Of a stretch of 64,000 bases of DNA, positions 1 to 64,000 are shown piece by piece; within the stretch, counting starts at the first letter, position 1; every line of letters starts with the position of its first letter. The position numbers were made by a program, and so were the translations under genes. Source of the stretch: Mycobacterium simiae (GTDB taxonomy: Bacteria > Actinomycetota > Actinomycetes > Mycobacteriales > Mycobacteriaceae); assembly GCF_010727605.1 (NCBI RefSeq), contig NZ_AP022568.1, positions 3,782,001 to 3,846,000 on the forward strand, written 5' to 3'. The notes below the pieces were generated by a model. The model had not been told where the DNA came from, did no database searches, and worked only from the letters and a program-made list of their open reading frames with translations.

Positions 1-398
1 CATCGGCCCTTGGCCTTCCGCGGCTGACGCGCGGTCGTGATGGCCCGCACGCCAGCGTCATGTCGGTGATGGGACGGCACACCGGGGCCGGCGTGTTCGG
101 CGTTGAACACCGCGTCGCTGACCAACTGGCCCACGTGCTCGTTTTCCAGGCTGTAGAAGATCGTGGTGCCGGCCCGACGGGTGCGCACCAGCCGGGCCAT
201 CCGCAACTTCGCCAGGTGCTGGGACACCGAAGGTGCCGGCTTGTCCACCTTTTCCGCGAGCTCATTGACCGAGGACTCTCCCTCGGTCAGAGCCCATAAC
301 ACCCGAATGCGGGTGGGATCGGCCAACATTCGGAAGACTTCGACGATCAGGCTGACCTGGTCTTCCGCCAGCGGCGTTGCAGCATTACCTGCATGCAT
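1..398 (-). CDS. kmtR: KmtR-like ArsR-family nickel/cobalt sensor (3' end outside window)
   Basis: About 132 codons are visible from the ATG at 398; the stop lies beyond the left edge. The protein is a winged-helix ArsR/SmtB repressor: VFRMLADPTRIRVLWAL opens the DNA-binding domain, SVSQHLAKLRMARLVRTRR is the recognition helix and start of the wing. The helix and His-rich tail (ENEHVGQLV, NAEHAGPG, SHHRHDAG) closely resemble M. tuberculosis KmtR (Rv0827c), which senses nickel and cobalt through C-terminal ligands. Family membership is secure; metal specificity is inferred from similarity. It is transcribed away from the SDR-ctpJ unit, so the two do not share an operon. The AT-rich stretch 395-412 just upstream is the obvious place for an autoregulatory operator, but no clear dyad was resolved. 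Confidence 0.85.
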   Translation of the reverse strand, partial: MHAGNAATPLAEDQVSLIVEVFRMLADPTRIRVLWALTEGESSVNELAEKVDKPAPSVSQHLAKLRMARLVRTRRAGTTIFYSLENEHVGQLVSDAVFNAEHAGPGVPSHHRHDAGVRAITTARQPRKAKGR

Positions 399-466
399 AC
401 GTAGATACTAACTAACCCGCGGCCGCGCCGCGACCGCTGTGACGGGTGGGGCATGACGGCCGTCCG

Positions 467-1312
467 TTAGAACCTCGCGACAGCTCCCGCATCGATGGGT
501 AGCGCCGCGCCGGTGATGTATTGCGACTCGTCAGAGGCGAGAAACAACACCGCGTTACTGACCGCGCGGGCCTCGATGACCGGCACCGGCAGCAAATGGA
601 AATGGCCAATTACGGCGGCGGTGTCGTCCATCGTCGGGTTGGGCAGGTCCGGTCGTAGCGTGCGGTGGAACTGCTCGTTGTCGATCATCGGTGTGCGGAT
701 GTTGCCGGGGTGGATCGAGTTGACCCGAATCAACTGTGGCGCAAGTTCGTTCGCAAGCGAGTGCATCAGCCCGACGACGCCGTGCTTGGCCGAGGCATAG
801 TGGACCATGTACGCGCCGCCGCGCAGTCCCAGCATGGAGCTGACCAGGATGATGGATCCGCCGCGGCCATCGGACATGTGCGGAATCGCCACTTTCGTGG
901 TGTGCCACACCCCGGTGAGATTGATGTCGAGCATCGTTTGCCATGCCGTCTCTTCCAGCAACGCCGACGGTGCGGGACTACCGCTGATGCCGGCATTGGC
1001 GATCACCACATCGGGGCGACCCAACTGGTCGATGCCTCGTTGCAGCGCGTCGCGCAACCCCGCGAGGTCTCGAACATCGGCCTTGGCGGTGACGATGCGC
1101 CGGTCTAGCTTCTCGACCAGCGCGGCGGTCTCGTCGAGATCGTCGTCCGTCGCCCCCGGATAAACGACGCCCTCGACGTCGCTGCACAGATCCACCGCGA
1201 TGATGTCGGCGCCCTCTTCGGCAAGCCGAACGGCGTGTTCTCGCCCCTGGCCACGCGCCGCACCCGTGATGAACGCGACCTTGCCGGCTACCCGGCCAAC
1301 GGCGTGTGTCAT
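467..1312 (-). CDS. Mycofactocin-coupled-type short-chain dehydrogenase/reductase
   Basis: A 281-residue SDR. The N-terminal cofactor motif TGAARGQG, the NAGISG structural motif, the catalytic Ser in ILVSSMLG and the YASAK (YxxxK) pair are all present. Between strand 2 and the NAD-binding acidic residue there is the long insertion (DLCSDVEGVVYPGATDDDL, followed by an ETAALVEKL helix) typical of SDRs that keep a tightly bound nicotinamide and use mycofactocin as redox partner. The substrate cannot be read from sequence. The ATG at 1312 is used here; a GTG at 1321 would overlap the upstream ctpJ stop as GTGA, so translational coupling to the metal ATPase is likely either way. An oxidoreductase co-expressed with a cobalt/nickel exporter is unusual and its link to metal stress is unknown. 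Confidence 0.85.
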   Translation of the reverse strand: MTHAVGRVAGKVAFITGAARGQGREHAVRLAEEGADIIAVDLCSDVEGVVYPGATDDDLDETAALVEKLDRRIVTAKADVRDLAGLRDALQRGIDQLGRPDVVIANAGISGSPAPSALLEETAWQTMLDINLTGVWHTTKVAIPHMSDGRGGSIILVSSMLGLRGGAYMVHYASAKHGVVGLMHSLANELAPQLIRVNSIHPGNIRTPMIDNEQFHRTLRPDLPNPTMDDTAAVIGHFHLLPVPVIEARAVSNAVLFLASDESQYITGAALPIDAGAVARF

Positions 1313-1317
1313 GTTGC

Positions 1318-3249
1318 TCACGATATCGTCGGCCCCCACGCCCGCTTGCGCAGGAGTCGCAAACCATTGAGGGCGACGATGATGGTGGACCCTTCGTGGC
1401 CGGCCACACCCAGCGGCAGTGGCAGGTCGCCGACGAGATCAACGACGACCAATCCAACGATGAACACGCCCGCGATGACGAGGTTGGCGATGACAACACG
1501 TCGTGCGCGGCGGGCCAATGCCAGCACTGCCGGGATGGTCGCCAATTCGTCCCGGACGGTCACCGCGTCGGCGGTGTCCAGGGTGAGGTCAGCCCCGTTG
1601 CGGCCCATCGCGATTGAGGAGTGCGCACTGGCCATCGCGGGCGCGTCGTTGATGCCGTCACCGACGAACAGCACCCGGTGACCGGCAGCCTCCAGCCGGC
1701 GCACGGCGGCGACTTTGCCATCGGGCAGCAGGTCAGCCCGCACGTCGGTGATCCCGACCTGTGCGGCCACGTGCTCGGCGGCCGGTTGGGCATCGCCGGT
1801 GAGCAGGACCGGCGGCGCCGACGTGAGCGTGACGATGGTGCGGATGACCGCCTCGGTGCCCGGACGCAGGGTGTCATCCAGTCCGAGTACACCGACGGCT
1901 CGTCCGTCAATCAAGACGAGCACGGCGGTGATGCCGTCACGTTCCAGCTCTGCCACGGCGGGAAGGCGGTCGGGGACTGCGCGCGGACTGAGTACTTCCA
2001 CCGTCTGCTCGCCGACACGTGCGCGCACCCCGCGCCCCGGCAGCGCCCGGAAGTCGGCGGCGCCGCAAACCGTGAGCCCGCGGGCGCGAGCTGCGTCGAC
2101 GACGGCGCGCCCGAGGGGATGCTCGCTGAATTGCTCCACGCTGCCGGCTATCCGCAGTACAGCATGCTCGGAGTAGCGGTCGTCGAGGACGGTGACGGTG
2201 GCGAGTCGCGGTGCTCCCGTGGTCAGGGTGCCGGTCTTGTCGATGGTCACCCGCGTGGTGTCGGCAAGGTGCTCCATTGCCACCGCCGACTTGACGAGCA
2301 CGCCATGGCGGCCGGCGTTGGCGATGGCCGAGAGCAGCGGGGGCATGGTGGCCAACACCACCGCGCACGGCGACGCGACGATCATAAAAGTCATCGCCCG
2401 AAGCAGCGTCGGCTGAAATGCCGCGCCCCCGATCAGGGGGACCGCGAAAAGCGCGAGGGTCACCACGACCATGCCGACGGAATAGCGTTGCTCGACCTTT
2501 TCGATGAACAGTTGCGTCGTGGCTTTGGTGGCCGACGCTTCCGCAACGAGGGCAACGATGCGGGCCAGGACCGTGTCGGACGCGTCTTTGGTGACCCGAA
2601 TCCGAAGCGCCCCAGCGCCATTGAGCGTGCCCGCAAACGCGTCGTCGCCGACGGTCTTGCCGACCGGCAGGGGCTCACCGGTCACCGACGACTGATCGAC
2701 ATCCGACGCCCCCTCGATGACGACACCGTCGGCCGCTACGCGCTCACCGGGTCGCACGCTGACAACGTCACCGACACAGAGGGTTTGGGCATCCACCGAT
2801 TGTTCAATCCCGTCGGCACCGATTCGGACGGCGCGCTCGGGCGTCAGGTCAAGTAGGCCCCGCACCGAATCTGCGGTGCGCTTGGTGGCCGCGTCCTCCA
2901 GGGCGCCCGACGTCGCGAAGATCACGATCAGCAGCGCGCCGTCGACGATCTGGCCGATACTCGCCGCGCCGATGGCCGCAATCACCATGAGCAGGTCGAC
3001 GTCGAGGGTGCGAGAACACAACGCCCGCAACCCATCCCGCGCAGGCATCCAACCGCCGGTGAGATAGCAGGCCAGGTAACACGCCCACCAACTCCATGCG
3101 GGCGCGCGGAGCAGCTGTGTGGTCAGCCCGGCCAGGAACACCAGCAAGGCCACCGAGGCCCAGCGCACCGCGGGGACGGACCACAGCCCGGCGCGCCTCG
3201 GCCGTTCGACGGACAGGGTGGGCATCGCCTGCACGGCGGCGCAACTCAT
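1318..3249 (-). CDS. ctpJ: CtpJ-type P1B-type metal-transporting ATPase
   Basis: A 643-residue heavy-metal efflux ATPase in the plasma membrane. Key motifs in order: TGEP near residue 190 (actuator), SPC near 293 in a membrane helix (the metal-binding signature of cobalt/nickel/iron P1B-4 pumps, as opposed to CPC of copper pumps), DKTGT near 337 (phosphorylated Asp), SEHPLG near 376 and GDGINDAPA near 550. No N-terminal CxxC metal domain is present. In M. tuberculosis ctpJ is divergent from nmtR, which represses it until nickel or cobalt binds; the same arrangement is seen here. The start at 3249 is preferred because GAGGGGAC precedes it at ribosome-binding distance; a 64-codon upstream extension would cross the nmtR operator region. 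Confidence 0.9.
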   Translation of the reverse strand: MSCAAVQAMPTLSVERPRRAGLWSVPAVRWASVALLVFLAGLTTQLLRAPAWSWWACYLACYLTGGWMPARDGLRALCSRTLDVDLLMVIAAIGAASIGQIVDGALLIVIFATSGALEDAATKRTADSVRGLLDLTPERAVRIGADGIEQSVDAQTLCVGDVVSVRPGERVAADGVVIEGASDVDQSSVTGEPLPVGKTVGDDAFAGTLNGAGALRIRVTKDASDTVLARIVALVAEASATKATTQLFIEKVEQRYSVGMVVVTLALFAVPLIGGAAFQPTLLRAMTFMIVASPCAVVLATMPPLLSAIANAGRHGVLVKSAVAMEHLADTTRVTIDKTGTLTTGAPRLATVTVLDDRYSEHAVLRIAGSVEQFSEHPLGRAVVDAARARGLTVCGAADFRALPGRGVRARVGEQTVEVLSPRAVPDRLPAVAELERDGITAVLVLIDGRAVGVLGLDDTLRPGTEAVIRTIVTLTSAPPVLLTGDAQPAAEHVAAQVGITDVRADLLPDGKVAAVRRLEAAGHRVLFVGDGINDAPAMASAHSSIAMGRNGADLTLDTADAVTVRDELATIPAVLALARRARRVVIANLVIAGVFIVGLVVVDLVGDLPLPLGVAGHEGSTIIVALNGLRLLRKRAWGPTIS

Positions 3250-3276
3250 CGACGTCCCCTCAGCAATACGATCACG

Positions 3277-3290
3277 ACATGTATACATGT
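3277..3290. promoter_or_regulatory. 14-bp perfect palindrome between ctpJ and nmtR, candidate NmtR operator
   Basis: ACATGTATACATGT reads identically on both strands and sits midway in the 91-bp divergent ctpJ/nmtR spacer. ArsR-family repressors bind short AT-rich inverted repeats in exactly this position. Binding by NmtR is inferred, not shown. Confidence 0.6.
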
Positions 3291-3340
3291 AAAGTTCTAC
3301 ATATTTCATATCAGTTGATCCCCCGTGCTTCAATTGGGAG

Positions 3341-3703
3341 ATGGGACATGGAGTCGAAGGCAGGGTGACACCACCGGCGACGCTCGACCCTTCCTCCGCG
3401 GTCAAAATCGCCGAGACGCTGCAAGCCTTGGCTTCGCCCAACCGTCTGATGATTCTGACCCGGTTGCGGCAGTCTCCCTGTTCGGTTGGCGAGTTGTCGA
3501 CCGCCGTAGGGATGGAACAACCCGCGGTGTCTCATCAATTGCGCCTGCTTCGCGCTCTCGGCTTGGTCGCTGGCGATCGCAGCGGCCGCAACATCGTCTA
3601 CCGGCTCTATGACAACCACGTCGCCCAGCTCCTTGACGAGGCCGTCTACCACATCGAGCACCTGCGCCTGGGCGCGAGCGAGGCCAGCGCACAGCGCGCC
3701 TGA
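3341..3703 (+). CDS. nmtR: NmtR, ArsR-family nickel/cobalt-responsive repressor
   Basis: A 120-residue ArsR/SmtB repressor that begins MGHGVEGR, identical in that stretch to M. tuberculosis NmtR (Rv3744), whose N-terminal Gly-His-Gly residues contribute to nickel coordination. The winged helix includes EQPAVSHQLRLLRALGLV (recognition helix) and GDRSGRNIVYRLYD (wing), then the alpha-5 metal site DNHVAQLLDEAVYHIEHLRLG with its Asp/His ligands. It is divergent from ctpJ, the established NmtR target. Together with the KmtR-like gene at the window start this gives two distinct nickel/cobalt sensors within 4 kb. Confidence 0.93.
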   Translation: MGHGVEGRVTPPATLDPSSAVKIAETLQALASPNRLMILTRLRQSPCSVGELSTAVGMEQPAVSHQLRLLRALGLVAGDRSGRNIVYRLYDNHVAQLLDEAVYHIEHLRLGASEASAQRA

Positions 3704-3765
3704 AGCACGTGTTTGTTTGGAGCACAAGGTGTTTCGCGAATAAGCACCTATCTCTAGGCTGGTCT

Positions 3766-3780
3766 TGAAAATCGTTTTCG
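3766..3780. promoter_or_regulatory. Weak Fur/Zur-like 7-1-7 element
   Basis: TGAAAATCGTTTTCG resembles the 7-1-7 Fur-family repeat but the outer bases do not pair. It lies 220 bp before the small gene at 3998. It is reported because a better copy occurs at 5055; on its own it could be chance. Confidence 0.25.
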
Positions 3781-3997
3781 ACAAAGGTTAGGCGGGCCGG
3801 GCGGAAAGTCTGCGGTCGACCAGCATTGCGCCGGTTCGGTCGTCAGGTTGGGCCCGGCCTACGGCAACGTAGGGCTGCGGCGACAGCGCGCGCCGCACTG
3901 CGCGGAACCTGATGTGGTCTGAAAATTCAGCTGAACTTTCGATAAGAGCGCGTGGCGGCAACGAATTAGAAACGTTCACGACTCTAATGTCGTGGGG

Positions 3998-4249
3998 ATG
4001 ACTATCGAGTACTACCTACAGAAGGTGCCCGTCGAGTCCGTCCGGCCGGGATTCTCGCTGGCCGTTCACACTGACGGCGACTACCGGTTGTTCCAGGTCG
4101 AGTGCACACAGATGTCGCAACGGGCCGGCTTGCCGATCATGTTCAAACTCACCTCCGAACCCGTCGACGGCGGGGCCCCCTGGGTCGTGGAATGCGAGGA
4201 GGGCACCCCGGTGGTGCGGATCCTCGGTGTGGCCAAGGCGGCGTCCTAG
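3998..4249 (+). CDS. Small uncharacterised protein, leaderless
   Basis: An 83-residue soluble protein beginning MTIEYYLQKVPVESVRPG; no domain is recognised and no signal peptide or membrane segment is visible. The start is supported by a TAATGT -10 hexamer at 3985-3990 followed by exactly 7 bases and then ATG, the layout of mycobacterial leaderless genes; a GTG six bases upstream is less likely. Its stop overlaps the convergent methyltransferase stop by 4 bp. Codon use looks like normal high-GC coding sequence, so it is probably real, but its function is unknown. Confidence 0.6.
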   Translation: MTIEYYLQKVPVESVRPGFSLAVHTDGDYRLFQVECTQMSQRAGLPIMFKLTSEPVDGGAPWVVECEEGTPVVRILGVAKAAS

Positions 4250-4995
4250 CCCGCCGTGCCCGGCTTCGCCGCGACGACGAACTGCAGTGCACGTTGGGTC
4301 TGCTGGTCGATGTCAATCAGGCCCGCCGCGGTAAACAGGTCCACGAACTCGTGCCGGCCGAACATCGTGAGTCCGATGCTGCGCGCGCCCGCCGTCATGA
4401 CCTGATGCAGCGGCGCCACGTCGGGGGCATAGCTGGTCAGGATCGCAATCCGCCCGGCGGGTTTGAGCACCCGGATCATCTCACCGGCCACCCGGAACGG
4501 CTCCGGCATCAAATACAGCGCACCAAAACAGCAGATCGCGTCGAAGGTTTCGGGTCCGAAGGGCAGTCGGCGGGCATCGCCGCGGACATAGCACGTGCGC
4601 GGACCGCTGTTGTCCGCCACGGCGCGGGCCAGCATCGGTTCGGAGATGTCGAACCCGACCGCCAGCCCCTCTTCCGGCAGGGCCGCCGCCAACGGGGTGG
4701 TGAAGTTGCCTGGTCCGCAAGCCACGTCGAGCAGCCGCTGGGCCGTCGACAACCGCAGCGCCGACGCCGCCCGAATCTGCTCGGCCCGGTGGGTCAGCCC
4801 GCTGGCGAGGTAGAACGCGGTGGGCCGCCACAGGCGCTCGTAGACCGTCGCGACGAAAGGACTGTTCATGGCACGCTGGGCAATCGTCGGGACCGGCGCG
4901 CTGGTCGCCGCACCGAGCACGTCGAGGAAACCGTGCCGCAGGTGCGCTGTCTGGTTCATCAAGCCTCGGGTCGACTCGACCGGATCCTGGCTCAT
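4246..4995 (-). CDS. Class I SAM-dependent methyltransferase (UbiE/COQ5-like)
   Basis: A 249-residue enzyme. The SAM-binding core is clear: motif I LLDVACGPGNFTTPLA, the acidic residue in AVGFDISEPMLA, motif II/III GDARRLPFGPETFDAICCFGALYLMPEP, and the post-motif RVLKPAGRIAILTSY. This is the Methyltransf_11 fold used for small molecules, quinones or lipids; the substrate is not evident. The ATG at 4995 is chosen because upstream residues run through a GC-rich segment and the Zur-like box at 5055; a TACCGT hexamer lies 8 bases before this ATG, compatible with a leaderless transcript. It is divergent from the permease operon, so the box at 5055-5069 could serve both directions. Confidence 0.8.
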   Translation of the reverse strand: MSQDPVESTRGLMNQTAHLRHGFLDVLGAATSAPVPTIAQRAMNSPFVATVYERLWRPTAFYLASGLTHRAEQIRAASALRLSTAQRLLDVACGPGNFTTPLAAALPEEGLAVGFDISEPMLARAVADNSGPRTCYVRGDARRLPFGPETFDAICCFGALYLMPEPFRVAGEMIRVLKPAGRIAILTSYAPDVAPLHQVMTAGARSIGLTMFGRHEFVDLFTAAGLIDIDQQTQRALQFVVAAKPGTAG

Positions 4996-5054
4996 CGCAT
5001 TGCACGGTAACGCAACACACCCCAGGCCCGGGTGCGGCCGGCCCCGGGTCGCAG

Positions 5055-5069
5055 TGATAATCATTTTCA
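5055..5069. promoter_or_regulatory. Zur/FurB-type box in the methyltransferase/permease divergent spacer
   Basis: TGATAATCATTTTCA is a 7-1-7 inverted repeat with one mismatch, close to the TGAAAAT-N-ATTTTCA core of mycobacterial Zur (FurB) boxes. It is 36 bp before the permease ATG and 60 bp before the methyltransferase ATG. Zinc-dependent repression of the permease pair is inferred from this site plus the family context of the downstream genes. Confidence 0.6.
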
Positions 5070-5104
5070 TCAACTGTCATGAGATTCCAGTCCGGGTGCG
5101 CTAG

Positions 5105-6100
5105 ATGAGGGCCGAACGCCGACCACGTTTCGGGTCGATGGAAGTCCTGGTTTTCGGCTTGGTGATCTTCGCGATCTCCGGGACGTGGCTGCGGGCTGCG
5201 GTGGGAAACAGCGCCGCGTTGGCCACCGCGGGCACCGTGTTCTGCGGCGTGTTCGTCCAAGCCCTGCCGTTTCTGGGCCTCGGCGTGGTGGTCAGCGGAC
5301 TGATCGCGGTGTTCGTGCCGCCCGAGCGCCTGCTGCGTTGGCTGCCGCGCCGGCCGGCGGCGGCCGTGCTTGCCGCCGGCGTAGTCGGCGCGGCGCTGCC
5401 GGGCTGCGAATGCGGCTCAGTGCCGGTGGCCCGGCGGCTGTTCGGCGACGGCGGCGCGGCCGGTGCGGCGGCCCTGACGTTTATGCTCGCCGCGCCCGCC
5501 ATCAACCCCGTCGTGGTGGTCGCGACGGCCGTCGCGTTTCCGGGACAGCCGAAGATGGTCGTCGCCCGGGTGGTCGCGTCGTTGCTGACCGCGGTGGTGA
5601 TGGGCTGCGCGTGGTCGCGATGGGGCCGCGCCGAATGGATCACCCGCCGGCTTCCGTCGCACGAATCGCACGGCCCGGCAACGCAATCCAAGTGGGTGAT
5701 GTTCTGTGAGGTGGCGCGACACGACTTCCTGCAGGCCGCGGCCTACCTCGTACTCGGTGCCGCCGCGGCGGCGGCCCTGCACGTGCTGGTGCCGCCGTGG
5801 ATCTTCGAACACGTCGGCGCGCATCTGGTCCTCGGCGTCGTCGCGATGGCGGCGCTGGCGGTCGTGCTGGCGGTGTGTTCGGAAGCCGACGCCTTCGTGG
5901 CATCCAGCTTGACGATGGTCCCGCTGGTCCCGCGACTGGTGTTCCTAGTCGTCGGGCCGGCCATCGACGTCAAGCTGGTGGCGATGCAATCGGGGATGTT
6001 CGGCCGTGCCTTCGCCACCCGCTTCGGCCCGGCGACATTCGCCGTCGCCGCCGTGGTCGCCACCCTGGTCGGCCTGCTGGTGCTAGGCGGTTCGCAATGA
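5105..6100 (+). CDS. UPF0718/DUF318-family permease, probable metal-related transporter
   Basis: A 331-residue polytopic membrane protein with about eight hydrophobic segments. The family signature is visible: GAALPGCECGSVPVARRL (a conserved Cys-x-Cys inside a membrane loop) in the first half and the second-half repeat VLAVCSEADAFVASS, with GAAALTFMLAAPAINPVVV between. Members of this family sit beside TIGR03943 proteins and are often under Fur or Zur control; a zinc or cobalt uptake role is suspected but not settled. The stop overlaps the next start (ATGA), so the two are translated together. A second in-frame ATG at 5138 starts directly at the first membrane helix and is an alternative start. 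The Zur-type box at 5055 lies in its promoter. Confidence 0.85.
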   Translation: MRAERRPRFGSMEVLVFGLVIFAISGTWLRAAVGNSAALATAGTVFCGVFVQALPFLGLGVVVSGLIAVFVPPERLLRWLPRRPAAAVLAAGVVGAALPGCECGSVPVARRLFGDGGAAGAAALTFMLAAPAINPVVVVATAVAFPGQPKMVVARVVASLLTAVVMGCAWSRWGRAEWITRRLPSHESHGPATQSKWVMFCEVARHDFLQAAAYLVLGAAAAAALHVLVPPWIFEHVGAHLVLGVVAMAALAVVLAVCSEADAFVASSLTMVPLVPRLVFLVVGPAIDVKLVAMQSGMFGRAFATRFGPATFAVAAVVATLVGLLVLGGSQ

Positions 6101-6825
6101 AACGCGAAACCGAGAACACGGTCCTGCTGCTGGTCGGGCTGAGCGTCGCGATGATCCTGGCCACCGGGGTGTTTACCCGCTACGTCAAGCCGTCGCTGTT
6201 GCCGTGGCTCGGGCTCACCGCCGCGCTGCTGATCGGGCTCGCCCTGGTGGCCATCGTCGGCGACGTCCGCCGCGGCGGTGCGCAGCAGCACGATCACCAC
6301 GATCACCCCGCTGACGGGCATACCCATCGTGGCGGCGTGGTGTGGTTGCTCGCCGTGCCCGTCGTGGTGTTGATCTTCATCACCCCCCCGGCGCTGCGAC
6401 CGCAGGCGGCCACCGGTTCGGTCACCAATGTCTCCAATGACGTTCTGCGGCAGGCCTTCCCACCGCTCCCGCCGGGTCGCGCACCGGAAGTGTCGCTGCC
6501 CGACGTCATGATGCGGGCCGCCAACGACACCACCGGATCGCTCAACGATCGGCTGATCACGGTCACCGGCTTCGTCCTCAACGAGCCCGGCGGGGTCGAC
6601 CTGGCCCGGATCGTCATCATCTGCTGTGCCGCCGACGCGCAGCTGGCCCGCCTCCATCTGCGCGACCACGACGGCGCGGGCACCCTGCATTACGCCGACA
6701 ACACCTGGCTGCGGGTGGAGGGCGTCGTAACTCCCGCGCAGCGACGGCCGCACACGCCGCCCATCCCGACGCTGCGAGCGGTCACGGTGACACCGGTCGC
6801 GGCGCCGCCCAACCCCTACGCCTGA
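6097..6825 (+). CDS. TIGR03943-family membrane protein, permease partner
   Basis: A 242-residue protein: two membrane segments near residues 9-50, a His-rich linker (QQHDHHDHPADGHTHRGG) between helices 2 and 3, a third helix VVWLLAVPVVVLIFI, then an exported C-terminal domain containing GFVLNEPG, ARIVIICCAADAQ and WLRVEGVV. TIGR03943 proteins accompany UPF0718 permeases; the His cluster and the Cys-Cys pair are plausible metal ligands. Its ATG overlaps the permease stop (ATGA at 6097-6100), arguing for a single functional unit. Direction of transport cannot be determined from sequence. Confidence 0.85.
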   Translation: MKRETENTVLLLVGLSVAMILATGVFTRYVKPSLLPWLGLTAALLIGLALVAIVGDVRRGGAQQHDHHDHPADGHTHRGGVVWLLAVPVVVLIFITPPALRPQAATGSVTNVSNDVLRQAFPPLPPGRAPEVSLPDVMMRAANDTTGSLNDRLITVTGFVLNEPGGVDLARIVIICCAADAQLARLHLRDHDGAGTLHYADNTWLRVEGVVTPAQRRPHTPPIPTLRAVTVTPVAAPPNPYA

Positions 6826-6904
6826 CGCCAAAACGCCGACAAAGCTGCTGGTTAGCCGTTAGGCTCGGGCGGCCAGCGCAGCGATCGCGTCGAAAGAGAC
6901 CCGC

Positions 6905-7921
6905 ATGACACGCCCCCGAATCCGCGCGCGGGCACCGCTGCGGATTTCCTTCGCCGGGGGCGGCACCGACGTTCCGCCGTTCCCCGCCCTCGAAGGCGGC
7001 TGTGTGTTGTCGGCGACCATCGACCGCTATGCCTACGGCTCGCTGTCCCCGCGGAGCGACCGCAAGGTCACCATCGAGTCCGTCGATTTCAAGACCACTC
7101 ATGAGATGACGCTGGATAGCGAGATCCTCTACGACGGCAGCCTCGATCTGATCAAGGCCGCGGTGCGGCGGTTCGGCCGCGACGGCACCGACGGCTACGA
7201 CCTGGTGCTTCGTTCGAGCGCACCGCCCGGCTCCGGCCTGGGCTCGTCCTCGACGATGATGGTCGCGCTCACCGGACTGCTCGCCGAGCACTACCGGGCG
7301 CCGATGGGCGAATACGAGACCGCCCAACTCGCGTGTGCCATCGAACGCGACGACCTCGGCATCGCCGGCGGTCTGCAAGACATGTATGCCGCCACCTTCG
7401 GTGGCTTCAACTTCATCGAGTTCTCCGATCGGGTGATCGTCAACCCGCTGCGGATCCGCGACGACACGGCTTTCGAGCTCGAGCTCAGCCTCCTGCTGTG
7501 CTACACGGGCATCACACGGGACTCCGCGCGAGTCATCGAGGATCAAACCCGCCGCGCCACCGCGGGCGCCGACGACACCCTGGCCGGGTTGCGGGCCCAA
7601 AAGGAACTGGCGGTGGCCATGAAAGCCGCACTGTTGACGGGCAAGCTCAGCGATTTCGGCGCGCTGCTCGGCGAGGCGTGGAACCAGAAGAAAAAGATGT
7701 CGCCCTACATCACCAACGAGCGCATCGACGAGCTTTACGATCTCGCGCTGCGCACCGGCGCGCTGGGCGGCAAGCTCACCGGGGCCGGCGGCGGCGGCTA
7801 CATACTGCTGTTCTGCGACTTCACCAAGAAGCACCGGGTGATGGAAGCGCTCGAGGGTGCCGGGGCCGCGATCACCGAATTCGCTTTCGAAAGCAAGGGA
7901 TTGACCACATGGCTGGCATAA
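6905..7921 (+). CDS. hddA: D-glycero-D-manno-heptose 7-phosphate kinase (GHMP family)
   Basis: A 338-residue GHMP kinase. The N-terminal APLRISFAGGGTDVPPF, the ATP-binding SSAPPGSGLGSSSTMMVAL and the C-terminal KLTGAGGGGYILLF motifs are intact. The family also holds fucose and other sugar kinases, but the downstream gmhA and gmhB genes point to heptose 7-phosphate kinase, as in the M. tuberculosis gmhA-gmhB-hddA set. It would phosphorylate heptose 7-phosphate at C1 in the cytoplasm for nucleotide-heptose synthesis. An AAAGAGA stretch precedes the ATG. The stop overlaps the gmhA start by 13 bp. Confidence 0.88.
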   Translation: MTRPRIRARAPLRISFAGGGTDVPPFPALEGGCVLSATIDRYAYGSLSPRSDRKVTIESVDFKTTHEMTLDSEILYDGSLDLIKAAVRRFGRDGTDGYDLVLRSSAPPGSGLGSSSTMMVALTGLLAEHYRAPMGEYETAQLACAIERDDLGIAGGLQDMYAATFGGFNFIEFSDRVIVNPLRIRDDTAFELELSLLLCYTGITRDSARVIEDQTRRATAGADDTLAGLRAQKELAVAMKAALLTGKLSDFGALLGEAWNQKKKMSPYITNERIDELYDLALRTGALGGKLTGAGGGGYILLFCDFTKKHRVMEALEGAGAAITEFAFESKGLTTWLA

Positions 7922-8526
7922 GCATGTCGGATGTCGTCGCGCCGAGCGTGGCCACCGTCCAGCAACGACTGGCCGAAACCATTGCGGTCAAGCAGCAGAT
8001 GCAGTCCGGCGAATTTGCCCGCCAGACCGTCGAAGTGGCGCGGGTGATCATCGCCGCGCTGCGCGCCGGCGGGAAGGTGATCTTCTTCGGCAACGGCGGA
8101 TCCGCCCAGGACGCAGGGCATCTGGCCGCGGAGCTGATGGGTCGCTTCGCGTTCGACCGGCCCGGCCTCGCCGCGATCAGCCTGCCGGACGCCACTGCGG
8201 CGATCACGGCGATCGGCAACGACTACTCCTACGCCGAGGTCTTCGCCCGCCAGGTGCTGGCCGCCGGTCGGGCCGGCGACGTGGTCGTCGGCCTGACCAC
8301 GTCGGGCAATTCGGCCAACGTCGTGCGCGCGCTCGAGGCGGCCGGCCGCGCCGGGATGACGACCGTGACGCTGACCGGCGCCCGCGGCGGCGAGGCGGCC
8401 GAGGTCGCGCAGATCTGCATTCGGGTGCCCAGCCACGACACCGGCCGCATCCAGGAGGCCTGTCTGCATCTGGGGCACACGATCTGCGAAATGGTCGAAT
8501 CCGCACTGTTTGCCAGACCGTCCTGA
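7909..8526 (+). CDS. gmhA: Sedoheptulose 7-phosphate isomerase
   Basis: A 205-residue SIS-domain isomerase converting sedoheptulose 7-phosphate to D-glycero-D-manno-heptose 7-phosphate, the first committed step of the pathway. Visible motifs are FFGNGGSAQDAGHLAAELMGRF (phosphate and substrate loop with the zinc-ligand region), GLTTSGNSANVVRALEAA (second SIS loop) and VPSHDTGRIQEACLHLGH (the Glu/Gln/His active-site helix). The ATG at 7909 is preferred because AAGGG sits 8 bases before it; a second ATG at 7924, just after the hddA stop, lacks a ribosome-binding site. It is the second gene of a three-gene operon. Confidence 0.9.
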   Translation: MAGISMSDVVAPSVATVQQRLAETIAVKQQMQSGEFARQTVEVARVIIAALRAGGKVIFFGNGGSAQDAGHLAAELMGRFAFDRPGLAAISLPDATAAITAIGNDYSYAEVFARQVLAAGRAGDVVVGLTTSGNSANVVRALEAAGRAGMTTVTLTGARGGEAAEVAQICIRVPSHDTGRIQEACLHLGHTICEMVESALFARPS

Positions 8527-8528
8527 CG

Positions 8529-9080
8529 ATGCGATTGCGCCACGTCCGGACCGTCTTTGTGGATCGCGACGGGACCATCAACGTCAAAGCCGGCGATGGC
8601 GAATACATCCGAACGCCCGCGCAGCTGGTGCTGTTGCCCGGCGCGGCGCAAGCGCTGGCCGCGCTGAACGCCGCCGGTCTGCGCACCGTGTTGGTGACCA
8701 ACCAGCGCTGGTTGTCCGAACCGTCCGCGGACCCGGCGCATTTCGACGCAATCCAAGACCGGCTGCGCGAGCTGCTGGCGCGCGAGGGCGCCCACCTGGA
8801 CGCCGTCTATCACTGTCCGCACCCGGCGAACAGTTGCGACTGCCGAAAGCCGCTCGCCGGCATGTTGATCCGCGCGGCCTGCGAGCATGGTTTCGACCTG
8901 AGCGAGTCGGTGATGATCGGCGACAGCGACGCCGACATGGCGGCCGGCCGGGCGGCCGGGGCGGCTACCATCCGGCTGGGCGGCGACGCCGGGGGCGGTG
9001 CCGACGTCGTGGTCAGAGACCTCGCCGCGGCGGCACGGCTCATTCTCGCCGAAACCGCCGGACGATCGAGAGGGCCATGA
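8529..9080 (+). CDS. gmhB: D-glycero-D-manno-heptose 1,7-bisphosphate 7-phosphatase
   Basis: A 183-residue HAD-superfamily (IIIA) phosphatase: the nucleophile motif VFVDRDGTIN, the Thr in LVTNQ, the Cys/His zinc loop CPHPANSCDCRKP and the acidic pair in MIGDSDADM are all present. It removes the C7 phosphate of heptose bisphosphate, giving heptose 1-phosphate for activation. It follows gmhA with a 2-bp gap. Its last 41 bp overlap the convergent glycosyltransferase gene. The nucleotidyltransferase (HddC/GmhC type) needed for the next step is not in this window. Confidence 0.88.
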   Translation: MRLRHVRTVFVDRDGTINVKAGDGEYIRTPAQLVLLPGAAQALAALNAAGLRTVLVTNQRWLSEPSADPAHFDAIQDRLRELLAREGAHLDAVYHCPHPANSCDCRKPLAGMLIRAACEHGFDLSESVMIGDSDADMAAGRAAGAATIRLGGDAGGGADVVVRDLAAAARLILAETAGRSRGP

Positions 9081-9807
9081 GCGTGAGCGCGAACGGCAAG
9101 TCGTCGCGCAGGTAGCGGCGGGCAAGCCGGCGCGGTTCCAGCAACAGCCGGTGCGCCCACTCCAACCCGAGCCGCTGGATCGCTGGTGAGGCCCGGCGCA
9201 CGACGCCGGCGGCCATGCCGATCCCGGCGCCGCAGGCCAAAAACCACGCGCCCGGCAAGTGCTCACGCAGCTGTTCGATGAGCCGCTCCTGCCGGGGGAA
9301 ACCTAGGCCGACGAACACTAAATCGGGCGCGGCCGCCACGACGGCGGCGATCGCCGCCCGCGCGCCTTCCGCCGTCGCGTCGAAGCCGTACGCCGGTGAC
9401 TGGGCGCCGGCGATGCGCAGCGTCGGGAACTGCGCGGTCAGTGCCGCGGCCGCGCGCTGCGGGATGCCCTCGGCGCCGCCCAAGATGTAGACCGACTTGC
9501 CGTCCGCGGCCGCCGCCGCGCTCAGCGGACCGATCAGCGACGAGCCGGCCACCCGCTGGGGCAGGGGTACACCCTGCAACCGCGCCGCCCACACCAGCGG
9601 CATCCCGTCGGCAACGACCAGCGATCCTCGGGCGATCAGGTCGGCCAGGGCGGCGTCGCGGCCGGCCGCGCGGGCCACGTCGATGTTCACCGGGATGATC
9701 GAGCCGCCCGCGCCGTCGGCCCAGGCCTTGCGCACCGTGTCGACGGCCTGCCGTTGTGTCAGGGCGTCGAACCACAGCTCGCCCACCCGGATCCTGGTTG
9801 GCCGCAT
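9040..9807 (-). CDS. WecG/TagA/CpsF-family glycosyltransferase
   Basis: A 255-residue GT26-family enzyme. The signature runs through IIPVNIDVARAAGRD, the acidic LVVADGMPLVWAA, VAGSSLIGPL, VYILGGAEGIPQRAA and PDLVFVGLGFPRQERLIEQ; the C-terminal RRASPAIQRLGLEWAHRLLLEP region is the membrane-association helix seen in TagA/WecG. Such enzymes add a (modified) N-acetylmannosamine or related sugar to polyprenyl-linked intermediates. It converges on the heptose operon with a 41-bp overlap, so it probably has its own promoter in the 126-bp spacer before 9934. The acceptor is unknown; a role in a heptose-containing glycan is a guess from location only. Confidence 0.85.
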   Translation of the reverse strand: MRPTRIRVGELWFDALTQRQAVDTVRKAWADGAGGSIIPVNIDVARAAGRDAALADLIARGSLVVADGMPLVWAARLQGVPLPQRVAGSSLIGPLSAAAAADGKSVYILGGAEGIPQRAAAALTAQFPTLRIAGAQSPAYGFDATAEGARAAIAAVVAAAPDLVFVGLGFPRQERLIEQLREHLPGAWFLACGAGIGMAAGVVRRASPAIQRLGLEWAHRLLLEPRRLARRYLRDDLPFALTLMALSIVRRFRRE

Positions 9808-9906
9808 GACCTGTGATTCTCACCGGATCGCCGGCAAACTTCCACGGAACCGGCGACATCGGTTGGCCGGGTTGTTGCTGCACCGGTCGCAAACGCCATA
9901 GCCTGA

Positions 9907-10926
<1,020 letters not shown>

Positions 10927-10952
10927 GCCGTCGTCTCGTGATACCAAGGGCC

Positions 10953-11624
10953 ATGCGCTGGCTCTGCATTGCCGTTGCGGTCACGGTGCTGACGGCCGGA
11001 TGCGGCCACCCGTCGCCGCGTCGGCCGTCGGTCGCGCCGTCGTCTACATCGGCGCGCGCAAGCGTCGTCAACCCCGCCAACATCAAGCGAGTCGTTCGCG
11101 ACCTACCACCCAATTACGAAGTCACCAGCGATATTCCGGGCACCGCCTCGCCGCGTCAGAGCTGGGGTCTCGATCCGGACGCGACGTCTCGGCCCGCGTC
11201 GTGCGCCGCGCTTGCCGACCCCGGCCTGGGTCGCGAGCAAACCGCGCAGGGACTGTCCGCCTCGGGCCAGGGCGGCATCATCAATGTGATCGTGGTGACT
11301 TTGCCGGATGTCGGGCTGGACCGCGGCGTCGTCGACAGCTGCGCCCAGTGGTCCCTGACCGCCAAGCACGCCACCGCCCACGTCAAGCTCATCGACCCGC
11401 CGCGCATCGACGGCGCCGACACCGTCGGTATGGCCGTCGATGTCAAATCCGCGGTCGAATCGGGCACCGAAATCGACTCGCGGGCATATACATTCATCGC
11501 CTACCTGGACGGCTACTACGCGTTCACCACGCTGACCACCGATCCCGGGTCGGCGTTGCCTGCGCTGGCACCGCAATTCGCCGCCGACTTGCTGGTCAAA
11601 ACGGTGTCGACGTTGCGCGGCTGA
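10953..11624 (+). CDS. DUF5642-type lipoprotein
   Basis: A 223-residue secreted lipoprotein: MRWLCIAVAVTVLTAGCGH is a type II signal peptide with lipobox LTAGC (acylated Cys at 17), followed by a Ser/Pro/Arg-rich tether and a globular domain with NIKRVVRDLPPNYEV, PASCAALADPG and CAQWSL. Two cysteines in the mature domain could pair. The next gene encodes a paralogue. Position matches M. tuberculosis Rv0999. A GTG at 10938 is an alternative start that would add five residues before the Arg. Function unknown. Confidence 0.75.
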   Translation: MRWLCIAVAVTVLTAGCGHPSPRRPSVAPSSTSARASVVNPANIKRVVRDLPPNYEVTSDIPGTASPRQSWGLDPDATSRPASCAALADPGLGREQTAQGLSASGQGGIINVIVVTLPDVGLDRGVVDSCAQWSLTAKHATAHVKLIDPPRIDGADTVGMAVDVKSAVESGTEIDSRAYTFIAYLDGYYAFTTLTTDPGSALPALAPQFAADLLVKTVSTLRG

Positions 11625-11652
11625 ACGTCGCGCGTTGGGTAGATTAGCCACG

Positions 11653-12306
11653 GTGTCCAGGCTGGTATGCGTGCTCGCGACGGCGTGCGTGCTCGCCGGC
11701 TGTTCATCGAACGACAACGCCGCGCCGAACGCCGACATCGCCAAGGTCGTCCAGGTGAAGTCGAGCTTCGGGCCCGAGTTCAAGGTCACCGACGTCTCGG
11801 AACGGGCGATCGACCCCAAGCTGTTGTCGGCACGAAAGCTGCCCGACGGGCTGAAATTCGATCCGGCCGACTGCGCGAAGTTGGCATCCGGCCCCGACAT
11901 GCCGTCGGACGTGCAGGGCAACATGGCCGCGGTGTCGGCCGAGGGCAACGGAAACCGCTACGTGGTCATCGCGGTGGAAACGTCCAAGCCGCTGCCGGCC
12001 AGCGACCCGGGCAAGGACTGCACCAAGGTTGCGTTCGCGGGGACCGGGGTGCGCGGCGGCCTGGAAACCATCGACGCGCCCCGCATCGACGGCACCCGGA
12101 CCCTGGGCGTGCACCGCGTCCTGCAGGCGGTGTTGGCCGGCGGCACCCGCACCGGCGAGCTCTACGACTACTCCGCGCAATTCGGCGACTACCAGGTGAT
12201 CGTGATCGCCAACCCGCTCGTCGTGCCCGACCAGCCCATCGCCAAAGTGGACACCGAGCGCGCCCGCGACCTGCTGGTAAAAGCGGTCGCGGCGATCCGC
12301 ACCTGA
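11653..12306 (+). CDS. DUF5642-type lipoprotein, paralogue of the preceding gene, leaderless
   Basis: A 217-residue lipoprotein beginning MSRLVCVLATACVLAGCSS with lipobox LAGC. The mature domain repeats the pattern of its neighbour: IAKVVQVKSSFGPEFKVTDV, a Cys-bearing PADCAKLASGP, DAPRIDGTRTLG (compare DPPRIDGADTVG upstream) and a C-terminal DLLVKAVAAIRT (compare DLLVKTVSTLRG), so the pair arose by tandem duplication. The GTG start is supported by TAGATT at 11640-11645 followed by 7 bases. It therefore seems to have its own leaderless promoter despite the close upstream gene. Confidence 0.75.
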   Translation: MSRLVCVLATACVLAGCSSNDNAAPNADIAKVVQVKSSFGPEFKVTDVSERAIDPKLLSARKLPDGLKFDPADCAKLASGPDMPSDVQGNMAAVSAEGNGNRYVVIAVETSKPLPASDPGKDCTKVAFAGTGVRGGLETIDAPRIDGTRTLGVHRVLQAVLAGGTRTGELYDYSAQFGDYQVIVIANPLVVPDQPIAKVDTERARDLLVKAVAAIRT

Positions 12307-12311
12307 GACGC

Positions 12312-12929
12312 TCAGCGCACGTCGCGCGGCCGGAACTGGATGCTGACCCGCGGGCCTTTGTGCGCCCTCGTCTTCGGGACGGCGTGCTCCCAGGTCCGCT
12401 GGCACGAACCGCCCATCACCAGCAGGTCGCCGTGCGCCTGCGGCAACCGCAGCGACGGGCCGCCCCCGCGCGGGCGCATCGCAAACATCCGGGTGGCGCC
12501 CAGGCTGACGATCGCCACCATGGTGTCCTCGGCGCTGCTGCGGCCGATCGTGTCGCCGTGCCAGGCGACGCTGTCGGAGCCGTCGCGATAGCAACACAGG
12601 CCGATCGTGGTGAACGGCTCGCCGAGCTCACCCGCGTAGATGTCGTTGAGTCGCCGCCGCATCCGCGCCAGCAGGGGATGGGGTGGCTCCTCGACGGCCA
12701 GGTCGTAGAAGCACACCAGCCGCGGCACGTCGACCACCCGCTCGTACATCTGGCGGCGCTCGGCGCGCCACGGAATGCTGCTCAGCAGCGCGTCGAACAG
12801 CTCCTGCGCGCCGCGCGGGTCGTCACTGAGCCAGCCGGCGCGGACTTCGATGAAGGCGCCGTCCCCGAGCTGGCGCCGCTCGGTGTGCTCGAATAGCGAG
12901 CCCTGTAGCCCTGAGACCTGGGTGCCCAC
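12312..12929 (-). CDS. AlkB-like 2-oxoglutarate/Fe(II)-dependent dioxygenase (Rv1000c type)
   Basis: A 205-residue protein of the 2OG-Fe(II) oxygenase superfamily. The iron ligands are seen as WHGD and the later His in WEHAVPK, and the 2-oxoglutarate-binding Arg in RVSIQFRPRDVR; SIPW, RLVCFYD and CYRDGSDSVAWHGD are typical of AlkB-type DNA or RNA demethylases. The GTG at 12929 is preferred because a TAGACT hexamer lies exactly 7 bases upstream (12937-12942), giving a leaderless gene; ATGs at 12950 and 12962 would place the promoter inside the coding region. Repair of alkylated nucleic acid is the likely role. Confidence 0.82.
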   Translation of the reverse strand: MGTQVSGLQGSLFEHTERRQLGDGAFIEVRAGWLSDDPRGAQELFDALLSSIPWRAERRQMYERVVDVPRLVCFYDLAVEEPPHPLLARMRRRLNDIYAGELGEPFTTIGLCCYRDGSDSVAWHGDTIGRSSAEDTMVAIVSLGATRMFAMRPRGGGPSLRLPQAHGDLLVMGGSCQRTWEHAVPKTRAHKGPRVSIQFRPRDVR

Positions 12930-13025
12930 CCGTCGAAGTCTATCGCACATCCGTTCGATCAACCGGGACTCGCCCGGCCCACCAGGCAGCCTCGCGCGTG
13001 ACGCGACGACCGCGATCGCCGCGGC

Positions 13026-13040
13026 TACGGTTTAAACCGT
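13026..13040 (+). promoter_or_regulatory. arcA leaderless promoter with embedded perfect palindrome
   Basis: TACGGT at 13026-13031 is followed by 7 bases and the GTG start of arcA at 13039. ACGGTTTAAACCGT at 13027-13040 is a perfect 14-bp palindrome covering the -10 box and the first two bases of the start codon, so a bound repressor would block initiation. No regulator is identified. Confidence 0.5.
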
Positions 13041-14250
13041 GGGTGTCACTGAACTGAGCACCAAGTCCGAGGTAGGCACGCTTCGGGTGGCGATCCTGCA
13101 CCGGCCCGGCGCCGAGCTGCGGCGACTCAACCCGCGCAACAACGACCAGCTGCTGTTCGACGGATTGCCCTGGGTGGCTCGCGCTCAGGAGGAGCACGAC
13201 CAGTTCTCCGACCTGTTGCGGTCCCACGGCGTGGAGGTGCTGCTGCTCGCCGATCTGCTGACCGAGGCGCTGCAGCACAGCGGCGCGGCCCGGATGCAGG
13301 GCGTGGCCGCTGCCGTCGACGCACGCCGGCTCGGGGTGCTGCTGGCCCAGAGTCTGTCGGCCTACCTGCGCGGCCTGGAGCCGGCGACGCTGGCGCATGT
13401 GCTGATGGCCGGCATGACGTTCAACGAGCTGCCGCCCGACACCCGGACTGACGTGTCGCTGGTGCTGCGGATGCATCACGGCGGCGACTTCGTCATCGAG
13501 CCGCTGCCCAACCTGGTGTTCACCCGGGACTCGTCGATCTGGATCGGGCCGCGGGTGGTGATCCCGTCGCTGGCGTTGCGGGCCCGGGTTCGCGAGGCGT
13601 CGTTGACCGACCTGATCTATGCCCATCATCCGCGATTTACCGGGGTGCGACGGGCCTACGAGTCGCGCACCGCTCCCGTCGAGGGCGGCGACGTGTTGCT
13701 GCTCGCTCCCGGCGTGATCGCGGTCGGAGTGGGGGAGCGGACCACCCCGGCCGGGGCGGAAGCGTTGGCGCGCAGCCTGTTCGACGATGATCTGGCCCAC
13801 ACGGTGCTCGCGGTGCCTATCGCGCAACGCCGTGCTCAGATGCACCTGGACACGGTGTGCACGATGGTCGACACCGACACCGTGGTGATGTACGCGAACG
13901 TCGTCGACAACCTCTCGGCATTCACCCTCCAGCGCGGCCAGGACGGAGTGAACATCAGCGACGAGGCTCCCTTCCTCGAGGCCGCCGCCAGGGCGATGGG
14001 CATCGACAAGCTGCGCGTGATTGACACCGGACTGGATCCCCTGGTCGCCGAACGCGAGCAGTGGGACGACGGCAACAACACGCTGGCGTTGGCCCCCGGC
14101 GTCGTGGTGGCCTACGAGCGCAACGTACAGACCAATGCCCGGCTGCGGGACGCGGGCATCGAGGTATTGACCATCGCGGGGTCCGAATTGGGCACCGGCC
14201 GCGGCGGCCCGCGGTGCATGTCCTGCCCCGTCGCCCGCGACTCGCTGTAG
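13039..14250 (+). CDS. arcA: Arginine deiminase
   Basis: A 403-residue arginine deiminase (Rv1001 orthologue), converting arginine to citrulline and ammonia in the cytosol. Family motifs present: [17 protein letters not shown] at the N-terminus, [10 protein letters not shown] with the catalytic Asp, [22 protein letters not shown] with the catalytic His, and the C-terminal [12 protein letters not shown] with the nucleophilic Cys. No ornithine transcarbamylase or carbamate kinase gene is nearby, as in M. tuberculosis, so it probably serves arginine breakdown rather than the full ATP-yielding pathway. The GTG start is directly preceded by a leaderless -10 box. Confidence 0.95.
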
Positions 14251-14320
14251 CTCGTCGCGGCTATCCGTGAAACTGTCACTGGCAACACGTTTCTCGAGTA
14301 CCGCCGTCGCTAGTTGCAGC

Positions 14321-14336
14321 CTCGCGGCAAGGCGAG
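14321..14336. terminator. Weak hairpin between convergent arcA and pmt
   Basis: CTCGC and GCGAG flank a 6-base loop in the 96-bp convergent spacer. There is no T-run, so this is at best a weak terminator. Confidence 0.25.
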
Positions 14337-14346
14337 TCGGAAGGAC

Positions 14347-15915
14347 TCAGCGCCAACTGGGCAGCCAGATCTCCATGTCCCAGGTCTGCTGCGAGATCGG
14401 CAGCCCGGTCAGTATCGGGAAGAGCCAGGCGAAGTTCGTCACGACCAGCGCCACATAGCAACTCACGACGATCAGTCCCAGCGTCCGGCGCTCCGCCGAT
14501 TGGTTCGGGCGGAAGAGAATGTCGCCGCAAATCAGCGCGATGGCCATGACCAAAAACGGAGCCATGGTCGCCGCGTAGAAGAAGTACATTTGCCGGTCGA
14601 TGTCGGCGAACCACGGCAGCCACCCCGCGCAGTAGCCGACCAGGACCACGGCGTAGCGCCAGTCCCGTCGGACCACCGCTCGCCACAGCGCATACAGCAG
14701 CACCGGCACTGCCAGCCACCACATCGCGGGCGTGCCGACCAGCATCTCGGCCTTGACGCAGGACTGGGCGCCGCACCCGCCGACATTCTGCTGATCGATG
14801 GCATACAGCACCGGCCGCAACGACATCGGCCAGCTCCACGGCTTGGATTCCCACGGGTGGTGGTTGCCGGCGGCATTGGTCAGCCCGGCATGAAATTCCA
14901 GGGCCTTGGCGCTGTAATGCCACAGCGAGCGCAGGGCGTCGGGGACCGGCAGCACGGATTTCGGCCCGATCGTCTGACCCACCTCGTGCCGGTCGATCGC
15001 CGTCTCCGACGCAAACCACGGCGCATAGCTGGCCAGGTACACCGCGATCGGGATGACCCCGATGGCGTAGGCCGTCGGGATCAGGTCGCGGCGCAGCGTG
15101 CCCAACCACGGCCTGCTCACCTGGTACTGCCGGCGTGCCGCGACATCGAACGCTAGCGACATCGCCCCAAAGAACACCACGAAGTACAGGCCGGACCACT
15201 TTGTCCCGCAAGCCAATCCGAGCAGCACGCCGGCCAAGAAACGCCACCAGCGCACCCCCAGCCGGGGGCCCCACACGGTGTCCGCGCTGCGGCCTTCCAG
15301 CAGCGCGATATGCATTCGCCGCCGCACATCGTCGCGGTCGACGATCAGCGCGCCGAACGCGGCCACCACGAAGAAGGTCAGGATTCCGTCGAGCAGCGCC
15401 GTGCGGGCGGCGACGAAGCTGACCCCGTCGCAGATGCACAACACGCCAGCGATCGCACCCACCAGCGTCGAGCGGCTGATGCGGCGCACGATCCGCATCA
15501 CCAGCGTCACCATCACCACGCCCAGCAGCGCGCCGGTGAATCGCCAGCCCACCCCGTCGTAGCCGAAGATCGCCTCGCCGAGGGCGATCAGTTGCTTGCC
15601 GACCGGCGGGTGGACCACCAACCCGAACCCAGGGTTGTCCTCGACCCCGTGGTTGTTGAGCACCTGCCAGGCCTGTGGTGCGTAGTGCTTCTCGTCGAAG
15701 ATGGGGGTGCCCGCATCGGTCGGCGAGCCCAGATTGACGAAGCGGGTCACCGTCGCCAGCAGGGTGATGATGCCGGTGACCACCCAGCCGCGGACGTGAT
15801 CGAGCGGCCCGAAGTCCGCTACTGGCACCAGCGGGCCGGGGCTGACGGTGGGGACGACCCGCTCCGCGACGGCACCCTCCACGGTCGCGGAGGCTTCGCT
15901 GGGCGGGGCAGTCAT
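14347..15915 (-). CDS. pmt: Polyprenyl-phosphate-mannose--protein mannosyltransferase
   Basis: A 522-residue integral membrane GT39/PMT enzyme (Rv1002c orthologue) that transfers mannose from polyprenyl-phosphomannose to Ser/Thr of exported proteins and lipoproteins. The first extracytoplasmic loop has the conserved acidic pair FDEKHYAPQAW, followed by the HPPVGKQLIALGE motif; about ten membrane spans follow. The ATG at 15915 is chosen over the GTG at 15918 because TACGAT at 15923-15928 lies exactly 7 bases upstream. The gene is divergent from rsmI with a 24-bp spacer in which the two -10 boxes share two bases. Confidence 0.92.
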   Translation of the reverse strand: MTAPPSEASATVEGAVAERVVPTVSPGPLVPVADFGPLDHVRGWVVTGIITLLATVTRFVNLGSPTDAGTPIFDEKHYAPQAWQVLNNHGVEDNPGFGLVVHPPVGKQLIALGEAIFGYDGVGWRFTGALLGVVMVTLVMRIVRRISRSTLVGAIAGVLCICDGVSFVAARTALLDGILTFFVVAAFGALIVDRDDVRRRMHIALLEGRSADTVWGPRLGVRWWRFLAGVLLGLACGTKWSGLYFVVFFGAMSLAFDVAARRQYQVSRPWLGTLRRDLIPTAYAIGVIPIAVYLASYAPWFASETAIDRHEVGQTIGPKSVLPVPDALRSLWHYSAKALEFHAGLTNAAGNHHPWESKPWSWPMSLRPVLYAIDQQNVGGCGAQSCVKAEMLVGTPAMWWLAVPVLLYALWRAVVRRDWRYAVVLVGYCAGWLPWFADIDRQMYFFYAATMAPFLVMAIALICGDILFRPNQSAERRTLGLIVVSCYVALVVTNFAWLFPILTGLPISQQTWDMEIWLPSWR

Positions 15916-15922
15916 CACGTCG

Positions 15923-15932
15923 ATCGTAGGCT
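15923..15932. promoter_or_regulatory. Overlapping divergent -10 boxes of pmt and rsmI
   Basis: On the minus strand TACGAT (15928-15923) is 7 bases from the pmt ATG; on the plus strand TAGGCT (15927-15932) is 7 bases from the rsmI ATG. The hexamers share the TA at 15927-15928, so one melted region could serve both directions and the two promoters cannot easily be occupied together. Confidence 0.6.
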
Positions 15933-15939
15933 GTCCGTC

Positions 15940-16776
15940 ATGTCTTATGGCCGCCTATTGCTCGGCGCAACGCCGTTGGGCCAGCCGTCGGATGCCTCCC
16001 CGCGGCTGATCAAGGCGCTCGGCGAGGCCAATGTGGTGGCGGCCGAGGACACCCGGCGCGTGCGCACGTTGGCCAAATCCCTAGCGGTGACGATCACGGG
16101 CCGGGTGGTCAGCTTGTTCGACCAAGTCGAGGCCGCGCGGGTGGAGTCCCTGATCGCTGCCCTGAAGGCCGGGGCGACGGTGCTGCTCGTTAGCGACGCC
16201 GGGATGCCGCTGATCAGCGACCCCGGCTACCGGCTGGTCGCCGCGTGCATCGAAGCCGGGGTGCCGGTGACGTGTCTACCCGGACCGTCGGCGGTGACCA
16301 CCGCGCTGGCCGTGTCCGGTCTGCCGTCGGAGAAGTTCTGCTTCGAGGGCTTCGCCCCGCGCAAAAGCTCGGCCCGCAAGACGTGGCTCGCCGCATTGGC
16401 CGACGAGCGGCGCACCTGCGTGTTCTTCGAGTCGCCGCGCCGGCTGGCCGCGTGTCTGGACGACGCCGTCGATCAGCTCGGCGGTGAGCGGGCCGCCGCG
16501 GTCTGCCGGGAGCTGACCAAGGTGCATGAGGAAGTGCTGCGCGGTTCGTTGGCGGAATTAGCCGCCTGGGCGGCCGACGGCGTGCTGGGCGAAATCACCG
16601 TGGTGCTGGCCGGCGCGCGCCCGGCCGCCGACCTGCCATCGCTGGTGGCCCAGGTGCACGAGCTGATCGCGGCGGGCGCCCGCGTCAAGGACGCCTGCAC
16701 CCGGGTGGCCGCGGCGCACCCCGCGGTGCGATCTCGCGACCTGTACGACGCGGTGCTCAAAGAGCGCCGGGACTAA
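15940..16776 (+). CDS. rsmI: 16S rRNA (cytidine 1402-2'-O)-methyltransferase
   Basis: A 278-residue tetrapyrrole-methylase-fold enzyme (Rv1003 orthologue) that 2'-O-methylates C1402 of 16S rRNA. Signatures: LLLGATPLGQPSD, VAAEDTRRVRTL, LLVSDAGMPLISDPGYRLV (SAM-binding) and CLPGPSAVTTALAVSGLP, then FEGFAPRK and VFFESPRRL. The usual N-terminal G(T/A)PIGN is GATPLGQ here. ATG at 15940 follows a leaderless -10 box by 7 bases. Confidence 0.93.
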   Translation: MSYGRLLLGATPLGQPSDASPRLIKALGEANVVAAEDTRRVRTLAKSLAVTITGRVVSLFDQVEAARVESLIAALKAGATVLLVSDAGMPLISDPGYRLVAACIEAGVPVTCLPGPSAVTTALAVSGLPSEKFCFEGFAPRKSSARKTWLAALADERRTCVFFESPRRLAACLDDAVDQLGGERAAAVCRELTKVHEEVLRGSLAELAAWAADGVLGEITVVLAGARPAADLPSLVAQVHELIAAGARVKDACTRVAAAHPAVRSRDLYDAVLKERRD

Positions 16777-16783
16777 TGCGGGA

Positions 16784-18037
16784 CTAACCTACGCCGGCGG
16801 CGGCCGCGGTACGCGGCGCCGCGACGACCGGGGCGGCCTTGTGCAGGCATTCCTGCCATTCGGCGTCGGGATCGGAATCGGCGGTGATGCCGCCGCCCAC
16901 CCCCAGCACCGCGCCGCCGGCTGCGTCGAACTCCACGGTCCGGATCGCGACGTTCAGCTCGCATCCCGCTATCGGCGACGCCAATCCAATTGTGCCGCAG
17001 TAGATTCCGCGGCGGTGCTGTTCCCATTGCGAAATGAGTTGGCGGGCACGGTGTTTGGGTGTTCCGGTGACCGAGGCCGGCGGGAAGGCGGCGTCCAGCA
17101 GTGCGGCAGTGGGCAGCTCGACGGGAACCTGCGCCGAAACCGTCGACACCAAATGCCACACACCCGGTGCCCGTCGAATCACCAGCAGCTCAGGCACTTT
17201 GACCGTTCCGGTGACCGCGACCCGGCCCAGGTCGTTGCGGACCAGGTCCACGATCATGATGTTCTCGGCCACTTCTTTGGGGGAGGCACGCAGCGCGGAC
17301 GGCCAGGCGTCCAACGGCAGGGTCCCCTTGATCGGGCTGGACGTCACCAGGGTGCCGCGGCGGCGCAGGAATAGTTCGGGAGACAGCGACGCGACCGCTC
17401 CGGTGGGGCCGGCGACGTAGGCGGCGCGGGCCGGCGAGGTACGCGCAACGCCGTCGACGAAGAAGTCCAAGGCGCCGCCGCGGACCGTGCCGGTGAACCG
17501 GGTGCACACGCAGGCCTGGTAGACCTCGCCCGCGCGAATCGCCTCCAGACAGGCAAGGACGCCGTCGCGGTGGGCCGCCCGGTCGGCCGCCCCCCACTCG
17601 ATCCGGAAGTCGCGCGGCGGCCCGGGGGTGGCGGCCAGCGCGGCCGTCAGCCACTGCGGCATCGGCGCCCCGGACAGACTCTCGTACCACCACCGGCCGT
17701 CCCGATCGCGGCGCAGCACACAGTCGGTCCAGCCGCCGGCGGCCTCGGGGATCCGGTGGGGCCGCCCGTCGGCGCCGGCGTCCGGATATGACAGATAGCC
17801 GACCCAGCCGCCGCCGACCGCGGCACCGTCGCTGGGTGGCGTGTTCAGCGGAACCGTGAAGGCGTCGGTGGCCGGCACCGGCCGCACCGCCACACTCGGC
17901 GCGATCACCGCCAGCGCACCGAACCATTCGCCGGTCAGCGCCGCGGGCGGCGGCAGACCGAGCCGGCTGGTGGCATCACCGATCGCGCGCAGCACGCGGT
18001 GCGCCTCGCCGAGACTGCCGAGCCGGTCGATCCGCAC
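16784..18037 (-). CDS. pabB: Aminodeoxychorismate synthase component I
   Basis: A 417-residue chorismate-binding enzyme (Rv1005c orthologue) that makes 4-amino-4-deoxychorismate for folate synthesis with a separate amidotransferase. The catalytic chorismate fold carries IRAGEVYQACVCTRF, SLSPELFLRR, the SPIKGTLP loop, ENIMIVDLVRNDLGRVA, and PPASVTGTPKHRA. The GTG at 18037 is chosen because it opens MRIDRLGSLGEAH, the usual family N-terminus; an upstream extension runs into non-coding sequence. It converges on rsmI with 7 bp between stops. The M. tuberculosis Rv1004c gene that usually lies between them is missing. Confidence 0.92.
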   Translation of the reverse strand: MRIDRLGSLGEAHRVLRAIGDATSRLGLPPPAALTGEWFGALAVIAPSVAVRPVPATDAFTVPLNTPPSDGAAVGGGWVGYLSYPDAGADGRPHRIPEAAGGWTDCVLRRDRDGRWWYESLSGAPMPQWLTAALAATPGPPRDFRIEWGAADRAAHRDGVLACLEAIRAGEVYQACVCTRFTGTVRGGALDFFVDGVARTSPARAAYVAGPTGAVASLSPELFLRRRGTLVTSSPIKGTLPLDAWPSALRASPKEVAENIMIVDLVRNDLGRVAVTGTVKVPELLVIRRAPGVWHLVSTVSAQVPVELPTAALLDAAFPPASVTGTPKHRARQLISQWEQHRRGIYCGTIGLASPIAGCELNVAIRTVEFDAAGGAVLGVGGGITADSDPDAEWQECLHKAAPVVAAPRTAAAAGVG

Positions 18038-18088
18038 CGACCTAGCTTGACAGAACGGCGAACTTTCGCACCTCACGGCCTGCGCGGC

Positions 18089-18991
18089 TCAGCCGCGGCT
18101 GATGTCGCGGGCGGTCGCCAGCGCGGCCAGCTTGTCTGGATTTCTCATCACGTAGAAGTTGGTGATCTTGTCCTCGACAATCTCCACGGTGATCACGCCT
18201 TCGAGGTGCCCACGCAGGTACAGCAGCACCGCCGGGGCGTTGTTGCAGTTGACGAGCTCGACGTGCAGCTCTGTCTCCTCCTGGGCCTTCCGGAACAGGC
18301 CGGCGATCGCCCGGGCGACCTTGTCGGCGCCGACGACGGGCCGGCGCGCGGCCGAAACCTTGCCCCCGCTGTCGGCCATCCAGGTGGCGTCCGGCGCCAG
18401 CATCGTCATCAGTGTTTCCACGTCGCCGCTGGCGGCGGTGGCCAGGAACTGGGCGGTGAGCTCCGCGTTGCGCCGCGGGTCCACGTTGCCGAACCGTTTG
18501 CGCCGCGCCCGCACGTGTTCGCGAGCGCGATGAGCGACCTGACGCACCGTTGGCGCCGGTTTGCCCACCGCGTCGGCGATCTCGGCGTAGTCGAACCCGA
18601 ACACCTCCCGCAGCACGAACACTGCCCGCTCGTCGGCGCTCAGCGTTTCCAGCAGCACCAGCATGGCCATCGAAACCGATTCCGCCAGAACAACATCCGC
18701 TGACGGGTCCTGGTCGTCGAGCAGCAGCGGCTCGGGCAGCCACGGCCCGACATACTCCTCGCGGCGACGGGCGCCGGCCCGTAACGCATTCAGCGCCTGC
18801 CGGGTCACCAGCTGGGCCAGGTACGACTTGGTGTCGTGCACCTTGGCCAGGTCGACGTCGGCCCACCGCAGATAGCTGTCCTGCAGCACGTCGTCGGCCT
18901 CGGTGGCCGAGCCGAGGATCTCGTAGGCAATGGTGAACAACAACGGGCGCAACAGGGTGAACCGTTGCGCGTGCTCACCGGTCGCGATCAT
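18089..18991 (-). CDS. ECF41/SigJ-type extracytoplasmic-function sigma factor
   Basis: A 300-residue sigma factor: region 2 (residues 1-85; LLFTIAYEILGSATEADDVLQDSYLRW), region 4 (about 105-165; LSADERAVFVLREVFGFDYAEIADAVGKPAPTVRQ, helix-turn-helix), then a SnoaL-like C-terminal extension. ECF41 proteins carry a DGGGK-type motif there; here it reads DSGGKVSAARRP. In this group the extension, not an anti-sigma factor, controls activity, and none is seen nearby. It is translationally coupled (ATGA overlap) behind the flavin oxidoreductase, the typical ECF41 arrangement. The upstream promoter at 20195-20222 fits the SigJ consensus, suggesting autoregulation. M. tuberculosis SigJ is the closest recalled relative. 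Confidence 0.88.
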   Translation of the reverse strand: MIATGEHAQRFTLLRPLLFTIAYEILGSATEADDVLQDSYLRWADVDLAKVHDTKSYLAQLVTRQALNALRAGARRREEYVGPWLPEPLLLDDQDPSADVVLAESVSMAMLVLLETLSADERAVFVLREVFGFDYAEIADAVGKPAPTVRQVAHRAREHVRARRKRFGNVDPRRNAELTAQFLATAASGDVETLMTMLAPDATWMADSGGKVSAARRPVVGADKVARAIAGLFRKAQEETELHVELVNCNNAPAVLLYLRGHLEGVITVEIVEDKITNFYVMRNPDKLAALATARDISRG

Positions 18992-20160
18992 GGGACCGCG
19001 ACCTGGCGGTCGGCCGGCTGGGCGGGCCGCTGCCCGCCCTTGAGCCAGAAGTATGAGCCGGGCTTGGCCGCCTCGCGCCGAATTGCCCACAGCGTGCCCC
19101 GGCAAATGCGTTCCTTGATGGCCGCGGTGACGCGGCCGCCGAGCGCCAGGTTCACCGGAGTGTCGTCGGTGTGTGCGAACTGCAGGGTGCCGCCGCTGCG
19201 GCCGATGCTGATGCACTGCCCGACGAACGCCTGGTCGAGTGGCGCGGGATCCTGGCCGGCGATGCGGGCGAGCACGGTGTTGGCGGCCTGGGCGCCCAAC
19301 GGCCCAGCGGCCTGGCAGCTCATCCGCAACGGCCGACCCGACGGCGCGGCCGCGTCACCGGCAGCGACGATACGGTCGTCGTCGATGCAGGTCAGCGCCT
19401 CGTCGGTGAGCAGCCGGCCGGCCTCGTCGGTGCGCAGTCCGCTGCGAGCGGCCAGGTCGGGCACGGCGAACCCGGCCGTCCATACCGTCGCCATGCTGGG
19501 CAGTACCGTGCCGTCGCTGAGCACCACGCTGTCCCAGCGCACCTCGGTGGCGGTGACGAATTCCGCCACGACCACACCGCGTGCGCGCAGCTGCTTGCGC
19601 ACCGAACGCCGGCCGCGCTTGCTCAGCGATGCCCCGAACGGGCCGCCGCACACCAGCGTCACCGGGCGGCCCCGTTCGGCGAGTTCGGACGCCGTTTCGA
19701 TGCCGGTCAGTCCGCCGCCCACCACGGTGACGGGAGCACCCAGCGGCAGGTCAGTGAGTGCGTAATGCAGTCGCTGCGCGCTTTCCAGATCGCAGATCCC
19801 ATAGGCGAACTCGGCCGCGCCCGGCACCGAATGCGGCATCGCGCCGATGCTGCCCACGGCGTAGATCAAGTAGTCGTAGTCGAGCTCGGCGCCGGAGGTC
19901 AGCACCAGGCGACGGGCGGTGGCGTCGATCCGGTCGACGGCGTCGACGACAAGCTGGATGCCCTCGCCGAGCAGGGTGGCGTAGTCGGCGGTCGCGGCGC
20001 CGGTGTCGGCGACCAGCTGGTGCAGCCGAATTCGTTCGACGAAGACGGGGCGGGGATTCACCACGGTGATATCGACATCGGGCCGCTGGCGCAGCCGATT
20101 GGCCGCCAAGGTGCCGGCGTATCCAGCGCCGACGACCACGACGTGGGTGTTGTTGGTCAT
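18988..20160 (-). CDS. NAD(P)H dehydrogenase-like FAD-dependent oxidoreductase
   Basis: A 390-residue two-dinucleotide-binding-fold flavoprotein. FAD site: VVVVGAGYAGTLAANRL at the N-terminus and the DRIVAAGDAAAP motif near residue 280; NAD(P)H site: VTVVGGGLTGIETASELAERG near 155. It resembles single-subunit NADH dehydrogenases and related reductases but has no obvious C-terminal membrane-anchoring helix, so the electron acceptor is unclear. It is the first gene of a two-gene operon with the ECF41 sigma factor; ECF41 factors usually regulate an adjacent oxidoreductase of this sort. Transcription is likely from the SigJ-type promoter 35 bp upstream. Confidence 0.85.
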   Translation of the reverse strand: MTNNTHVVVVGAGYAGTLAANRLRQRPDVDITVVNPRPVFVERIRLHQLVADTGAATADYATLLGEGIQLVVDAVDRIDATARRLVLTSGAELDYDYLIYAVGSIGAMPHSVPGAAEFAYGICDLESAQRLHYALTDLPLGAPVTVVGGGLTGIETASELAERGRPVTLVCGGPFGASLSKRGRRSVRKQLRARGVVVAEFVTATEVRWDSVVLSDGTVLPSMATVWTAGFAVPDLAARSGLRTDEAGRLLTDEALTCIDDDRIVAAGDAAAPSGRPLRMSCQAAGPLGAQAANTVLARIAGQDPAPLDQAFVGQCISIGRSGGTLQFAHTDDTPVNLALGGRVTAAIKERICRGTLWAIRREAAKPGSYFWLKGGQRPAQPADRQVAVP

Positions 20161-20194
20161 TGCTGTCTCCTCTTCTCGCGGGGCGTGTGCCCTT

Positions 20195-20222
20195 GAGACA
20201 CCGGAGAGCGGCCAGGCGTGAC
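20195..20222 (-). promoter_or_regulatory. SigJ/ECF41-type promoter of the oxidoreductase-sigma operon
   Basis: On the minus strand GTCACG (20222-20217) is followed by a 16-base spacer and TGTCTC (20200-20195). The published M. tuberculosis SigJ promoter is GTCACA-N16-CGTCCT, and ECF41 promoters in general are TGTCACA/CGTC; spacing is identical and both cores match closely. The start codon is 35 bp downstream. Confidence 0.7.
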
Positions 20223-20301
20223 ATTACCCGGCGCGACTGTGAGCTGGATCACGACCCATCCTCGGTCGGTCCCGGCACCGGCCCACGAAGCGGGGCCAGC
20301 G

Positions 20302-21102
20302 CTACCGCTCGACGCCCACGGGAAGGAAGGCGAAATTGTTGACGTAGACGCCGCGGGCCACCCAGTCATCCTCGGCCCGACCCGCGTTAGCCGGATCCTG
20401 GTGCACGGCCGGGTCGAATTCCGATATCGGACGTCGATCCCCATCGAGTTCGAAGTAACCCGCGTAGCCGAGTCCGGTCAGCAACTCGGTGGCCTCGGCG
20501 ACGGCATCGGGATGGTGGCGATTTTCGGCTTCGAGCAGGATTGCCGGTCGATTGCGCGACAGCGTGTCCGCGGCGCCACGCAGCACAGCTAGTTCGTGGC
20601 CTTCCACGTCGATCTTGATGAGGCCGACGTCATCCAAAGCGAGATCGTCGAGTCTTTTGACCGGGACGTCGGTGTGGCGGATGTTGCCGTGGTTGACGTC
20701 GGTGAGTGAGTTGGCGGAGTCGATAGTGCTCCGGCCCGGCTCGGACTCGACGACCCGCATCGACACAACTCCGGTCCGGTCCGATAACGCCACAGCTTCC
20801 ACCTGGACGGCGGCGCCCACCGCACGGAACATCGCCGTCAACTCGCGGGCCTGGGTCGGTCGTGGTTCGAACGCGATCACCGATCGCGAGGCCGCCAACA
20901 TGGCAATTGTGAACTGGCCGACGTCGGCGCCGACATCCACGGAAACCCGGTTGGGATCGCACATGGACCGAGCCAACCGCAGGTCGGCGCGGGACTGGCC
21001 CAGCCGTTCCAAAATGCGGTATTTCCGACGCCAGAAGAACCGAGGTGCGACCTTTTTCGCCGCAGGGGCAAGGCGGCGTTTAGCCGAACTTGCCCCAGAC
21101 AC
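20302..21102 (-). CDS. FkbM-family methyltransferase
   Basis: A 266-residue SAM-dependent methyltransferase of the FkbM type: VDVGADVGQFTIAMLAAS (SAM motif I), VIAFEPRPTQARELTAMF, VEAVALSDRTGVVSM, and the diagnostic LIKIDVEGHELAVLRGA and AILLEAENRHHPD. These enzymes O-methylate sugars or polyketides and often occur in polysaccharide loci. The GTG at 21102 is chosen over the ATG at 21135 because AGGAGA sits 7 bases before it. It is divergent from the lipoprotein gene at 21221 and probably belongs to the polysaccharide locus. Methylation of a sugar in the polymer is inferred from location. Confidence 0.85.
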   Translation of the reverse strand: MSGASSAKRRLAPAAKKVAPRFFWRRKYRILERLGQSRADLRLARSMCDPNRVSVDVGADVGQFTIAMLAASRSVIAFEPRPTQARELTAMFRAVGAAVQVEAVALSDRTGVVSMRVVESEPGRSTIDSANSLTDVNHGNIRHTDVPVKRLDDLALDDVGLIKIDVEGHELAVLRGAADTLSRNRPAILLEAENRHHPDAVAEATELLTGLGYAGYFELDGDRRPISEFDPAVHQDPANAGRAEDDWVARGVYVNNFAFLPVGVER

Positions 21103-21220
21103 TATGTTGTCTCCTGCCTGAATTAACGGAGCCATCAGCCTAGTTGATGGCCGGTGTGCCGGCTGCTACCTAGCCAGCCCACCAAGCATTGCCATACGGC
21201 GGGATCTAGCGTTGGTCGTG

Positions 21221-22777
21221 ATGATGGGAACATGCAGCAAGTTCGGCTTGGTCGCTGTGGGGTGTACAGCGTTGTTGTTGAATGGCTGCGCCAAACACAG
21301 CGATCCCGGTCCGTTGTCCGCCATAGTCAGCCCCGCCATCCCGCCCAGTGCCCAGGAAATCCCCAACCCGTTGCGGGGCCAGTACGAGGATCTGCTGAAT
21401 CCGCTTTTCCCGCAAGGGAATCCGGCCCAGCAGCGGTATCCGGCGTGGCCGGCGTCCTACGACGCCAGCGTGCGTATCTCGTGGCGACAATTGCAGCCCA
21501 CCGACCCCGCAACGCTACCTGGGGACTCGCCTGACGATCGCAGGTTCGACTTCAGCGCCATCGACGACACCCTCAACAAGCTGGCCAGCCGGAACATGCG
21601 GCTCAGCTTGCGCATCGTCACGTACAACTCCGACCCGCACGACACGACGATCGCGATCCCGGACTGGATGCGGCCGGCGTCGGCCAGCTACCCGGCGGTA
21701 CCGAATAATCCCGGGGCGACCCAAGTCGTGCCGAACTGGGACGACCCGCGCTACCTGGACGCTTTCGGCCGGTTGCTGGCGGCGCTGGGCCGCCGGTACG
21801 ACAGCGACGAACGGCTCAGCGTCTTCGAGTTCTCCGGCTATAACCAGTTTCGCGATCAAAGCATCAGTGCCGACTCGATCCGGCGACTGGTGACGGCCAA
21901 TGTCGAGGCCTTCCCGCATACCCAACTCGTGGTGGCGCCGCAGAACCCGGAGATCGTGCGAGCGCTGCTCGCCGACGACGTGACGAAAAGGTTGTCCGCC
22001 CCGGTGGGCATCCGCGCCGACTGCCTCGGCGCCCAATCGCCGTTACCGGGCTGGGCGGAATCCGGAGACTCCCAGTACGTCCGGAACAACGACGCGGTGG
22101 TCAACGCGCTCAAACAGCGACTGGCCTCGGCGCCGGTGATCACCGAATGGTGCCCGTTGCCCTCGGGAACCGACCTGAAGTCCTACTACGAACGTGGGCT
22201 GCACGACGTCGTCCGCTACCACGTGTCGATGACGGCGAGTGCCAACTTCCCGGACCGGGACTCGACCGCGGCGATGGACCCCAAGTTGTATGCGCTGTGG
22301 GCCCAGGCCAACACTGCTGCCGGGTACCGATATTCGGTGCAGGCGCGGCCGGGATCGCAGTCGATTCAGGGCAAGGTCGCGTCGATCTCGGTGGAGTGGA
22401 CGAATTACGGGTCGGCGGGGACCACCGAGCAGTGGACACCCGGCTACAAGCTGGTGGACGCCTCGGGTGCGGTGGTGCGCACGCTGCCGGCGACGGTCAA
22501 CCTCAAGACGTTGGTCCACGACGATTCGAGCCCGTCGCGCGAGGAGGCGGTGCCGACGACGTTCAGCGAGACGGTGCACGTCGACTTGGCCGGATTGGCG
22601 CCGGGGCACTACACGCTGCGCGCCACCGTGGACTGGCAACAGCACAAATCGGGCGCCTCGCACGTGGTGAACTACGGACCGATGGCGCTGGCCCGGGACG
22701 GGCGCGACGGGTCCGGTGCGTATCCGATTGCGACGCTTGACATTCCGCGTTCCAGCCTGGCCGCTACCGGCGGCTGA
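21221..22777 (+). CDS. Surface lipoprotein with glycosidase-like (DUF4832/DUF4874-type) domain, copy A
   Basis: A 518-residue lipoprotein: a signal peptide ending in lipobox LLNGC, then a predicted TIM-barrel-like domain. Features shared with DUF4832/DUF4874 proteins are NPLRGQYEDL near the mature N-terminus, DASVRISWRQLQP, RFDFSAIDDTLNKLASRNMRL and a C-terminal beta-sandwich (ISVEWTNYGSAGTTEQW, LAGLAPGHYTLRATVDW). It is a close paralogue of the product at 24747; relative to that copy it lacks about 30 residues between FEFSGY and QFRDQS and shortens a Cys-Cys loop. The pair flank a cyclic-di-GMP enzyme at the start of a polysaccharide locus, suggesting a cell-surface hydrolase or glycan-binding role. 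Catalytic residues were not identified. Confidence 0.7.
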   Translation: MMGTCSKFGLVAVGCTALLLNGCAKHSDPGPLSAIVSPAIPPSAQEIPNPLRGQYEDLLNPLFPQGNPAQQRYPAWPASYDASVRISWRQLQPTDPATLPGDSPDDRRFDFSAIDDTLNKLASRNMRLSLRIVTYNSDPHDTTIAIPDWMRPASASYPAVPNNPGATQVVPNWDDPRYLDAFGRLLAALGRRYDSDERLSVFEFSGYNQFRDQSISADSIRRLVTANVEAFPHTQLVVAPQNPEIVRALLADDVTKRLSAPVGIRADCLGAQSPLPGWAESGDSQYVRNNDAVVNALKQRLASAPVITEWCPLPSGTDLKSYYERGLHDVVRYHVSMTASANFPDRDSTAAMDPKLYALWAQANTAAGYRYSVQARPGSQSIQGKVASISVEWTNYGSAGTTEQWTPGYKLVDASGAVVRTLPATVNLKTLVHDDSSPSREEAVPTTFSETVHVDLAGLAPGHYTLRATVDWQQHKSGASHVVNYGPMALARDGRDGSGAYPIATLDIPRSSLAATGG

Positions 22778-22918
22778 CCCAGCCCACGGTGGGCCCGTCG
22801 GCGCTGGTCATAGCAAAAAAGCGGCGCTCGACCGTGATACCGTCTTCTCACCCATACCATCGGTGACCTGCCGAATCTGGCCTTTCGGCCGGGACATGCG
22901 CCCACCCCGGAGGACCCC

Positions 22919-24736
22919 ATGCCGCGCAGCCTGGACCTGGTCCTGACCTCGGTCGCCGCGCAGCTGATGGAGGCCACCGCGGCCACCGCGACGCAGGTGA
23001 GTCAAAACGTTCTCGAGCAGCTGGTCGAGCAGTTCGACGTGGACGGCAGCTTTTTGCGGCACCGCGACGAGCCGTCCGGGCAATCGGTGCTGGTTGCGCA
23101 GTGGCCGCCGCGACTCGAGGTGGGCGATTCGCTGCTCGCCGAGTGCGAGCAGGACCGCAAGCCGGTAGTGCTATCGGCGCCCAGGTCCCGCTGGAGCCGG
23201 CTGACCGGAACCTCACCGGCCCGCATACCGTCGATCGCCGCCGCGCCCCTGGTGTCGGGTGAGGTCACCACCGGTGTGCTCGGCTTCGTCAGGTTCGGCG
23301 CGCGCAACTGGAAGCAGGCCGAGATCAACCGGCTCGAGGCCGTTGCCGCGCTGTTCGCGCAACTGCAGGCCCGCATCGCCGCCGAGGAGAAGCTGCGCTA
23401 CCTCGCCGAGCATGACGACCTGACGGGTCTGTACAACCGCCGGGCGCTGGTCGCGCACCTGTCCGATCGACTGGCGTCCGGGAAGCCGGGGCCGGTCGCG
23501 GTGCTCTACCTCGACCTCGACCGGCTGAAGCCGATCAACGACTACCTGGGTCACACCGCCGGTGACTGGTTCATCAGGGTCTTCGCCGAACGTATCCAGG
23601 AGTGCGCCGGTGATCAGGCCATGATCGCGCGGCTGGGTGGCGACGAGTTCGTCGTCGTACCCGCGCAGTCGATGGCACCGGAAACCGCGGAGTCGTTCGC
23701 GCGTCGGTTGGTGCGGCTGCTGTGCGAGCGGCTGGCCATCGGCGGCCACATGATCAGCCGCACCGTCAGCATCGGGCTGGCGATCGGGATGCCCGAGCGC
23801 GACAACTGCACCGCACTGCTGCGCCGCGCCGACGAGGCGGTGCTGACCGCCAAGCGCGCGGGCGGCAACCAGGTCGCGGTCTTCACCGACGATATGTCGT
23901 TGAAAAGCGCCTTCCGTAACGACATCGAGTTGCATCTGCAAGGCGACATCGGCAGCGAGGCACTGCTGCTGCACTATCTGCCGGAGGTCGACCTGTGGAC
24001 CGGCGCGGTGGTGGCCGCCGAGGCGCTGGTCCGGTGGCGGCATCCGATCTGGGGCATGCTGCTGCCCGACTCATTCATCGGCGTGGCCGAATCCACCAAC
24101 CTGGCCAGTGAGCTCGGCCGCTGGGTGATGCGTACCGCCTGCGCGGAATTCAGCCGTTGGCGGGCCAACGGCGTTGGCCTGGGCGCCACCTTGCGCGTGA
24201 ACGTGTCTCCCGTGCAGCTCATCACCCCGGGCTTCGTGCGCAGCGTCGCCGACACCATCGACGAGTTCGGCATCGACGCCGCGTCGGTGTGCCTGGAAAT
24301 CACCGAGCGCGCCGTCGTGCACGACATCGACGCCACGTTCAACACCCTGGCCGAGCTCAAAGAGGTCGGGGTGCAGCTGGCCATCGACGACTTCGGTACC
24401 GGGTATGCGGTGCTGTCCCACCTGAAGTCGCTTCCGGTCGACATGCTCAAAATCGACGCCGGCTTCGTACGCGACCTGGGAACCAACGCCGGCGACCTGG
24501 CCATCGTCCGTGCCATCATCGGGCTGGCCGAGGCCTTCGGCCTGCAGATCGTCGCCGAAGGCGTCGAAACGCCAACTGCGGCACTGACTTTGATGCAGCA
24601 TGGCTGTCATCGGGCGCAAGGTTTTCTGCTGTCGAAACCCGTCCCCGGTGCGGAGATGGAGGCATTGCTGGCGGCGCGCTGGATGCCGATGCCTTTCCTC
24701 GCCGATCGTGAAGCCTTGTCGCAGCGCGCGATTTAG
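22919..24736 (+). CDS. GAF-GGDEF-EAL cyclic-di-GMP synthase/phosphodiesterase (Rv1354c type)
   Basis: A 605-residue soluble protein. GAF domain about residues 10-155; GGDEF domain about 160-325 with intact LGGDEFVVV (240-244) and LDLDRLKPINDYLGH; EAL domain about 335-590 with AAEALVRWRHP (EAL at 368-370), RVNVSPVQL, CLEITER, AIDDFGTGYA, LKIDAGFV and IVAEGVET. All catalytic motifs look functional for both synthesis and hydrolysis of cyclic-di-GMP. The inhibitory RxxD I-site normally five residues before GGDEF is absent, so product feedback by that route is unlikely. It closely resembles M. tuberculosis Rv1354c in domain order and sequence but sits here between paralogous lipoprotein genes of a polysaccharide locus, implying a role in controlling the polymer. 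Confidence 0.93.
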   Translation: MPRSLDLVLTSVAAQLMEATAATATQVSQNVLEQLVEQFDVDGSFLRHRDEPSGQSVLVAQWPPRLEVGDSLLAECEQDRKPVVLSAPRSRWSRLTGTSPARIPSIAAAPLVSGEVTTGVLGFVRFGARNWKQAEINRLEAVAALFAQLQARIAAEEKLRYLAEHDDLTGLYNRRALVAHLSDRLASGKPGPVAVLYLDLDRLKPINDYLGHTAGDWFIRVFAERIQECAGDQAMIARLGGDEFVVVPAQSMAPETAESFARRLVRLLCERLAIGGHMISRTVSIGLAIGMPERDNCTALLRRADEAVLTAKRAGGNQVAVFTDDMSLKSAFRNDIELHLQGDIGSEALLLHYLPEVDLWTGAVVAAEALVRWRHPIWGMLLPDSFIGVAESTNLASELGRWVMRTACAEFSRWRANGVGLGATLRVNVSPVQLITPGFVRSVADTIDEFGIDAASVCLEITERAVVHDIDATFNTLAELKEVGVQLAIDDFGTGYAVLSHLKSLPVDMLKIDAGFVRDLGTNAGDLAIVRAIIGLAEAFGLQIVAEGVETPTAALTLMQHGCHRAQGFLLSKPVPGAEMEALLAARWMPMPFLADREALSQRAI

Positions 24737-24746
24737 TATCGCAGCG

Positions 24747-26396
24747 ATGGTCCAAATAGTGAGCAAGAGCGCGGCGGCCGCCGCGGTGTGTGTGGCGGTG
24801 GTCCTGAGCGGATGTAGCAGATCGGGCAATTCCGAACCCCTCAGTGTGATTGCCAGCCCGGCAATACCACTGAGTGTGCAAGAGGTGCCCAACCCGCTGC
24901 GCGGCCAGTATGAGGACCTCTTGCTTCCGTTGTTCCCGCAGGCGAACCCCGCGCAGCCGTACCCACCGTGGCCTGGGTCCTATGACGCGAGCCTGCGGGT
25001 GTCCTGGCGGCAATTGCAGCCCGTCGATCCGAGTACGTTGCCCTCCGATGCCCCCGACGATCGCAGATTCGACTTCAGTGTGATCGACGAAGCCCTGGAC
25101 AAACTTGCGGCCCGCAACATGCGAATGACGCTGCGGGTGGTCTCTTACAGTTCATGTTGTGACACCGTGTTCCCGAACAACACGAACATTGGTGTGCCCG
25201 ACTGGGTTCGGCCGGTGACGACGAGCTACCCGGGGCCGGAAAGGTATTGGTGGACTCCCGGCGTGACCCAGGTTGTTCCGAATTGGAACGATCCCAAGTA
25301 CCTCGATGCTTTCGGTCAGCTGTTGGCCGCATTGGGGCGCCGGTATGACGGTGACGAACGGCTCAGCGTTTTCGAGTTTTCCGGCTACGGGGATTTCAGC
25401 GAAAACCACATTGCGTATCTACGCGACACGCTGGGCGCGCCGGGGCCCTCGCCCGACGAGAGCGTCGCGAAACTTGGTTACTACAGCCAGTTTCGGGATC
25501 AGAGCATCACGACCGACTCGATTCGCCGGTTGGTTGCGGCGCACGTCAACGCCTTCCCTCGCACGCAACTGATCACGACCACACTCAATCCCGAGATCGT
25601 GCGCCAGATGCTGGCCGACGATGTAACGAAGAAGCTGTCGGCACCGGTGGGCATCCGCTCGGATTGCATCGGCGTGATAGCGCCGATGCCTGGCTGGGCC
25701 GAATTGGAGGGATCTCACTATGTCAGGGAGAAAGACCCGGTCGTCGCCCAGTTGAAGGCGCGACTGGCTACGGCGCCGGTGCTCACCGAGTGGTGCATGT
25801 TGCCCAAAGGCGGCGATCGACGGGCCTACTACGAGAAGGGTCTGCATGACGTCGTCAGGTACCACGTGTCGATGACGTCGAATTGCGACTTCGAGGACAC
25901 AAACTCGCCCGTGGCGATGGATCCAGCGCTGTACCGGGTCTGGGCGCAGTCCAATATCGCTGCCGGTTATCGCTATTCGGTCGAGGCGCGGCAGGGATCG
26001 CAATCGGTGAACGACAAGGTGGCCACCATGTCGGTGTCCTGGACGAACTACGGGTCAGCAGCGGCGACGGAGAAGTGGGTTCCTAGCTACAAGTTGGTGG
26101 ATTTCTCGGGAACGACCGTTCGCACCATTGCGGCGACGATCGATCTCAAGTCCCTGGTTCATGACGATCCCAGTGCCTCGCGTGAGGAGGCAGTCCCGGT
26201 GTCGGCCACCGAAACAGTGGCTATCGACCTGGGTGGATTGGCGCCCGGCCACTACACGCTGCGCGCTTCGGTGGATTGGCTCCAGCACAAGCCGGACGCA
26301 TCACACACGGTGAACTATCCCCCGATGCATTTGGCGCGTGACGGGCGCGATGGCTCCGGGTGGTATCCAATCGCCGCGCTCGACATACCGCGGTGA
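24747..26396 (+). CDS. Surface lipoprotein with glycosidase-like (DUF4832/DUF4874-type) domain, copy B
   Basis: A 549-residue lipoprotein beginning MVQIVSKSAAAAAVC and carrying lipobox LSGC. The mature protein aligns along its length with copy A at 21221 (shared NPLRGQYEDL, SWRQLQP, VVPNW, DERLSVFEFSGY, QFRDQSI, DSIRRLV, LHDVVRYHVSMT, LAPGHYTLRA). It keeps the longer loop DFSENHIAYLRDTLGAPGP that copy A has lost, so copy B probably reflects the ancestral length. Only 10 bp separate it from the GGDEF-EAL stop, suggesting one transcript. Function is unknown; extracellular glycan processing is an inference from fold and context. Confidence 0.72.
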   Translation: MVQIVSKSAAAAAVCVAVVLSGCSRSGNSEPLSVIASPAIPLSVQEVPNPLRGQYEDLLLPLFPQANPAQPYPPWPGSYDASLRVSWRQLQPVDPSTLPSDAPDDRRFDFSVIDEALDKLAARNMRMTLRVVSYSSCCDTVFPNNTNIGVPDWVRPVTTSYPGPERYWWTPGVTQVVPNWNDPKYLDAFGQLLAALGRRYDGDERLSVFEFSGYGDFSENHIAYLRDTLGAPGPSPDESVAKLGYYSQFRDQSITTDSIRRLVAAHVNAFPRTQLITTTLNPEIVRQMLADDVTKKLSAPVGIRSDCIGVIAPMPGWAELEGSHYVREKDPVVAQLKARLATAPVLTEWCMLPKGGDRRAYYEKGLHDVVRYHVSMTSNCDFEDTNSPVAMDPALYRVWAQSNIAAGYRYSVEARQGSQSVNDKVATMSVSWTNYGSAAATEKWVPSYKLVDFSGTTVRTIAATIDLKSLVHDDPSASREEAVPVSATETVAIDLGGLAPGHYTLRASVDWLQHKPDASHTVNYPPMHLARDGRDGSGWYPIAALDIPR

Positions 26397-26499
26397 GTAC
26401 GGTGCTGCGGACCCGCGGGTCCAGCCGGGGCAGCGACTTTGCCGAGGTCGTGGCTGTTTCGGGGTGTCGCCACGATGGTTTTCAGGTCGCGGTCGAAGG

Positions 26500-26528
26500 A
26501 CGGATTATTATGCTGCATAATAATCCGT
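26500..26528. promoter_or_regulatory. 29-bp perfect inverted repeat upstream of the wzz-wzy operon
   Basis: Arms ACGGATTATTATG and CATAATAATCCGT (13 bp each, no mismatch) flank a 3-base CTG centre. It lies 76 bp before the wzz-like ATG and just before a TTGTTG/TATCTA promoter-like pair (26532 onward). No T-run follows, so an operator is more likely than a terminator. The AT-rich core stands out from its GC-rich surroundings. Confidence 0.65.
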
Positions 26529-26604
26529 GGGTTTGTTGAGTGTGCATATCTAAGACCTAACGGATGCTATTTCGCACCGCGAGGCCCAGGAAGGTTGTCA
26601 GACG

Positions 26605-28062
26605 ATGGATTTCCGTACCTTTGTCCGGATTCTGGCCGCGCACTGGAAGCTCTCCGTTACAGCACTGCTGATGTGCACGGTCGGGGCCGCAGCCATTACC
26701 GCGTTGCAGACGAAGCACTACCAGTCGTCGACCACGGTCCTGATCTCGTTTTCCGGCGCGACCGATCTGACTGAGTTGTACAACGGGACGCTGACGGCGC
26801 AAGAACGCTTGTCGTCGTATGCGCAGATCGCCGGCGGGCGAACGGTGGCAGAACGCGCGATCAGCCAACTTCAGGTTCCGATCAAGACGGATGACCTGCT
26901 GAGTCAAACCCAGGTGAAGTACACCGCGAAATCCATGCTCTTCACGATCACGGTCAAAGACACCGATCCCAATCGCGCCGCAGCGCTGGCAGGCGCGATG
27001 GCAGATCAGTTCGCCGCGATCGTTCCCACGCTGGGTGCCGTCGGGCATCCAGGGACGACGACAACCCCCGGATCACGACCCGACACCGGTGAAACAACTC
27101 CACCCGGCGGCCAGCCGTCCGACGTGCCGGCCGTGCAACAGCCGACCGGCAAACCGTTGCCGGTAGCTCGGGCACGCATCGTCGAGCCGCCCCGGGTACC
27201 CGACCGCGCGGCGAGCCCCGTGCCGATGCGCAACATGGCGATGGGGGTGCTCGCCGGTGTGCTTTTGGCGATATTGGTTGCCCTGGTCCGCGAGAACACC
27301 GACCGCACCGTGCGCACCCGCCAGAAGCTGGAAGAACTTTCGGGTTTGCCAACGCTGGGTGAGCTGCCCGGACGGCGCGGGGGAGTCCCGCGGTTCGGCA
27401 CCGATGTCACGTTCGACGACGCCGTGCGCGATGTCGGCGTTCGGCTGCGACGAGCGATGGGACCCGACGGCCGCCGGGTGTTACTGACGGCGCCATTCGG
27501 TGGCGAAGGGACCACGACGACGGTACTGAACCTCTCCCGGGCATTCGCCGAACTCGGGGAAGATGTCCTGCTCGTCGAGGGCGACACGCGTCGGCCCGTG
27601 ATCGCGGGCCTGCTGAACGTCGAATCGGGTGAAGGGCTCGTTCACGCGTTGGCCGATCCCAGTATCGCCACCGAAGCGGTCAAGCCGACCGCGATTTCCA
27701 ACCTGTTTGTTCTTGCCGCCCGCTCCGCTCGCCGTGACGGCGGCGTGCCCTGCAGCGCGTTCCCACCAGAGGTGCTCGACAACGTCCTTGCCGATCTTTC
27801 GTCGCGCTTCAGCCGAACCGTCATCGACGGTCCGCCGGTATTGGCGACGGCGGATGCCGCTCTGCTGGCGGGTGCCGTACACGGTACCGTTCTGGTTGTC
27901 CGGGCCGGGCGCACCACCACCGACGAGCTCGTCGACGCGTTGACCGCCTTACGTGCAGTCGGTGCGCAGATCGTCGGCACCGTACTGACCGACGCCCGCC
28001 TCTCCATGCAGAGCAAGGCGGCAGCGCGCGCCTACCGGGCCAAGGTCAGGGGGACTGCTTGA
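26605..28062 (+). CDS. Wzz/tyrosine-kinase-like polysaccharide copolymerase with degenerate P-loop
   Basis: A 485-residue protein of the polysaccharide copolymerase/BY-kinase class. A Wzz domain has membrane helices at about 14-34 and 209-228 with an exported Thr/Pro-rich segment (143-200); a cytoplasmic P-loop-type domain follows. The Walker A reads GGEGTTTT (299-306), with Thr at 303 where active enzymes have the invariant Lys, and Walker A' reads VLLVEGDTRRP (Glu in place of the first Asp). Walker B, TVIDGPPV, remains. The C-terminus ends RAYRAKVRGTA with one Tyr, not a Tyr cluster. It is probably a chain-length regulator without kinase activity. The ATG is preceded by GGAAGG. It is the first gene of an operon reaching at least to the GMC gene. 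Confidence 0.85.
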   Translation: MDFRTFVRILAAHWKLSVTALLMCTVGAAAITALQTKHYQSSTTVLISFSGATDLTELYNGTLTAQERLSSYAQIAGGRTVAERAISQLQVPIKTDDLLSQTQVKYTAKSMLFTITVKDTDPNRAAALAGAMADQFAAIVPTLGAVGHPGTTTTPGSRPDTGETTPPGGQPSDVPAVQQPTGKPLPVARARIVEPPRVPDRAASPVPMRNMAMGVLAGVLLAILVALVRENTDRTVRTRQKLEELSGLPTLGELPGRRGGVPRFGTDVTFDDAVRDVGVRLRRAMGPDGRRVLLTAPFGGEGTTTTVLNLSRAFAELGEDVLLVEGDTRRPVIAGLLNVESGEGLVHALADPSIATEAVKPTAISNLFVLAARSARRDGGVPCSAFPPEVLDNVLADLSSRFSRTVIDGPPVLATADAALLAGAVHGTVLVVRAGRTTTDELVDALTALRAVGAQIVGTVLTDARLSMQSKAAARAYRAKVRGTA

Positions 28063-29543
28063 TCCCTTACCTGCAGAACCGCGATCGCTTGGTGGCGAAT
28101 GCAGCGCTGCTGACTGCGTTCGTGTTCGCCTGCTTTCTGTTCGGCGTCCTCTCGGTGCGTCTGACCACCGAGGGCGCGATGCTCATCGCAGCGACGTTCT
28201 GCGTGGTGGTGTATTGGGTGAAACCGGAGGGCATGGTCGCGGTGGCGCTGATCGGCGCGTTCGCCGCGCTGCCCCAAGGTCTGCACGTCGGTAAAGTCAT
28301 CGGCCCCGCGGTCATCTACGCATACCTCGTGGCTGCGCTGCTAGCCATCTGCTATCTGCTGCCGCTCGCCCGAGTCCGGTTTTCCGATTATCTGCTGCCC
28401 GGGCTCTTCACGCTCGTGGTGGCATTCGCCACGGTCGTCGGATTCCAGGCTGGCAGTTCGGCATTGGTCGTGTGGCGTGAATCGATCACTCTCCTCGAAA
28501 TGGTCGTGGGCTTCGTACTCGGACTGGTCATCGTCTACGCCGATTGCCTCGATTTCGTGATCCGCGTGACGATCGTCATTCTGTGGTTCTCCGCGGGGAT
28601 GGCAATCGTCAGTTCATTGCACGCAATTCGACTGGCCGGACGAGCGGAAAGCTTGGCGGGAACAACCGGCGCCGGGCAGGCCCTGCGCATCATTCTTCTC
28701 ACCCAGTCACCTGCCACGGCCGTGCTCAGTGCGCTAGTCGCTGCCGCGATCCTCGGTTCTTACCGTCCCGCACTGTATTTCGCCCTGGGTCCACCCGCGC
28801 TGATCATTTCGCTGCTGTCCTTTTCCCGCAATACGTTGATCTCGATGGCGGTGGCGGGCGGTATCGCCTTGCTTTCCAGCTCGAGCTGGTCCGCGTTGCG
28901 CCGAACGGTCCTCATCGGTGTGGTCAGCGTAGCGGTCCTCGCGGTCACGGTGCCCGGGATGTTGTTTTTGCTGAGGGGTTCTGCCGCCGGCGCTTGGCTC
29001 GGCGATCAGTTGACGGCATTCAATCAACGGGTGCTCGGCGGCGTTTCTTCTAGCGCTCTGGCCGTCGACGAGTCGGCGTTGGAGCGACTCCGCGAAGACA
29101 ATCTGCTCTATCGGACGATCGCGGAGGCGCCGGTGTTCGGACATGGTCTCGGCTACGCCTATCAGCGGCCCAACGGAACCGATGAATTCGCCACCACCTT
29201 TTATCCGGCGTATTCCCATAACTTCTATCTGTGGTGGCTTGCCAAAGGCGGGGCCGTCGGGATGGCGGTGTTCGCATTGTTCGCGCTAGTGCCGGTGTTG
29301 CGCGCGGTGTGTAGCGGGCACGCGCCGGCGAAGGTCAGTGCAGCAGTATGCGCGGGCCTGCTAGCGATTTCCGTCGTCTGGCCACTCCCGGAGATGCCGT
29401 CAGACGCCTTGGCGCTGGGGCTCGCCCTGGGGGCGGCAATGGCGTTCGCCAACCTACGAGGCAGACGCGCCGACAGCGACGATCTGAGCCGACCGACCGA
29501 CCACGACGCCGTGCCAACTGCGATAGGGGGGATCGGCCAGTGA
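28059..29543 (+). CDS. Wzy-type O-antigen/exopolysaccharide polymerase
   Basis: A 494-residue integral membrane protein with about 11-12 hydrophobic helices and one large external loop (about residues 310-390) ending in the Wzy/WaaL-type signature YSHNFYLWWLAKGG preceded by FGHGLGYAYQRPNG. This is the expected architecture of the enzyme that joins lipid-linked repeat units on the outer face of the membrane. The start is a TTG overlapping the upstream stop (TTGA), so it is translationally coupled to the copolymerase, its functional partner. Polymerase rather than ligase is preferred because of the wzz and wzx genes in the same locus. Confidence 0.85.
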   Translation: MIPYLQNRDRLVANAALLTAFVFACFLFGVLSVRLTTEGAMLIAATFCVVVYWVKPEGMVAVALIGAFAALPQGLHVGKVIGPAVIYAYLVAALLAICYLLPLARVRFSDYLLPGLFTLVVAFATVVGFQAGSSALVVWRESITLLEMVVGFVLGLVIVYADCLDFVIRVTIVILWFSAGMAIVSSLHAIRLAGRAESLAGTTGAGQALRIILLTQSPATAVLSALVAAAILGSYRPALYFALGPPALIISLLSFSRNTLISMAVAGGIALLSSSSWSALRRTVLIGVVSVAVLAVTVPGMLFLLRGSAAGAWLGDQLTAFNQRVLGGVSSSALAVDESALERLREDNLLYRTIAEAPVFGHGLGYAYQRPNGTDEFATTFYPAYSHNFYLWWLAKGGAVGMAVFALFALVPVLRAVCSGHAPAKVSAAVCAGLLAISVVWPLPEMPSDALALGLALGAAMAFANLRGRRADSDDLSRPTDHDAVPTAIGGIGQ

Positions 29544-30553
29544 TCTCGGTCATTCACGTCGGACCCGGAATGTACAGCTTCGGCGGGACGCAAACCGTGA
29601 TCCGTGTCATCCACGACCACCAGATGGGCGCGGACGACATCCGGGTGCTGTCGACATGGGAAGGACGGCATCACGCGAGGAACCTCATTTTGACCGCACG
29701 CGCGGCGGCCGCGCTGGCACGGGTACCAAACACGTCCATAGTGCACTTCCATGTGGCTGACGGCGGAGCATGGCTGCGGGAGGGAGCGTTGATTCGGCTG
29801 GCACGGATCCGCGGTCTCCGGGTGGTCGTAACTCTGCAGGGCTCCGACTTCGTCGGCGATGTGCGCAGACACCGCCGGTTCATCGGCGCCACGCTGCGCT
29901 GCGCGGATCATGCGATCGTCTTCTCGACAGACGCGCAGGCAGCTGTTGCGTCGGTGGCACCGCGGGTGAAGATCACGCTGTCGGTGAACCCATCTCCGAT
30001 TGACTGGGACGCCCCGGCAGCCAGCACTACGCCACCCGTGGCGCTTTTCGCTGGAACTATCGGGCTACGCAAGGGCGTCGACACACTGGCTGCCGCCTGG
30101 CAATTGCTGCTCGACGAAGGCATCGAAGGGCAGTGCCGGGTGGTCGGTCCGATCGACGATTACCACCCGCCGCAATTGGAGCGCTTTTCGGTGGAACCTG
30201 CCGTGCATCCCCGCGCGATCCCCGAATTGATCCGATCGGCACGAGTGGTGGTGCTTCCCTCGCGTGCCGAGGCAATGCCGTTGATCGTGACCGAGGCGCT
30301 CGCCGGCGCGCGACCGGCCGTGACAACGCCCGTCTCTGGCACAGCGGACATTGTGTCTGACTCGAACATGCTTGTTCCCGTGGATGATCCGGCGGCATTG
30401 GCCGCGGCGATCGGCCGGTACCTGCGTGACCCGGATCTCGCGGAGCGCGACGGCCGCAAGGGGCAGGCGCACATCGCTGCGACACGAAGCCCGGAAGTCA
30501 TTGGCGCACAGCTCCGCCGGATCTATGAGAGCCTCGGTGTTGGATCAGATTGA
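29540..30553 (+). CDS. GT4-family (group 1) glycosyltransferase
   Basis: A 337-residue GT-B fold enzyme. The N-terminal half has HVGPGMYSFGGTQTVIRVI (a donor/acceptor loop) and VTLQGSDFVGDV; the C-terminal half has LFAGTIGLRKGVDTLAAAW, the Arg-containing VVVLPSRAEAMPLIVTEALA (GT4 E-x7-E-like region) and PVSGTADIV. The GTG start overlaps the wzy stop (GTGA). Acceptor and donor cannot be read from sequence; it probably extends the repeat unit on the cytoplasmic face. Confidence 0.85.
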   Translation: MISVIHVGPGMYSFGGTQTVIRVIHDHQMGADDIRVLSTWEGRHHARNLILTARAAAALARVPNTSIVHFHVADGGAWLREGALIRLARIRGLRVVVTLQGSDFVGDVRRHRRFIGATLRCADHAIVFSTDAQAAVASVAPRVKITLSVNPSPIDWDAPAASTTPPVALFAGTIGLRKGVDTLAAAWQLLLDEGIEGQCRVVGPIDDYHPPQLERFSVEPAVHPRAIPELIRSARVVVLPSRAEAMPLIVTEALAGARPAVTTPVSGTADIVSDSNMLVPVDDPAALAAAIGRYLRDPDLAERDGRKGQAHIAATRSPEVIGAQLRRIYESLGVGSD

Positions 30554-31493
30554 GCTCAAGGGACCGGCGCTGAGGATCAGCGCCGTCGGTTTCGGGTGCG
30601 GAGGCTTGATGCAGTCGCCTTTCCGCAAGGAGCGCATGACGGTGTTGGCGAGCGCGGTGGAACATGGCATCACTCATTTTGACACCGCACGCATGTACGG
30701 GCTCGGTAGGGCAGAGGCCGAGATAGGGCTGTTCTTGCGCACACTGAATCGCGACGCGGTCACGGTGGCAACGAAATTCGGCATTGGCGTCGGTGCCGCC
30801 GGGCGACTCGGGCGTTTCCAGGCCCCGGCGCGGGCTCTGCTGCGAAAGGCGCCGGCGCTCCGGCGCGCTGTCAAGCGGCGACACCACGACGGTGAAGCGG
30901 CGCGGTTATACGACGCGGCCGCGGCGTCACGCAGCCTGGACAAAAGCCTGGCCGCGTTGGAAGTCGACTATGTGGATATCTTATTCGTCCACGGCCCAAG
31001 GCCTTTCGATATCGTCGCAAGGGATGAACTTGGTGAATTCTTCGAACGCGCCCATCAGCAGGGCAAGATTCGCGGCTGGGGCGTCTCTCAAGACGAAGGG
31101 CTAGAGGTCGATTTCGCCGCGGCGTTCGCTCCGCACGGGGTTAGCCAGGTACGCAGCGACGCTCTCAATCCGTCGTCGCGTCCCGCTGACATAGGATTCG
31201 GCGTGTTCAGCCGTTCGTATCTGACGCTGTCGGACGCGTTGCGGGGCGACGCACGCCTGGCCGGGCAATGGCGCGAAACACTCCAGGCCGACCCGCTCGC
31301 ACCCGGCGTGCTGCCGAGGCTGATCCTCGCCTCCGCTGCCACCGCCACGGGCTGTCGCGCCATTCTGTACAGCAGCACCGACCCGCGCCGGGTCGCCGAG
31401 GCGGCGCGCGCGTTGTCGTCGCCGCCGGACCCCGAGACTCAGACGCGGTTCCTCGCGTTGGTGGAGCAGTTTCGGCGGGGCCGCGCATCGTGA
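30525..31493 (+). CDS. Aldo/keto reductase family oxidoreductase
   Basis: A 322-residue TIM-barrel AKR. The catalytic tetrad is visible: Asp in HFDTARMYG, Tyr in the same stretch, Lys in VATKFGIG and His in LFVHGPRPFD. The mid-protein loop KAPALRRAVKRRHHD is basic and longer than usual. The ATG at 30525 overlaps the preceding glycosyltransferase by 29 bp; GTG at 30537 or TTG at 30540 are possible later starts. Its stop overlaps the GMC start (GTGA), so the two oxidoreductases are coupled and may act on one sugar in sequence (oxidation by GMC, reduction by AKR). Substrate is unknown. Confidence 0.82.
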   Translation: MRASVLDQIELKGPALRISAVGFGCGGLMQSPFRKERMTVLASAVEHGITHFDTARMYGLGRAEAEIGLFLRTLNRDAVTVATKFGIGVGAAGRLGRFQAPARALLRKAPALRRAVKRRHHDGEAARLYDAAAASRSLDKSLAALEVDYVDILFVHGPRPFDIVARDELGEFFERAHQQGKIRGWGVSQDEGLEVDFAAAFAPHGVSQVRSDALNPSSRPADIGFGVFSRSYLTLSDALRGDARLAGQWRETLQADPLAPGVLPRLILASAATATGCRAILYSSTDPRRVAEAARALSSPPDPETQTRFLALVEQFRRGRAS

Positions 31494-33199
31494 TTCACGG
31501 ACCGGCGCAGTTCGCCCCGAACATGACGATCCATACCGATGTGGTGATTGTCGGGGCCGGACCGATCGGCATCGTGACCGCGTTGGAGCTCGCGAGCGCA
31601 GGTGTCGAGGTGGCGCTGCTCGAAAGCGGTTTGCAGCGCAAGAATGACACCGCCCAACAGTTGGCGGCGTTCGACTCCCGGCAGGACGACTACTTTCACG
31701 CGCGCAGTGAACTCATGGTCCGACGGCAGCTAGGTGGAACCTCGGCCCTGTGGGGTGGACGGTGCGTCAAGTTCGACGCGATCGATTTCGAAGATCGGGT
31801 CATTACCGCGACGGCGCCCTGGCCGATCAGCTATGCCGATGTCGAGCCCTATCTGCAGCGTGCGTGCGATTGGGCGGGGTGCGGCCAAGCCGCGTTCAAT
31901 GCACGCGACATCCCCGAAATCGCGCACCGCGATATGGTTGTGGGCCTTCCCGACGAGCAGGTGCGCACCACCGATCTCGAACGGTGGTCCCTGCCAACGC
32001 GTTTCGGGACCCAGTACCGAGCCGCTCTGCGAAACACTCCCGGCCTGACGGTGTGGACCGGCCTGACTTGCACAGAGATCGTGACCACCGAATCCGCTGA
32101 CAGCGTCGACCATCTCGTCGTACGGACCATCGATGGGCGGCAGGGCAGAGTCGTCGCGAACGACTACGTTCTTGCCAACGGCGGCTTGGAGGCGACGCGA
32201 TTGTTGCTGGTGTCGGATCGCCACCATGCCGGCGGGTTGGGCAATGCCGGCGGGCACCTGGGGCGCTGGTACATGTCGCACGTAGAGGGACGGGTCGCGC
32301 GTGCGCATTTCACTGCCAAAGACGTTACCTACGAACATGAACGGGACCGTGACGGCGTCTACGTCCGCCGCCGTTTCACCTTCAGCCCGCAGTTGCAACG
32401 CGACGCCGGGATGCCCAATGCGGCGGTCTGGATGGTGAATCCGCCGATCGGCGATCCCGCACACGGCAGCGGCATTCTGTCGGGGGTGTACCTGACGCTG
32501 ATCTCGCCGCTGGGGCGTTTCGCACTCGCGCCGGCGATCCGTGCAGCCCATACCAAGGCAGCCGATCGGCCCCGCATCATCGCGCATCTACGCAACATCC
32601 TCGGAGACCTGTTCGGTTCGCTCCTGTTCGCGGTCCGATTCTCGCACGCACGGTTCCTGCGCAAAGGCCGCAAGGCGCCGGGCTTTTTCGTGCGGGGAGC
32701 GGGCAACTGCTATGTGCTGCACTACCACGGCGAGCATCTTCCGCATTGGGACAGTCGCGTCGAGCTTACCGACGAGCGCGATGCCTTAGGCATGCGCAAA
32801 ATCCGCACCCATCTGCATTTCTCCGACGCAGACTACGAAAGTGTCCGCAAGGCAATCACTCTCATCGACGAACATCTTCGCCGTCACGACGTCGGATACG
32901 TGGAGTGGTTGGCCGATGATGTCGAGGCTTCGGTGCACACCTTCATGCAGGGGTATGCCGGCTTTCACCAAGCCGGAACCACTCGCATGTCCGCGACACC
33001 GGACGGCGGGGTGGTCGATCCTGACCTCGAGGTGCATGGAGTGCGTGGCCTCTACGTCGCCAGCACTTCGGTGCTGCCGACCTCCAGCCAGGCCAACCCG
33101 ACTCTGGTCGGGATCGCACTGGGCGTGCGGCTGGCTGAACACCTGGTGCAATCCCGGACAGGCAGCGGCTACCGAAAAGGTTCGAAAAGCGGTCATTGA
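31490..33199 (+). CDS. GMC-family FAD-dependent oxidoreductase
   Basis: A 569-residue flavoprotein: FAD motif VVIVGAGPIGIVTALELA, LGGTSALWGGRCVKF (the GMC substrate/FAD loop), VLANGGLEATRLLL and the C-terminal FHQAGTTRM plus LYVASTSVLPTSSQANPTL, which carries the catalytic His/Asn region. Close relatives include pyranose oxidase-like and sugar dehydrogenases, so a sugar alcohol group is the likely target. The GTG start overlaps the AKR stop; an ATG at 31523 is the alternative. Coupling to an AKR inside a polysaccharide operon suggests epimerisation or keto-sugar formation, an inference only. Confidence 0.85.
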   Translation: MIHGPAQFAPNMTIHTDVVIVGAGPIGIVTALELASAGVEVALLESGLQRKNDTAQQLAAFDSRQDDYFHARSELMVRRQLGGTSALWGGRCVKFDAIDFEDRVITATAPWPISYADVEPYLQRACDWAGCGQAAFNARDIPEIAHRDMVVGLPDEQVRTTDLERWSLPTRFGTQYRAALRNTPGLTVWTGLTCTEIVTTESADSVDHLVVRTIDGRQGRVVANDYVLANGGLEATRLLLVSDRHHAGGLGNAGGHLGRWYMSHVEGRVARAHFTAKDVTYEHERDRDGVYVRRRFTFSPQLQRDAGMPNAAVWMVNPPIGDPAHGSGILSGVYLTLISPLGRFALAPAIRAAHTKAADRPRIIAHLRNILGDLFGSLLFAVRFSHARFLRKGRKAPGFFVRGAGNCYVLHYHGEHLPHWDSRVELTDERDALGMRKIRTHLHFSDADYESVRKAITLIDEHLRRHDVGYVEWLADDVEASVHTFMQGYAGFHQAGTTRMSATPDGGVVDPDLEVHGVRGLYVASTSVLPTSSQANPTLVGIALGVRLAEHLVQSRTGSGYRKGSKSGH

Positions 33200-33251
33200 C
33201 ACGCCGCTTTGCGGGACCATTGGGCGATTGTTGGGAAGCGAAGGTGTCGTC

Positions 33252-34568
33252 TTGAAGATATCGGTAATGGGATGCGGTTATGTCGGTCTCGTCACCGGCG
33301 CGTGCCTGGCCGACAGCGGTAATGATGTTGTCTGCCTCGATATCGAGCAGGCAAAGGTGGACGAGCTTCTCGCGGGAGGCGTCCCCATCTATGAGCCCGG
33401 ATTGGCCGAGTTGATCGCGAGAAACCGGGAGAACGGGTCTATCGATTTCACGACCGATGCCGCCCGTGCCATCACACATGCGGACGTGGTTTTCATTGCC
33501 GTCGCGACGCCGATGAGCGATGGCGGCGAAGCCGACCTGTCCTACGTTTACGCAGCGGCCGAGGACATCGGCACCTACCTGGACCGCTACAAGGTCATCG
33601 TCGACAAATCGACCGTGCCCGTCGGTACCGCCGACAAAGTTCAGGAGATTATCGGCGCCAAGGCTAAGACCGAGTTCGACGTCGTGTCCAACCCCGAATT
33701 TCTGAAGGAGGGCACCGCGGTCATCGACTTCACCAAGCCGGACCGGGTGATAGTCGGCAGCGACTCCCAACGAGCGGTCGACATCATGCGAGAGCTCTAC
33801 GAACCTTATCTGCGCACCTTCCATCCGCTGATCGTCATGGATATCAAGAGCGCCGAAATGGCGAAGTACGCGGCTAATTGCTTTCTCGCGACCAAGATTT
33901 CGTTCATTAACGAAATCTCAAATCTGTGTGAGAAAGCCGGTGCCGATGTCAGGGCGGTGCAGGAGGCCATTGGCGCCGACCGGCGCATCGGCTACGAATT
34001 CCTCTTTCCCGGCGTGGGGTACGGCGGTTCCTGCCTGCCGAAGGACGTCCAGGCCCTGATACATACCGCCGCAGGCGTGGGCTCGGACATGCGCCTGCTG
34101 CGTGCGGTCGACTATGTCAACACGGCGCAAAAGGCCACTCTGGTAGCCAAGATCGTCAGCCACTTCGGCGACGGATCGCCCGCGAGCGACCTGAAGGGCC
34201 TGCAATTCGGTCTATGGGGCCTCAGCTTCAAACCGCAGACCGACGACATGCGGGAAGCGGCCTCCTTGGTGATCATCCGAAAGCTGATCGAACACGGCGC
34301 AACGGTGCGGGCCTTCGACCCCGAAGCGAGTCTTCGAGCAAAAGAGATACTGGGGGATTCGATCGAATACGCCAGCAGTATGTACGAGGCCATCGAGGGT
34401 GCGGACGCGCTGATCCTGGTCACCGAGTGGAAGCAGTTCCAGCGGCCGTCGTGGCAGCGCGTCAAGTCCGCGATGCGCGGACACGTCGTTTTCGATGGAC
34501 GCAACATTTACGATCCAAAGCGTTTGCGGGCCGAGGGTTTTGACTATTACGGCATGGGCCGGCATTAA
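33252..34568 (+). CDS. ugd: UDP-glucose 6-dehydrogenase
   Basis: A 438-residue enzyme oxidising UDP-glucose to UDP-glucuronate with two NAD. NAD site ISVMGCGYVGLVTGACLA at the N-terminus, DKSTVPVGT, NPEFLKEG, EMAKYAANCFLATKISFINE (active-site Lys 205) and GVGYGGSCLPKD with catalytic Cys 261; the C-terminal UDP-binding domain has WGLSFKPQTDDMREA and FDGRNIYDP. The start is a TTG at 33252 preceded by GAAGG; no ATG fits the family N-terminus. It lies 12 bp before the uxs-like gene, and the two form a route from UDP-glucose to UDP-xylose. Confidence 0.93.
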   Translation: MKISVMGCGYVGLVTGACLADSGNDVVCLDIEQAKVDELLAGGVPIYEPGLAELIARNRENGSIDFTTDAARAITHADVVFIAVATPMSDGGEADLSYVYAAAEDIGTYLDRYKVIVDKSTVPVGTADKVQEIIGAKAKTEFDVVSNPEFLKEGTAVIDFTKPDRVIVGSDSQRAVDIMRELYEPYLRTFHPLIVMDIKSAEMAKYAANCFLATKISFINEISNLCEKAGADVRAVQEAIGADRRIGYEFLFPGVGYGGSCLPKDVQALIHTAAGVGSDMRLLRAVDYVNTAQKATLVAKIVSHFGDGSPASDLKGLQFGLWGLSFKPQTDDMREAASLVIIRKLIEHGATVRAFDPEASLRAKEILGDSIEYASSMYEAIEGADALILVTEWKQFQRPSWQRVKSAMRGHVVFDGRNIYDPKRLRAEGFDYYGMGRH

Positions 34569-34580
34569 GGAGAACAGGTT

Positions 34581-35534
34581 TTGAGAGCTCTGGTCACCGG
34601 CGCCGCCGGGTTTCTCGGGTCCCATCTATGTGATCGTCTTCGGCGCGACGACGTCGAGGTGATCGGAGTCGACAACTTCTTTACCGGGCGCCGTGAGAAC
34701 ATCACCCACCTGCTAGACGATCCCGGCTTCACGTTCTTTGAGCACGATGTGACGTCGCCACTCGAGGCGGCGAAAGTCCCCGGTGGGCTGGACCTCATCT
34801 TCAACATGGCTTGTCCCGGCTCACCTTTCGCTTTCCAGCGCGATCCGGTGTTCACTCTCGACACCAACTATCTCGGCACCAGGCATCTGCTCGAGCTGGC
34901 CATCGAGAAGGACGCCGTGATGGTGCAGGCATCGACCAGCGAAATTTACGGTGATCCGATCCTTCACCCCCAGCACGAGGGCTACTGGGGCAACGTCAAT
35001 TGCTTCGGCCCCCGGGCCTGCTACGACGAGGGCAAGCGCGTTGCCGAGACGTTGATGCGCGAATTTGCACGCAACTTTGGGGCCCGGATCAAGGTCGTGC
35101 GAATCTTCAACACCTACGGGCCCAGAATGGATCCCGACGACGGGCGAATCGTCTCCCAATTCATCGTTCAGGCGTTGCGCGGCGAACCGATCACCGTGTT
35201 CGGCGATGGCAGCCAGACCAGAACCTTCTGTTACGTCGATGATCTGATCGACGCATTGGTGCGGATGGCGAACAGCGACCCATCGTTCACCGGGCCGGTC
35301 AATATCGGTGGTTTAGCGGAACTGACCGTATTGGAGACCGCGCGCGTGATCAAAGATATGACTGACTCGCCTTCTCGCATTGTCTTCAAGGCGCTGCCCG
35401 AGGACGACCCGCGAAAGCGTAAGCCGGATATCACCCTCGCCACGTCAAGGCTGCGCTGGAGCCCGGTAGTGCCCTTCGAGCAAGGGGTGGCGCTCACGAT
35501 CGCCCATTTTCGATCCGCCCATTCCGTTCGATAA
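34581..35534 (+). CDS. uxs: UDP-glucuronate decarboxylase (UDP-xylose synthase)
   Basis: A 317-residue extended SDR. LVTGAAGFLGSHLCDRL binds NAD; the xylose-synthase signature NMACPGSPFAFQRDP, the SerThr pair in QASTSEIYGDP, and GPRACYDEGKRVAE with Tyr148/Lys152 are typical of UXS and distinguish it from UDP-glucose epimerases. HGRIVSQFI-like (here DGRIVSQFIVQALRG) and GDGSQTRTFCYVDDLI follow. It converts UDP-glucuronate to UDP-xylose and CO2. The start is TTG with AAGGAGA upstream. Its last 41 bp overlap a convergent glycosyltransferase gene. UDP-xylose synthesis is uncommon in mycobacteria, so the polymer probably contains xylose. Confidence 0.9.
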   Translation: MRALVTGAAGFLGSHLCDRLRRDDVEVIGVDNFFTGRRENITHLLDDPGFTFFEHDVTSPLEAAKVPGGLDLIFNMACPGSPFAFQRDPVFTLDTNYLGTRHLLELAIEKDAVMVQASTSEIYGDPILHPQHEGYWGNVNCFGPRACYDEGKRVAETLMREFARNFGARIKVVRIFNTYGPRMDPDDGRIVSQFIVQALRGEPITVFGDGSQTRTFCYVDDLIDALVRMANSDPSFTGPVNIGGLAELTVLETARVIKDMTDSPSRIVFKALPEDDPRKRKPDITLATSRLRWSPVVPFEQGVALTIAHFRSAHSVR

Positions 35535-36714
35535 TCTCCCGGTACACCGAAACGGTTTTCTCGGCAACCGATTTCGGACTGAACCGTCGTTGGGCTTGGT
35601 CGCGCACGGCGCGCTCGATGTCGCAGCGGAAGGCATCGTCGTTGAGCATTCGGCGAATGTGCGCTGCGCACGCCAGGGTGTCGCCATAGCCGAACAGCAG
35701 CGCCGTGCGGCCGTCCTCGACCATCTGCGGAATGCCACCGACCCGAGATGCGATCACGGGTAATCCGCAGGCCATGGCTTGCGCGATTGTCTGGGGCGTG
35801 GTCTCCTCGCGTGAGCCCATCAACAAGACCTGCGCGCGCGCATACTCATCCAACAACTGTTGGTGGCTGATGGCGCCGAGGATGTGGACGCGCTGCTGCA
35901 AACCGTATTCGGCTATTGCCCTGCGGATTTCGAGTTCGTTGGCCGGGTCCAGCGCGGCGCCGGCGATCCTGAATTGCAGCCGTTGCAGCCACGGTTCGTC
36001 GCCGGCGACCTCGCTGACGACCCGGCCGATCGCGCGAACGAGGTCGGGCACGCCTTTGCGCGGTACGAGCGTGCCGACGAACAGCATCCGGCCGGGCTCG
36101 GGCGCGCGGGAGATACCGAAATATTCCTCGTCGATCGGGTTTTCGATGAAGTGGGTGCGCGCCGTCAGCATCGACCCGTACGTTTGGGTCAAATAGCGCG
36201 AGATAATGATCATGTCTTGGGAGCGGTGAAACACCTCGCGTTCCATGGTGACGACACCGCGCCGTTTCACCGCCCCGATGGCATCCCATCGGGTTTTCTG
36301 GAGCAGGCGGCCTTCGATGAACAGCACGCCGTGTGGTGTGATCACGGTCGGGAACCCGCTCCCCAGCGCGCCGAGTGCGTGGCGGTCCTGGCCCTGCCCG
36401 TGGACGACGTCTGGCTTGATCGAACGGATGACGGAGATCAATCGTGGCGCGTCGCTGAGTCGCAGGGTGATTAACCGCGGCAGGCTCAGGCGCCGGACGT
36501 AGTGCACGTGCACGGCCCCGACCTGGCGATACGTCGACGTTGGATCGCTCATCGCGGCGACGACGTGGCACTCGATGTCCGGGCGGGCCGCTAGCGCATG
36601 CGCCAGGTTCTTCGTCACCGACTGCACCCCGTTCTCGGGCGTCGTCTGCTCGTCGACGGGGTAATCGCTCACCAGAGCGACCCGGAGCGGTCGCCCTGAA
36701 TCAGGTTGCACCAT
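35494..36714 (-). CDS. GT4-family glycosyltransferase
   Basis: A 406-residue GT-B enzyme. VALVSDYPVDEQTTPENGVQSVTKNLAHAL opens the acceptor domain (a Gly-containing loop typical of GT4), PDVVHGQGQDRHALGAL follows, and the donor domain has MLFVGTLVPRKGVPDLVRAI and the MGSREETTPQTIAQAMACGLPVIASRVGGIPQMVEDG signature with the conserved acidic pair. It is the last gene of a leftward group with the epimerase upstream. Sugar specificity is not predictable here. Confidence 0.87.
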   Translation of the reverse strand: MVQPDSGRPLRVALVSDYPVDEQTTPENGVQSVTKNLAHALAARPDIECHVVAAMSDPTSTYRQVGAVHVHYVRRLSLPRLITLRLSDAPRLISVIRSIKPDVVHGQGQDRHALGALGSGFPTVITPHGVLFIEGRLLQKTRWDAIGAVKRRGVVTMEREVFHRSQDMIIISRYLTQTYGSMLTARTHFIENPIDEEYFGISRAPEPGRMLFVGTLVPRKGVPDLVRAIGRVVSEVAGDEPWLQRLQFRIAGAALDPANELEIRRAIAEYGLQQRVHILGAISHQQLLDEYARAQVLLMGSREETTPQTIAQAMACGLPVIASRVGGIPQMVEDGRTALLFGYGDTLACAAHIRRMLNDDAFRCDIERAVRDQAQRRFSPKSVAEKTVSVYREIIERNGRIENGRS

Positions 36715-36732
36715 AGCGCCTTTGAGTCCGCT

Positions 36733-37671
36733 TCATAGAGAGATATCGGGGTACTCGGCGAAGATCTTGCGGGCCGTCTCTTCGCTGAACGGGTCCGCTG
36801 CGCGACCGATGGTGCGGCGCAACCGTTGCGTGTCCGGGCATAAGAACGGCCGGTCGTTGAGGCGCTGACGCTCGGGCACACACTTGAAGTCGACCTGAAA
36901 CGGCAGCACGGCCGCAATGATGTCCAACGCTTCGCGGACTTCGATCGCCTTGCCGGATCCGATGTTGAGAATCTCCAGCCCTGCCACGCTCGACATGGCG
37001 TCGACGATGACCGACCCCATCGAGTCGACGTCGACGTAGTCACGCAGTGGCCACAGATTTCCGACTTCGACTTCGCGCTTGCCCTCCACCGCGATCTGGC
37101 GGGTGACCTCGGCCAGTAGGTGAGGGTTGGTTTCGCGCGGGCCGGCGGCGTTGAACAGGCGCCCGATCAACAAACTGCGAAAGCAATCCTGGGATTCGAA
37201 GTACCGCATGCACATCTGTTCGGCCAGTAACTTGGTGTGGCCATAGACATAGACCGGCCCGGTCTGATCAACCTCTTTGTGGGGCAGGAAATTTGGCAGA
37301 TACACGTCGCCGGTAGAGGCGAAGAAAAAATCTTGCACCCCGTAGCGGCGTGAATACTCGAGTATGTTGAGTGTCCCGTTGACGTTGAGGGTGTACGCCT
37401 CGTAGATGTGCTCCTCGCACCACGGAACGAAGTGCTGCGCCGCCAAGTGGATGACTTTCTGCGGCCTGACATCTCGGAAGGTCTGGTCACAGGCGTCGGG
37501 GTCGAGGATGTCTCGGATGAGCAATGTCGGCCGGCTGGGGGCGTGCTGCCAGCGGTCTCGTCCGAGCGAAAGATTGTCGACGACAAACACGTTCTCGCCG
37601 CGGTCCAGCAAGTAGTTGACGACCGATGAGCCGATGAATCCGCAACCCCCGGTGATCAGATAATTGCCCAT
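36733..37671 (-). CDS. NAD-dependent nucleotide-sugar epimerase/dehydratase
   Basis: A 312-residue extended SDR: YLITGGCGFIGSSVVNYLL (NAD), VIHLAAQHFVPWCEEHIYEAYTLN, the SerThr site FFFASTGDVYLP, and YVYGHTKLLAEQM with the YxxxK pair, then RLFNAAGPRETNPHL. The overall pattern is that of UDP-hexose 4-epimerases or 4,6-dehydratase relatives acting on NDP-sugars. The FVPWCEEH motif is unusual and no exact subfamily is assigned. It lies 18 bp from the glycosyltransferase downstream and supplies a donor sugar for the polymer. Confidence 0.83.
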   Translation of the reverse strand: MGNYLITGGCGFIGSSVVNYLLDRGENVFVVDNLSLGRDRWQHAPSRPTLLIRDILDPDACDQTFRDVRPQKVIHLAAQHFVPWCEEHIYEAYTLNVNGTLNILEYSRRYGVQDFFFASTGDVYLPNFLPHKEVDQTGPVYVYGHTKLLAEQMCMRYFESQDCFRSLLIGRLFNAAGPRETNPHLLAEVTRQIAVEGKREVEVGNLWPLRDYVDVDSMGSVIVDAMSSVAGLEILNIGSGKAIEVREALDIIAAVLPFQVDFKCVPERQRLNDRPFLCPDTQRLRRTIGRAADPFSEETARKIFAEYPDISL

Positions 37672-37704
37672 GCTGCTATCCCATCGTGTCGAATCAAGAG
37701 CCTG

Positions 37705-38763
37705 TCAACCTCGCCCGGTCATTACCTCGGCGATGACGTCCAGGAAGCGTTCCGCAACAAGGTCCACCGCACAATGAGTTTGGTAGTGCCGGGCCGCGGT
37801 GGCTCCTTGCCGTGCCGCCGCCGCGGGGTCGGCCAGCATATCGAAGGCGGCGGCCAGGCCGGCCACATCGTCGACACCGATCGGGGGGCAGTCCGGGGGC
37901 TGGTACTCCGGTGGGCCGCCCACCGTCGAAATGATCGGCATGACGCCCAAGTGCATGGAAAGCACCTGCACGCCGCTTTGCGTGGCGCGCCGATAGTGCG
38001 CGACCGAACCCTTGGCCGCGGCCAACGTGGCGACCACATCGGAATAGCGGTAACCGCCGCGGCGCCACTGTGTGTGTTCCGGCAGGCTGTCGGCGTCCAG
38101 CGTTCCCCCGCCGATGAGGACGAGGTCGTCGCCTCGCCAGCCGCCGCCGGCCACGTGTCGCTGCCAGGCCTGCAGCACGACGTCGGCGTTCTTGTAAGGA
38201 TTGAGCCGGCCGAACATTACGAAGTTCCGGCGCCCGTCGGCGGGCACGAACGAAGGCACCCGATAGACATCCAGGTCGCTGGCCAGCGGGACCACATGAA
38301 TCGGCGTGCCGGCAACGTCACGGCGGGCCGCCACGGCGCCGGCGACGTAGTGGGAATAGGTGATGGTGGCAGCCGAGCGGGCGCCCCACCGGTCAAGCAC
38401 CGCCAGTTCGTAGGACGGCAGCGCCTCGACGGGGTCGTGCGGGCGGTCGTCGTGAATCACCTGAATCCGCGGCGTCCGCCCGGCCAGCGCGATCCAGCGC
38501 GGATCGCGGACCTGTTCGGCGATCACGACGTCGGGGCGGAACTTGCGGACCTGGCGCCATGCCTTCAGCGTGGGCGGCCAGGTCGCTGCGGTCAGAAATC
38601 GCGGTTCGAGCACCAACTCGTAGTCACGGGCGGTATCCGACTCCGGGTGTCGGTCGGACGTCACGAGCAGGACGTCGGCCCCGTGCCGGATCAGCGCTTC
38701 GGACTGCACCCGCACCGCCGGTCGTGTCCACGGCGAAAGCCAAAGCACCCGAGGGGGACTCAT
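37705..38763 (-). CDS. Glycosyltransferase (GT-B, group 1-like)
   Basis: A 352-residue protein. VLWLSPWTRPAVRVQSEALIRHGADVLLVTSD is the N-terminal Rossmann start; the donor half has FVMFGRLNPYKNADVVLQAWQRH, VAHYRRATQSGVQVLSMHLGVMPIISTVGGPPEY and a terminal helix typical of GT4 enzymes. The ATG at 38763 is chosen because upstream codons overlap the flippase gene; the flippase stop is then 13 bp upstream. Donor and acceptor are unknown. Confidence 0.82.
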   Translation of the reverse strand: MSPPRVLWLSPWTRPAVRVQSEALIRHGADVLLVTSDRHPESDTARDYELVLEPRFLTAATWPPTLKAWRQVRKFRPDVVIAEQVRDPRWIALAGRTPRIQVIHDDRPHDPVEALPSYELAVLDRWGARSAATITYSHYVAGAVAARRDVAGTPIHVVPLASDLDVYRVPSFVPADGRRNFVMFGRLNPYKNADVVLQAWQRHVAGGGWRGDDLVLIGGGTLDADSLPEHTQWRRGGYRYSDVVATLAAAKGSVAHYRRATQSGVQVLSMHLGVMPIISTVGGPPEYQPPDCPPIGVDDVAGLAAAFDMLADPAAAARQGATAARHYQTHCAVDLVAERFLDVIAEVMTGRG

Positions 38764-38776
38764 GCGGCGTTGCCGA

Positions 38777-40237
38777 TCACGACAGCTGCTTTCGGCGCAA
38801 GGACGCCAAGGAGGACCAGGTGAGCGGGCCGACGGCTGCACTGGTGGCCAGGTAGGCCGCGGCGGCGCACAGCAGAATCAAGACCACGTGTTGACCCGAG
38901 AGTAGCAGTGTCACAACGACGCTCGCGCCCGTTGGTATCAGCACCCGCAGCAAAAACATCACCGGCGTACGGTAACCGCACCTGCGGTGCAGCCACCAGC
39001 TACTGAACAACATGTTGAAAAACTCAGTGCACACCAACGCGATGCCCGGGCCGACCGCGCCCAGCCGACCGGCGAGGGCGATATTGAGCGCGACGTTGAG
39101 AACCAGCGTGGCGACCGTCAGCCACAGCAATACCTTCTGGTTGTGGCTGGCGACCAGACCCTGACCCAGGGTGCCGCCGACGAATCGAAGGGCCGCGGCG
39201 ACAAACAGCAGTGCCAGGGTCGGTGTTCCCCGGGCGACGAACGCCTGGTCTCCAAATAGCGCGATCAACTCCCTGGCCAGCAGTACGCCGATGACGGCGA
39301 CCGGGACCGCCACGAAGTACATCAATTCGACACTGCGGCGCAGGAAATCGGCGAATGCGGCGACATCTCGGGCGTAGAGTTCGGTGCCCGTTGACAGCGT
39401 CGATTTGAGGAAGACCAGCGACACCACGATGGTGTTGAACGCGATCGTCAGCGCCAGCCCGTAGGCGCCCACCTCGGTGTGGGTGCTGAGCAAGGACAAA
39501 ATCACGCCGTCGGCGCGCGTGTAGAGGATCCCGACGACCAGGAAACCGATGAGCGGCAAGGTTTCTCGCAACAGGTCGGCGGACTCACGCAGCGCGAAGA
39601 TCGGGCGCACCGAGATGTGTCGCATCGCTGCGGCGCCCTGGATGAGCAGCTGCACGGCTGGCGGAATCAGTTGAGCCACCGCGAACCAGATGACATTCGC
39701 GTGCGCCCCGACGAGGTAGGCGACCGCCGCTAGGGTGGCGAATCGGGCGGTGACATCGGAGATGGCGACCGCGGAGAAGCGGACCGTGGCTAGAAACACC
39801 GGCTCGAAGCGGGTCGTCATCGTCTGTAGCAGCAGCCCCCCGGCCAGCACCACGAGCATCACTCGTACGTCGAAGTCCCGATAGATGAGCAAGCCGGAGC
39901 CGGCCGCCAGCACCGCCAGCGGGACGCAATAGATCAGGGCCAGGCCGCTGTTGATGCGAACCAAGCGCTCCAGATCCCCGCGCCCGGAGGTCACTCGCCG
40001 CACGATCACGGTGGCCACACCGAGGTCGGCGAAGCTGTTCCACATCCCCACGAACGCCACCGCCATGGTGAGTTGGCCATAGGGTCCGGGGCCCAGGTAG
40101 CGGGCGGTCATCGCCACCGAAAACACTGACGCCAGCATCCCCAGCGCGCGGCAGACCAATTGGATAGAGAAAGCGTGAGCCACCCGACTCAGCGGCACCG
40201 AGGATACGACCGCACTGGGTGCCGTCGGCTCAGTCAT
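38777..40237 (-). CDS. Wzx-type polysaccharide flippase (MOP superfamily)
   Basis: A 486-residue membrane protein with about 12-14 helices. The N-terminal FSIQLVCRALGMLASVFSVAMTARYLGPGPYGQLTMA segment, including the YLGPxxYG motif, and the LADLGVA-like FADLGVATVIVRRV are the hallmark of Wzx/RfbX flippases that move undecaprenyl- or decaprenyl-linked repeat units across the membrane. Together with the Wzy and Wzz homologues this completes a Wzx/Wzy assembly system. It is downstream of the initiating transferase with a 6-bp gap. Confidence 0.88.
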   Translation of the reverse strand: MTEPTAPSAVVSSVPLSRVAHAFSIQLVCRALGMLASVFSVAMTARYLGPGPYGQLTMAVAFVGMWNSFADLGVATVIVRRVTSGRGDLERLVRINSGLALIYCVPLAVLAAGSGLLIYRDFDVRVMLVVLAGGLLLQTMTTRFEPVFLATVRFSAVAISDVTARFATLAAVAYLVGAHANVIWFAVAQLIPPAVQLLIQGAAAMRHISVRPIFALRESADLLRETLPLIGFLVVGILYTRADGVILSLLSTHTEVGAYGLALTIAFNTIVVSLVFLKSTLSTGTELYARDVAAFADFLRRSVELMYFVAVPVAVIGVLLARELIALFGDQAFVARGTPTLALLFVAAALRFVGGTLGQGLVASHNQKVLLWLTVATLVLNVALNIALAGRLGAVGPGIALVCTEFFNMLFSSWWLHRRCGYRTPVMFLLRVLIPTGASVVVTLLLSGQHVVLILLCAAAAYLATSAAVGPLTWSSLASLRRKQLS

Positions 40238-40243
40238 GACTCC

Positions 40244-41830
40244 CTAGTATGCGCCGTGGCTGGCGAGAACGGCCTTCACGGTCTTGGCGACGATCATCAG
40301 ATCGCCGGCCATCGACCAGTTGTCGACATAGGACAGATCCAACCGCACCGACTCTTCCCAGGACAGGTCCGACCGGCCGCTGACCTGCCACAAGCCGCTG
40401 ACGCCGGGCTTCACCAGCAGTCGACGCTTGACGTCACCGGCGTAGTTTTCCACCTCGCGGCGCAACGGCGGCCGCGGGCCGACGACACTCATGTCGCCCT
40501 TGAGCACGTTGACGAACTGGGGTAGCTCGTCGATGCTGAAGCGGCGCAGCACCCGGCCTACCGGGGTGACCCTGGGGTCCTTGCGCATCTTGAACAGCAT
40601 GCCGCCGGCGCACTCGTTCTGCGGCAACAGGTGGTCGATCTGTTGGTCGGCGCCGTCGGTCATGGTGCGGAACTTCAGCATGGTGAACGGGTTTCCGTCG
40701 ATGCCGATGCGCTCGGACCGGTAGAAGATCGGGCCGCGGCTGGTCAGCTTGACTGCGATCGCCGCGACCATTAACAGCGGCGCCGCCGCGATCAGGGCGG
40801 CCAGGGAGAACAGAAAGTCAAAGGCCTGCTTCTGAAAGCGTTGTGTCCCTTCGTATTGCGGCTTCTCGACGTGCAGCAGCGGTAACCCCGCGGTGAGCTG
40901 CAGCGTCAGCCGTGCTTCGGCGACATCCATCACCCCGGGCGACACCACAAGATCGACATCCTTGGTTTCCAACTGCCACATCAGTTCTCGGATGCCGCGG
41001 ACGCCGAAGTGCTCGGTCCGCGTTACCGCCACGGTGTCGGCGCCGCAACTGTCGATCGCGGCGATCGCGTGTCTCTCGTCGCCCAGGATCGGCACCTCGC
41101 GCCCCTGAACCGTCAGCGTGTTGCCCCGCGACGGCCCGTATCCGGGAATGCAGACACCGACGACGACGCAGCCGGCCCGGGGAGCGCGGGCGAGCTCCTG
41201 CGCGAGGTGGGAGACGGCTTGGCGGTCGCCGATCGCCAAGACCTTGGTCTGGCATTGACCGCGTGCCCGCAGGGTGCCGATATGCCGGCGCCACAGGCTG
41301 CGGCCGGTCAGCAACGCGATGGTGCCGACCGGAAGTGCGATCGCCAGATAACCGCGGGCCAGATCGACCTTGGCGAGCAGGGTGACCATAGCGATGATGC
41401 CGAACGTCCAGAACGACGCGCTGCCGATCCGCCGATACTCGTCGATGCCGGCACCGATGACTCGCGGCGACCGGGTCTGGAAGACGGCAAGAGCCGACAG
41501 CCACAGCGTCGCGAAGAGCACCGAGAACAGCGTCATGACCGGACCCGAATACGCCGACGTGCGGGCCGGGGACTCGCCGAAGCGGACGTATTGGGCCAGC
41601 ATGACCGAGGCGAACACAATCACCGAGTCGCTGACGCGCAGGCGCCCGGCGTACAGGTGTTGCCAGCGCCGCGCGGGGTCGACGCCGGGGATGGTGGGCC
41701 GCTGCGCGACGGCCGAATTGGGAATCCGGTTGCCCGGCAACGAGATCATCCCAGCCGGCTTCCGTCTAACCGGCGGCTGGTTGGGTCGGAACACCGTTGC
41801 AGACGGTGCCGGTGCTATCGGCATGATCAT
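40244..41830 (-). CDS. Initiating polyprenyl-phosphate sugar-1-phosphate transferase (WbaP/GumD/WcaJ type)
   Basis: A 528-residue polyprenyl phosphosugar transferase. The N-terminal half has about four membrane helices and a CoA-binding-like Rossmann domain (KVLAIGDRQAVSHLAQELA, GVCIPGYGPSRG); a re-entrant helix (FDFLFSLAALIAAAPLLMVAAIAVKLTSRGP) is followed by the catalytic domain with FYRSERIGIDGNPFTMLKFRTM, DELPQFVNVLKGDMSVVGPRPP and GVSGLWQVSGRSDLSWEESVRLDLSYVDNWS. It loads the first sugar phosphate (hexose, probably glucose or galactose) onto the lipid carrier and so starts the repeat unit. The acidic catalytic pair of the family is kept. Confidence 0.92.
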   Translation of the reverse strand: MIMPIAPAPSATVFRPNQPPVRRKPAGMISLPGNRIPNSAVAQRPTIPGVDPARRWQHLYAGRLRVSDSVIVFASVMLAQYVRFGESPARTSAYSGPVMTLFSVLFATLWLSALAVFQTRSPRVIGAGIDEYRRIGSASFWTFGIIAMVTLLAKVDLARGYLAIALPVGTIALLTGRSLWRRHIGTLRARGQCQTKVLAIGDRQAVSHLAQELARAPRAGCVVVGVCIPGYGPSRGNTLTVQGREVPILGDERHAIAAIDSCGADTVAVTRTEHFGVRGIRELMWQLETKDVDLVVSPGVMDVAEARLTLQLTAGLPLLHVEKPQYEGTQRFQKQAFDFLFSLAALIAAAPLLMVAAIAVKLTSRGPIFYRSERIGIDGNPFTMLKFRTMTDGADQQIDHLLPQNECAGGMLFKMRKDPRVTPVGRVLRRFSIDELPQFVNVLKGDMSVVGPRPPLRREVENYAGDVKRRLLVKPGVSGLWQVSGRSDLSWEESVRLDLSYVDNWSMAGDLMIVAKTVKAVLASHGAY

Positions 41831-41898
41831 GGCGCGGTGTCCTTAGGTAGCGCATGGCTGGTAGGTCATCCACAGAGCCGGCGCGGTGACCGCGCCGC

Positions 41899-42450
41899 TC
41901 AGCATGGTGCGACGCTCCGGATCGGCGCGGACGTCGGTGCGTACGCGGGCCAACTGGCGTCCTGTTCGGAGATGACCGTGACCGGCAGCGGCCACTCGAC
42001 TCCGAATTCGGGGTCATTCCACCGCAATCCGCGTTCATCCGACAGCGGATGCTGTCCGGAAACGTGATAGCTGACCTCGGTGTTGGCGGTCAGTGTCTGA
42101 AAGCCGTGCGCGATGTGCGGCGGCAGATACAGCGCCCGGTGGTTGTCGGCGTTGAGCTCCAACAGCACGTGATCGCCGAAGGTCTGCGACTCTGGGCGGA
42201 TGTCCACGACGGCGGCGGCGATGGCGCCGCGGGTGCACCGCACCAGCTTGGCCTCGGCGTGATAGTGCAGACCCCGCACGGTGCCGCGGGTGTAGTTGAA
42301 GTAGATGTCGGTCTGGACAGCGTGGAAGGTCAGGCCATAACGGTCGAATTCCTTGGCGCAGAACGAACGTGACGAGAAGCCGCGGTGGTCGCGTTGCGGT
42401 TCGACGTCGATGATCGTCACACCGGCGACCTTCGTTGGGGTGTACTTCAC
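41899..42450 (-). CDS. RmlC-like dTDP-4-dehydrorhamnose 3,5-epimerase family protein
   Basis: A 183-residue cupin. The family motifs are DHRGFSSRSFCAKEF, QTDIYFNYTRGTVRGLHYHAEAKLVRCTRG with catalytic His 62, and YLPPHIAHGFQTLTANTEVSYHVSGQH. The usual RGLHYQ reads RGLHYH, so the substrate may differ from rhamnose precursor (a 3-epimerase or 3,4-isomerase is possible). No rmlA, B or D gene is adjacent. It is the most upstream gene of the leftward part of the polysaccharide locus, 68 bp before the initiating transferase, with the PPE gene 24 bp upstream. Confidence 0.82.
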   Translation of the reverse strand: MKYTPTKVAGVTIIDVEPQRDHRGFSSRSFCAKEFDRYGLTFHAVQTDIYFNYTRGTVRGLHYHAEAKLVRCTRGAIAAAVVDIRPESQTFGDHVLLELNADNHRALYLPPHIAHGFQTLTANTEVSYHVSGQHPLSDERGLRWNDPEFGVEWPLPVTVISEQDASWPAYAPTSAPIRSVAPC

Positions 42451-42474
42451 GTACCGGTCCTTCCGTATCGAGGA

Positions 42475-43653
42475 TTATCCGGCGGCGAACGGGCGTGCCA
42501 TCGCAGTGGGGATGAGGCCGTAGCGGGGGACCGGCGGCGTGCGCGGCGCCATGCCGCGCGCCATCGGCAGTCCGCCCAACATGTTGGGCATCGAGCTGCC
42601 ACCGACGCTGATGTTGGGCAGTGCGGTCGCGGCCATCGGCGCATGGGGGATGACGCTGGTCCAGGCCGAGGGCACCGACATCGGGCCCAGCTGGGCCGCG
42701 CTGCCGAGGCTGCCGATCACGCCCGTGCCCAGCCGCGCGCCCGTGCTGGCCGCATTCGCCGCGCTGGATGCGGCACCGGCCGCGCCCTGGGCGGCGGCCG
42801 CGGCGCTATCGGCCGCGGTCTTGGCCAGACCCTGGCCGGTCTGGGCCATCGACAGCACCGCGGACATGCCATACAGCGGGGTGGCGCTGGCGTTGAGGTA
42901 GTTCGGCAGATAGTTGGGCAGCTGCTCCGCGAGATTCGAGAATGTGTCGTTGACGACGGTGCTGGTGCCCGAGGGCAACCCGGCGCCAGGCTGAGTGAGC
43001 GCCTTCATCAGCGTGGGCGTCTCGGTCACCAGGTTCGACAAGTCCGAGTGCTGCAGTCCGGTAGCGGCCGTGGCCTGGTCGACCGCGGCGCTCTGCGCCG
43101 TCAGGCCGGCGTCTTCGGTGACCTTGGGCGGCGTGTTGAACGGGGTGACGTCGCAGACGGCGACCGAGTTGCCCGCGTACTGGTACATCGCGGCGGCGTC
43201 CTGGGCCCACATTTCGCCGTATTCGGCTTCGTTGGCCGCGATCGCAGCCGAGTTCTGCCCGAAGAAGTTGGTGGCCATCAGCGTCGCGAGTTGGACCCGG
43301 TTGGCGGTGACGACTGGCGGGGGCACGGTCATCGCGAATGCGGCTTCGTAGATTTCGACCCCGAGCCGGGCATGGCTGGCGGATTCCATGGCCCGCGCGG
43401 CGGCCCCCGACATCCATGCCACGTACGGGCCGAAGGCCGACGCCATGGTCAGCGAGCTGGGACCGAGCCACCGTCCGGTGGTCAATCCCGCGATCAACGA
43501 ACGGTATCCAGCCGCGGCCGTGTGCAGTTCGGCGGCCAACCCATCCCAAGCGATCGCGGCCATGACCATCGACGCAGGGCCTGGCCCGGCATACATCCGC
43601 GCGGAGTTGATCTCTGGAGGCAAAGCGCCAAAGTCGATCACGTGAGATCCCAT
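42475..43653 (-). CDS. PPE family protein, SVP subfamily
   Basis: A 392-residue PPE protein: [21 protein letters not shown] is the PPE start, with the WxG-type turn in [16 protein letters not shown]; the domain ends near residue 180. The C-terminal part is Ala/Pro-rich and carries [12 protein letters not shown], the GxxSVPxxW motif of the SVP subfamily, found in slow-growing mycobacteria. No PE partner or ESX gene is adjacent, so its export system is elsewhere. A GTG at 43641 with GGGATGGGA upstream is a good alternative start. It is divergent from the TetR genes across a 383-bp spacer. Confidence 0.92.
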
Positions 43654-44036
43654 CCCCGACGAAGTGCATGCTACAAACTGACTAGGTGATAATAGCTCAA
43701 AAACCATACTAATGGTCAATAAACACGGAGTGATCCTGACGACAAGTATTGGGAGGCGGGTAACGCCGACGTTAATTTCCCCGGCCAGCTGCTAATCTCA
43801 GGGACAGTTCAAATGTCGTTCCGAGAAGCGCGGGGTGTGTTTGCGCAAACCGCTGACGAGCCGACGTGCATGCCGAGCTCAAGGAAGGCATCTATCGACG
43901 TGAAGGTGATCGACCCAGGTCACGGCGTGATTCCCGACGGGAACCCGCAACAGGTTGCAGATTTTCCCACTCACGGATTCCGGACGCGAAACGGCCAGGA
44001 TCGGCGGTGTGCCGCAGCGCGGAGTCGTCGCCTCCG
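43654..44036. other. Divergent intergenic region, PPE to TetR
   Basis: 383 bp without a convincing gene. The left part (43680-43730) is AT-rich, with GGTGATAATAGCTC and a small dyad ACCAT-ACTA-ATGGT, consistent with the PPE promoter; the remainder is GC-rich and carries no clear motif. Frames read through it look like shadow translation rather than coding sequence. Confidence 0.5.
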
Positions 44037-44711
44037 ATGACCAGCCACTCCACCGACGGCCGCGCGGACGCCACCCGCCGACACATCTTGCGGGCCGCGT
44101 CGCATCAATTCGCGCGCCGGGCATACCACGAGGTTGGACTCGACGACATACTCGCCGAAGCCGAGCTGACCAAGGGGGCAATGTACTTCCACTTCCGGTC
44201 AAAGCATGCGCTGGCGGTCGCGATTATCGACCGGCAGACCGCGGCCGGTACCGCGGCCGTGCAAGACCTGGTCACGCGGGGTTTGTCGGGACTGGAGACC
44301 CTCATCGATTTTTCGTACTTGATCGCTATTCAGGACATCAAAGTCGACCAGGTCCGAGCCGGGCTGAACCTGATCGAGTCGGTTGGGGGTTCCGAGGGGC
44401 TACAGGAGCGGTTGCTGGATGGGTGGGTGAAAGCCCTGGCCGCGGTGGTGGAACAGGCCGTCGCCGAGGGCGACATCGATCAACGATGCGAACCCGAGGA
44501 CGTGGGACGCATGATGGTGTCCCTGCACATGGGATTGCGCAAGACCAGCAACCTCGACGATCCAGAGCGGTTCCTGCGCGATCTGGAAAGGTGTTGGGGT
44601 CTGCTCCTCGCCGGTATCCTGCAACCCGACCGCGTCGACTACTTTCGGCAATTCCTGCGGCGGCGCGCGGCGCTTGCGATCAACACCAGTTCGCCCGCGG
44701 ATTCCTCATGA
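44037..44711 (+). CDS. TetR-family regulator, gamma-butyrolactone-receptor-like
   Basis: A 224-residue repressor-type protein. The N-terminal helix-turn-helix is DATRRHILRAASHQFARRAYHEVGLDDILAEAELTKGAMYFHFRSKHALAVAI, close to the ScbR/ArpA-type autoregulator-binding branch of TetR. The C-terminal ligand domain ends DRVDYFRQFLRRRAAL, which matches the ending of the next gene (SLSYFRQFLAREAM), so the two are tandem paralogues. Start ATG at 44037 is preceded only by a weak ribosome-binding site. The ligand and targets are unknown; nearby PPE, BcsB-like and polysaccharide genes are candidates. Confidence 0.85.
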   Translation: MTSHSTDGRADATRRHILRAASHQFARRAYHEVGLDDILAEAELTKGAMYFHFRSKHALAVAIIDRQTAAGTAAVQDLVTRGLSGLETLIDFSYLIAIQDIKVDQVRAGLNLIESVGGSEGLQERLLDGWVKALAAVVEQAVAEGDIDQRCEPEDVGRMMVSLHMGLRKTSNLDDPERFLRDLERCWGLLLAGILQPDRVDYFRQFLRRRAALAINTSSPADSS

Positions 44712-44802
44712 CCAGGCCAACCGGCAAACCTGCAGCGGCGCGGCTGTTGACGTTGAAGCCGTTGCGGCGCAACGTGACACGAGCTCACCGGATCTGCGTA
44801 CC

Positions 44803-44821
44803 CGATAACGTGCCGAAGGAA
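44803..44821 (+). promoter_or_regulatory. 19-bp motif before the second TetR gene, repeated before the BcsB-like gene
   Basis: CGATAACGTGCCGAAGGAA ends 8 bp before the ATG at 44830. A near copy, CGACAACGTACCGAAAGAA, ends at the ATG of the gene at 45716; 16 of 19 bases agree and the three differences are transitions. A shared operator for one of the two TetR proteins is the simplest reading. Confidence 0.4.
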
Positions 44822-44829
44822 CAGGGGTA

Positions 44830-45549
44830 ATGGCCCGCCAGGTGCGATCCGAGGTCACTCGCCGCAAGATTCTCAACGCCGCGATCGACGTGTTCGGCGA
44901 GGTCGGTTACTCGGCGGCCGGCTGGGGCACGATCATCGAGCGCACCGGGATGACCAAGGGCGCCCTGTACCACCACTTCGACTCTAAAGAGTCGTTGGCC
45001 TCGGCCATCATCGAGGAAGGTGCCGAGACGATCCTCAACGGCTTCCGGAATGTGTGCGGGGGAGCATCGCCGGGACTGGAAAACGTACTGCACGGGACGT
45101 TCGCGATCGTCGGAATGCTGAGCTCGGATGAGACGGCCCGCGCCGCCGAGCAACTGAGCTGGACCCTGCGCGGTTCCAACGAAGCCGCCGGGAAGTTTTG
45201 CAAAGCCCTGGTGGAGTTGCTCGCCGCCGAGGCGGGGCGCGCGATCTCCGAAGGGGACCTGCGCCAGGAACTCGACCCGGAAGCGGTCAGCGAATCGGTC
45301 GTCGGCGCGCTGTTTGGCACCAGGGCGCTGGCCGACGCCATCGCGGGTCCGCAGGGGAGCGCGGGCCCCGGCCGCGACGTGGCCGCCGACCTCGAGCGCC
45401 TGACGCGCGTCTGGGAACTTCTGTTGCCGGGCATCGTCTCGGACACCTCGCTGTCCTACTTCCGACAGTTCCTCGCTCGCGAAGCGATGCGCCACGCCCG
45501 GCCCGCCGTGCCGCGGCCCCACGCCATCGCGGTTTCCGAAACCGGATAG
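44830..45549 (+). CDS. TetR-family regulator, paralogue of the upstream gene
   Basis: A 239-residue TetR protein. The DNA-binding domain is RSEVTRRKILNAAIDVFGEVGYSAAGWGTIIERTGMTKGALYHHFDSKESLASAI, a textbook TetR helix-turn-helix with GALYHHF. The C-terminal domain has LLSSDETARAAEQL and ends in the SYFRQFLAREAM segment shared with the preceding paralogue. It is 118 bp after the first TetR gene, with a conserved 19-bp element just upstream of its start. GGGG close to the ATG may serve as ribosome-binding site. Ligand unknown. Confidence 0.87.
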   Translation: MARQVRSEVTRRKILNAAIDVFGEVGYSAAGWGTIIERTGMTKGALYHHFDSKESLASAIIEEGAETILNGFRNVCGGASPGLENVLHGTFAIVGMLSSDETARAAEQLSWTLRGSNEAAGKFCKALVELLAAEAGRAISEGDLRQELDPEAVSESVVGALFGTRALADAIAGPQGSAGPGRDVAADLERLTRVWELLLPGIVSDTSLSYFRQFLAREAMRHARPAVPRPHAIAVSETG

Positions 45550-45610
45550 TCCTGGGCGAATGCCGGGCCGGCCTCGATCCGCGGCTGTCGACCAGGCCAT
45601 GACCCGCCTT

Positions 45611-45676
45611 TGAGGCAGGCCTGTAAGGCAGGCCGTGAGACAGGCCTTGGGGCAGGCCTGTGAGGCAGGCTTTGAG
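45611..45676. repeat. Five short tandem repeats, 12-13 bp period
   Basis: The core CAGGCC (last copy CAGGCT) recurs at 45616, 45629, 45641, 45653 and 45666, separated by variable TGAGG/GTAAGG/GTGAGA-type bases. This is a degenerate microsatellite-like tract between the TetR gene and the BcsB-like gene; spacers are too short and similar for a CRISPR array. Confidence 0.7.
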
Positions 45677-45697
45677 GACGCGACCTGCGCGCCGTTT

Positions 45698-45716
45698 CGA
45701 CAACGTACCGAAAGAA
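45698..45716 (+). promoter_or_regulatory. Second copy of the 19-bp TetR-region motif
   Basis: CGACAACGTACCGAAAGAA abuts the ATG of the BcsB-like gene; it matches the element at 44803-44821 in 16 of 19 positions. Directly downstream, 45719-45749 holds an imperfect dyad, CATACT(G)TTCCGG ... CCGGAAGTATG, which overlaps codons 2-12 of the gene. Confidence 0.4.
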
Positions 45717-47695
45717 TGCATACTGTTCCGGTGGTGTACCGGAAGTATGTAGGCAGACTCGTCGCTTTGGCCGGGGTGATCGGGTTCCTGGTGTTGAGTG
45801 CCCCGCCGGCCACCAGCGCACCCTCCGACGCGGGCCCGGCTACCGACTCGCTGACGCTGTCGCTGGCCGACCTCGGGTCCGCGCCCACCCTGGAATTCTG
45901 GGGGCTGACCAGTACGCAGCAGCTGACCGTGCCCGTCCTGCGGGGACTCACGCCCACCGCCCTCAACGCGACGGTCGAACTGCCGATCAACCTTCGGTCC
46001 GGGACGCTGACCGTGTCGCAGGATCAGCGCACGCTCGCACGGCTGACCCTGCCCACCGCGGACCAGTCGCCGCTGGTCATCCCGCTGGCGGGCGCCGACG
46101 TCGTCGACAACTGGCTGACCGTTACCTTGCGGACTTACCTGGTGCCGCAAGAGGGTTTCTGCCTATACCCGGACAGCCCGCTGCGACTGTCCGCACCGTC
46201 GATCAGCTACACCGGCGTCGAACAGCCGCCCACCACGGTGGCGCACTTCTTGCCGCCCGTGCTGAAGAAGCTATCCATATACCTGCCGCAATCTCCGTCG
46301 ACGGCCGAATCCGACACGGCGATCCAGCTGGCCGCCGCCGCCGCGTCGCACTACGGTAGGCAAAACCCGGAGATCACCGTAGTTCCGTTGCCGGAAGGGC
46401 AGCTTGCACCGCCCACGCCGCCGCAAGGGCTGGAACGCCAGATCGTCGTCAAGGAAGGGCCCGACAACGGGCTGGCGTTGCAAGGTTCCGGCCCGGCGAC
46501 GTGGTTGTTGATGTCGGGGCCGCTCGGGGAAGCCGACGAATCCGACACCGCCATGCTGTTCAGCGACCTGTCGCAGCTCGCGGTCTCATCGAAGGCGGTC
46601 GTGGATCAGCTGAAACCGGACCCACAACAGCCCGGCAACAGCACCACCCTGCGCGACTTGGGCACCCCCGTCGTCAACGGCAGCTCGCTGCAGCCCCACC
46701 TGTCGATCGGACTGGACCAGACCAAGTTCGGCCGGTCCATCCGCGGGGTACGTGTGCACCTGCTGGGCTCCTACACCCCGACGCCGTCCAACAGCGCAGG
46801 CCAAATCGCGGTGACCATCGGCCCGGAAACCATCGACCACTTCCCGACCGACGGCCACGGCACCATCGACCGCTGGATGGACGTGCCGGATCGGTTGCTG
46901 CAGCGTTACACCAGCCTCGACGTGGTGCTCGACGTGGCGAGCAACGTCGGTCACTGCGGAGACTTCTACACCGCGGGGCCCGGAAACCAGCTGCTGACGT
47001 TGAATATCAACGGCGACACCACCATTGAGAGCAAGCCGGCAGCGCCGCCGGTGCCCGACGGCTTCCAGTCAGTGCCGCAAGCGCTGATGCCGCGGGTGCA
47101 GGTGGGCATCGAGGCCCACTCGCTGCCCGACACCGTGCGCGCGATCAACCTGATCGTCGGACTGCAACGGATCAGCTCGACGCCGATCTACACGCACGTG
47201 ACAAGCGTGCAGCAGGCCATTGATTCGTCGAACCCGGCGATACTGATTTCGGCTGACGGATGGAACCACTCCAACGTCGTCCTTCCGGTGTCGGCCGGGC
47301 CCAGCGGCCCAATTACCGTCAACGCCAACACCTCCGACGGCAAGCCGACCACGCTCACCCTCGACCCAGTGATGAAGTTTGCTTCTCTGCAAACGGTTTT
47401 CAACCATGGACGGTCGCTATTGGTCGCCACGTCCAACGGCACCTCCGCCCAGGTCGATGAACTGATCCGCTGGCTCGGCGGCGACAACAACAAGCGCTGG
47501 CAGCGGCTCAAGGGAGTGGCGGTGCTGGCCGTCGCCGGCCAGGACCCGGTGACCGTCGATCACTCGCCCACGGCCAATCCGATTGCCGCACCGGACAATC
47601 ACTCCGACCTGGGCTGGCTGTGGTGGTTGGGTGGCGGCTGGCTGGCCGTGACTATCGTCGGCGCCGCGGTGATCGTGCTACGCAGCCGACGCTGA
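45716..47695 (+). CDS. Secreted, membrane-anchored BcsB-like protein
   Basis: A 659-residue protein with an N-terminal signal sequence (VGRLVALAGVIGFLVLSAPPATSA), a long exported region and a C-terminal anchor (LGGGWLAVTIVGAAVIVLRSRR). The exported part resembles BcsB, the periplasmic partner of cellulose synthase: LGSAPTLEFWGLTSTQQLTVPVL, TALNATVELPINLRSGTLTV, YLVPQEGFCLYPDSPLRLS and a repeat of the same fold later (FGRSIRGVRVHLLGSY). No cellulose synthase catalytic gene is nearby. Its place beside metG corresponds to that of Rv1006 in M. tuberculosis; homology to Rv1006 was not checked. A role in handling a surface glycan is suspected. Confidence 0.6.
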   Translation: MHTVPVVYRKYVGRLVALAGVIGFLVLSAPPATSAPSDAGPATDSLTLSLADLGSAPTLEFWGLTSTQQLTVPVLRGLTPTALNATVELPINLRSGTLTVSQDQRTLARLTLPTADQSPLVIPLAGADVVDNWLTVTLRTYLVPQEGFCLYPDSPLRLSAPSISYTGVEQPPTTVAHFLPPVLKKLSIYLPQSPSTAESDTAIQLAAAAASHYGRQNPEITVVPLPEGQLAPPTPPQGLERQIVVKEGPDNGLALQGSGPATWLLMSGPLGEADESDTAMLFSDLSQLAVSSKAVVDQLKPDPQQPGNSTTLRDLGTPVVNGSSLQPHLSIGLDQTKFGRSIRGVRVHLLGSYTPTPSNSAGQIAVTIGPETIDHFPTDGHGTIDRWMDVPDRLLQRYTSLDVVLDVASNVGHCGDFYTAGPGNQLLTLNINGDTTIESKPAAPPVPDGFQSVPQALMPRVQVGIEAHSLPDTVRAINLIVGLQRISSTPIYTHVTSVQQAIDSSNPAILISADGWNHSNVVLPVSAGPSGPITVNANTSDGKPTTLTLDPVMKFASLQTVFNHGRSLLVATSNGTSAQVDELIRWLGGDNNKRWQRLKGVAVLAVAGQDPVTVDHSPTANPIAAPDNHSDLGWLWWLGGGWLAVTIVGAAVIVLRSRR

Positions 47696-47720
47696 CGGCT
47701 CGGCGCAGAGCGGCCGGCGT

Positions 47721-47736
47721 CGAGCGTTAGCGCTCG
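47721..47736. terminator. Hairpin between convergent BcsB-like and PAS genes
   Basis: CGAGCG-TTAG-CGCTCG is a perfect 6-bp stem with a 4-base loop; the loop holds the stop codon of the PAS gene. It could end transcripts from both sides, but no T-run is present. Confidence 0.35.
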
Positions 47737-48089
47737 TCATCCCAAAGCTGCTCGGTCAGATCTTGAAACGTCGCCAGCGCGAACCGGTCGTCGGCGCGCA
47801 TGCCGACCGACTTGCTCATCAGCGCGCGCACCACCGAGCCGTCCTTGTGCGCCAATTCGACAACCATATTCGCCAGGGCGTGCACGACCGACAGCAGGGA
47901 TTCCGAATCGGGAGCCTCGTGGAAAATTTCGCGGAACCGCAACGCCAGAACTTCCTCCGGCTCATAGCCCACCATTTCTGCAAATGCGGTGTTGGTGAAC
48001 AAGATGGTGCCGTCATCGCCCACTGCCAGCACCGGAACGGGAATCCGTTCCAGCACGACCAAGGCGGGCAACTGTTTCAAGGTGGTCAT
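47727..48089 (-). CDS. Stand-alone PAS-domain protein
   Basis: A 120-residue protein that is nearly all one PAS domain: PALVVLERIPVPVLAVGDDGTILFTNTAFAEMVGYEPEEVLALRF, HKDGSVVRALMSKSVG and FALATFQDLTE. No output domain is attached, so it is a single-domain sensor or adaptor; the ligand is unknown. The ATG at 48089 starts the PAS fold directly; further upstream codons look non-coding. It lies alone between convergent genes. Confidence 0.75.
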   Translation of the reverse strand: MTTLKQLPALVVLERIPVPVLAVGDDGTILFTNTAFAEMVGYEPEEVLALRFREIFHEAPDSESLLSVVHALANMVVELAHKDGSVVRALMSKSVGMRADDRFALATFQDLTEQLWDDER

Positions 48090-48221
48090 CGGCGATTGAT
48101 TATGTTGATGCCGATTCTGTCGTCGCTCCACAGGCCGATTATGGTCTATGCCAGAGGCCATGGTTGACACCAATTCTCGATGCAGGCTTTCCGCGGTCGA
48201 ATCGGTGCCTGGTTTTTCCGC

Positions 48222-49790
48222 CTACCGCTGTTCCTGCTGCCCTGCAGCAGGTGGTTCATACCGCGGAAAGACGCCGGTCGGCGGCGGTAGCACCGCGCCA
48301 GGGGCCAGCCGCACCGCGATCGTACTAAACGTTCTTTGCTCGGCCGGTTGCCCGAGCAGATCCAGCAACTTGCCGGCGGATTCCGGCATCACCGGCTGGA
48401 CAAGCAGCGCCGCGATCCGCACCGCCTCGCACGTGGTGTAGAGCACCGTGCGAAACCGGATCTGGTCCGCTTCGGCTTCGCTCTTGCGCAGCACCCACGG
48501 CTGCTGCGCCGAAAAGTAGCGGTTGGCCTCGCCGAGCATCAGCCAGATCGCCTCCAGCGCCAGGTGCATGGCTTGGGCGTCGAAGTGGGCGCGCACTCGG
48601 CGCAGCAACGAGTCCGCCCGATCGAGCAGCTCGGTGTCGGCGGCGGTCAACTCGCCGGGCTCGGGCACCACCCCGTCGAGGTTCTTGGCGATCATCGACA
48701 GCGACCGTTGCGCCAGGTTCCCCAACTCGTTGGCCAAATCGGTGTTGATGCGGTTGATGATGGCCTCTTCGCCGTAGCTGCCGTCCTGACCGAACGGCAC
48801 CTCGCGCAACAGGAAGTAGCGCAGCTGGTCGACGCCGAACGCGTCCGCCAGCACGACCGGGTCGATGGTGTTGCCCACCGACTTGCTCATCTTCTCGCCG
48901 CGGTGGTGCAAGAACCCGTGCGCAAAAATCCTGCGTGGCAGCTCAATTCCCGCTGACATGAGAAACGCCGGCCAATACACCGCATGGAACCTGATGATGT
49001 CCTTGCCGATCATGTGCAGATCGGCGGGCCAGTAGCGGCCGAACAACTCCGAATCCGTGTCCGGGTAGCCGGCGCCGGTGAGGTAGTTGGTCAGCGCGTC
49101 GACCCACACGTACATGACGTGATCCGGATGCTCGGGCACCTGCACGCCCCAGTCGAACGTGGTGCGCGAGATGGAGAAATCGGTGAGCCCGCCGGCCACA
49201 AAACTGACCACCTCGTTGCGACGCACCTCCGGGCCGATGAAATCGGGGTTGGCCGCGTAGTGGGCCAGCAGCCTGTCGGTATACGCCGAGAGCCGGAAGA
49301 AGTAGGTCTGCTCCTTCTCGCTCCAGGTCACCGGCGCCCCGGTCTCCGTCGCGACGCGGATGCCGTTGACCACCTCGGTCTCCGAGTCGGTGAAGTAGCG
49401 CTCGTCGCGCACCGAATACCAGCCGGAGTAGGTGGCCAGATAGATGTCTCCAGCCGCCTCCATCCGCCGCCAGATCTCCTTGGACGCCTCGTGATGGTCG
49501 GGATCGGTGGTACGGATGAAACGGTCGAACGAGATATTCAGCGCTTCCTGCATGCGTTGGAACACATCGGAATTGCGCCGCGCCAGCTCGGCGGTCGGGA
49601 CGCCAGCGGCGGCGGCGGTCTCGGCGACCTTCTGCCCGTGTTCGTCGGTCCCGGTCAGGAAGCGCACATCGAAGCCGTCGAGTCGTTTGAATCGGGCGAT
49701 CGCGTCGGTGGCGATGTATTCGTAGGCATGACCGACGTGCGGCGCGCCGTTTGGATACGCGATCGCAGTCGTGACGTAATAGGGCCTCAT
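48222..49790 (-). CDS. metG: Methionyl-tRNA synthetase
   Basis: A 522-residue class I synthetase (Rv1007c orthologue). The HIGH-type motif PNGAPHVGHAYEY, the catalytic FLTGTDEHGQKVAETA, HDHVM-like VPEHPDHVMYVWVDALTNYLTGAG, and the KMSKS loop HRGEKMSKSVGNTIDP are intact. The short length and absence of the four-Cys zinc knuckle in the connective peptide match the mycobacterial form. The start at 49790 has a TAGGGT hexamer 8 bases upstream, which shares two bases with the tatD -10 box in a 24-bp divergent spacer. Confidence 0.96.
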   Translation of the reverse strand: MRPYYVTTAIAYPNGAPHVGHAYEYIATDAIARFKRLDGFDVRFLTGTDEHGQKVAETAAAAGVPTAELARRNSDVFQRMQEALNISFDRFIRTTDPDHHEASKEIWRRMEAAGDIYLATYSGWYSVRDERYFTDSETEVVNGIRVATETGAPVTWSEKEQTYFFRLSAYTDRLLAHYAANPDFIGPEVRRNEVVSFVAGGLTDFSISRTTFDWGVQVPEHPDHVMYVWVDALTNYLTGAGYPDTDSELFGRYWPADLHMIGKDIIRFHAVYWPAFLMSAGIELPRRIFAHGFLHHRGEKMSKSVGNTIDPVVLADAFGVDQLRYFLLREVPFGQDGSYGEEAIINRINTDLANELGNLAQRSLSMIAKNLDGVVPEPGELTAADTELLDRADSLLRRVRAHFDAQAMHLALEAIWLMLGEANRYFSAQQPWVLRKSEAEADQIRFRTVLYTTCEAVRIAALLVQPVMPESAGKLLDLLGQPAEQRTFSTIAVRLAPGAVLPPPTGVFPRYEPPAAGQQEQR

Positions 49791-49798
49791 CGAGATTC

Positions 49799-49808
49799 AC
49801 CCTATTGT
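49799..49808. promoter_or_regulatory. Overlapping divergent -10 boxes of metG and tatD
   Basis: Minus strand: TAGGGT (49804-49799), 8 bases before the metG ATG. Plus strand: TATTGT (49803-49808), 6 bases before the tatD GTG. The hexamers share the TA at 49803-49804, the same geometry as at pmt/rsmI. Confidence 0.55.
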
Positions 49809-49814
49809 GTGCGC

Positions 49815-50669
49815 GTGAGCTCCAGCCGACCCGGTAAACGAGAAGCCCCACCCGCGCCGGAACCGTTGGCGCCACTCATCGACGCGCATACTCACCTCGA
49901 CGCGTGCGGGGCCGAGGACGCAGCCGGAGTGGCAGCGATCATGGACCGGGCCGCGGCGGTCGGAGTGGGTGCGGCCGTCACCATTGCCGACGATTTGGAC
50001 TCGGCGCGCTGGGTGCTCCGGGCCGCCGATTGGGACCCGCGGGTGTACGCCGCGGTGGCCTTGCATCCCACCCGCGCGGACGCGCTCGACGACGCTGCCC
50101 GGGCCGAGATCGAGGCGCTGGCCGCGCACCCGCGGGTAGTGGCTGTCGGCGAGACCGGGATGGACATGTACTGGCCGGGCCGGCTGGACGGCTGCGCCGC
50201 GCCCGAGGTGCAACGGGAGGCGTTCGCATGGCACATCGACTTGGCCAAGCGGATCGGCAAACCGTTGATGATTCACAACCGGGAGGCCGACGCCGAGGTG
50301 CTCGACGTCTTGCGGGCGGAGGGCGCACCCGAGGTGGTCATCTTCCACTGCTTCTCCTCCGACAGCGTGATGGCCCGAACCTGCGTCGATGCCGGATGGT
50401 TTCTCAGCTTGGCCGGAACGGCCAGCTTCACCAACGCCCGCGCGCTACGCGACGCGGTGCCGCTGATACCGGTCGAGCAGCTCCTGGTGGAGACGGATGC
50501 GCCCTTTTTGACACCACATCCTTACCGTGGCGCGCCCAACGAGCCGTATTGCCTTCCATATACTGTCCGGGCGATCGCGGAGCTGGTCGACCGCCCGGCA
50601 GCGGAGCTGGCGCGGACCACCACGAGCACTGCCCGGTGGATATACGGGCTCGCCGGGTCGGACGGGTGA
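49815..50669 (+). CDS. tatD: TatD-family metal-dependent hydrolase/DNase
   Basis: A 284-residue TIM-barrel metallohydrolase (Rv1008 orthologue). Metal ligands are visible as DAHTHLD, the Glu in VGETGMDMYW, His in MIHNREAD, His in VIFHCFSSD and Asp in VETDAPFLTP. The family includes 3'-5' exonucleases acting on damaged or misprocessed DNA; some members are deacylases. GTG at 49815 is preferred. It is followed by the rpfB leader. Confidence 0.93.
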   Translation: MSSSRPGKREAPPAPEPLAPLIDAHTHLDACGAEDAAGVAAIMDRAAAVGVGAAVTIADDLDSARWVLRAADWDPRVYAAVALHPTRADALDDAARAEIEALAAHPRVVAVGETGMDMYWPGRLDGCAAPEVQREAFAWHIDLAKRIGKPLMIHNREADAEVLDVLRAEGAPEVVIFHCFSSDSVMARTCVDAGWFLSLAGTASFTNARALRDAVPLIPVEQLLVETDAPFLTPHPYRGAPNEPYCLPYTVRAIAELVDRPAAELARTTTSTARWIYGLAGSDG

Positions 50670-52812
<2,143 letters not shown>

Positions 52813-52849
52813 TCTGCTGCCGTGGTAGGGGCTGACTGGGTGACCGAGG

Positions 52850-53803
52850 ATGTCTGACGGCAGCACAGCCGCGCAGTGGGTGCCCACCGGGTCAGTCACG
52901 GTCCGCGTCCCCGGCAAGGTCAACCTCTACCTCGCGGTCGGCGATCGCCGCGACGACGGCTATCACGAGCTGACGACGGTGTTTCAGGCCGTCTCGCTGC
53001 TCGATGAGCTGACCGTCCGCAACGCCGACGTCCTATCGCTGGAACTCCTCGGCGAGGGTGCCGACCATCTGCCCACCGACGAGCGCAACTTGGCCTGGCA
53101 GGCCGCCGAACTGATGGCCGATCATGTCGGCCGAGCGCCCGACGTGTCGATCATGATCGACAAATCCATTCCGGTGGCCGGCGGCATGGCGGGCGGCAGC
53201 GCGGACGCGGCGGCGGTGCTGGTCGCGATGAACTCGCTGTGGGAGCTCAACGTTCCCCGCCGGGACCTGCGGATGCTGGCCGCACGGCTGGGCAGCGACG
53301 TACCGTTCGCGCTGCACGGCGGCACCGCGTTGGGCACCGGCCGCGGTGAGGAACTGGCGACGGTGTTGTCGCGGAACACCTTTCACTGGGTGTTGGCCTT
53401 CGCCTATGGCGAGTTGCGCACCCCGGCAGTGTTCGGCGAGCTCGACCGGCTCAGGGATGCCGCGGAGCAATCCCGGCTCGCCGAGCCCGGGCCGGTGCTG
53501 GCCGCGCTGGCGGCGGGTGATCCCGGGCAGCTGGCGCCGTTGTTGGGTAACGAACTGCAAGACGCGGCGATCAGCCTGCATCCGCAGCTGCACCGCACGC
53601 TGCGTGCCGGCGAAGAGGCGGGCGCGCTGGCCGGCATCGTCTCCGGTTCGGGCCCTACCTGCGCGTTCCTCTGTGCGTCGGCACCGTCGGCGGTCGACGT
53701 CGGCATGGCGCTTTCGGGGGCCGGCGTGTGTCGCGCGGTGCGAGTCGCGAGCGGTCCGGTGGCAGGTGCGCGGGTGGTACCGGCGCCGACGACCGACGCG
53801 TGA
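52850..53803 (+). CDS. ispE: 4-diphosphocytidyl-2-C-methyl-D-erythritol kinase
   Basis: A 317-residue GHMP kinase (Rv1011 orthologue) of the MEP isoprenoid pathway. [31 protein letters not shown] opens the family, [17 protein letters not shown] is the ATP-binding loop and [14 protein letters not shown] the C-terminal GHMP motif. Third gene of the rpfB-ksgA-ispE operon. Confidence 0.95.
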
Positions 53804-53876
53804 ACACGCTGTGAAATCAGACTCAAATTGCAGAAATGGTGGGTTGTTACTTAAGAGGAGTTTAAGATAGCTCGCG
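53804..53876 (+). promoter_or_regulatory. Spacer after ispE with a -10-like box
   Basis: TAAGAT at 53863-53868 lies 8 bases before a GTG at 53877, and the surrounding TTACTTAAGAGGAGTTTAAG is AT-rich. It may drive the small frame below and pks16. Together with that frame it accounts for the 330 bp between ispE and pks16. Confidence 0.35.
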
Positions 53877-54137
53877 GTGAGGACTATTGATCAGGACGAG
53901 CATTCGGCCTGGCCGTTCGCCGGCAGCCCCGGTGGACGGCCAGTTGGTCGGGTTTGGCCAGGATGCCGCGCGCTTGCCGGTCGGGCAACCGGACACGGGG
54001 TTGCGCAGCCGTCACTATTTCGAGATGTAACCGCTTTTCAACTGTGCTCGCGTGCCTGCTGCAAAGTGTCGTCTGGCGAGCGGAACATGAAATCCCGGGT
54101 GTTGGGGACAGCGCCGGAACCAAGGAGGTTTGCGTGA
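53877..54137 (+). CDS. Possible small protein upstream of pks16 (Rv1012 position)
   Basis: An 86-codon frame starting GTG AGG ACT ATT GAT and ending in a TGA that overlaps the pks16 GTG (GTGA, 54134-54137). The position equals that of M. tuberculosis Rv1012. The predicted protein is rich in Gly, Arg and Pro with no recognisable domain, so coding is doubtful; the -10 box and the exact stop/start overlap are the arguments for it. It could act only as a leader that couples translation to pks16. Confidence 0.35.
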
Positions 54138-55771
54138 GCAGGTTTACCGACAAGATGTTCCACAACGCCCGCATCTCGAAAAAGGGCATGGTCACCGGTG
54201 AGCCGCACGAACCCGTTCGCCACACCTGGGGTGAGGTCCACGAGCGCGCCCGCCGCATCGCCGGCGGCCTGGCCGAGGCGGGCATCGGCCTCGGCGACGC
54301 CGTCGGTGTGCTCGCCGGCTACCCCGTGGAGATCGCCCCGACGGCGCAAGGTCTGTGGATGCGCGGCGCCAGCCTGACCATGCTGCACCAGCCCACCCCG
54401 CGCACGGATCTGGCCATGTGGGCCGAAGACACCATGAACGTCATCGGCATGATCGAGGCCCGGGTCGTCATCGTCTCGGAGCCCTTCCTGGTCGCGATCC
54501 CGGTGTTGGAAGAAAAGGGCATCAAGGTCCTCACGGTCACCGACCTGCTGGCGTCGGAACCGGTCGATCCCGTCGAGGTCGGCGAGGACGACCTGGCGCT
54601 GATGCAGCTGACGTCGGGATCGACCGGATCTCCCAAGGCCGTCCAGATCACGCACCGCAACATCTACTCCAACGCCGAGGCGATGTTCGTCGGCGCGCAG
54701 TACGACATCGACAAAGACGTGATGGTCAGCTGGCTACCCTGCTTCCACGACATGGGCATGGTCGGCTTCTTGACCATTCCGATGTACTTTGGCGCGGAGC
54801 TGGTCAAGGTCACGCCGATGGACTTCCTGCGCGACGCGCTGCTGTGGGCCAAGCTGATCGACAAGTACCAGGGCACCATGACCGCGGCGCCCAACTTCGC
54901 CTACGCGTTGCTGGCCAAGCGGCTGCGGCGGCAGGCCAAGCCCGGCGACTTCGACCTGTCGACCCTGCGCTTCGCGCTGTCCGGCGCGGAACCCGTCGAG
55001 CCCGCCGACGTCGAGGACCTGCTCGACGCGGGTAAGCCGTTCGGCCTGAAGCCGTCGGCGATCCTGCCTGCCTACGGCATGGCCGAGACGACGCTGGCCG
55101 TGTCGTTCTCGGAGTGCAACGCAGGCCTCGTCGTCGACGAAGTGGACGCCGACTTGCTGGCCGCCCTGCGCCGGGCCGTGCCCGCGACCAAGGGCAACAC
55201 CCGCCGGCTGGCCACCTTGGGCCCGCTGCTGCAGGGCCTGGAGGCCCGCATCATCGACGAGCAGGGCAACGTGATGCCGCCGCGGGGCGTCGGCGTCATC
55301 GAGTTGCGTGGTGAGTCGCTGACCCCGGGCTACCTGACCATGGGTGGCTTCCTCTCGGCCCAGGATGAACACGGCTGGTACGACACCGGCGACCTTGGCT
55401 ACATCACCGAAAACGGCCACATCGTCGTCTGCGGCCGCGTCAAAGACGTCATCATCATGGCCGGCCGCAACATCTATCCGACCGACATCGAACGGGCGGC
55501 GTGCCGCGTCGAGGGTGTCCGGCCGGGTTGCGCCGTCGCGGTCCGGCTCGACGCCGGCCACTCCCGCGAGACGTTCGCCGTGGCGGTCGAGTCCAACGCG
55601 TTCCAGGACCCCGTCGAGGTGCGGCGGATGGAACATGAGGTGGCCCGCGAGGTCCTCAAAGAGGTCGACATGCGTCCCCGCAATGTCGTGGTCCTCGGCC
55701 CCGGCACCATTCCGAAGACGCCGTCGGGCAAGCTGCGCCGGTCCAACTCCGTCACGCTGGTCACCGGATAA
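54134..55771 (+). CDS. pks16: Fatty-acid/acyl-AMP ligase-like enzyme (Pks16)
   Basis: A 545-residue adenylating enzyme (Rv1013 orthologue, historically named pks16 though not a polyketide synthase). Motifs: [21 protein letters not shown] (P-loop), [37 protein letters not shown] and the C-terminal [20 protein letters not shown] with the late catalytic Lys in [11 protein letters not shown]. It lies in the FadD32/FAAL-like branch of acyl-activating enzymes; substrate chain is not known. The GTG start is preceded by AAGGAGG. Confidence 0.93.
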
Positions 55772-55795
55772 CGTCCACCGCAGCGAACGGCGCCG

Positions 55796-56371
55796 CTACC
55801 AAGCGTGCACGCGGTTCTGGGCGGGCTCTAAACCCAACTCGATCAGCAGCTCGGTCGCGTCTGCGGCCTGCTCGCAGATGGCAGGGATCTCCGGGCGCTC
55901 CTTGGCGGTAAACGGCTCCAGCACGAAGGCGGCCGGATCTTTGCGTCCGGGCGGGCGTCCGATTCCCAGCCGCACCCGTTGAAAGTCCTTGGTGCCCAGC
56001 GCCGAGGCCACCGAGCGAAGCCCGTTGTGCCCGCCCTCGCCGCCGCCCATCTTGAGCCGGATGCGACCGAACTCGAGGTCGAGGTCGTCGTGGATGAGGA
56101 TGATGTCGGCCGGCGCCACGGAGTAGAACTTGGCCAGCGGCCCTACCTGGCGACCCGACTCGTTCATGTAGCAGCGCGGCTTGGCCAGCAGCACCGAGCG
56201 GCCGGCAAGTCGGCCGCTCACCACTTCGGCACCGGACCGCTTGTGCACCTTGAACTTCGAGCCCAGCCGCCCGGCGAGCAGGTCAGCGACCATGAAGCCG
56301 ATGTTGTGCCGGGTGCGGGCGTAGTTGTCTCCGGGATTGCCCAGGCCGACCACCAGGAGCGGTTCGGCCAT
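55796..56371 (-). CDS. pth: Peptidyl-tRNA hydrolase
   Basis: A 191-residue enzyme (Rv1014c orthologue) freeing peptides from stalled peptidyl-t[24 protein letters not shown] supplies the Asn and catalytic His, [10 protein letters not shown] the second Asn, and [28 protein letters not shown] the Asp and third site. Follows rplY by 12 bp as a two-gene operon. Confidence 0.95.
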
Positions 56372-56383
56372 CTCGTCGGCCGC

Positions 56384-57052
56384 TTACTCGGACTCTGCGG
56401 CCGACGCCCCGGCCTCGTCGGCTGCCCCGGCGGACTCGGTGGCCGACTCGGCGCCTTCGGCGGTCGCGCCCGCGCCCTCTTCCTCGAGGTCCTCGGCGGT
56501 CGGCGCGGTGACCACGTTGACCACCAGCATCTCCGGGTCGGAGACCAGGCTGACACCGTTCGGCAGCGCGATCTGCCCGGCAGTGATCTGGGTGCCGGCC
56601 TCGGCGTCCTCGACCGAGACGGTCAACTGCTCGGGGATGGACAGGGCGTCGGCCTCGATCTCGATGGTGTTGGTGTCCTGGGTGACCAGGGTGCCCGGAA
56701 CGGCGTCGCCCTCGATGACAACCCGGACCTCGACGACGACCTTTTCGCCGCGCCGCACGACCAGCAAGTCGGCATGCTGAATGGTGCGGCGGATCGGATG
56801 GATGTCGAGCACCTTGGTCAGCGCCAGCTGCTCCGTGCCCTCGACGTCAAGCGTCAGCACGGCGTTCGTGCCGGAGTGCCGCAGCACGGCGGCGAACTCG
56901 TGGCCGGGCAGCTCCAGATGCTGCGGTTCGGTGCCGTGGCCGTAGAGAACGGCCGGAATCTTGCCATTGCGGCGGGCCCGGCGGGACGCTCCCTTGCCCG
57001 TCTCGGTTCGCACCGTGACCGCGAGTTGGTTGACCGGGGATTGCTTCGCCAT
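56384..57052 (-). CDS. rplY: Ribosomal protein bL25, Ctc form
   Basis: A 222-residue bL25 of the long Ctc type (Rv1015c orthologue). The N-terminal 5S rRNA-binding domain ([26 protein letters not shown]) and the TL5 beta-domain ([29 protein letters not shown]) are followed by an Ala/Glu-rich acidic tail ([21 protein letters not shown]). AGGAGC precedes the ATG. In M. tuberculosis lpqT and prsA lie upstream; here they are replaced by an SDR gene. Confidence 0.95.
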
Positions 57053-57191
57053 TATGTCGCTCCTGTGTTCGGTACCTCAGTGTCAAGGCACGGCCAGGGT
57101 CGCGACAACTGTCGGTCTCCGTCGATAACGGTGCTGGCTGGACGCCAATCACCCTCGCCGTGACGCCCGGTCAGGGTATCCCATGAGCGCC

Positions 57192-58073
57192 TTAGAGCGG
57201 AAATTTGACGCCGGTGAGCTGCTCGGACAGGTCCCACAGTCTGGTGGCGGTGACCGGATCCTTGGCCCGACGGCTGCGACGCACCGGTTGAGTGGGCCCG
57301 ATCCAGCCGAATCGGGGGCCGATGAAGGTGTCGCCGGGCAAATCCTGTGATGCCGCGTATAACGTCTGCCGCGCGCCGAAATCGGCGTTGGTGGCGACCA
57401 CTCGGGTGGCCGCCGACATCAGCGCATCGCCGATCCTGCGGCCCGAGGCACCCTGCAGGTTGGTGTGCGAATAGCCAGGATGAACGGCCAGCGCGCGCAG
57501 CGGCGAATCGGCCGACCGCAGGCGACGCTGCAGCTCGGTGGTGAACAACAGGTTGGCCAGCTTGGACTGGCTGTAGGCCAACCAGGGCGAATAGCGGCGG
57601 GTCTTCCAGTTGATGTCGTCCAAGTCGATCCGCCCCGGCCAATGCGCCATCGATAACAGGGTCACCACCCGGTCGGTCAGCTTCGGGAGCAGCAGGTTGG
57701 TCAGCGCGAAGTGGCCGAAGTGGTTGGTGCCGATCTGACTCTCGAAGCCGTCGGTGGTCAGCGCGAACGGTGCGGCCATGATGCCGGCATTGTTGATCAG
57801 CAGGTCGGCCGTGTCGACACCGTCGGCGAACTCGTGCACCGACGACAGATCTTGCAGATCGAGCCGGCGCACCTCGACCGGTCCGGCGCCGGGACCGCGC
57901 ATCGTTGCGGCGGCGGCTTCGCCCTTGCTGGGGGTGCGGACGGCCAGGATCACCATGGCGCCGCGGCCGGCCAACTCGCGGGCAGTGATCGCGCCCAGTC
58001 CACTGTTGGCGCCGGTGACGATCACGGTGCGCCCGGCAAATGACGGCAGGTTTGCGACGGTCCAGTCGGCCAT
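57192..58073 (-). CDS. Short-chain dehydrogenase (retinol-dehydrogenase-like)
   Basis: A 293-residue classical SDR: TGANSGLGAITARELA (cofactor), LLINNAGIMAAPF, Ser in VVTLLSMAHWPG and YSQSKLANLLFTTEL with YxxxK. The shape is that of SDRs annotated as retinol or WW-domain-type dehydrogenases, which are plentiful in mycobacteria; substrate unknown. The ATG at 58073 has TAGGGT exactly 7 bases upstream (58081-58086), so it is leaderless; a GTG at 58082 would overlap that box. It marks the break from core gene order. Confidence 0.87.
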   Translation of the reverse strand: MADWTVANLPSFAGRTVIVTGANSGLGAITARELAGRGAMVILAVRTPSKGEAAAATMRGPGAGPVEVRRLDLQDLSSVHEFADGVDTADLLINNAGIMAAPFALTTDGFESQIGTNHFGHFALTNLLLPKLTDRVVTLLSMAHWPGRIDLDDINWKTRRYSPWLAYSQSKLANLLFTTELQRRLRSADSPLRALAVHPGYSHTNLQGASGRRIGDALMSAATRVVATNADFGARQTLYAASQDLPGDTFIGPRFGWIGPTQPVRRSRRAKDPVTATRLWDLSEQLTGVKFPL

Positions 58074-58313
58074 ACTTGTCACCCTAGTGACGGCTTCGAC
58101 TCCAGGGGCAACTCAGAGCCTCGGTGATCCGGGCCGGTCCGCGCCACCGCCTGATCCCAGGTGCCACGCTGCTGTGCCAATGCCGGTCGGTCATTGGCAA
58201 CCACCGTGAATTCCACGTCCAACAGACCGCTCAATCCGCGGTTGCCGGTCTTTGTCGGTTGTGGCGACGGCAAATCGACGCTTTACGGCGGCTGCCGAGG
58301 TGCGCCGACATCG

Positions 58314-58748
58314 CTATTGCTTCGGATCGTCCGATCCGGGGTCAAAGACGGCGCGGATTTTTTCGCCCCAAGGCTTTGAACGCCCTGTGGCGGGGTCGAA
58401 CTTGATAACCGACCGAGATCCTCGCACATGCTCACCGGCAGCACTCTTCACCACAAAGTCGAACAGAGCACTACTCCGGCCAACCCGACTGGCCCAAAAA
58501 ATCACATCTACATCACCAATTTGACGAATGGGCTCGATAAAAACCAATTTGGTTTCACGCACCACCTGATGTAAGTCTTCATGCCCGGGAGTGAATCCAA
58601 GCCGCGACACGCAGGCGAAGAAAGCGCGATCGATCAACGCAAGGTATCGACCATGATAGAACATGCCGAATGCATCAAGATCGTCGAAGTAGACTTGACA
58701 CTTTTCAACAAATTTCTTGACGCCGCCGGCATCCGTTTCATCGTTCAT
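58314..58748 (-). CDS. Hotdog-fold acyl-CoA thioesterase (4HBT family)
   Basis: A 144-residue 4HBT-type thioesterase: VYFDDLDAFGMFYHGRYLALIDRAFFACVSRLG is the characteristic first segment with the catalytic Asp in FDDLDA, then KLVFIEPIRQIGDVDVIFWASRVGRSSALFDF. Such enzymes hydrolyse acyl- or aroyl-thioesters and are common chain-release partners in lipid and polyketide clusters. Base composition here is more AT-rich than the core genes to the left, and codons such as AAA, TTT and ATA are frequent, suggesting transfer. GAGGGACAGGGGGG precedes the start. Confidence 0.82.
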   Translation of the reverse strand: MNDETDAGGVKKFVEKCQVYFDDLDAFGMFYHGRYLALIDRAFFACVSRLGFTPGHEDLHQVVRETKLVFIEPIRQIGDVDVIFWASRVGRSSALFDFVVKSAAGEHVRGSRSVIKFDPATGRSKPWGEKIRAVFDPGSDDPKQ

Positions 58749-60002
58749 TGCCCCCCCTGTCCCTCAACGTCACATCCACAGTTGCCTTTATCCAAAGTCA
58801 GAAACTCAAGTTTCACTGCGTGGGCACGGCCGCGGCAGCCTAGTACATCTCGGATGATTAGCGTGAGCGCGTAGCGTGGTGCGGCCGGCAGTCAAAGGCG
58901 GGACTAGCTTCGCCCGGTAAGCCATTCGAGTCAAGCCGGCAGTGATAGCTCTTAACTATTATTGCTCATGCATAACTCGCGAACCAGGCTTAAAAGCCTG
59001 ATGGACAGTGTCGACGTCCACCATCACGTACTTAGGACGATTCTTTGATGGACGACGTGAAAGCGCCCACGCTCGACGGCCGGGCACCATTTCGCCGGTT
59101 GGTGGCGAAAATGGCCGGACACTCGGCATGCGCCATTGCTTGAGCAGTATCGGGGTACCGTTGCGATTGCACCCACGTCAACATAGGCCGGAACCCAAAG
59201 CTGGCCGCTAGCCGTTTTGCGGGTCCTGATGTGAACACGAATCAGCCGGCAGCCTGGCACGCACAGACCATTTTCATGGCGCCCTGGTTCTAGCGGGTAA
59301 TGCCAGCAACGGGTGATGCTGAGTGTGCCGGTGTACTGAACGGTGTGTTCTCCGCGGTACCTCGTACCGATGCTTGAGTTTCGTTGGCGCAGCGGCACAT
59401 ACACGCGATACGGACAGTTGGGATACCGTCACTATGGGCTGGCGAATCTATGATTCATCGCTGCCCGTCGGTGTGCGGGCGGGTCGCCCAATCGCGGTCT
59501 TCTTCGTTGAACGCGTGAAATCCTGGCGTCTAATTGTCGGCTCAGGGCGGCGAAACCGAGCGGCGCGATGGGTTCGCATTGGAAGGATGATTTCCGGAGC
59601 AATTCCGATGCGGGTAGGACGTTGAGCCTCGCAGTGAATAACCGCGGCTGGCAAGCGATGATCAGAAACGGATCGTCCGCTCTTTCGCGATATGCGGGTG
59701 AGTTATCTTCTCGCCCGGTGCCTATCGAAGCGGAGCTGGGTGCTGGGGGATTGTGGTAAGGGCGTTTATCGGGAGAACTATCGCGACATCGGCGGAACAA
59801 ACTGACGTAGTCAATACTAACCGGTCCAGCGCCGCAGAACCCTACCTAAGCGTCATGAGATTCAACTCTTTCCGCGACCAACGGATTATGGAAGCTTTCG
59901 TCAAGTTCCATCGACCTTACTGTCACTCGCATTGAAACCCGCACATTATGGTCCACCCTGCTGGGTGGCTCGCCGCGGCATCGGTCATTGAGAGGTAGGG
60001 GA
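58749..60002. other. 1.25-kb AT-richer region without a convincing gene
   Basis: Open frames here are short and unlike proteins in composition. It holds the thioesterase promoter on the left and the mmpS promoter on the right. A hairpin CCACCC-TGCT-GGGTGG at 59953-59968 lies 35 bp before mmpS, just after CATTAT (59944-59949), and may be a 5' leader structure. It could hold regulatory RNA or remnants of decayed genes; neither can be shown here. Confidence 0.5.
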
Positions 60003-60440
60003 TTGTTTAGTTTGCTCAAACGCAGGTGGATGCCGATGCTGCTTGTTTTCGTGATCGGGTTGGGGGGGTACGTAGTAATTCGTATTCGAGACAGCTTCGA
60101 CGCCAATACATCGGTCGACAGTGGTGATCCAAATATCAGTAGTGACCGGGCACTCAATCCGAAACGCGTCAGCTACGAGGTCATGGGTACTCCCGGCGGC
60201 ACGGCCAGCATCGACTACCTCGACGAAAATGCGCAGCCACACCAAATTGACGGCGTTCAATTGCCCTGGTCTTTCACAATTGTGACGACGCTACCTTCGA
60301 TGTCCGCTAACGTCATCGCTCAGGCGAGTACCACCGTCAGTGCCGTGCGGTGCCGGGTAATCGTCGATGGCCAGGTGCGGGACGACCGCATGGACGCCGG
60401 CTATCAACCCTTCATCTACTGCTTAGTGAAATCGGTGTGA
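60003..60440 (+). CDS. MmpS family protein
   Basis: A 145-residue MmpS: one N-terminal membrane helix (LKRRWMPMLLVFVIGLGGYVVIRIRDSF) and an exported beta-sandwich with KRVSYEVMGTPGGTASIDYLDENAQPHQ, LPWSFTIVTTLPS and ANVIAQASTTVSAVRCRVIVDGQVRDD. MmpS proteins assist an MmpL transporter, which follows with a GTGA overlap. The start is a TTG at 60003 with GAGAGG upstream. The Cys pair near the C-terminus (CRVIVDG, IYCLV) is typical. Confidence 0.9.
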   Translation: MFSLLKRRWMPMLLVFVIGLGGYVVIRIRDSFDANTSVDSGDPNISSDRALNPKRVSYEVMGTPGGTASIDYLDENAQPHQIDGVQLPWSFTIVTTLPSMSANVIAQASTTVSAVRCRVIVDGQVRDDRMDAGYQPFIYCLVKSV

Positions 60441-63238
60441 CCACCAACAATTCGCGGCGACGACTCGCCGCTCTGACACGTGGCCTGTCTATACCAGTGA
60501 TCTTGTTTTGGCTTCTTATCGCCGCCGGTTTAGGCGCAATCTCACCGCCGCTGGAGGAGGTCGCGAGCCAACACGCAGTTGCGATGTTACCGAAGGATGC
60601 CCCGGCCCGTCAGGCTATGCTTCGAATTGGCCACGTGTTCCACGAGTTCAGTTCCGACTCATCAGCTATGGTCGTCTTAGAGGGACGCGAGAAGCTCGGC
60701 GAAAATGCGCATCAGGTTTATAGCGAGATCATCAGAAAACTTCGCGCCGATACCGCACACGTCGAATATGTCGAAGATTTCTGGAGTGATCTGCTGACGG
60801 CGCCTGGGGCGCAAAGCGCGGACGGCAAGTCCGCTTACGCTCAGATATTCTTGGTGGGCGACGAAGGCAGCACGCGTAGCAATGAATCAGTGGCCGCGGT
60901 ACGACATATCCTCGATCGAACGCCCCTGCCGCCGGGAATCCATGCTTACCTGGCCGGTAATACCGTCCTCGTGGGCGATACCGTTTTAGTATCCAGCCAG
61001 AGCTTCAAAACTATGTCACTGGTATCGCTCACGGTGATCTTTGTGATGTTGCTTGTCGTCTACCGCTCAATAATCACCACCATCCTGGGTCTCTTTGTTG
61101 TCATTGTCGAGCTTCTTGCGGCACAGGGGGTCGCGGCCACCCTCGGCAACCTCAAATTCATCGGCCTCACGTCGGTTGCTACCAGCATGATTACCGGGCT
61201 GAGTATCGCTGCAGCAACCGACTATCTAATTTTCTTATTGGGGCGTTACCACGAGGCCCGATCCCTCGGCCAAGATCGTGAGACCGCCTTTCGGGCGGCG
61301 TACCAAGGTGTATGGCGGGTCATTTTGGCTTCCGGTTTGACTATCGCCGGGGCCTGTCTTTGTCTAGCCGCGACGAGGTTACCCTACTTCCAGACCTTGG
61401 GAGTGCCCTGCGCCGTTGCAATGCTGGTGATCATGGCAGCAGCGTTGACGCTAGCGCCCGCGGTGCTGGCATTTGCCTCCCGATTTGGACTGTTCGACCC
61501 TAAACGGGAATTATCCACCCGAAATTGGCGCAAGATAGGCGCCGTGGTGGTGCGCTGGCCGAAACCCATCATTGCCGTCACTACGATCATCGCCATAATG
61601 GGCTTCGCGGGACTCCTAACCTACATCCCCAATTACGACGATAGGAAATTTACCCCGCCAAATATGGCTGCAAATGTTGCATATTCGGCCGCAGATCGAC
61701 ATTTCTCACAGGCGCGCATGAATCCCGAACTGCTGATGGTTGAAGCAGACCACGATCTGCGTGATCCCGCCGATATGCTGGTCATAGACCGAGTTGCCAA
61801 GGGTGTATTCCACCTGCACGGCATCGAAAGAGTGCAGAGCATCACCAGGCCGCTGGGTGCGCCGCTGGAGCACAGCTCCATTCCCTTCCAGATCGCTCTA
61901 CAAAGCTCTGCCACGTTGGAAACAGCGAAGTTCGTGAACGACAATGCGGATCAGCTCCTGCAGATGGCAGACGAACTGAGCACGACGACCGCCATCATGG
62001 AGCGAACGTACAACATCATGAAGGGTCTAACAGCAACCACTCACACTGCGGCGGGTCGGACTCGCGAGATAGTAGATACGACGAACGAGATCCGAGACCA
62101 CGTGGCGAACTTTGATGACACATTCAGGCCATTTCGTAGCTACTTCTACTGGGAGCAGCACTGCGTCAACATACCGCTATGCTGGTCCGTGCGTTCGATT
62201 TTTGATGCGGTAGATGGTATCGACCAAATCGCACAGGAGCTGCAGGGCCTCAGTGGCGATTTTCAGCAGCTTGACCGACTTATGTCTGATTTGCTGCCTG
62301 AGTTTCCTATAGCGATCGCTTCGATGTACAGGATGCGCGATTTGGCGTTGTCCACACACAGCCGAACGGCCGGCATCCAGGCTCTTACGCAGGAAGCTGC
62401 CAACGGCGCGAGTCTCATGGGCGAGTATTTCGACCAAGCCAAAAATGACGACTCATTTTACTTGCCGCCTGACGTTTTTAACAATCCGGATTTCCTCCGC
62501 ATTGAGAAATTATTCATGTCGCCCGACGGGAAAGCGGTAAGATTCGTCGTCACCCATCAAGGGGATCCCGCCTCGGTTGAGGGTGTCCGGCACGTCCGAG
62601 AAATCGAGGACTCGGTCGCCGAATCCCTTAAAGGAACCCCATTGGAAGGAGCGAGAGTATCCCTAGCAGGTGCCGCATCGGCGTACGCCGACGTCCAACA
62701 TGGGGTCGTCATTGATTTGCTGGTCGCTGGGATCGCATCATTAATCCTGATCTTTACCATAATGCTGTTCGTCACCCGCAGTGTCATTGCTTCATTGGTC
62801 ATTGTTGGCACCGTAGCGCTCTCCTTGGGGATGGCGTGCGGCCTTTCGGTTCTCATCTGGCAGGATTTCACTAACTTCGGTTTGTGGTGGCTCGTGCTGC
62901 CCCTGTCGTCGATAGTCCTGTTGGCGGTCGGATCGGACTACAATTTACTGGTCGTCTCCCGACTCAAAGAGGGACTAGACGCGGGATTAAATACCGCGAT
63001 TATCCGCGGTATGGGCGCATCTGGCCGCGTCGTCACGGCGGCAGGTCTCGTATTCGCCTTCACGATGGCGTCGATGATCGTCAGCGATCTGCGCCTGGTG
63101 GGTGAGATCGGCACCACGATCGCTCTAGGGTTGCTCGTGGATACGCTCGTCGTGCGCTCCTTCATGACTCCGTCGATCGCGGCGGCGTTGGGGCGTTGGT
63201 TTTGGTGGCCTTTGAACACAATCCGGCCCCTAAAGTGA
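60437..63238 (+). CDS. MmpL family lipid transporter (RND superfamily)
   Basis: A 933-residue RND permease with two repeats of a helix plus external domain plus helix bundle, about 12 spans. The proton-relay Asp-Tyr pairs are seen as AAATDYLIFLLGRYHEAR and AVGSDYNLLVVSRLKEG, and the second external domain has a long coiled segment (TLETAKFVNDNADQLLQMADELSTT). MmpL proteins export lipids and lipoglycans (PDIM, sulfolipid, mycolates) or siderophores. Coupled to mmpS and followed by a PfaD-type gene, it is probably the exporter of the product made by that pathway. The GTG start overlaps the mmpS stop. Confidence 0.92.
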   Translation: MTTNNSRRRLAALTRGLSIPVILFWLLIAAGLGAISPPLEEVASQHAVAMLPKDAPARQAMLRIGHVFHEFSSDSSAMVVLEGREKLGENAHQVYSEIIRKLRADTAHVEYVEDFWSDLLTAPGAQSADGKSAYAQIFLVGDEGSTRSNESVAAVRHILDRTPLPPGIHAYLAGNTVLVGDTVLVSSQSFKTMSLVSLTVIFVMLLVVYRSIITTILGLFVVIVELLAAQGVAATLGNLKFIGLTSVATSMITGLSIAAATDYLIFLLGRYHEARSLGQDRETAFRAAYQGVWRVILASGLTIAGACLCLAATRLPYFQTLGVPCAVAMLVIMAAALTLAPAVLAFASRFGLFDPKRELSTRNWRKIGAVVVRWPKPIIAVTTIIAIMGFAGLLTYIPNYDDRKFTPPNMAANVAYSAADRHFSQARMNPELLMVEADHDLRDPADMLVIDRVAKGVFHLHGIERVQSITRPLGAPLEHSSIPFQIALQSSATLETAKFVNDNADQLLQMADELSTTTAIMERTYNIMKGLTATTHTAAGRTREIVDTTNEIRDHVANFDDTFRPFRSYFYWEQHCVNIPLCWSVRSIFDAVDGIDQIAQELQGLSGDFQQLDRLMSDLLPEFPIAIASMYRMRDLALSTHSRTAGIQALTQEAANGASLMGEYFDQAKNDDSFYLPPDVFNNPDFLRIEKLFMSPDGKAVRFVVTHQGDPASVEGVRHVREIEDSVAESLKGTPLEGARVSLAGAASAYADVQHGVVIDLLVAGIASLILIFTIMLFVTRSVIASLVIVGTVALSLGMACGLSVLIWQDFTNFGLWWLVLPLSSIVLLAVGSDYNLLVVSRLKEGLDAGLNTAIIRGMGASGRVVTAAGLVFAFTMASMIVSDLRLVGEIGTTIALGLLVDTLVVRSFMTPSIAAALGRWFWWPLNTIRPLK

Positions 63239-63339
63239 ACGCGCCGAGACGGTAGTTTACTTTGCGGCTATTTAATTGTGAGCCGACGACGGCAGTACCA
63301 ATTGGAGGGGTAAATGGTAATTGGTGATGGGTCCGACCG

Positions 63340-64000
63340 GTGGATTCAAGAGTAAAAGAGTGGTCGGCGACGGTGGCCCCCGAACCGTGGCCAATCTTGG
63401 GGGCATGGCGCAGCGGGAGAACTCCGGTGGCTTTCGCACCATCGGATATTGCATATGTACTAAGGGACTTCCGCCGACCATTGCACATCGTTCGGAGCGC
63501 TATTGATGGTGCTATGGGGGTAGGCACCGACGGCGAATTGATGGCTTCGAGCTCTTCGGACATGTTTCTCTTGGCGACGTTGCCACCATTGTATCCCGAG
63601 TGGCTTGGTGATCGATCTTTTCACGAAAATCACAACGTGCGGTTTGCATACATCAGCGGATCCATGGCTAATGGTATTTCTACTCCAACCCTTGTTGTGG
63701 CGATGGCGAAGGCGCAAATGCTGGGTTTTTTCGGGGCGGCTGGTCTCTCCTACCAAGGAGTGGAACGTGGACTGGCGGAAATCGTTAGGGGCCTAGGTGA
63801 AGGAAAAGATTCCACTTGGGGCGCGAACCTAATTCATTCGCCAGGTGATCCAGCCCTCGAAATGTCTCTCGCCGAGCTGTACATTTCTCATGGCGTGAGG
63901 AAAGTGGAGGCGTCGGCATTTATGAGGCTGACGCCGGCTGTCGTGCACTACGCGCTGTCGGGCTTAACCACCGATCCAGCCGGGCAAATCGTGCGTAACC
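63340..64000 (+). CDS. pfaD: PfaD-type FMN-dependent enoyl reductase, 5' part (3' end outside window)
   Basis: At least 220 codons are visible, open to the right edge. The frame is closed on the left by a TGA at 63325, and the first usable start is GTG at 63340; the ribosome-binding site is weak. The N-terminus reads WRSGRTPVAFAPSDIAYVLRDF, then LPPLYPEWLGDRSF, AYISGSMANGISTPTLVVAM, MLGFFGAAGLSYQGVE, GANLIHSPGDPALE and VRKVEASAFMRLTPAVVHYALSGL. These match PfaD, the FMN-binding TIM-barrel trans-acting enoyl reductase of polyunsaturated fatty acid and trans-AT polyketide synthases. It is downstream of mmpS-mmpL on the same strand. The 101-bp spacer carries AGGGG at 63306 and a short 13-codon frame. 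Confidence 0.85.
   Translation, partial: MDSRVKEWSATVAPEPWPILGAWRSGRTPVAFAPSDIAYVLRDFRRPLHIVRSAIDGAMGVGTDGELMASSSSDMFLLATLPPLYPEWLGDRSFHENHNVRFAYISGSMANGISTPTLVVAMAKAQMLGFFGAAGLSYQGVERGLAEIVRGLGEGKDSTWGANLIHSPGDPALEMSLAELYISHGVRKVEASAFMRLTPAVVHYALSGLTTDPAGQIVRN

What the first reader, a model, noticed from the sequence alone, without database searches (positions are those of the whole stretch)
20302..42450. Complete Wzx/Wzy exopolysaccharide locus inserted between pabB and metG
Initiating transferase, three glycosyltransferases, flippase, polymerase, copolymerase, several sugar-modifying enzymes and surface lipoproteins occur in one 22-kb block, where M. tuberculosis has almost nothing between Rv1005c and Rv1007c. 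Mycobacterial surface glycans are normally thought of as arabinogalactan, glucan or LOS; a Wzx/Wzy polymer with its own cyclic-di-GMP enzyme would be a distinct surface system.
Basis: partly seen in the sequence, partly recalled or inferred. Interest (0 to 1): 0.78.

Follow-up and report, generated by a model that had tools for sequence, protein, structure and literature searches.

The report
Swappable sugar-coat locus in mycobacteria
This stretch of a mycobacterial chromosome encodes what looks like a complete machine for making an exported sugar polymer, its middle part has been swapped between species much as capsule genes are in pneumococci, and M. tuberculosis appears to keep one related gene.

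Summary
Confirmed, and larger than claimed. Wzy matched in 48 of 198 genus genomes (44 strongly), often at this site. In 25 selected loci the machinery, GGDEF-EAL, PPE and TetRs are constant while the middle varies. The window is a mosaic: flanks follow M. montefiorense/M. ahvazicum-type relatives, the core (about 24.8-40.2 kb) follows M. rhizamassiliense-type loci (AU p 2.9e-87 and 1.8e-37). Two other loci show similar conflict, so cassettes are exchanged, as in capsule switching. Oddities: the Wzz-kinase lacks the P-loop lysine in 49 of 49 distinct orthologues (12 of 12 sampled paralogues have it); BcsB occurs without a BcsA match in 16 of 16 genomes tested; one lipoprotein models as a glycoside-hydrolase barrel. 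A published peptide places M. tuberculosis Rv1006 in that lipoprotein family. Product and function are unproven. My searches of an open-access library listed no paper describing it.

The parts
16784..18076 (-). pabB, left flank
   Evidence: Chorismate_bind 234 bits
18089..18991 (-). ECF sigma factor with SnoaL-like C-terminus; flank, also present in lp-only genomes (start approximate)
   Evidence: Sigma70_r2/r4
18988..20160 (-). FAD/NAD(P) oxidoreductase, flank (named from its sequence; not scanned against Pfam)
   Evidence: ORF; conserved position
20302..21135 (-). FkbM-type methyltransferase (17 of 25 loci)
   Evidence: PF05050, TIGR01444
21221..22777 (+). lp1: lipoprotein, first copy of the lp family; lacks a stretch of about 34 residues after the beta-4 glutamate
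   Evidence: lipobox; DUF4832 weak, below cut-off
22919..24736 (+). GAF-GGDEF-EAL protein, predicted c-di-GMP enzyme
   Evidence: PF00990, PF00563; GGDEF and EAL motifs in 47 of 47 distinct orthologues
24747..26396 (+). lp2: lipoprotein with predicted TIM-barrel glycoside-hydrolase fold; family of M. tuberculosis Rv1006; left edge of the exchanged core
26605..28062 (+). Wzz fused to a BY-kinase-like domain whose P-loop lysine is Thr
   Evidence: PF02706, TIGR01007 below its cut-off
28059..29543 (+). Wzy-type polymerase, about 11 hydrophobic segments
   Evidence: PF04932
29540..30553 (+). GT4 glycosyltransferase 1
   Evidence: PF13692/PF00534
30525..31493 (+). aldo/keto reductase-like
   Evidence: PF00248
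31523..33199 (+). GMC-type FAD oxidoreductase
   Evidence: PF05199
33252..34568 (+). UDP-glucose 6-dehydrogenase-like (cassette-specific)
   Evidence: PF03721/PF00984/PF03720, TIGR03026
34581..35534 (+). NAD-dependent epimerase/dehydratase 1 (cassette-specific)
   Evidence: PF01370
35494..36714 (-). GT4 glycosyltransferase 2 (cassette-specific)
   Evidence: PF13692/PF13439
36733..37671 (-). GalE-like epimerase 2 (cassette-specific)
   Evidence: PF01370; TIGR01179 below its cut-off
37705..38763 (-). GT4 glycosyltransferase 3 (25 of 25 loci; matched in two pieces in G038)
   Evidence: PF13439
38777..40237 (-). Wzx flippase, about 11 hydrophobic segments; right edge of the exchanged core
   Evidence: PF01943/PF13440
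40244..41830 (-). initiating polyprenyl-phosphate hexose-1-phosphate transferase (PHPT)
   Evidence: PF02397, TIGR03025 422 bits; WbaP structures
41899..42450 (-). RmlC-like dTDP-sugar 3,5-epimerase (23 of 25 loci)
   Evidence: PF00908
42475..43707 (-). PPE protein specific to this locus (25 of 25 loci)
   Evidence: PF00823
43866..44711 (+). TetR regulator 1 (true start probably inside the ORF)
   Evidence: PF00440; two TetR matches in 25 of 25 loci
44830..45549 (+). TetR regulator 2
   Evidence: PF00440
45716..47695 (+). BcsB-fold membrane-anchored protein (18 of 25 loci; only 42% identical and elsewhere in the locus in two of them)
48222..49790 (-). metG, right flank
   Evidence: PF09334 364 bits
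24750..40240 (.). exchanged core cassette, about the dgc/lp2 junction to the wzx/phpt junction (edges seen in 500-base steps only)
   Evidence: identity cross-over and conflicting trees

Best explanation
A functional, polymorphic Wzx/Wzy-dependent extracellular (capsule-type) polysaccharide locus. Inferred pathway: the PHPT loads a hexose-1-phosphate on polyprenyl (in mycobacteria decaprenyl, recalled) phosphate; the GT4s finish a short repeat unit, probably holding a uronic acid (UDP-glucose dehydrogenase); Wzx flips it; Wzy joins units under control of a Wzz whose kinase-like domain lacks the P-loop lysine and so is probably not an active tyrosine kinase; GH-barrel lipoproteins trim or cut the polymer outside; the GGDEF-EAL protein and two TetRs control output. 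Shown here: gene content, recurrence at one chromosomal site, constant machinery with a variable middle, and exchange of the core. Inferred: every enzymatic step, the product, its attachment, and the roles of the PPE and BcsB-fold proteins.
For: Pfam families over cut-off for PHPT, Wzx, Wzy, Wzz and GTs. 25 of 25 selected loci keep lp, dgc, wzz, wzy, gt3, wzx, phpt, PPE and two TetRs. Of 20 representatives of the variable genes scanned, 15 have a Pfam match and 14 of these fit sugar work: GT2-GT4, WecG (2), Alg14 and GT28 halves, methyltransferases (4, one a C-methyltransferase), MocA oxidoreductase, epimerase, PIG-L, polysaccharide deacetylase, hexapeptide transferase; the other is an FAD oxidoreductase. 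Wzy in 48 of 198 genus genomes (44 at 49-77% identity over most of the length), 29 within 60 kb of metG on one contig and 2 more at 65-79 kb. Mosaic: concatenated flank genes put the window next to G202 (100/100), core genes put it with G001, G148 and G002 (100/100); AU rejects the flank grouping on core data (p 2.9e-87) and the core grouping on flank data (p 1.8e-37 without G002, 4.8e-4 with it). P-loop lysine absent in 49 of 49 distinct orthologues, present in 12 of 12 paralogues, those being the 12 best matches returned as loci.
Against: No chemistry, expression or mutant data. The Wzy_C family also holds ligases and oligosaccharyltransferases (recalled). NCBIfam matches for Wzx and Wzz stay below cut-offs and Wzy has none. 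No Gram-negative OPX/Wza exporter among scanned locus ORFs. On the mosaic: the AU groups were named after the identity table was seen, a single-matrix model (LG+G4) was used, identities in wzz-wzy are nearly level between the two sets (wzz 74-75 against 75-77%; wzy 66-67 against 67-74%), and metG is as close to G001 (91%) as to the flank relatives (91-92%).
Confidence: 0.85

Rival explanations
1. The locus makes a glycolipid (LOS-like or another lipid-linked oligosaccharide), with the Wzy_C protein acting as a ligase.
For: PF04932 is named O-antigen ligase in Pfam; mycobacteria are rich in surface glycolipids (recalled).
Against: No acyltransferase or polyketide synthase among the locus ORFs scanned; Wzz, a chain-length regulator, sits beside wzy in the 25 loci mapped. 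A 2026 M. marinum paper on LOS genes (PMC13354803, term search only) holds none of the words Wzx, Wzy or flippase.
Confidence: 0.07
2. The locus glycosylates surface proteins: the Wzy_C protein is a PglL-like oligosaccharyltransferase acting on PPE or lipoproteins.
For: PglL-type enzymes share PF04932 (recalled); a PPE and lipoproteins are linked to the locus.
Against: Wzz would be unneeded; a TIM-barrel hydrolase-like lipoprotein and a BcsB-fold protein fit a polymer better.
Confidence: 0.06
3. Old vertical divergence with unequal rates or hidden paralogy, without exchange, explains the mosaic.
For: The loci are homologous and old; rates differ between genes; wzz and wzy hardly discriminate.
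Against: Full support for conflicting positions of the window, G002 and G038, cross-over of nucleotide identity near 24.8 and 40.2 kb, and the genes ugd-epi1-gt2-epi2 shared only with the core partners.
Confidence: 0.03

Closest known systems
Wzx/Wzy-dependent capsule and EPS loci with cassette exchange (pneumococcal cps, E. coli group 1; recalled)
   Same: PHPT, GTs, Wzx, Wzy, Wzz; conserved machinery around a variable sugar cassette; exchange through conserved flanks
   Different: mycobacteria with a mycomembrane; no OPX/Wza found; PPE, BcsB-fold and GH-barrel lipoproteins in the locus; Wzz-kinase without the P-loop lysine
Actinoplanes missouriensis wps and imp clusters (PMC13390465, passages read)
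   Same: actinobacterial Wzx/Wzy-type clusters; a cluster deletion with a phenotype is reported
   Different: different gene sets as described in the passages; the words DUF4832 and BY-kinase do not occur in that paper's main text
Bacterial cellulose synthase BcsA-BcsB
   Different: no CelA/BcsA match in 16 of 16 BcsB-carrying genomes tested; sits in a Wzx/Wzy locus
M. tuberculosis Rv1006
   Same: printed N-terminal peptide matches lp proteins at up to 28 of 36 positions; follows Rv1005c pabB in the gene numbering (PMC5393005, passages)
   Different: its neighbours were not fetched here; earlier listed as 'Unknown protein' (PMC5393005) and 'Glycosyl transferase' (PMC3087520, passage)
Mycobacterial LOS, glycopeptidolipid, arabinogalactan and alpha-glucan pathways (recalled)
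   Same: surface carbohydrate
   Different: none is known to me as a PHPT-Wzx-Wzy-Wzz system

Membership tests
Wzx/Wzy-dependent polysaccharide pathway | polyprenyl-phosphate initiating transferase | tested here: met
   PF02397 225.7 bits; TIGR03025 422 bits over cut-off
Wzx/Wzy-dependent polysaccharide pathway | Wzx flippase | tested here: met
   PF01943 and PF13440 over cut-off; NCBIfam models below cut-off
Wzx/Wzy-dependent polysaccharide pathway | Wzy polymerase | tested here: met
   PF04932 41.6 bits over cut-off, about 11 hydrophobic segments; the family also holds ligases
Wzx/Wzy-dependent polysaccharide pathway | Wzz copolymerase | tested here: met
   PF02706 30.4 bits over 25.5, two TM segments
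Wzx/Wzy-dependent polysaccharide pathway | polymer made, lost on deletion of wzy or phpt | not testable with these tools
   needs chemistry
Wzx/Wzy pathway, Gram-negative form | OPX/Wza outer-membrane exporter in the locus | tested here: not met
   no polysaccharide-export family match among scanned locus ORFs; rest of the genome not available
BY-kinase (active) | Walker A lysine | tested here: not met
   T 41, A 5, S 3, K 0 among 49 distinct orthologues; K in 12 of 12 paralogues
BY-kinase (active) | tyrosine-rich C-terminus | tested here: not met
   one or two Tyr in the last 30 residues of the printed rows
BcsB | BcsB fold | tested here: met
Cellulose synthase system | BcsA partner | tested here: not met
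   TIGR03030 no match at E<=1e-10 in 16 of 16 BcsB-carrying genomes; 10 of 14 control genomes rang
Glycoside hydrolase, TIM barrel (lp1/lp2, Rv1006 family) | TIM barrel with hydrolase relatives | tested here: met
Glycoside hydrolase, TIM barrel (lp1/lp2, Rv1006 family) | two catalytic glutamates at the ends of beta-4 and beta-7 | tested here: inconclusive
   E210 39 of 39 and 33 of 33; E348 34 of 39 and 29 of 34; catalytic role inferred from position
Mycobacterial LOS | acyltransferase/polyketide genes in the cluster | tested here: not met
   none among locus ORFs scanned; genes elsewhere not searched

The most novel reading that the evidence does not exclude
A new, hybrid export system: a Wzy-made polymer in a mycomembrane bacterium is passed outward by a BcsB crown that has lost its synthase and by a locus-specific PPE that takes the place of Wza, with output set by cyclic-di-GMP in place of tyrosine phosphorylation of the (lysine-less) Wzz-kinase; the cassette moves between species as serotypes, and the M. 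tuberculosis lineage lost the polymer but kept its hydrolase (Rv1006).
Probability: 0.2. Interest if true: 0.9.

Novelty: new variant of a known kind. Interest (0 to 1): 0.74.

Why it matters
A 2019 review says that the genetic pathway for cellulose in M. tuberculosis biofilms is not identified, that its genome seems to lack BcsA and BcsB, and that pathways of matrix polysaccharides remain to be found (PMC6364259, passages). A 2022 review says that mannose and galactose in matrices of other mycobacteria may hint at unidentified exopolysaccharides (PMC8875947, passages). This locus gives genes to delete in species that carry it. Serotype-like exchange between mycobacterial species would bear on typing, host interaction and recombination in the genus. 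It also gives Rv1006, a protein of unknown function, a family, a predicted fold and a likely context.

Tried and rejected
LOS locus: no lipid genes among the ORFs scanned. Private insertion in one species: rejected, common at this site. Ordinary BY-kinase: rejected by the missing lysine, with paralogues as control. The GGDEF-EAL protein as the usual housekeeping copy: rejected in the three locus genomes tested, which keep a 51-59% paralogue elsewhere; 7 of 7 short-interval lp-only genomes have no match at E<=1e-60, but G199, which also lacks Wzy, keeps the gene at 80%. A 13-bp palindrome before wzz as a regulatory element: not found in the other spacers. Promoter and terminator scans of 20-36 kb: at chance level. 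Rfam at gathering scores and tRNA scans: nothing. My first patterns for paralogue P-loops found nothing and were replaced by tblastn alignments. No Foldseek search of either model was done; only VIA-align second looks. One lp place of twelve (L141) shows none of the window's polysaccharide genes within 10 kb; L110 also lacks wzx beside lp. The full Rv1006 sequence was not found among the proteins returned.
Full report
What is there. The initiating transferase matches TIGR03025 at 422 bits (cut-off 296) and aligns with WbaP structures. Wzx, Wzy and Wzz pass Pfam cut-offs; NCBIfam models for Wzx and Wzz stay below their cut-offs and none matches Wzy. Start codons of several ORFs are my choice from overlap and context. 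The right end has to be moved from 42.4 to 47.7 kb: PPE, TetR, TetR and a further protein lie between the RmlC-like gene and metG, as in many relatives.

Where else it occurs. The Wzz-kinase search of GTDB genomes gave 36 loci, all titled Mycobacterium, including M. scrofulaceum, M. nebraskense, M. colombiense, M. bohemicum, M. europaeum, M. kyorinense, M. montefiorense and M. ahvazicum; that search finds close relatives only. In 198 genomes drawn from the genus of M. rhizamassiliense, Wzy matched in 48 at E<=1e-10 (three are weak, 28-37% identity, and one, G095, is a 56-residue fragment), the lipoprotein in 68 and metG in 198. Of the 48, wzy lies within 60 kb of metG on one contig in 29 (the fragment included), at 65-79 kb in 2, far away in 4 (three of them the weak ones), on another contig in 12, and in 1 metG was not in the listed rows. 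Protein matches to the BcsB-fold gene are named M. avium subsp. hominissuis, M. avium subsp. paratuberculosis and M. kansasii; I did not check the rest of the locus there. The window's closest named relatives by identity of that protein are M. ahvazicum, M. montefiorense and M. florentinum; the species itself is not known to me.

Constant and variable parts. I read 25 loci chosen because they carry wzy in a single-contig interval; two hold runs of N (G139, G077), and in G122 and G192 pabB was outside the stretch. In 25 of 25: lipoprotein, GGDEF-EAL, wzz, wzy, gt3, wzx, phpt, PPE and two TetR matches. RmlC-like 23, BcsB-fold 18 (two at 42% identity and elsewhere in the locus), fkbM 17, gt1/akr/gmc 16, and the window's ugd-epi1-gt2-epi2 in 3. 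Order is broadly kept; wzy-wzz is inverted in G139, G024, G115 and G137, and lipoprotein, dgc and fkbM change places. In G038 akr and gt3 match in two pieces each and may be broken. Other loci carry other genes in the middle: of 20 representatives scanned, 15 have a Pfam match, 14 of a kind that fits sugar work. The locus PPE is the best match of its genome in all five locus genomes tested (662 against 232 bits in G202; 302, partial, against 256 in G053), and the maps of the lp-only intervals show no PPE there.

Exchange of the core. By protein identity the window's flank genes are nearest to G202 (locus L033), G203 (M. montefiorense) and G003 (M. ahvazicum): dgc 85-89%, phpt 85-89%, PPE 77-80%, BcsB-fold 88-91%. 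The core is nearest to G001 (M. rhizamassiliense), G148 and G002: gt1 81-88% against 64-67%, wzx 89-91% against 81%. Not all genes discriminate: wzz (75-77 against 74-75%) and wzy (67-74 against 66-67%) are nearly level, and metG is 91% in G001 too. Trees of 17 loci agree with the split: flank genes (8 genes, 3603 columns) give window+G202 at 100/100, core genes (8 genes, 3567 columns) give window+G001+G148+G002 at 100/100 (LG+G4). AU tests reject the swapped groupings (core: p 2.9e-87; flank: 1.8e-37 and 4.8e-4); the groups were named after I had seen the identities. G002 (flank with G160, G086, G045; core with the window's type) and G038 (flank with the window's clade; core with G053, G136, G068, G123) show similar conflict, so I infer at least three exchanges; directions are not resolved. 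Nucleotide identity in 500-base steps crosses over near 24.8 kb and 40.2 kb.

Loss and leftovers. 24 of 198 genomes have the lipoprotein without Wzy, two of them as broken remnants; 17 of the 24 have no PHPT match in the assembly, and the other 7 have a lipoprotein of 40-50% identity, which in 6 of 7 shares a stretch of about 20 kb with a wzx (in 5 also with a PHPT). Seven lp-only intervals measure 4.2-5.0 kb and hold sigma factor, oxidoreductase and lipoprotein; G177 keeps lipoprotein and two TetRs, G199 also dgc; the two 3.3-Mb genomes keep only a broken lipoprotein; and G095 keeps lipoprotein, an RmlC-like gene and fragments of dgc, wzz, wzy and phpt. This fits loss from a full locus, but whether each lp-only state is loss or ancestral is not settled. 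Rv1006 is placed in this family by its printed peptide, which matches family members at up to 28 of 36 positions.

The Wzz-kinase. At the P-loop lysine position 49 distinct orthologues have T (41), A (5) or S (3), never K. In 12 of 12 paralogues, the best-scoring ones returned as loci, the lysine is present. The Walker A' motif is mostly kept, and the tyrosine tail is reduced. I infer that phosphorylation control is lost or altered. The GGDEF-EAL protein keeps both motifs in 47 of 47 distinct orthologues and lacks an RxxD I-site pattern in 46.

Literature. Searches and 77 of the held open-access library listed no paper on a mycobacterial Wzx/Wzy locus; I saw listings (capped: 20 of 36 papers, 15 of 18, 15 of 37), and subscription papers are mostly not held, so priority cannot be settled.

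Verdict. Observation confirmed, interpretation supported and widened. Kind: known pathway, new variant in mycobacteria.

Noticed in passing
window 26500-26528: Perfect 13-bp palindrome just upstream of wzz; not found in the homologous spacers of other loci.
   Followed up: yes
window 57000-64000: G+C falls to 0.55-0.62 with an MmpL gene at 60350-63238; possibly a separate island.
   Followed up: no
G081 (genome of L090): Three matches of equal score to the GGDEF-EAL protein in a 3.3-Mb genome; repeat or assembly effect not checked.
   Followed up: no
L101, L102 (G080); L097-L098 (G085); L099-L100 (G087): Locus parts lie away from the pabB-metG site, farther from metG, or on another contig in these genomes, so the locus may move or be rearranged.
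   Followed up: partly
L101:14407-15477 and cluster c8 in five other genomes: A polysaccharide deacetylase ORF cluster found in six loci, in five of them just after the BcsB-fold gene.
   Followed up: partly
genus-wide: 149 of 198 genomes have a PHPT match, several with 3-5 copies; other undescribed Wzx/Wzy-type loci are likely.
   Followed up: partly
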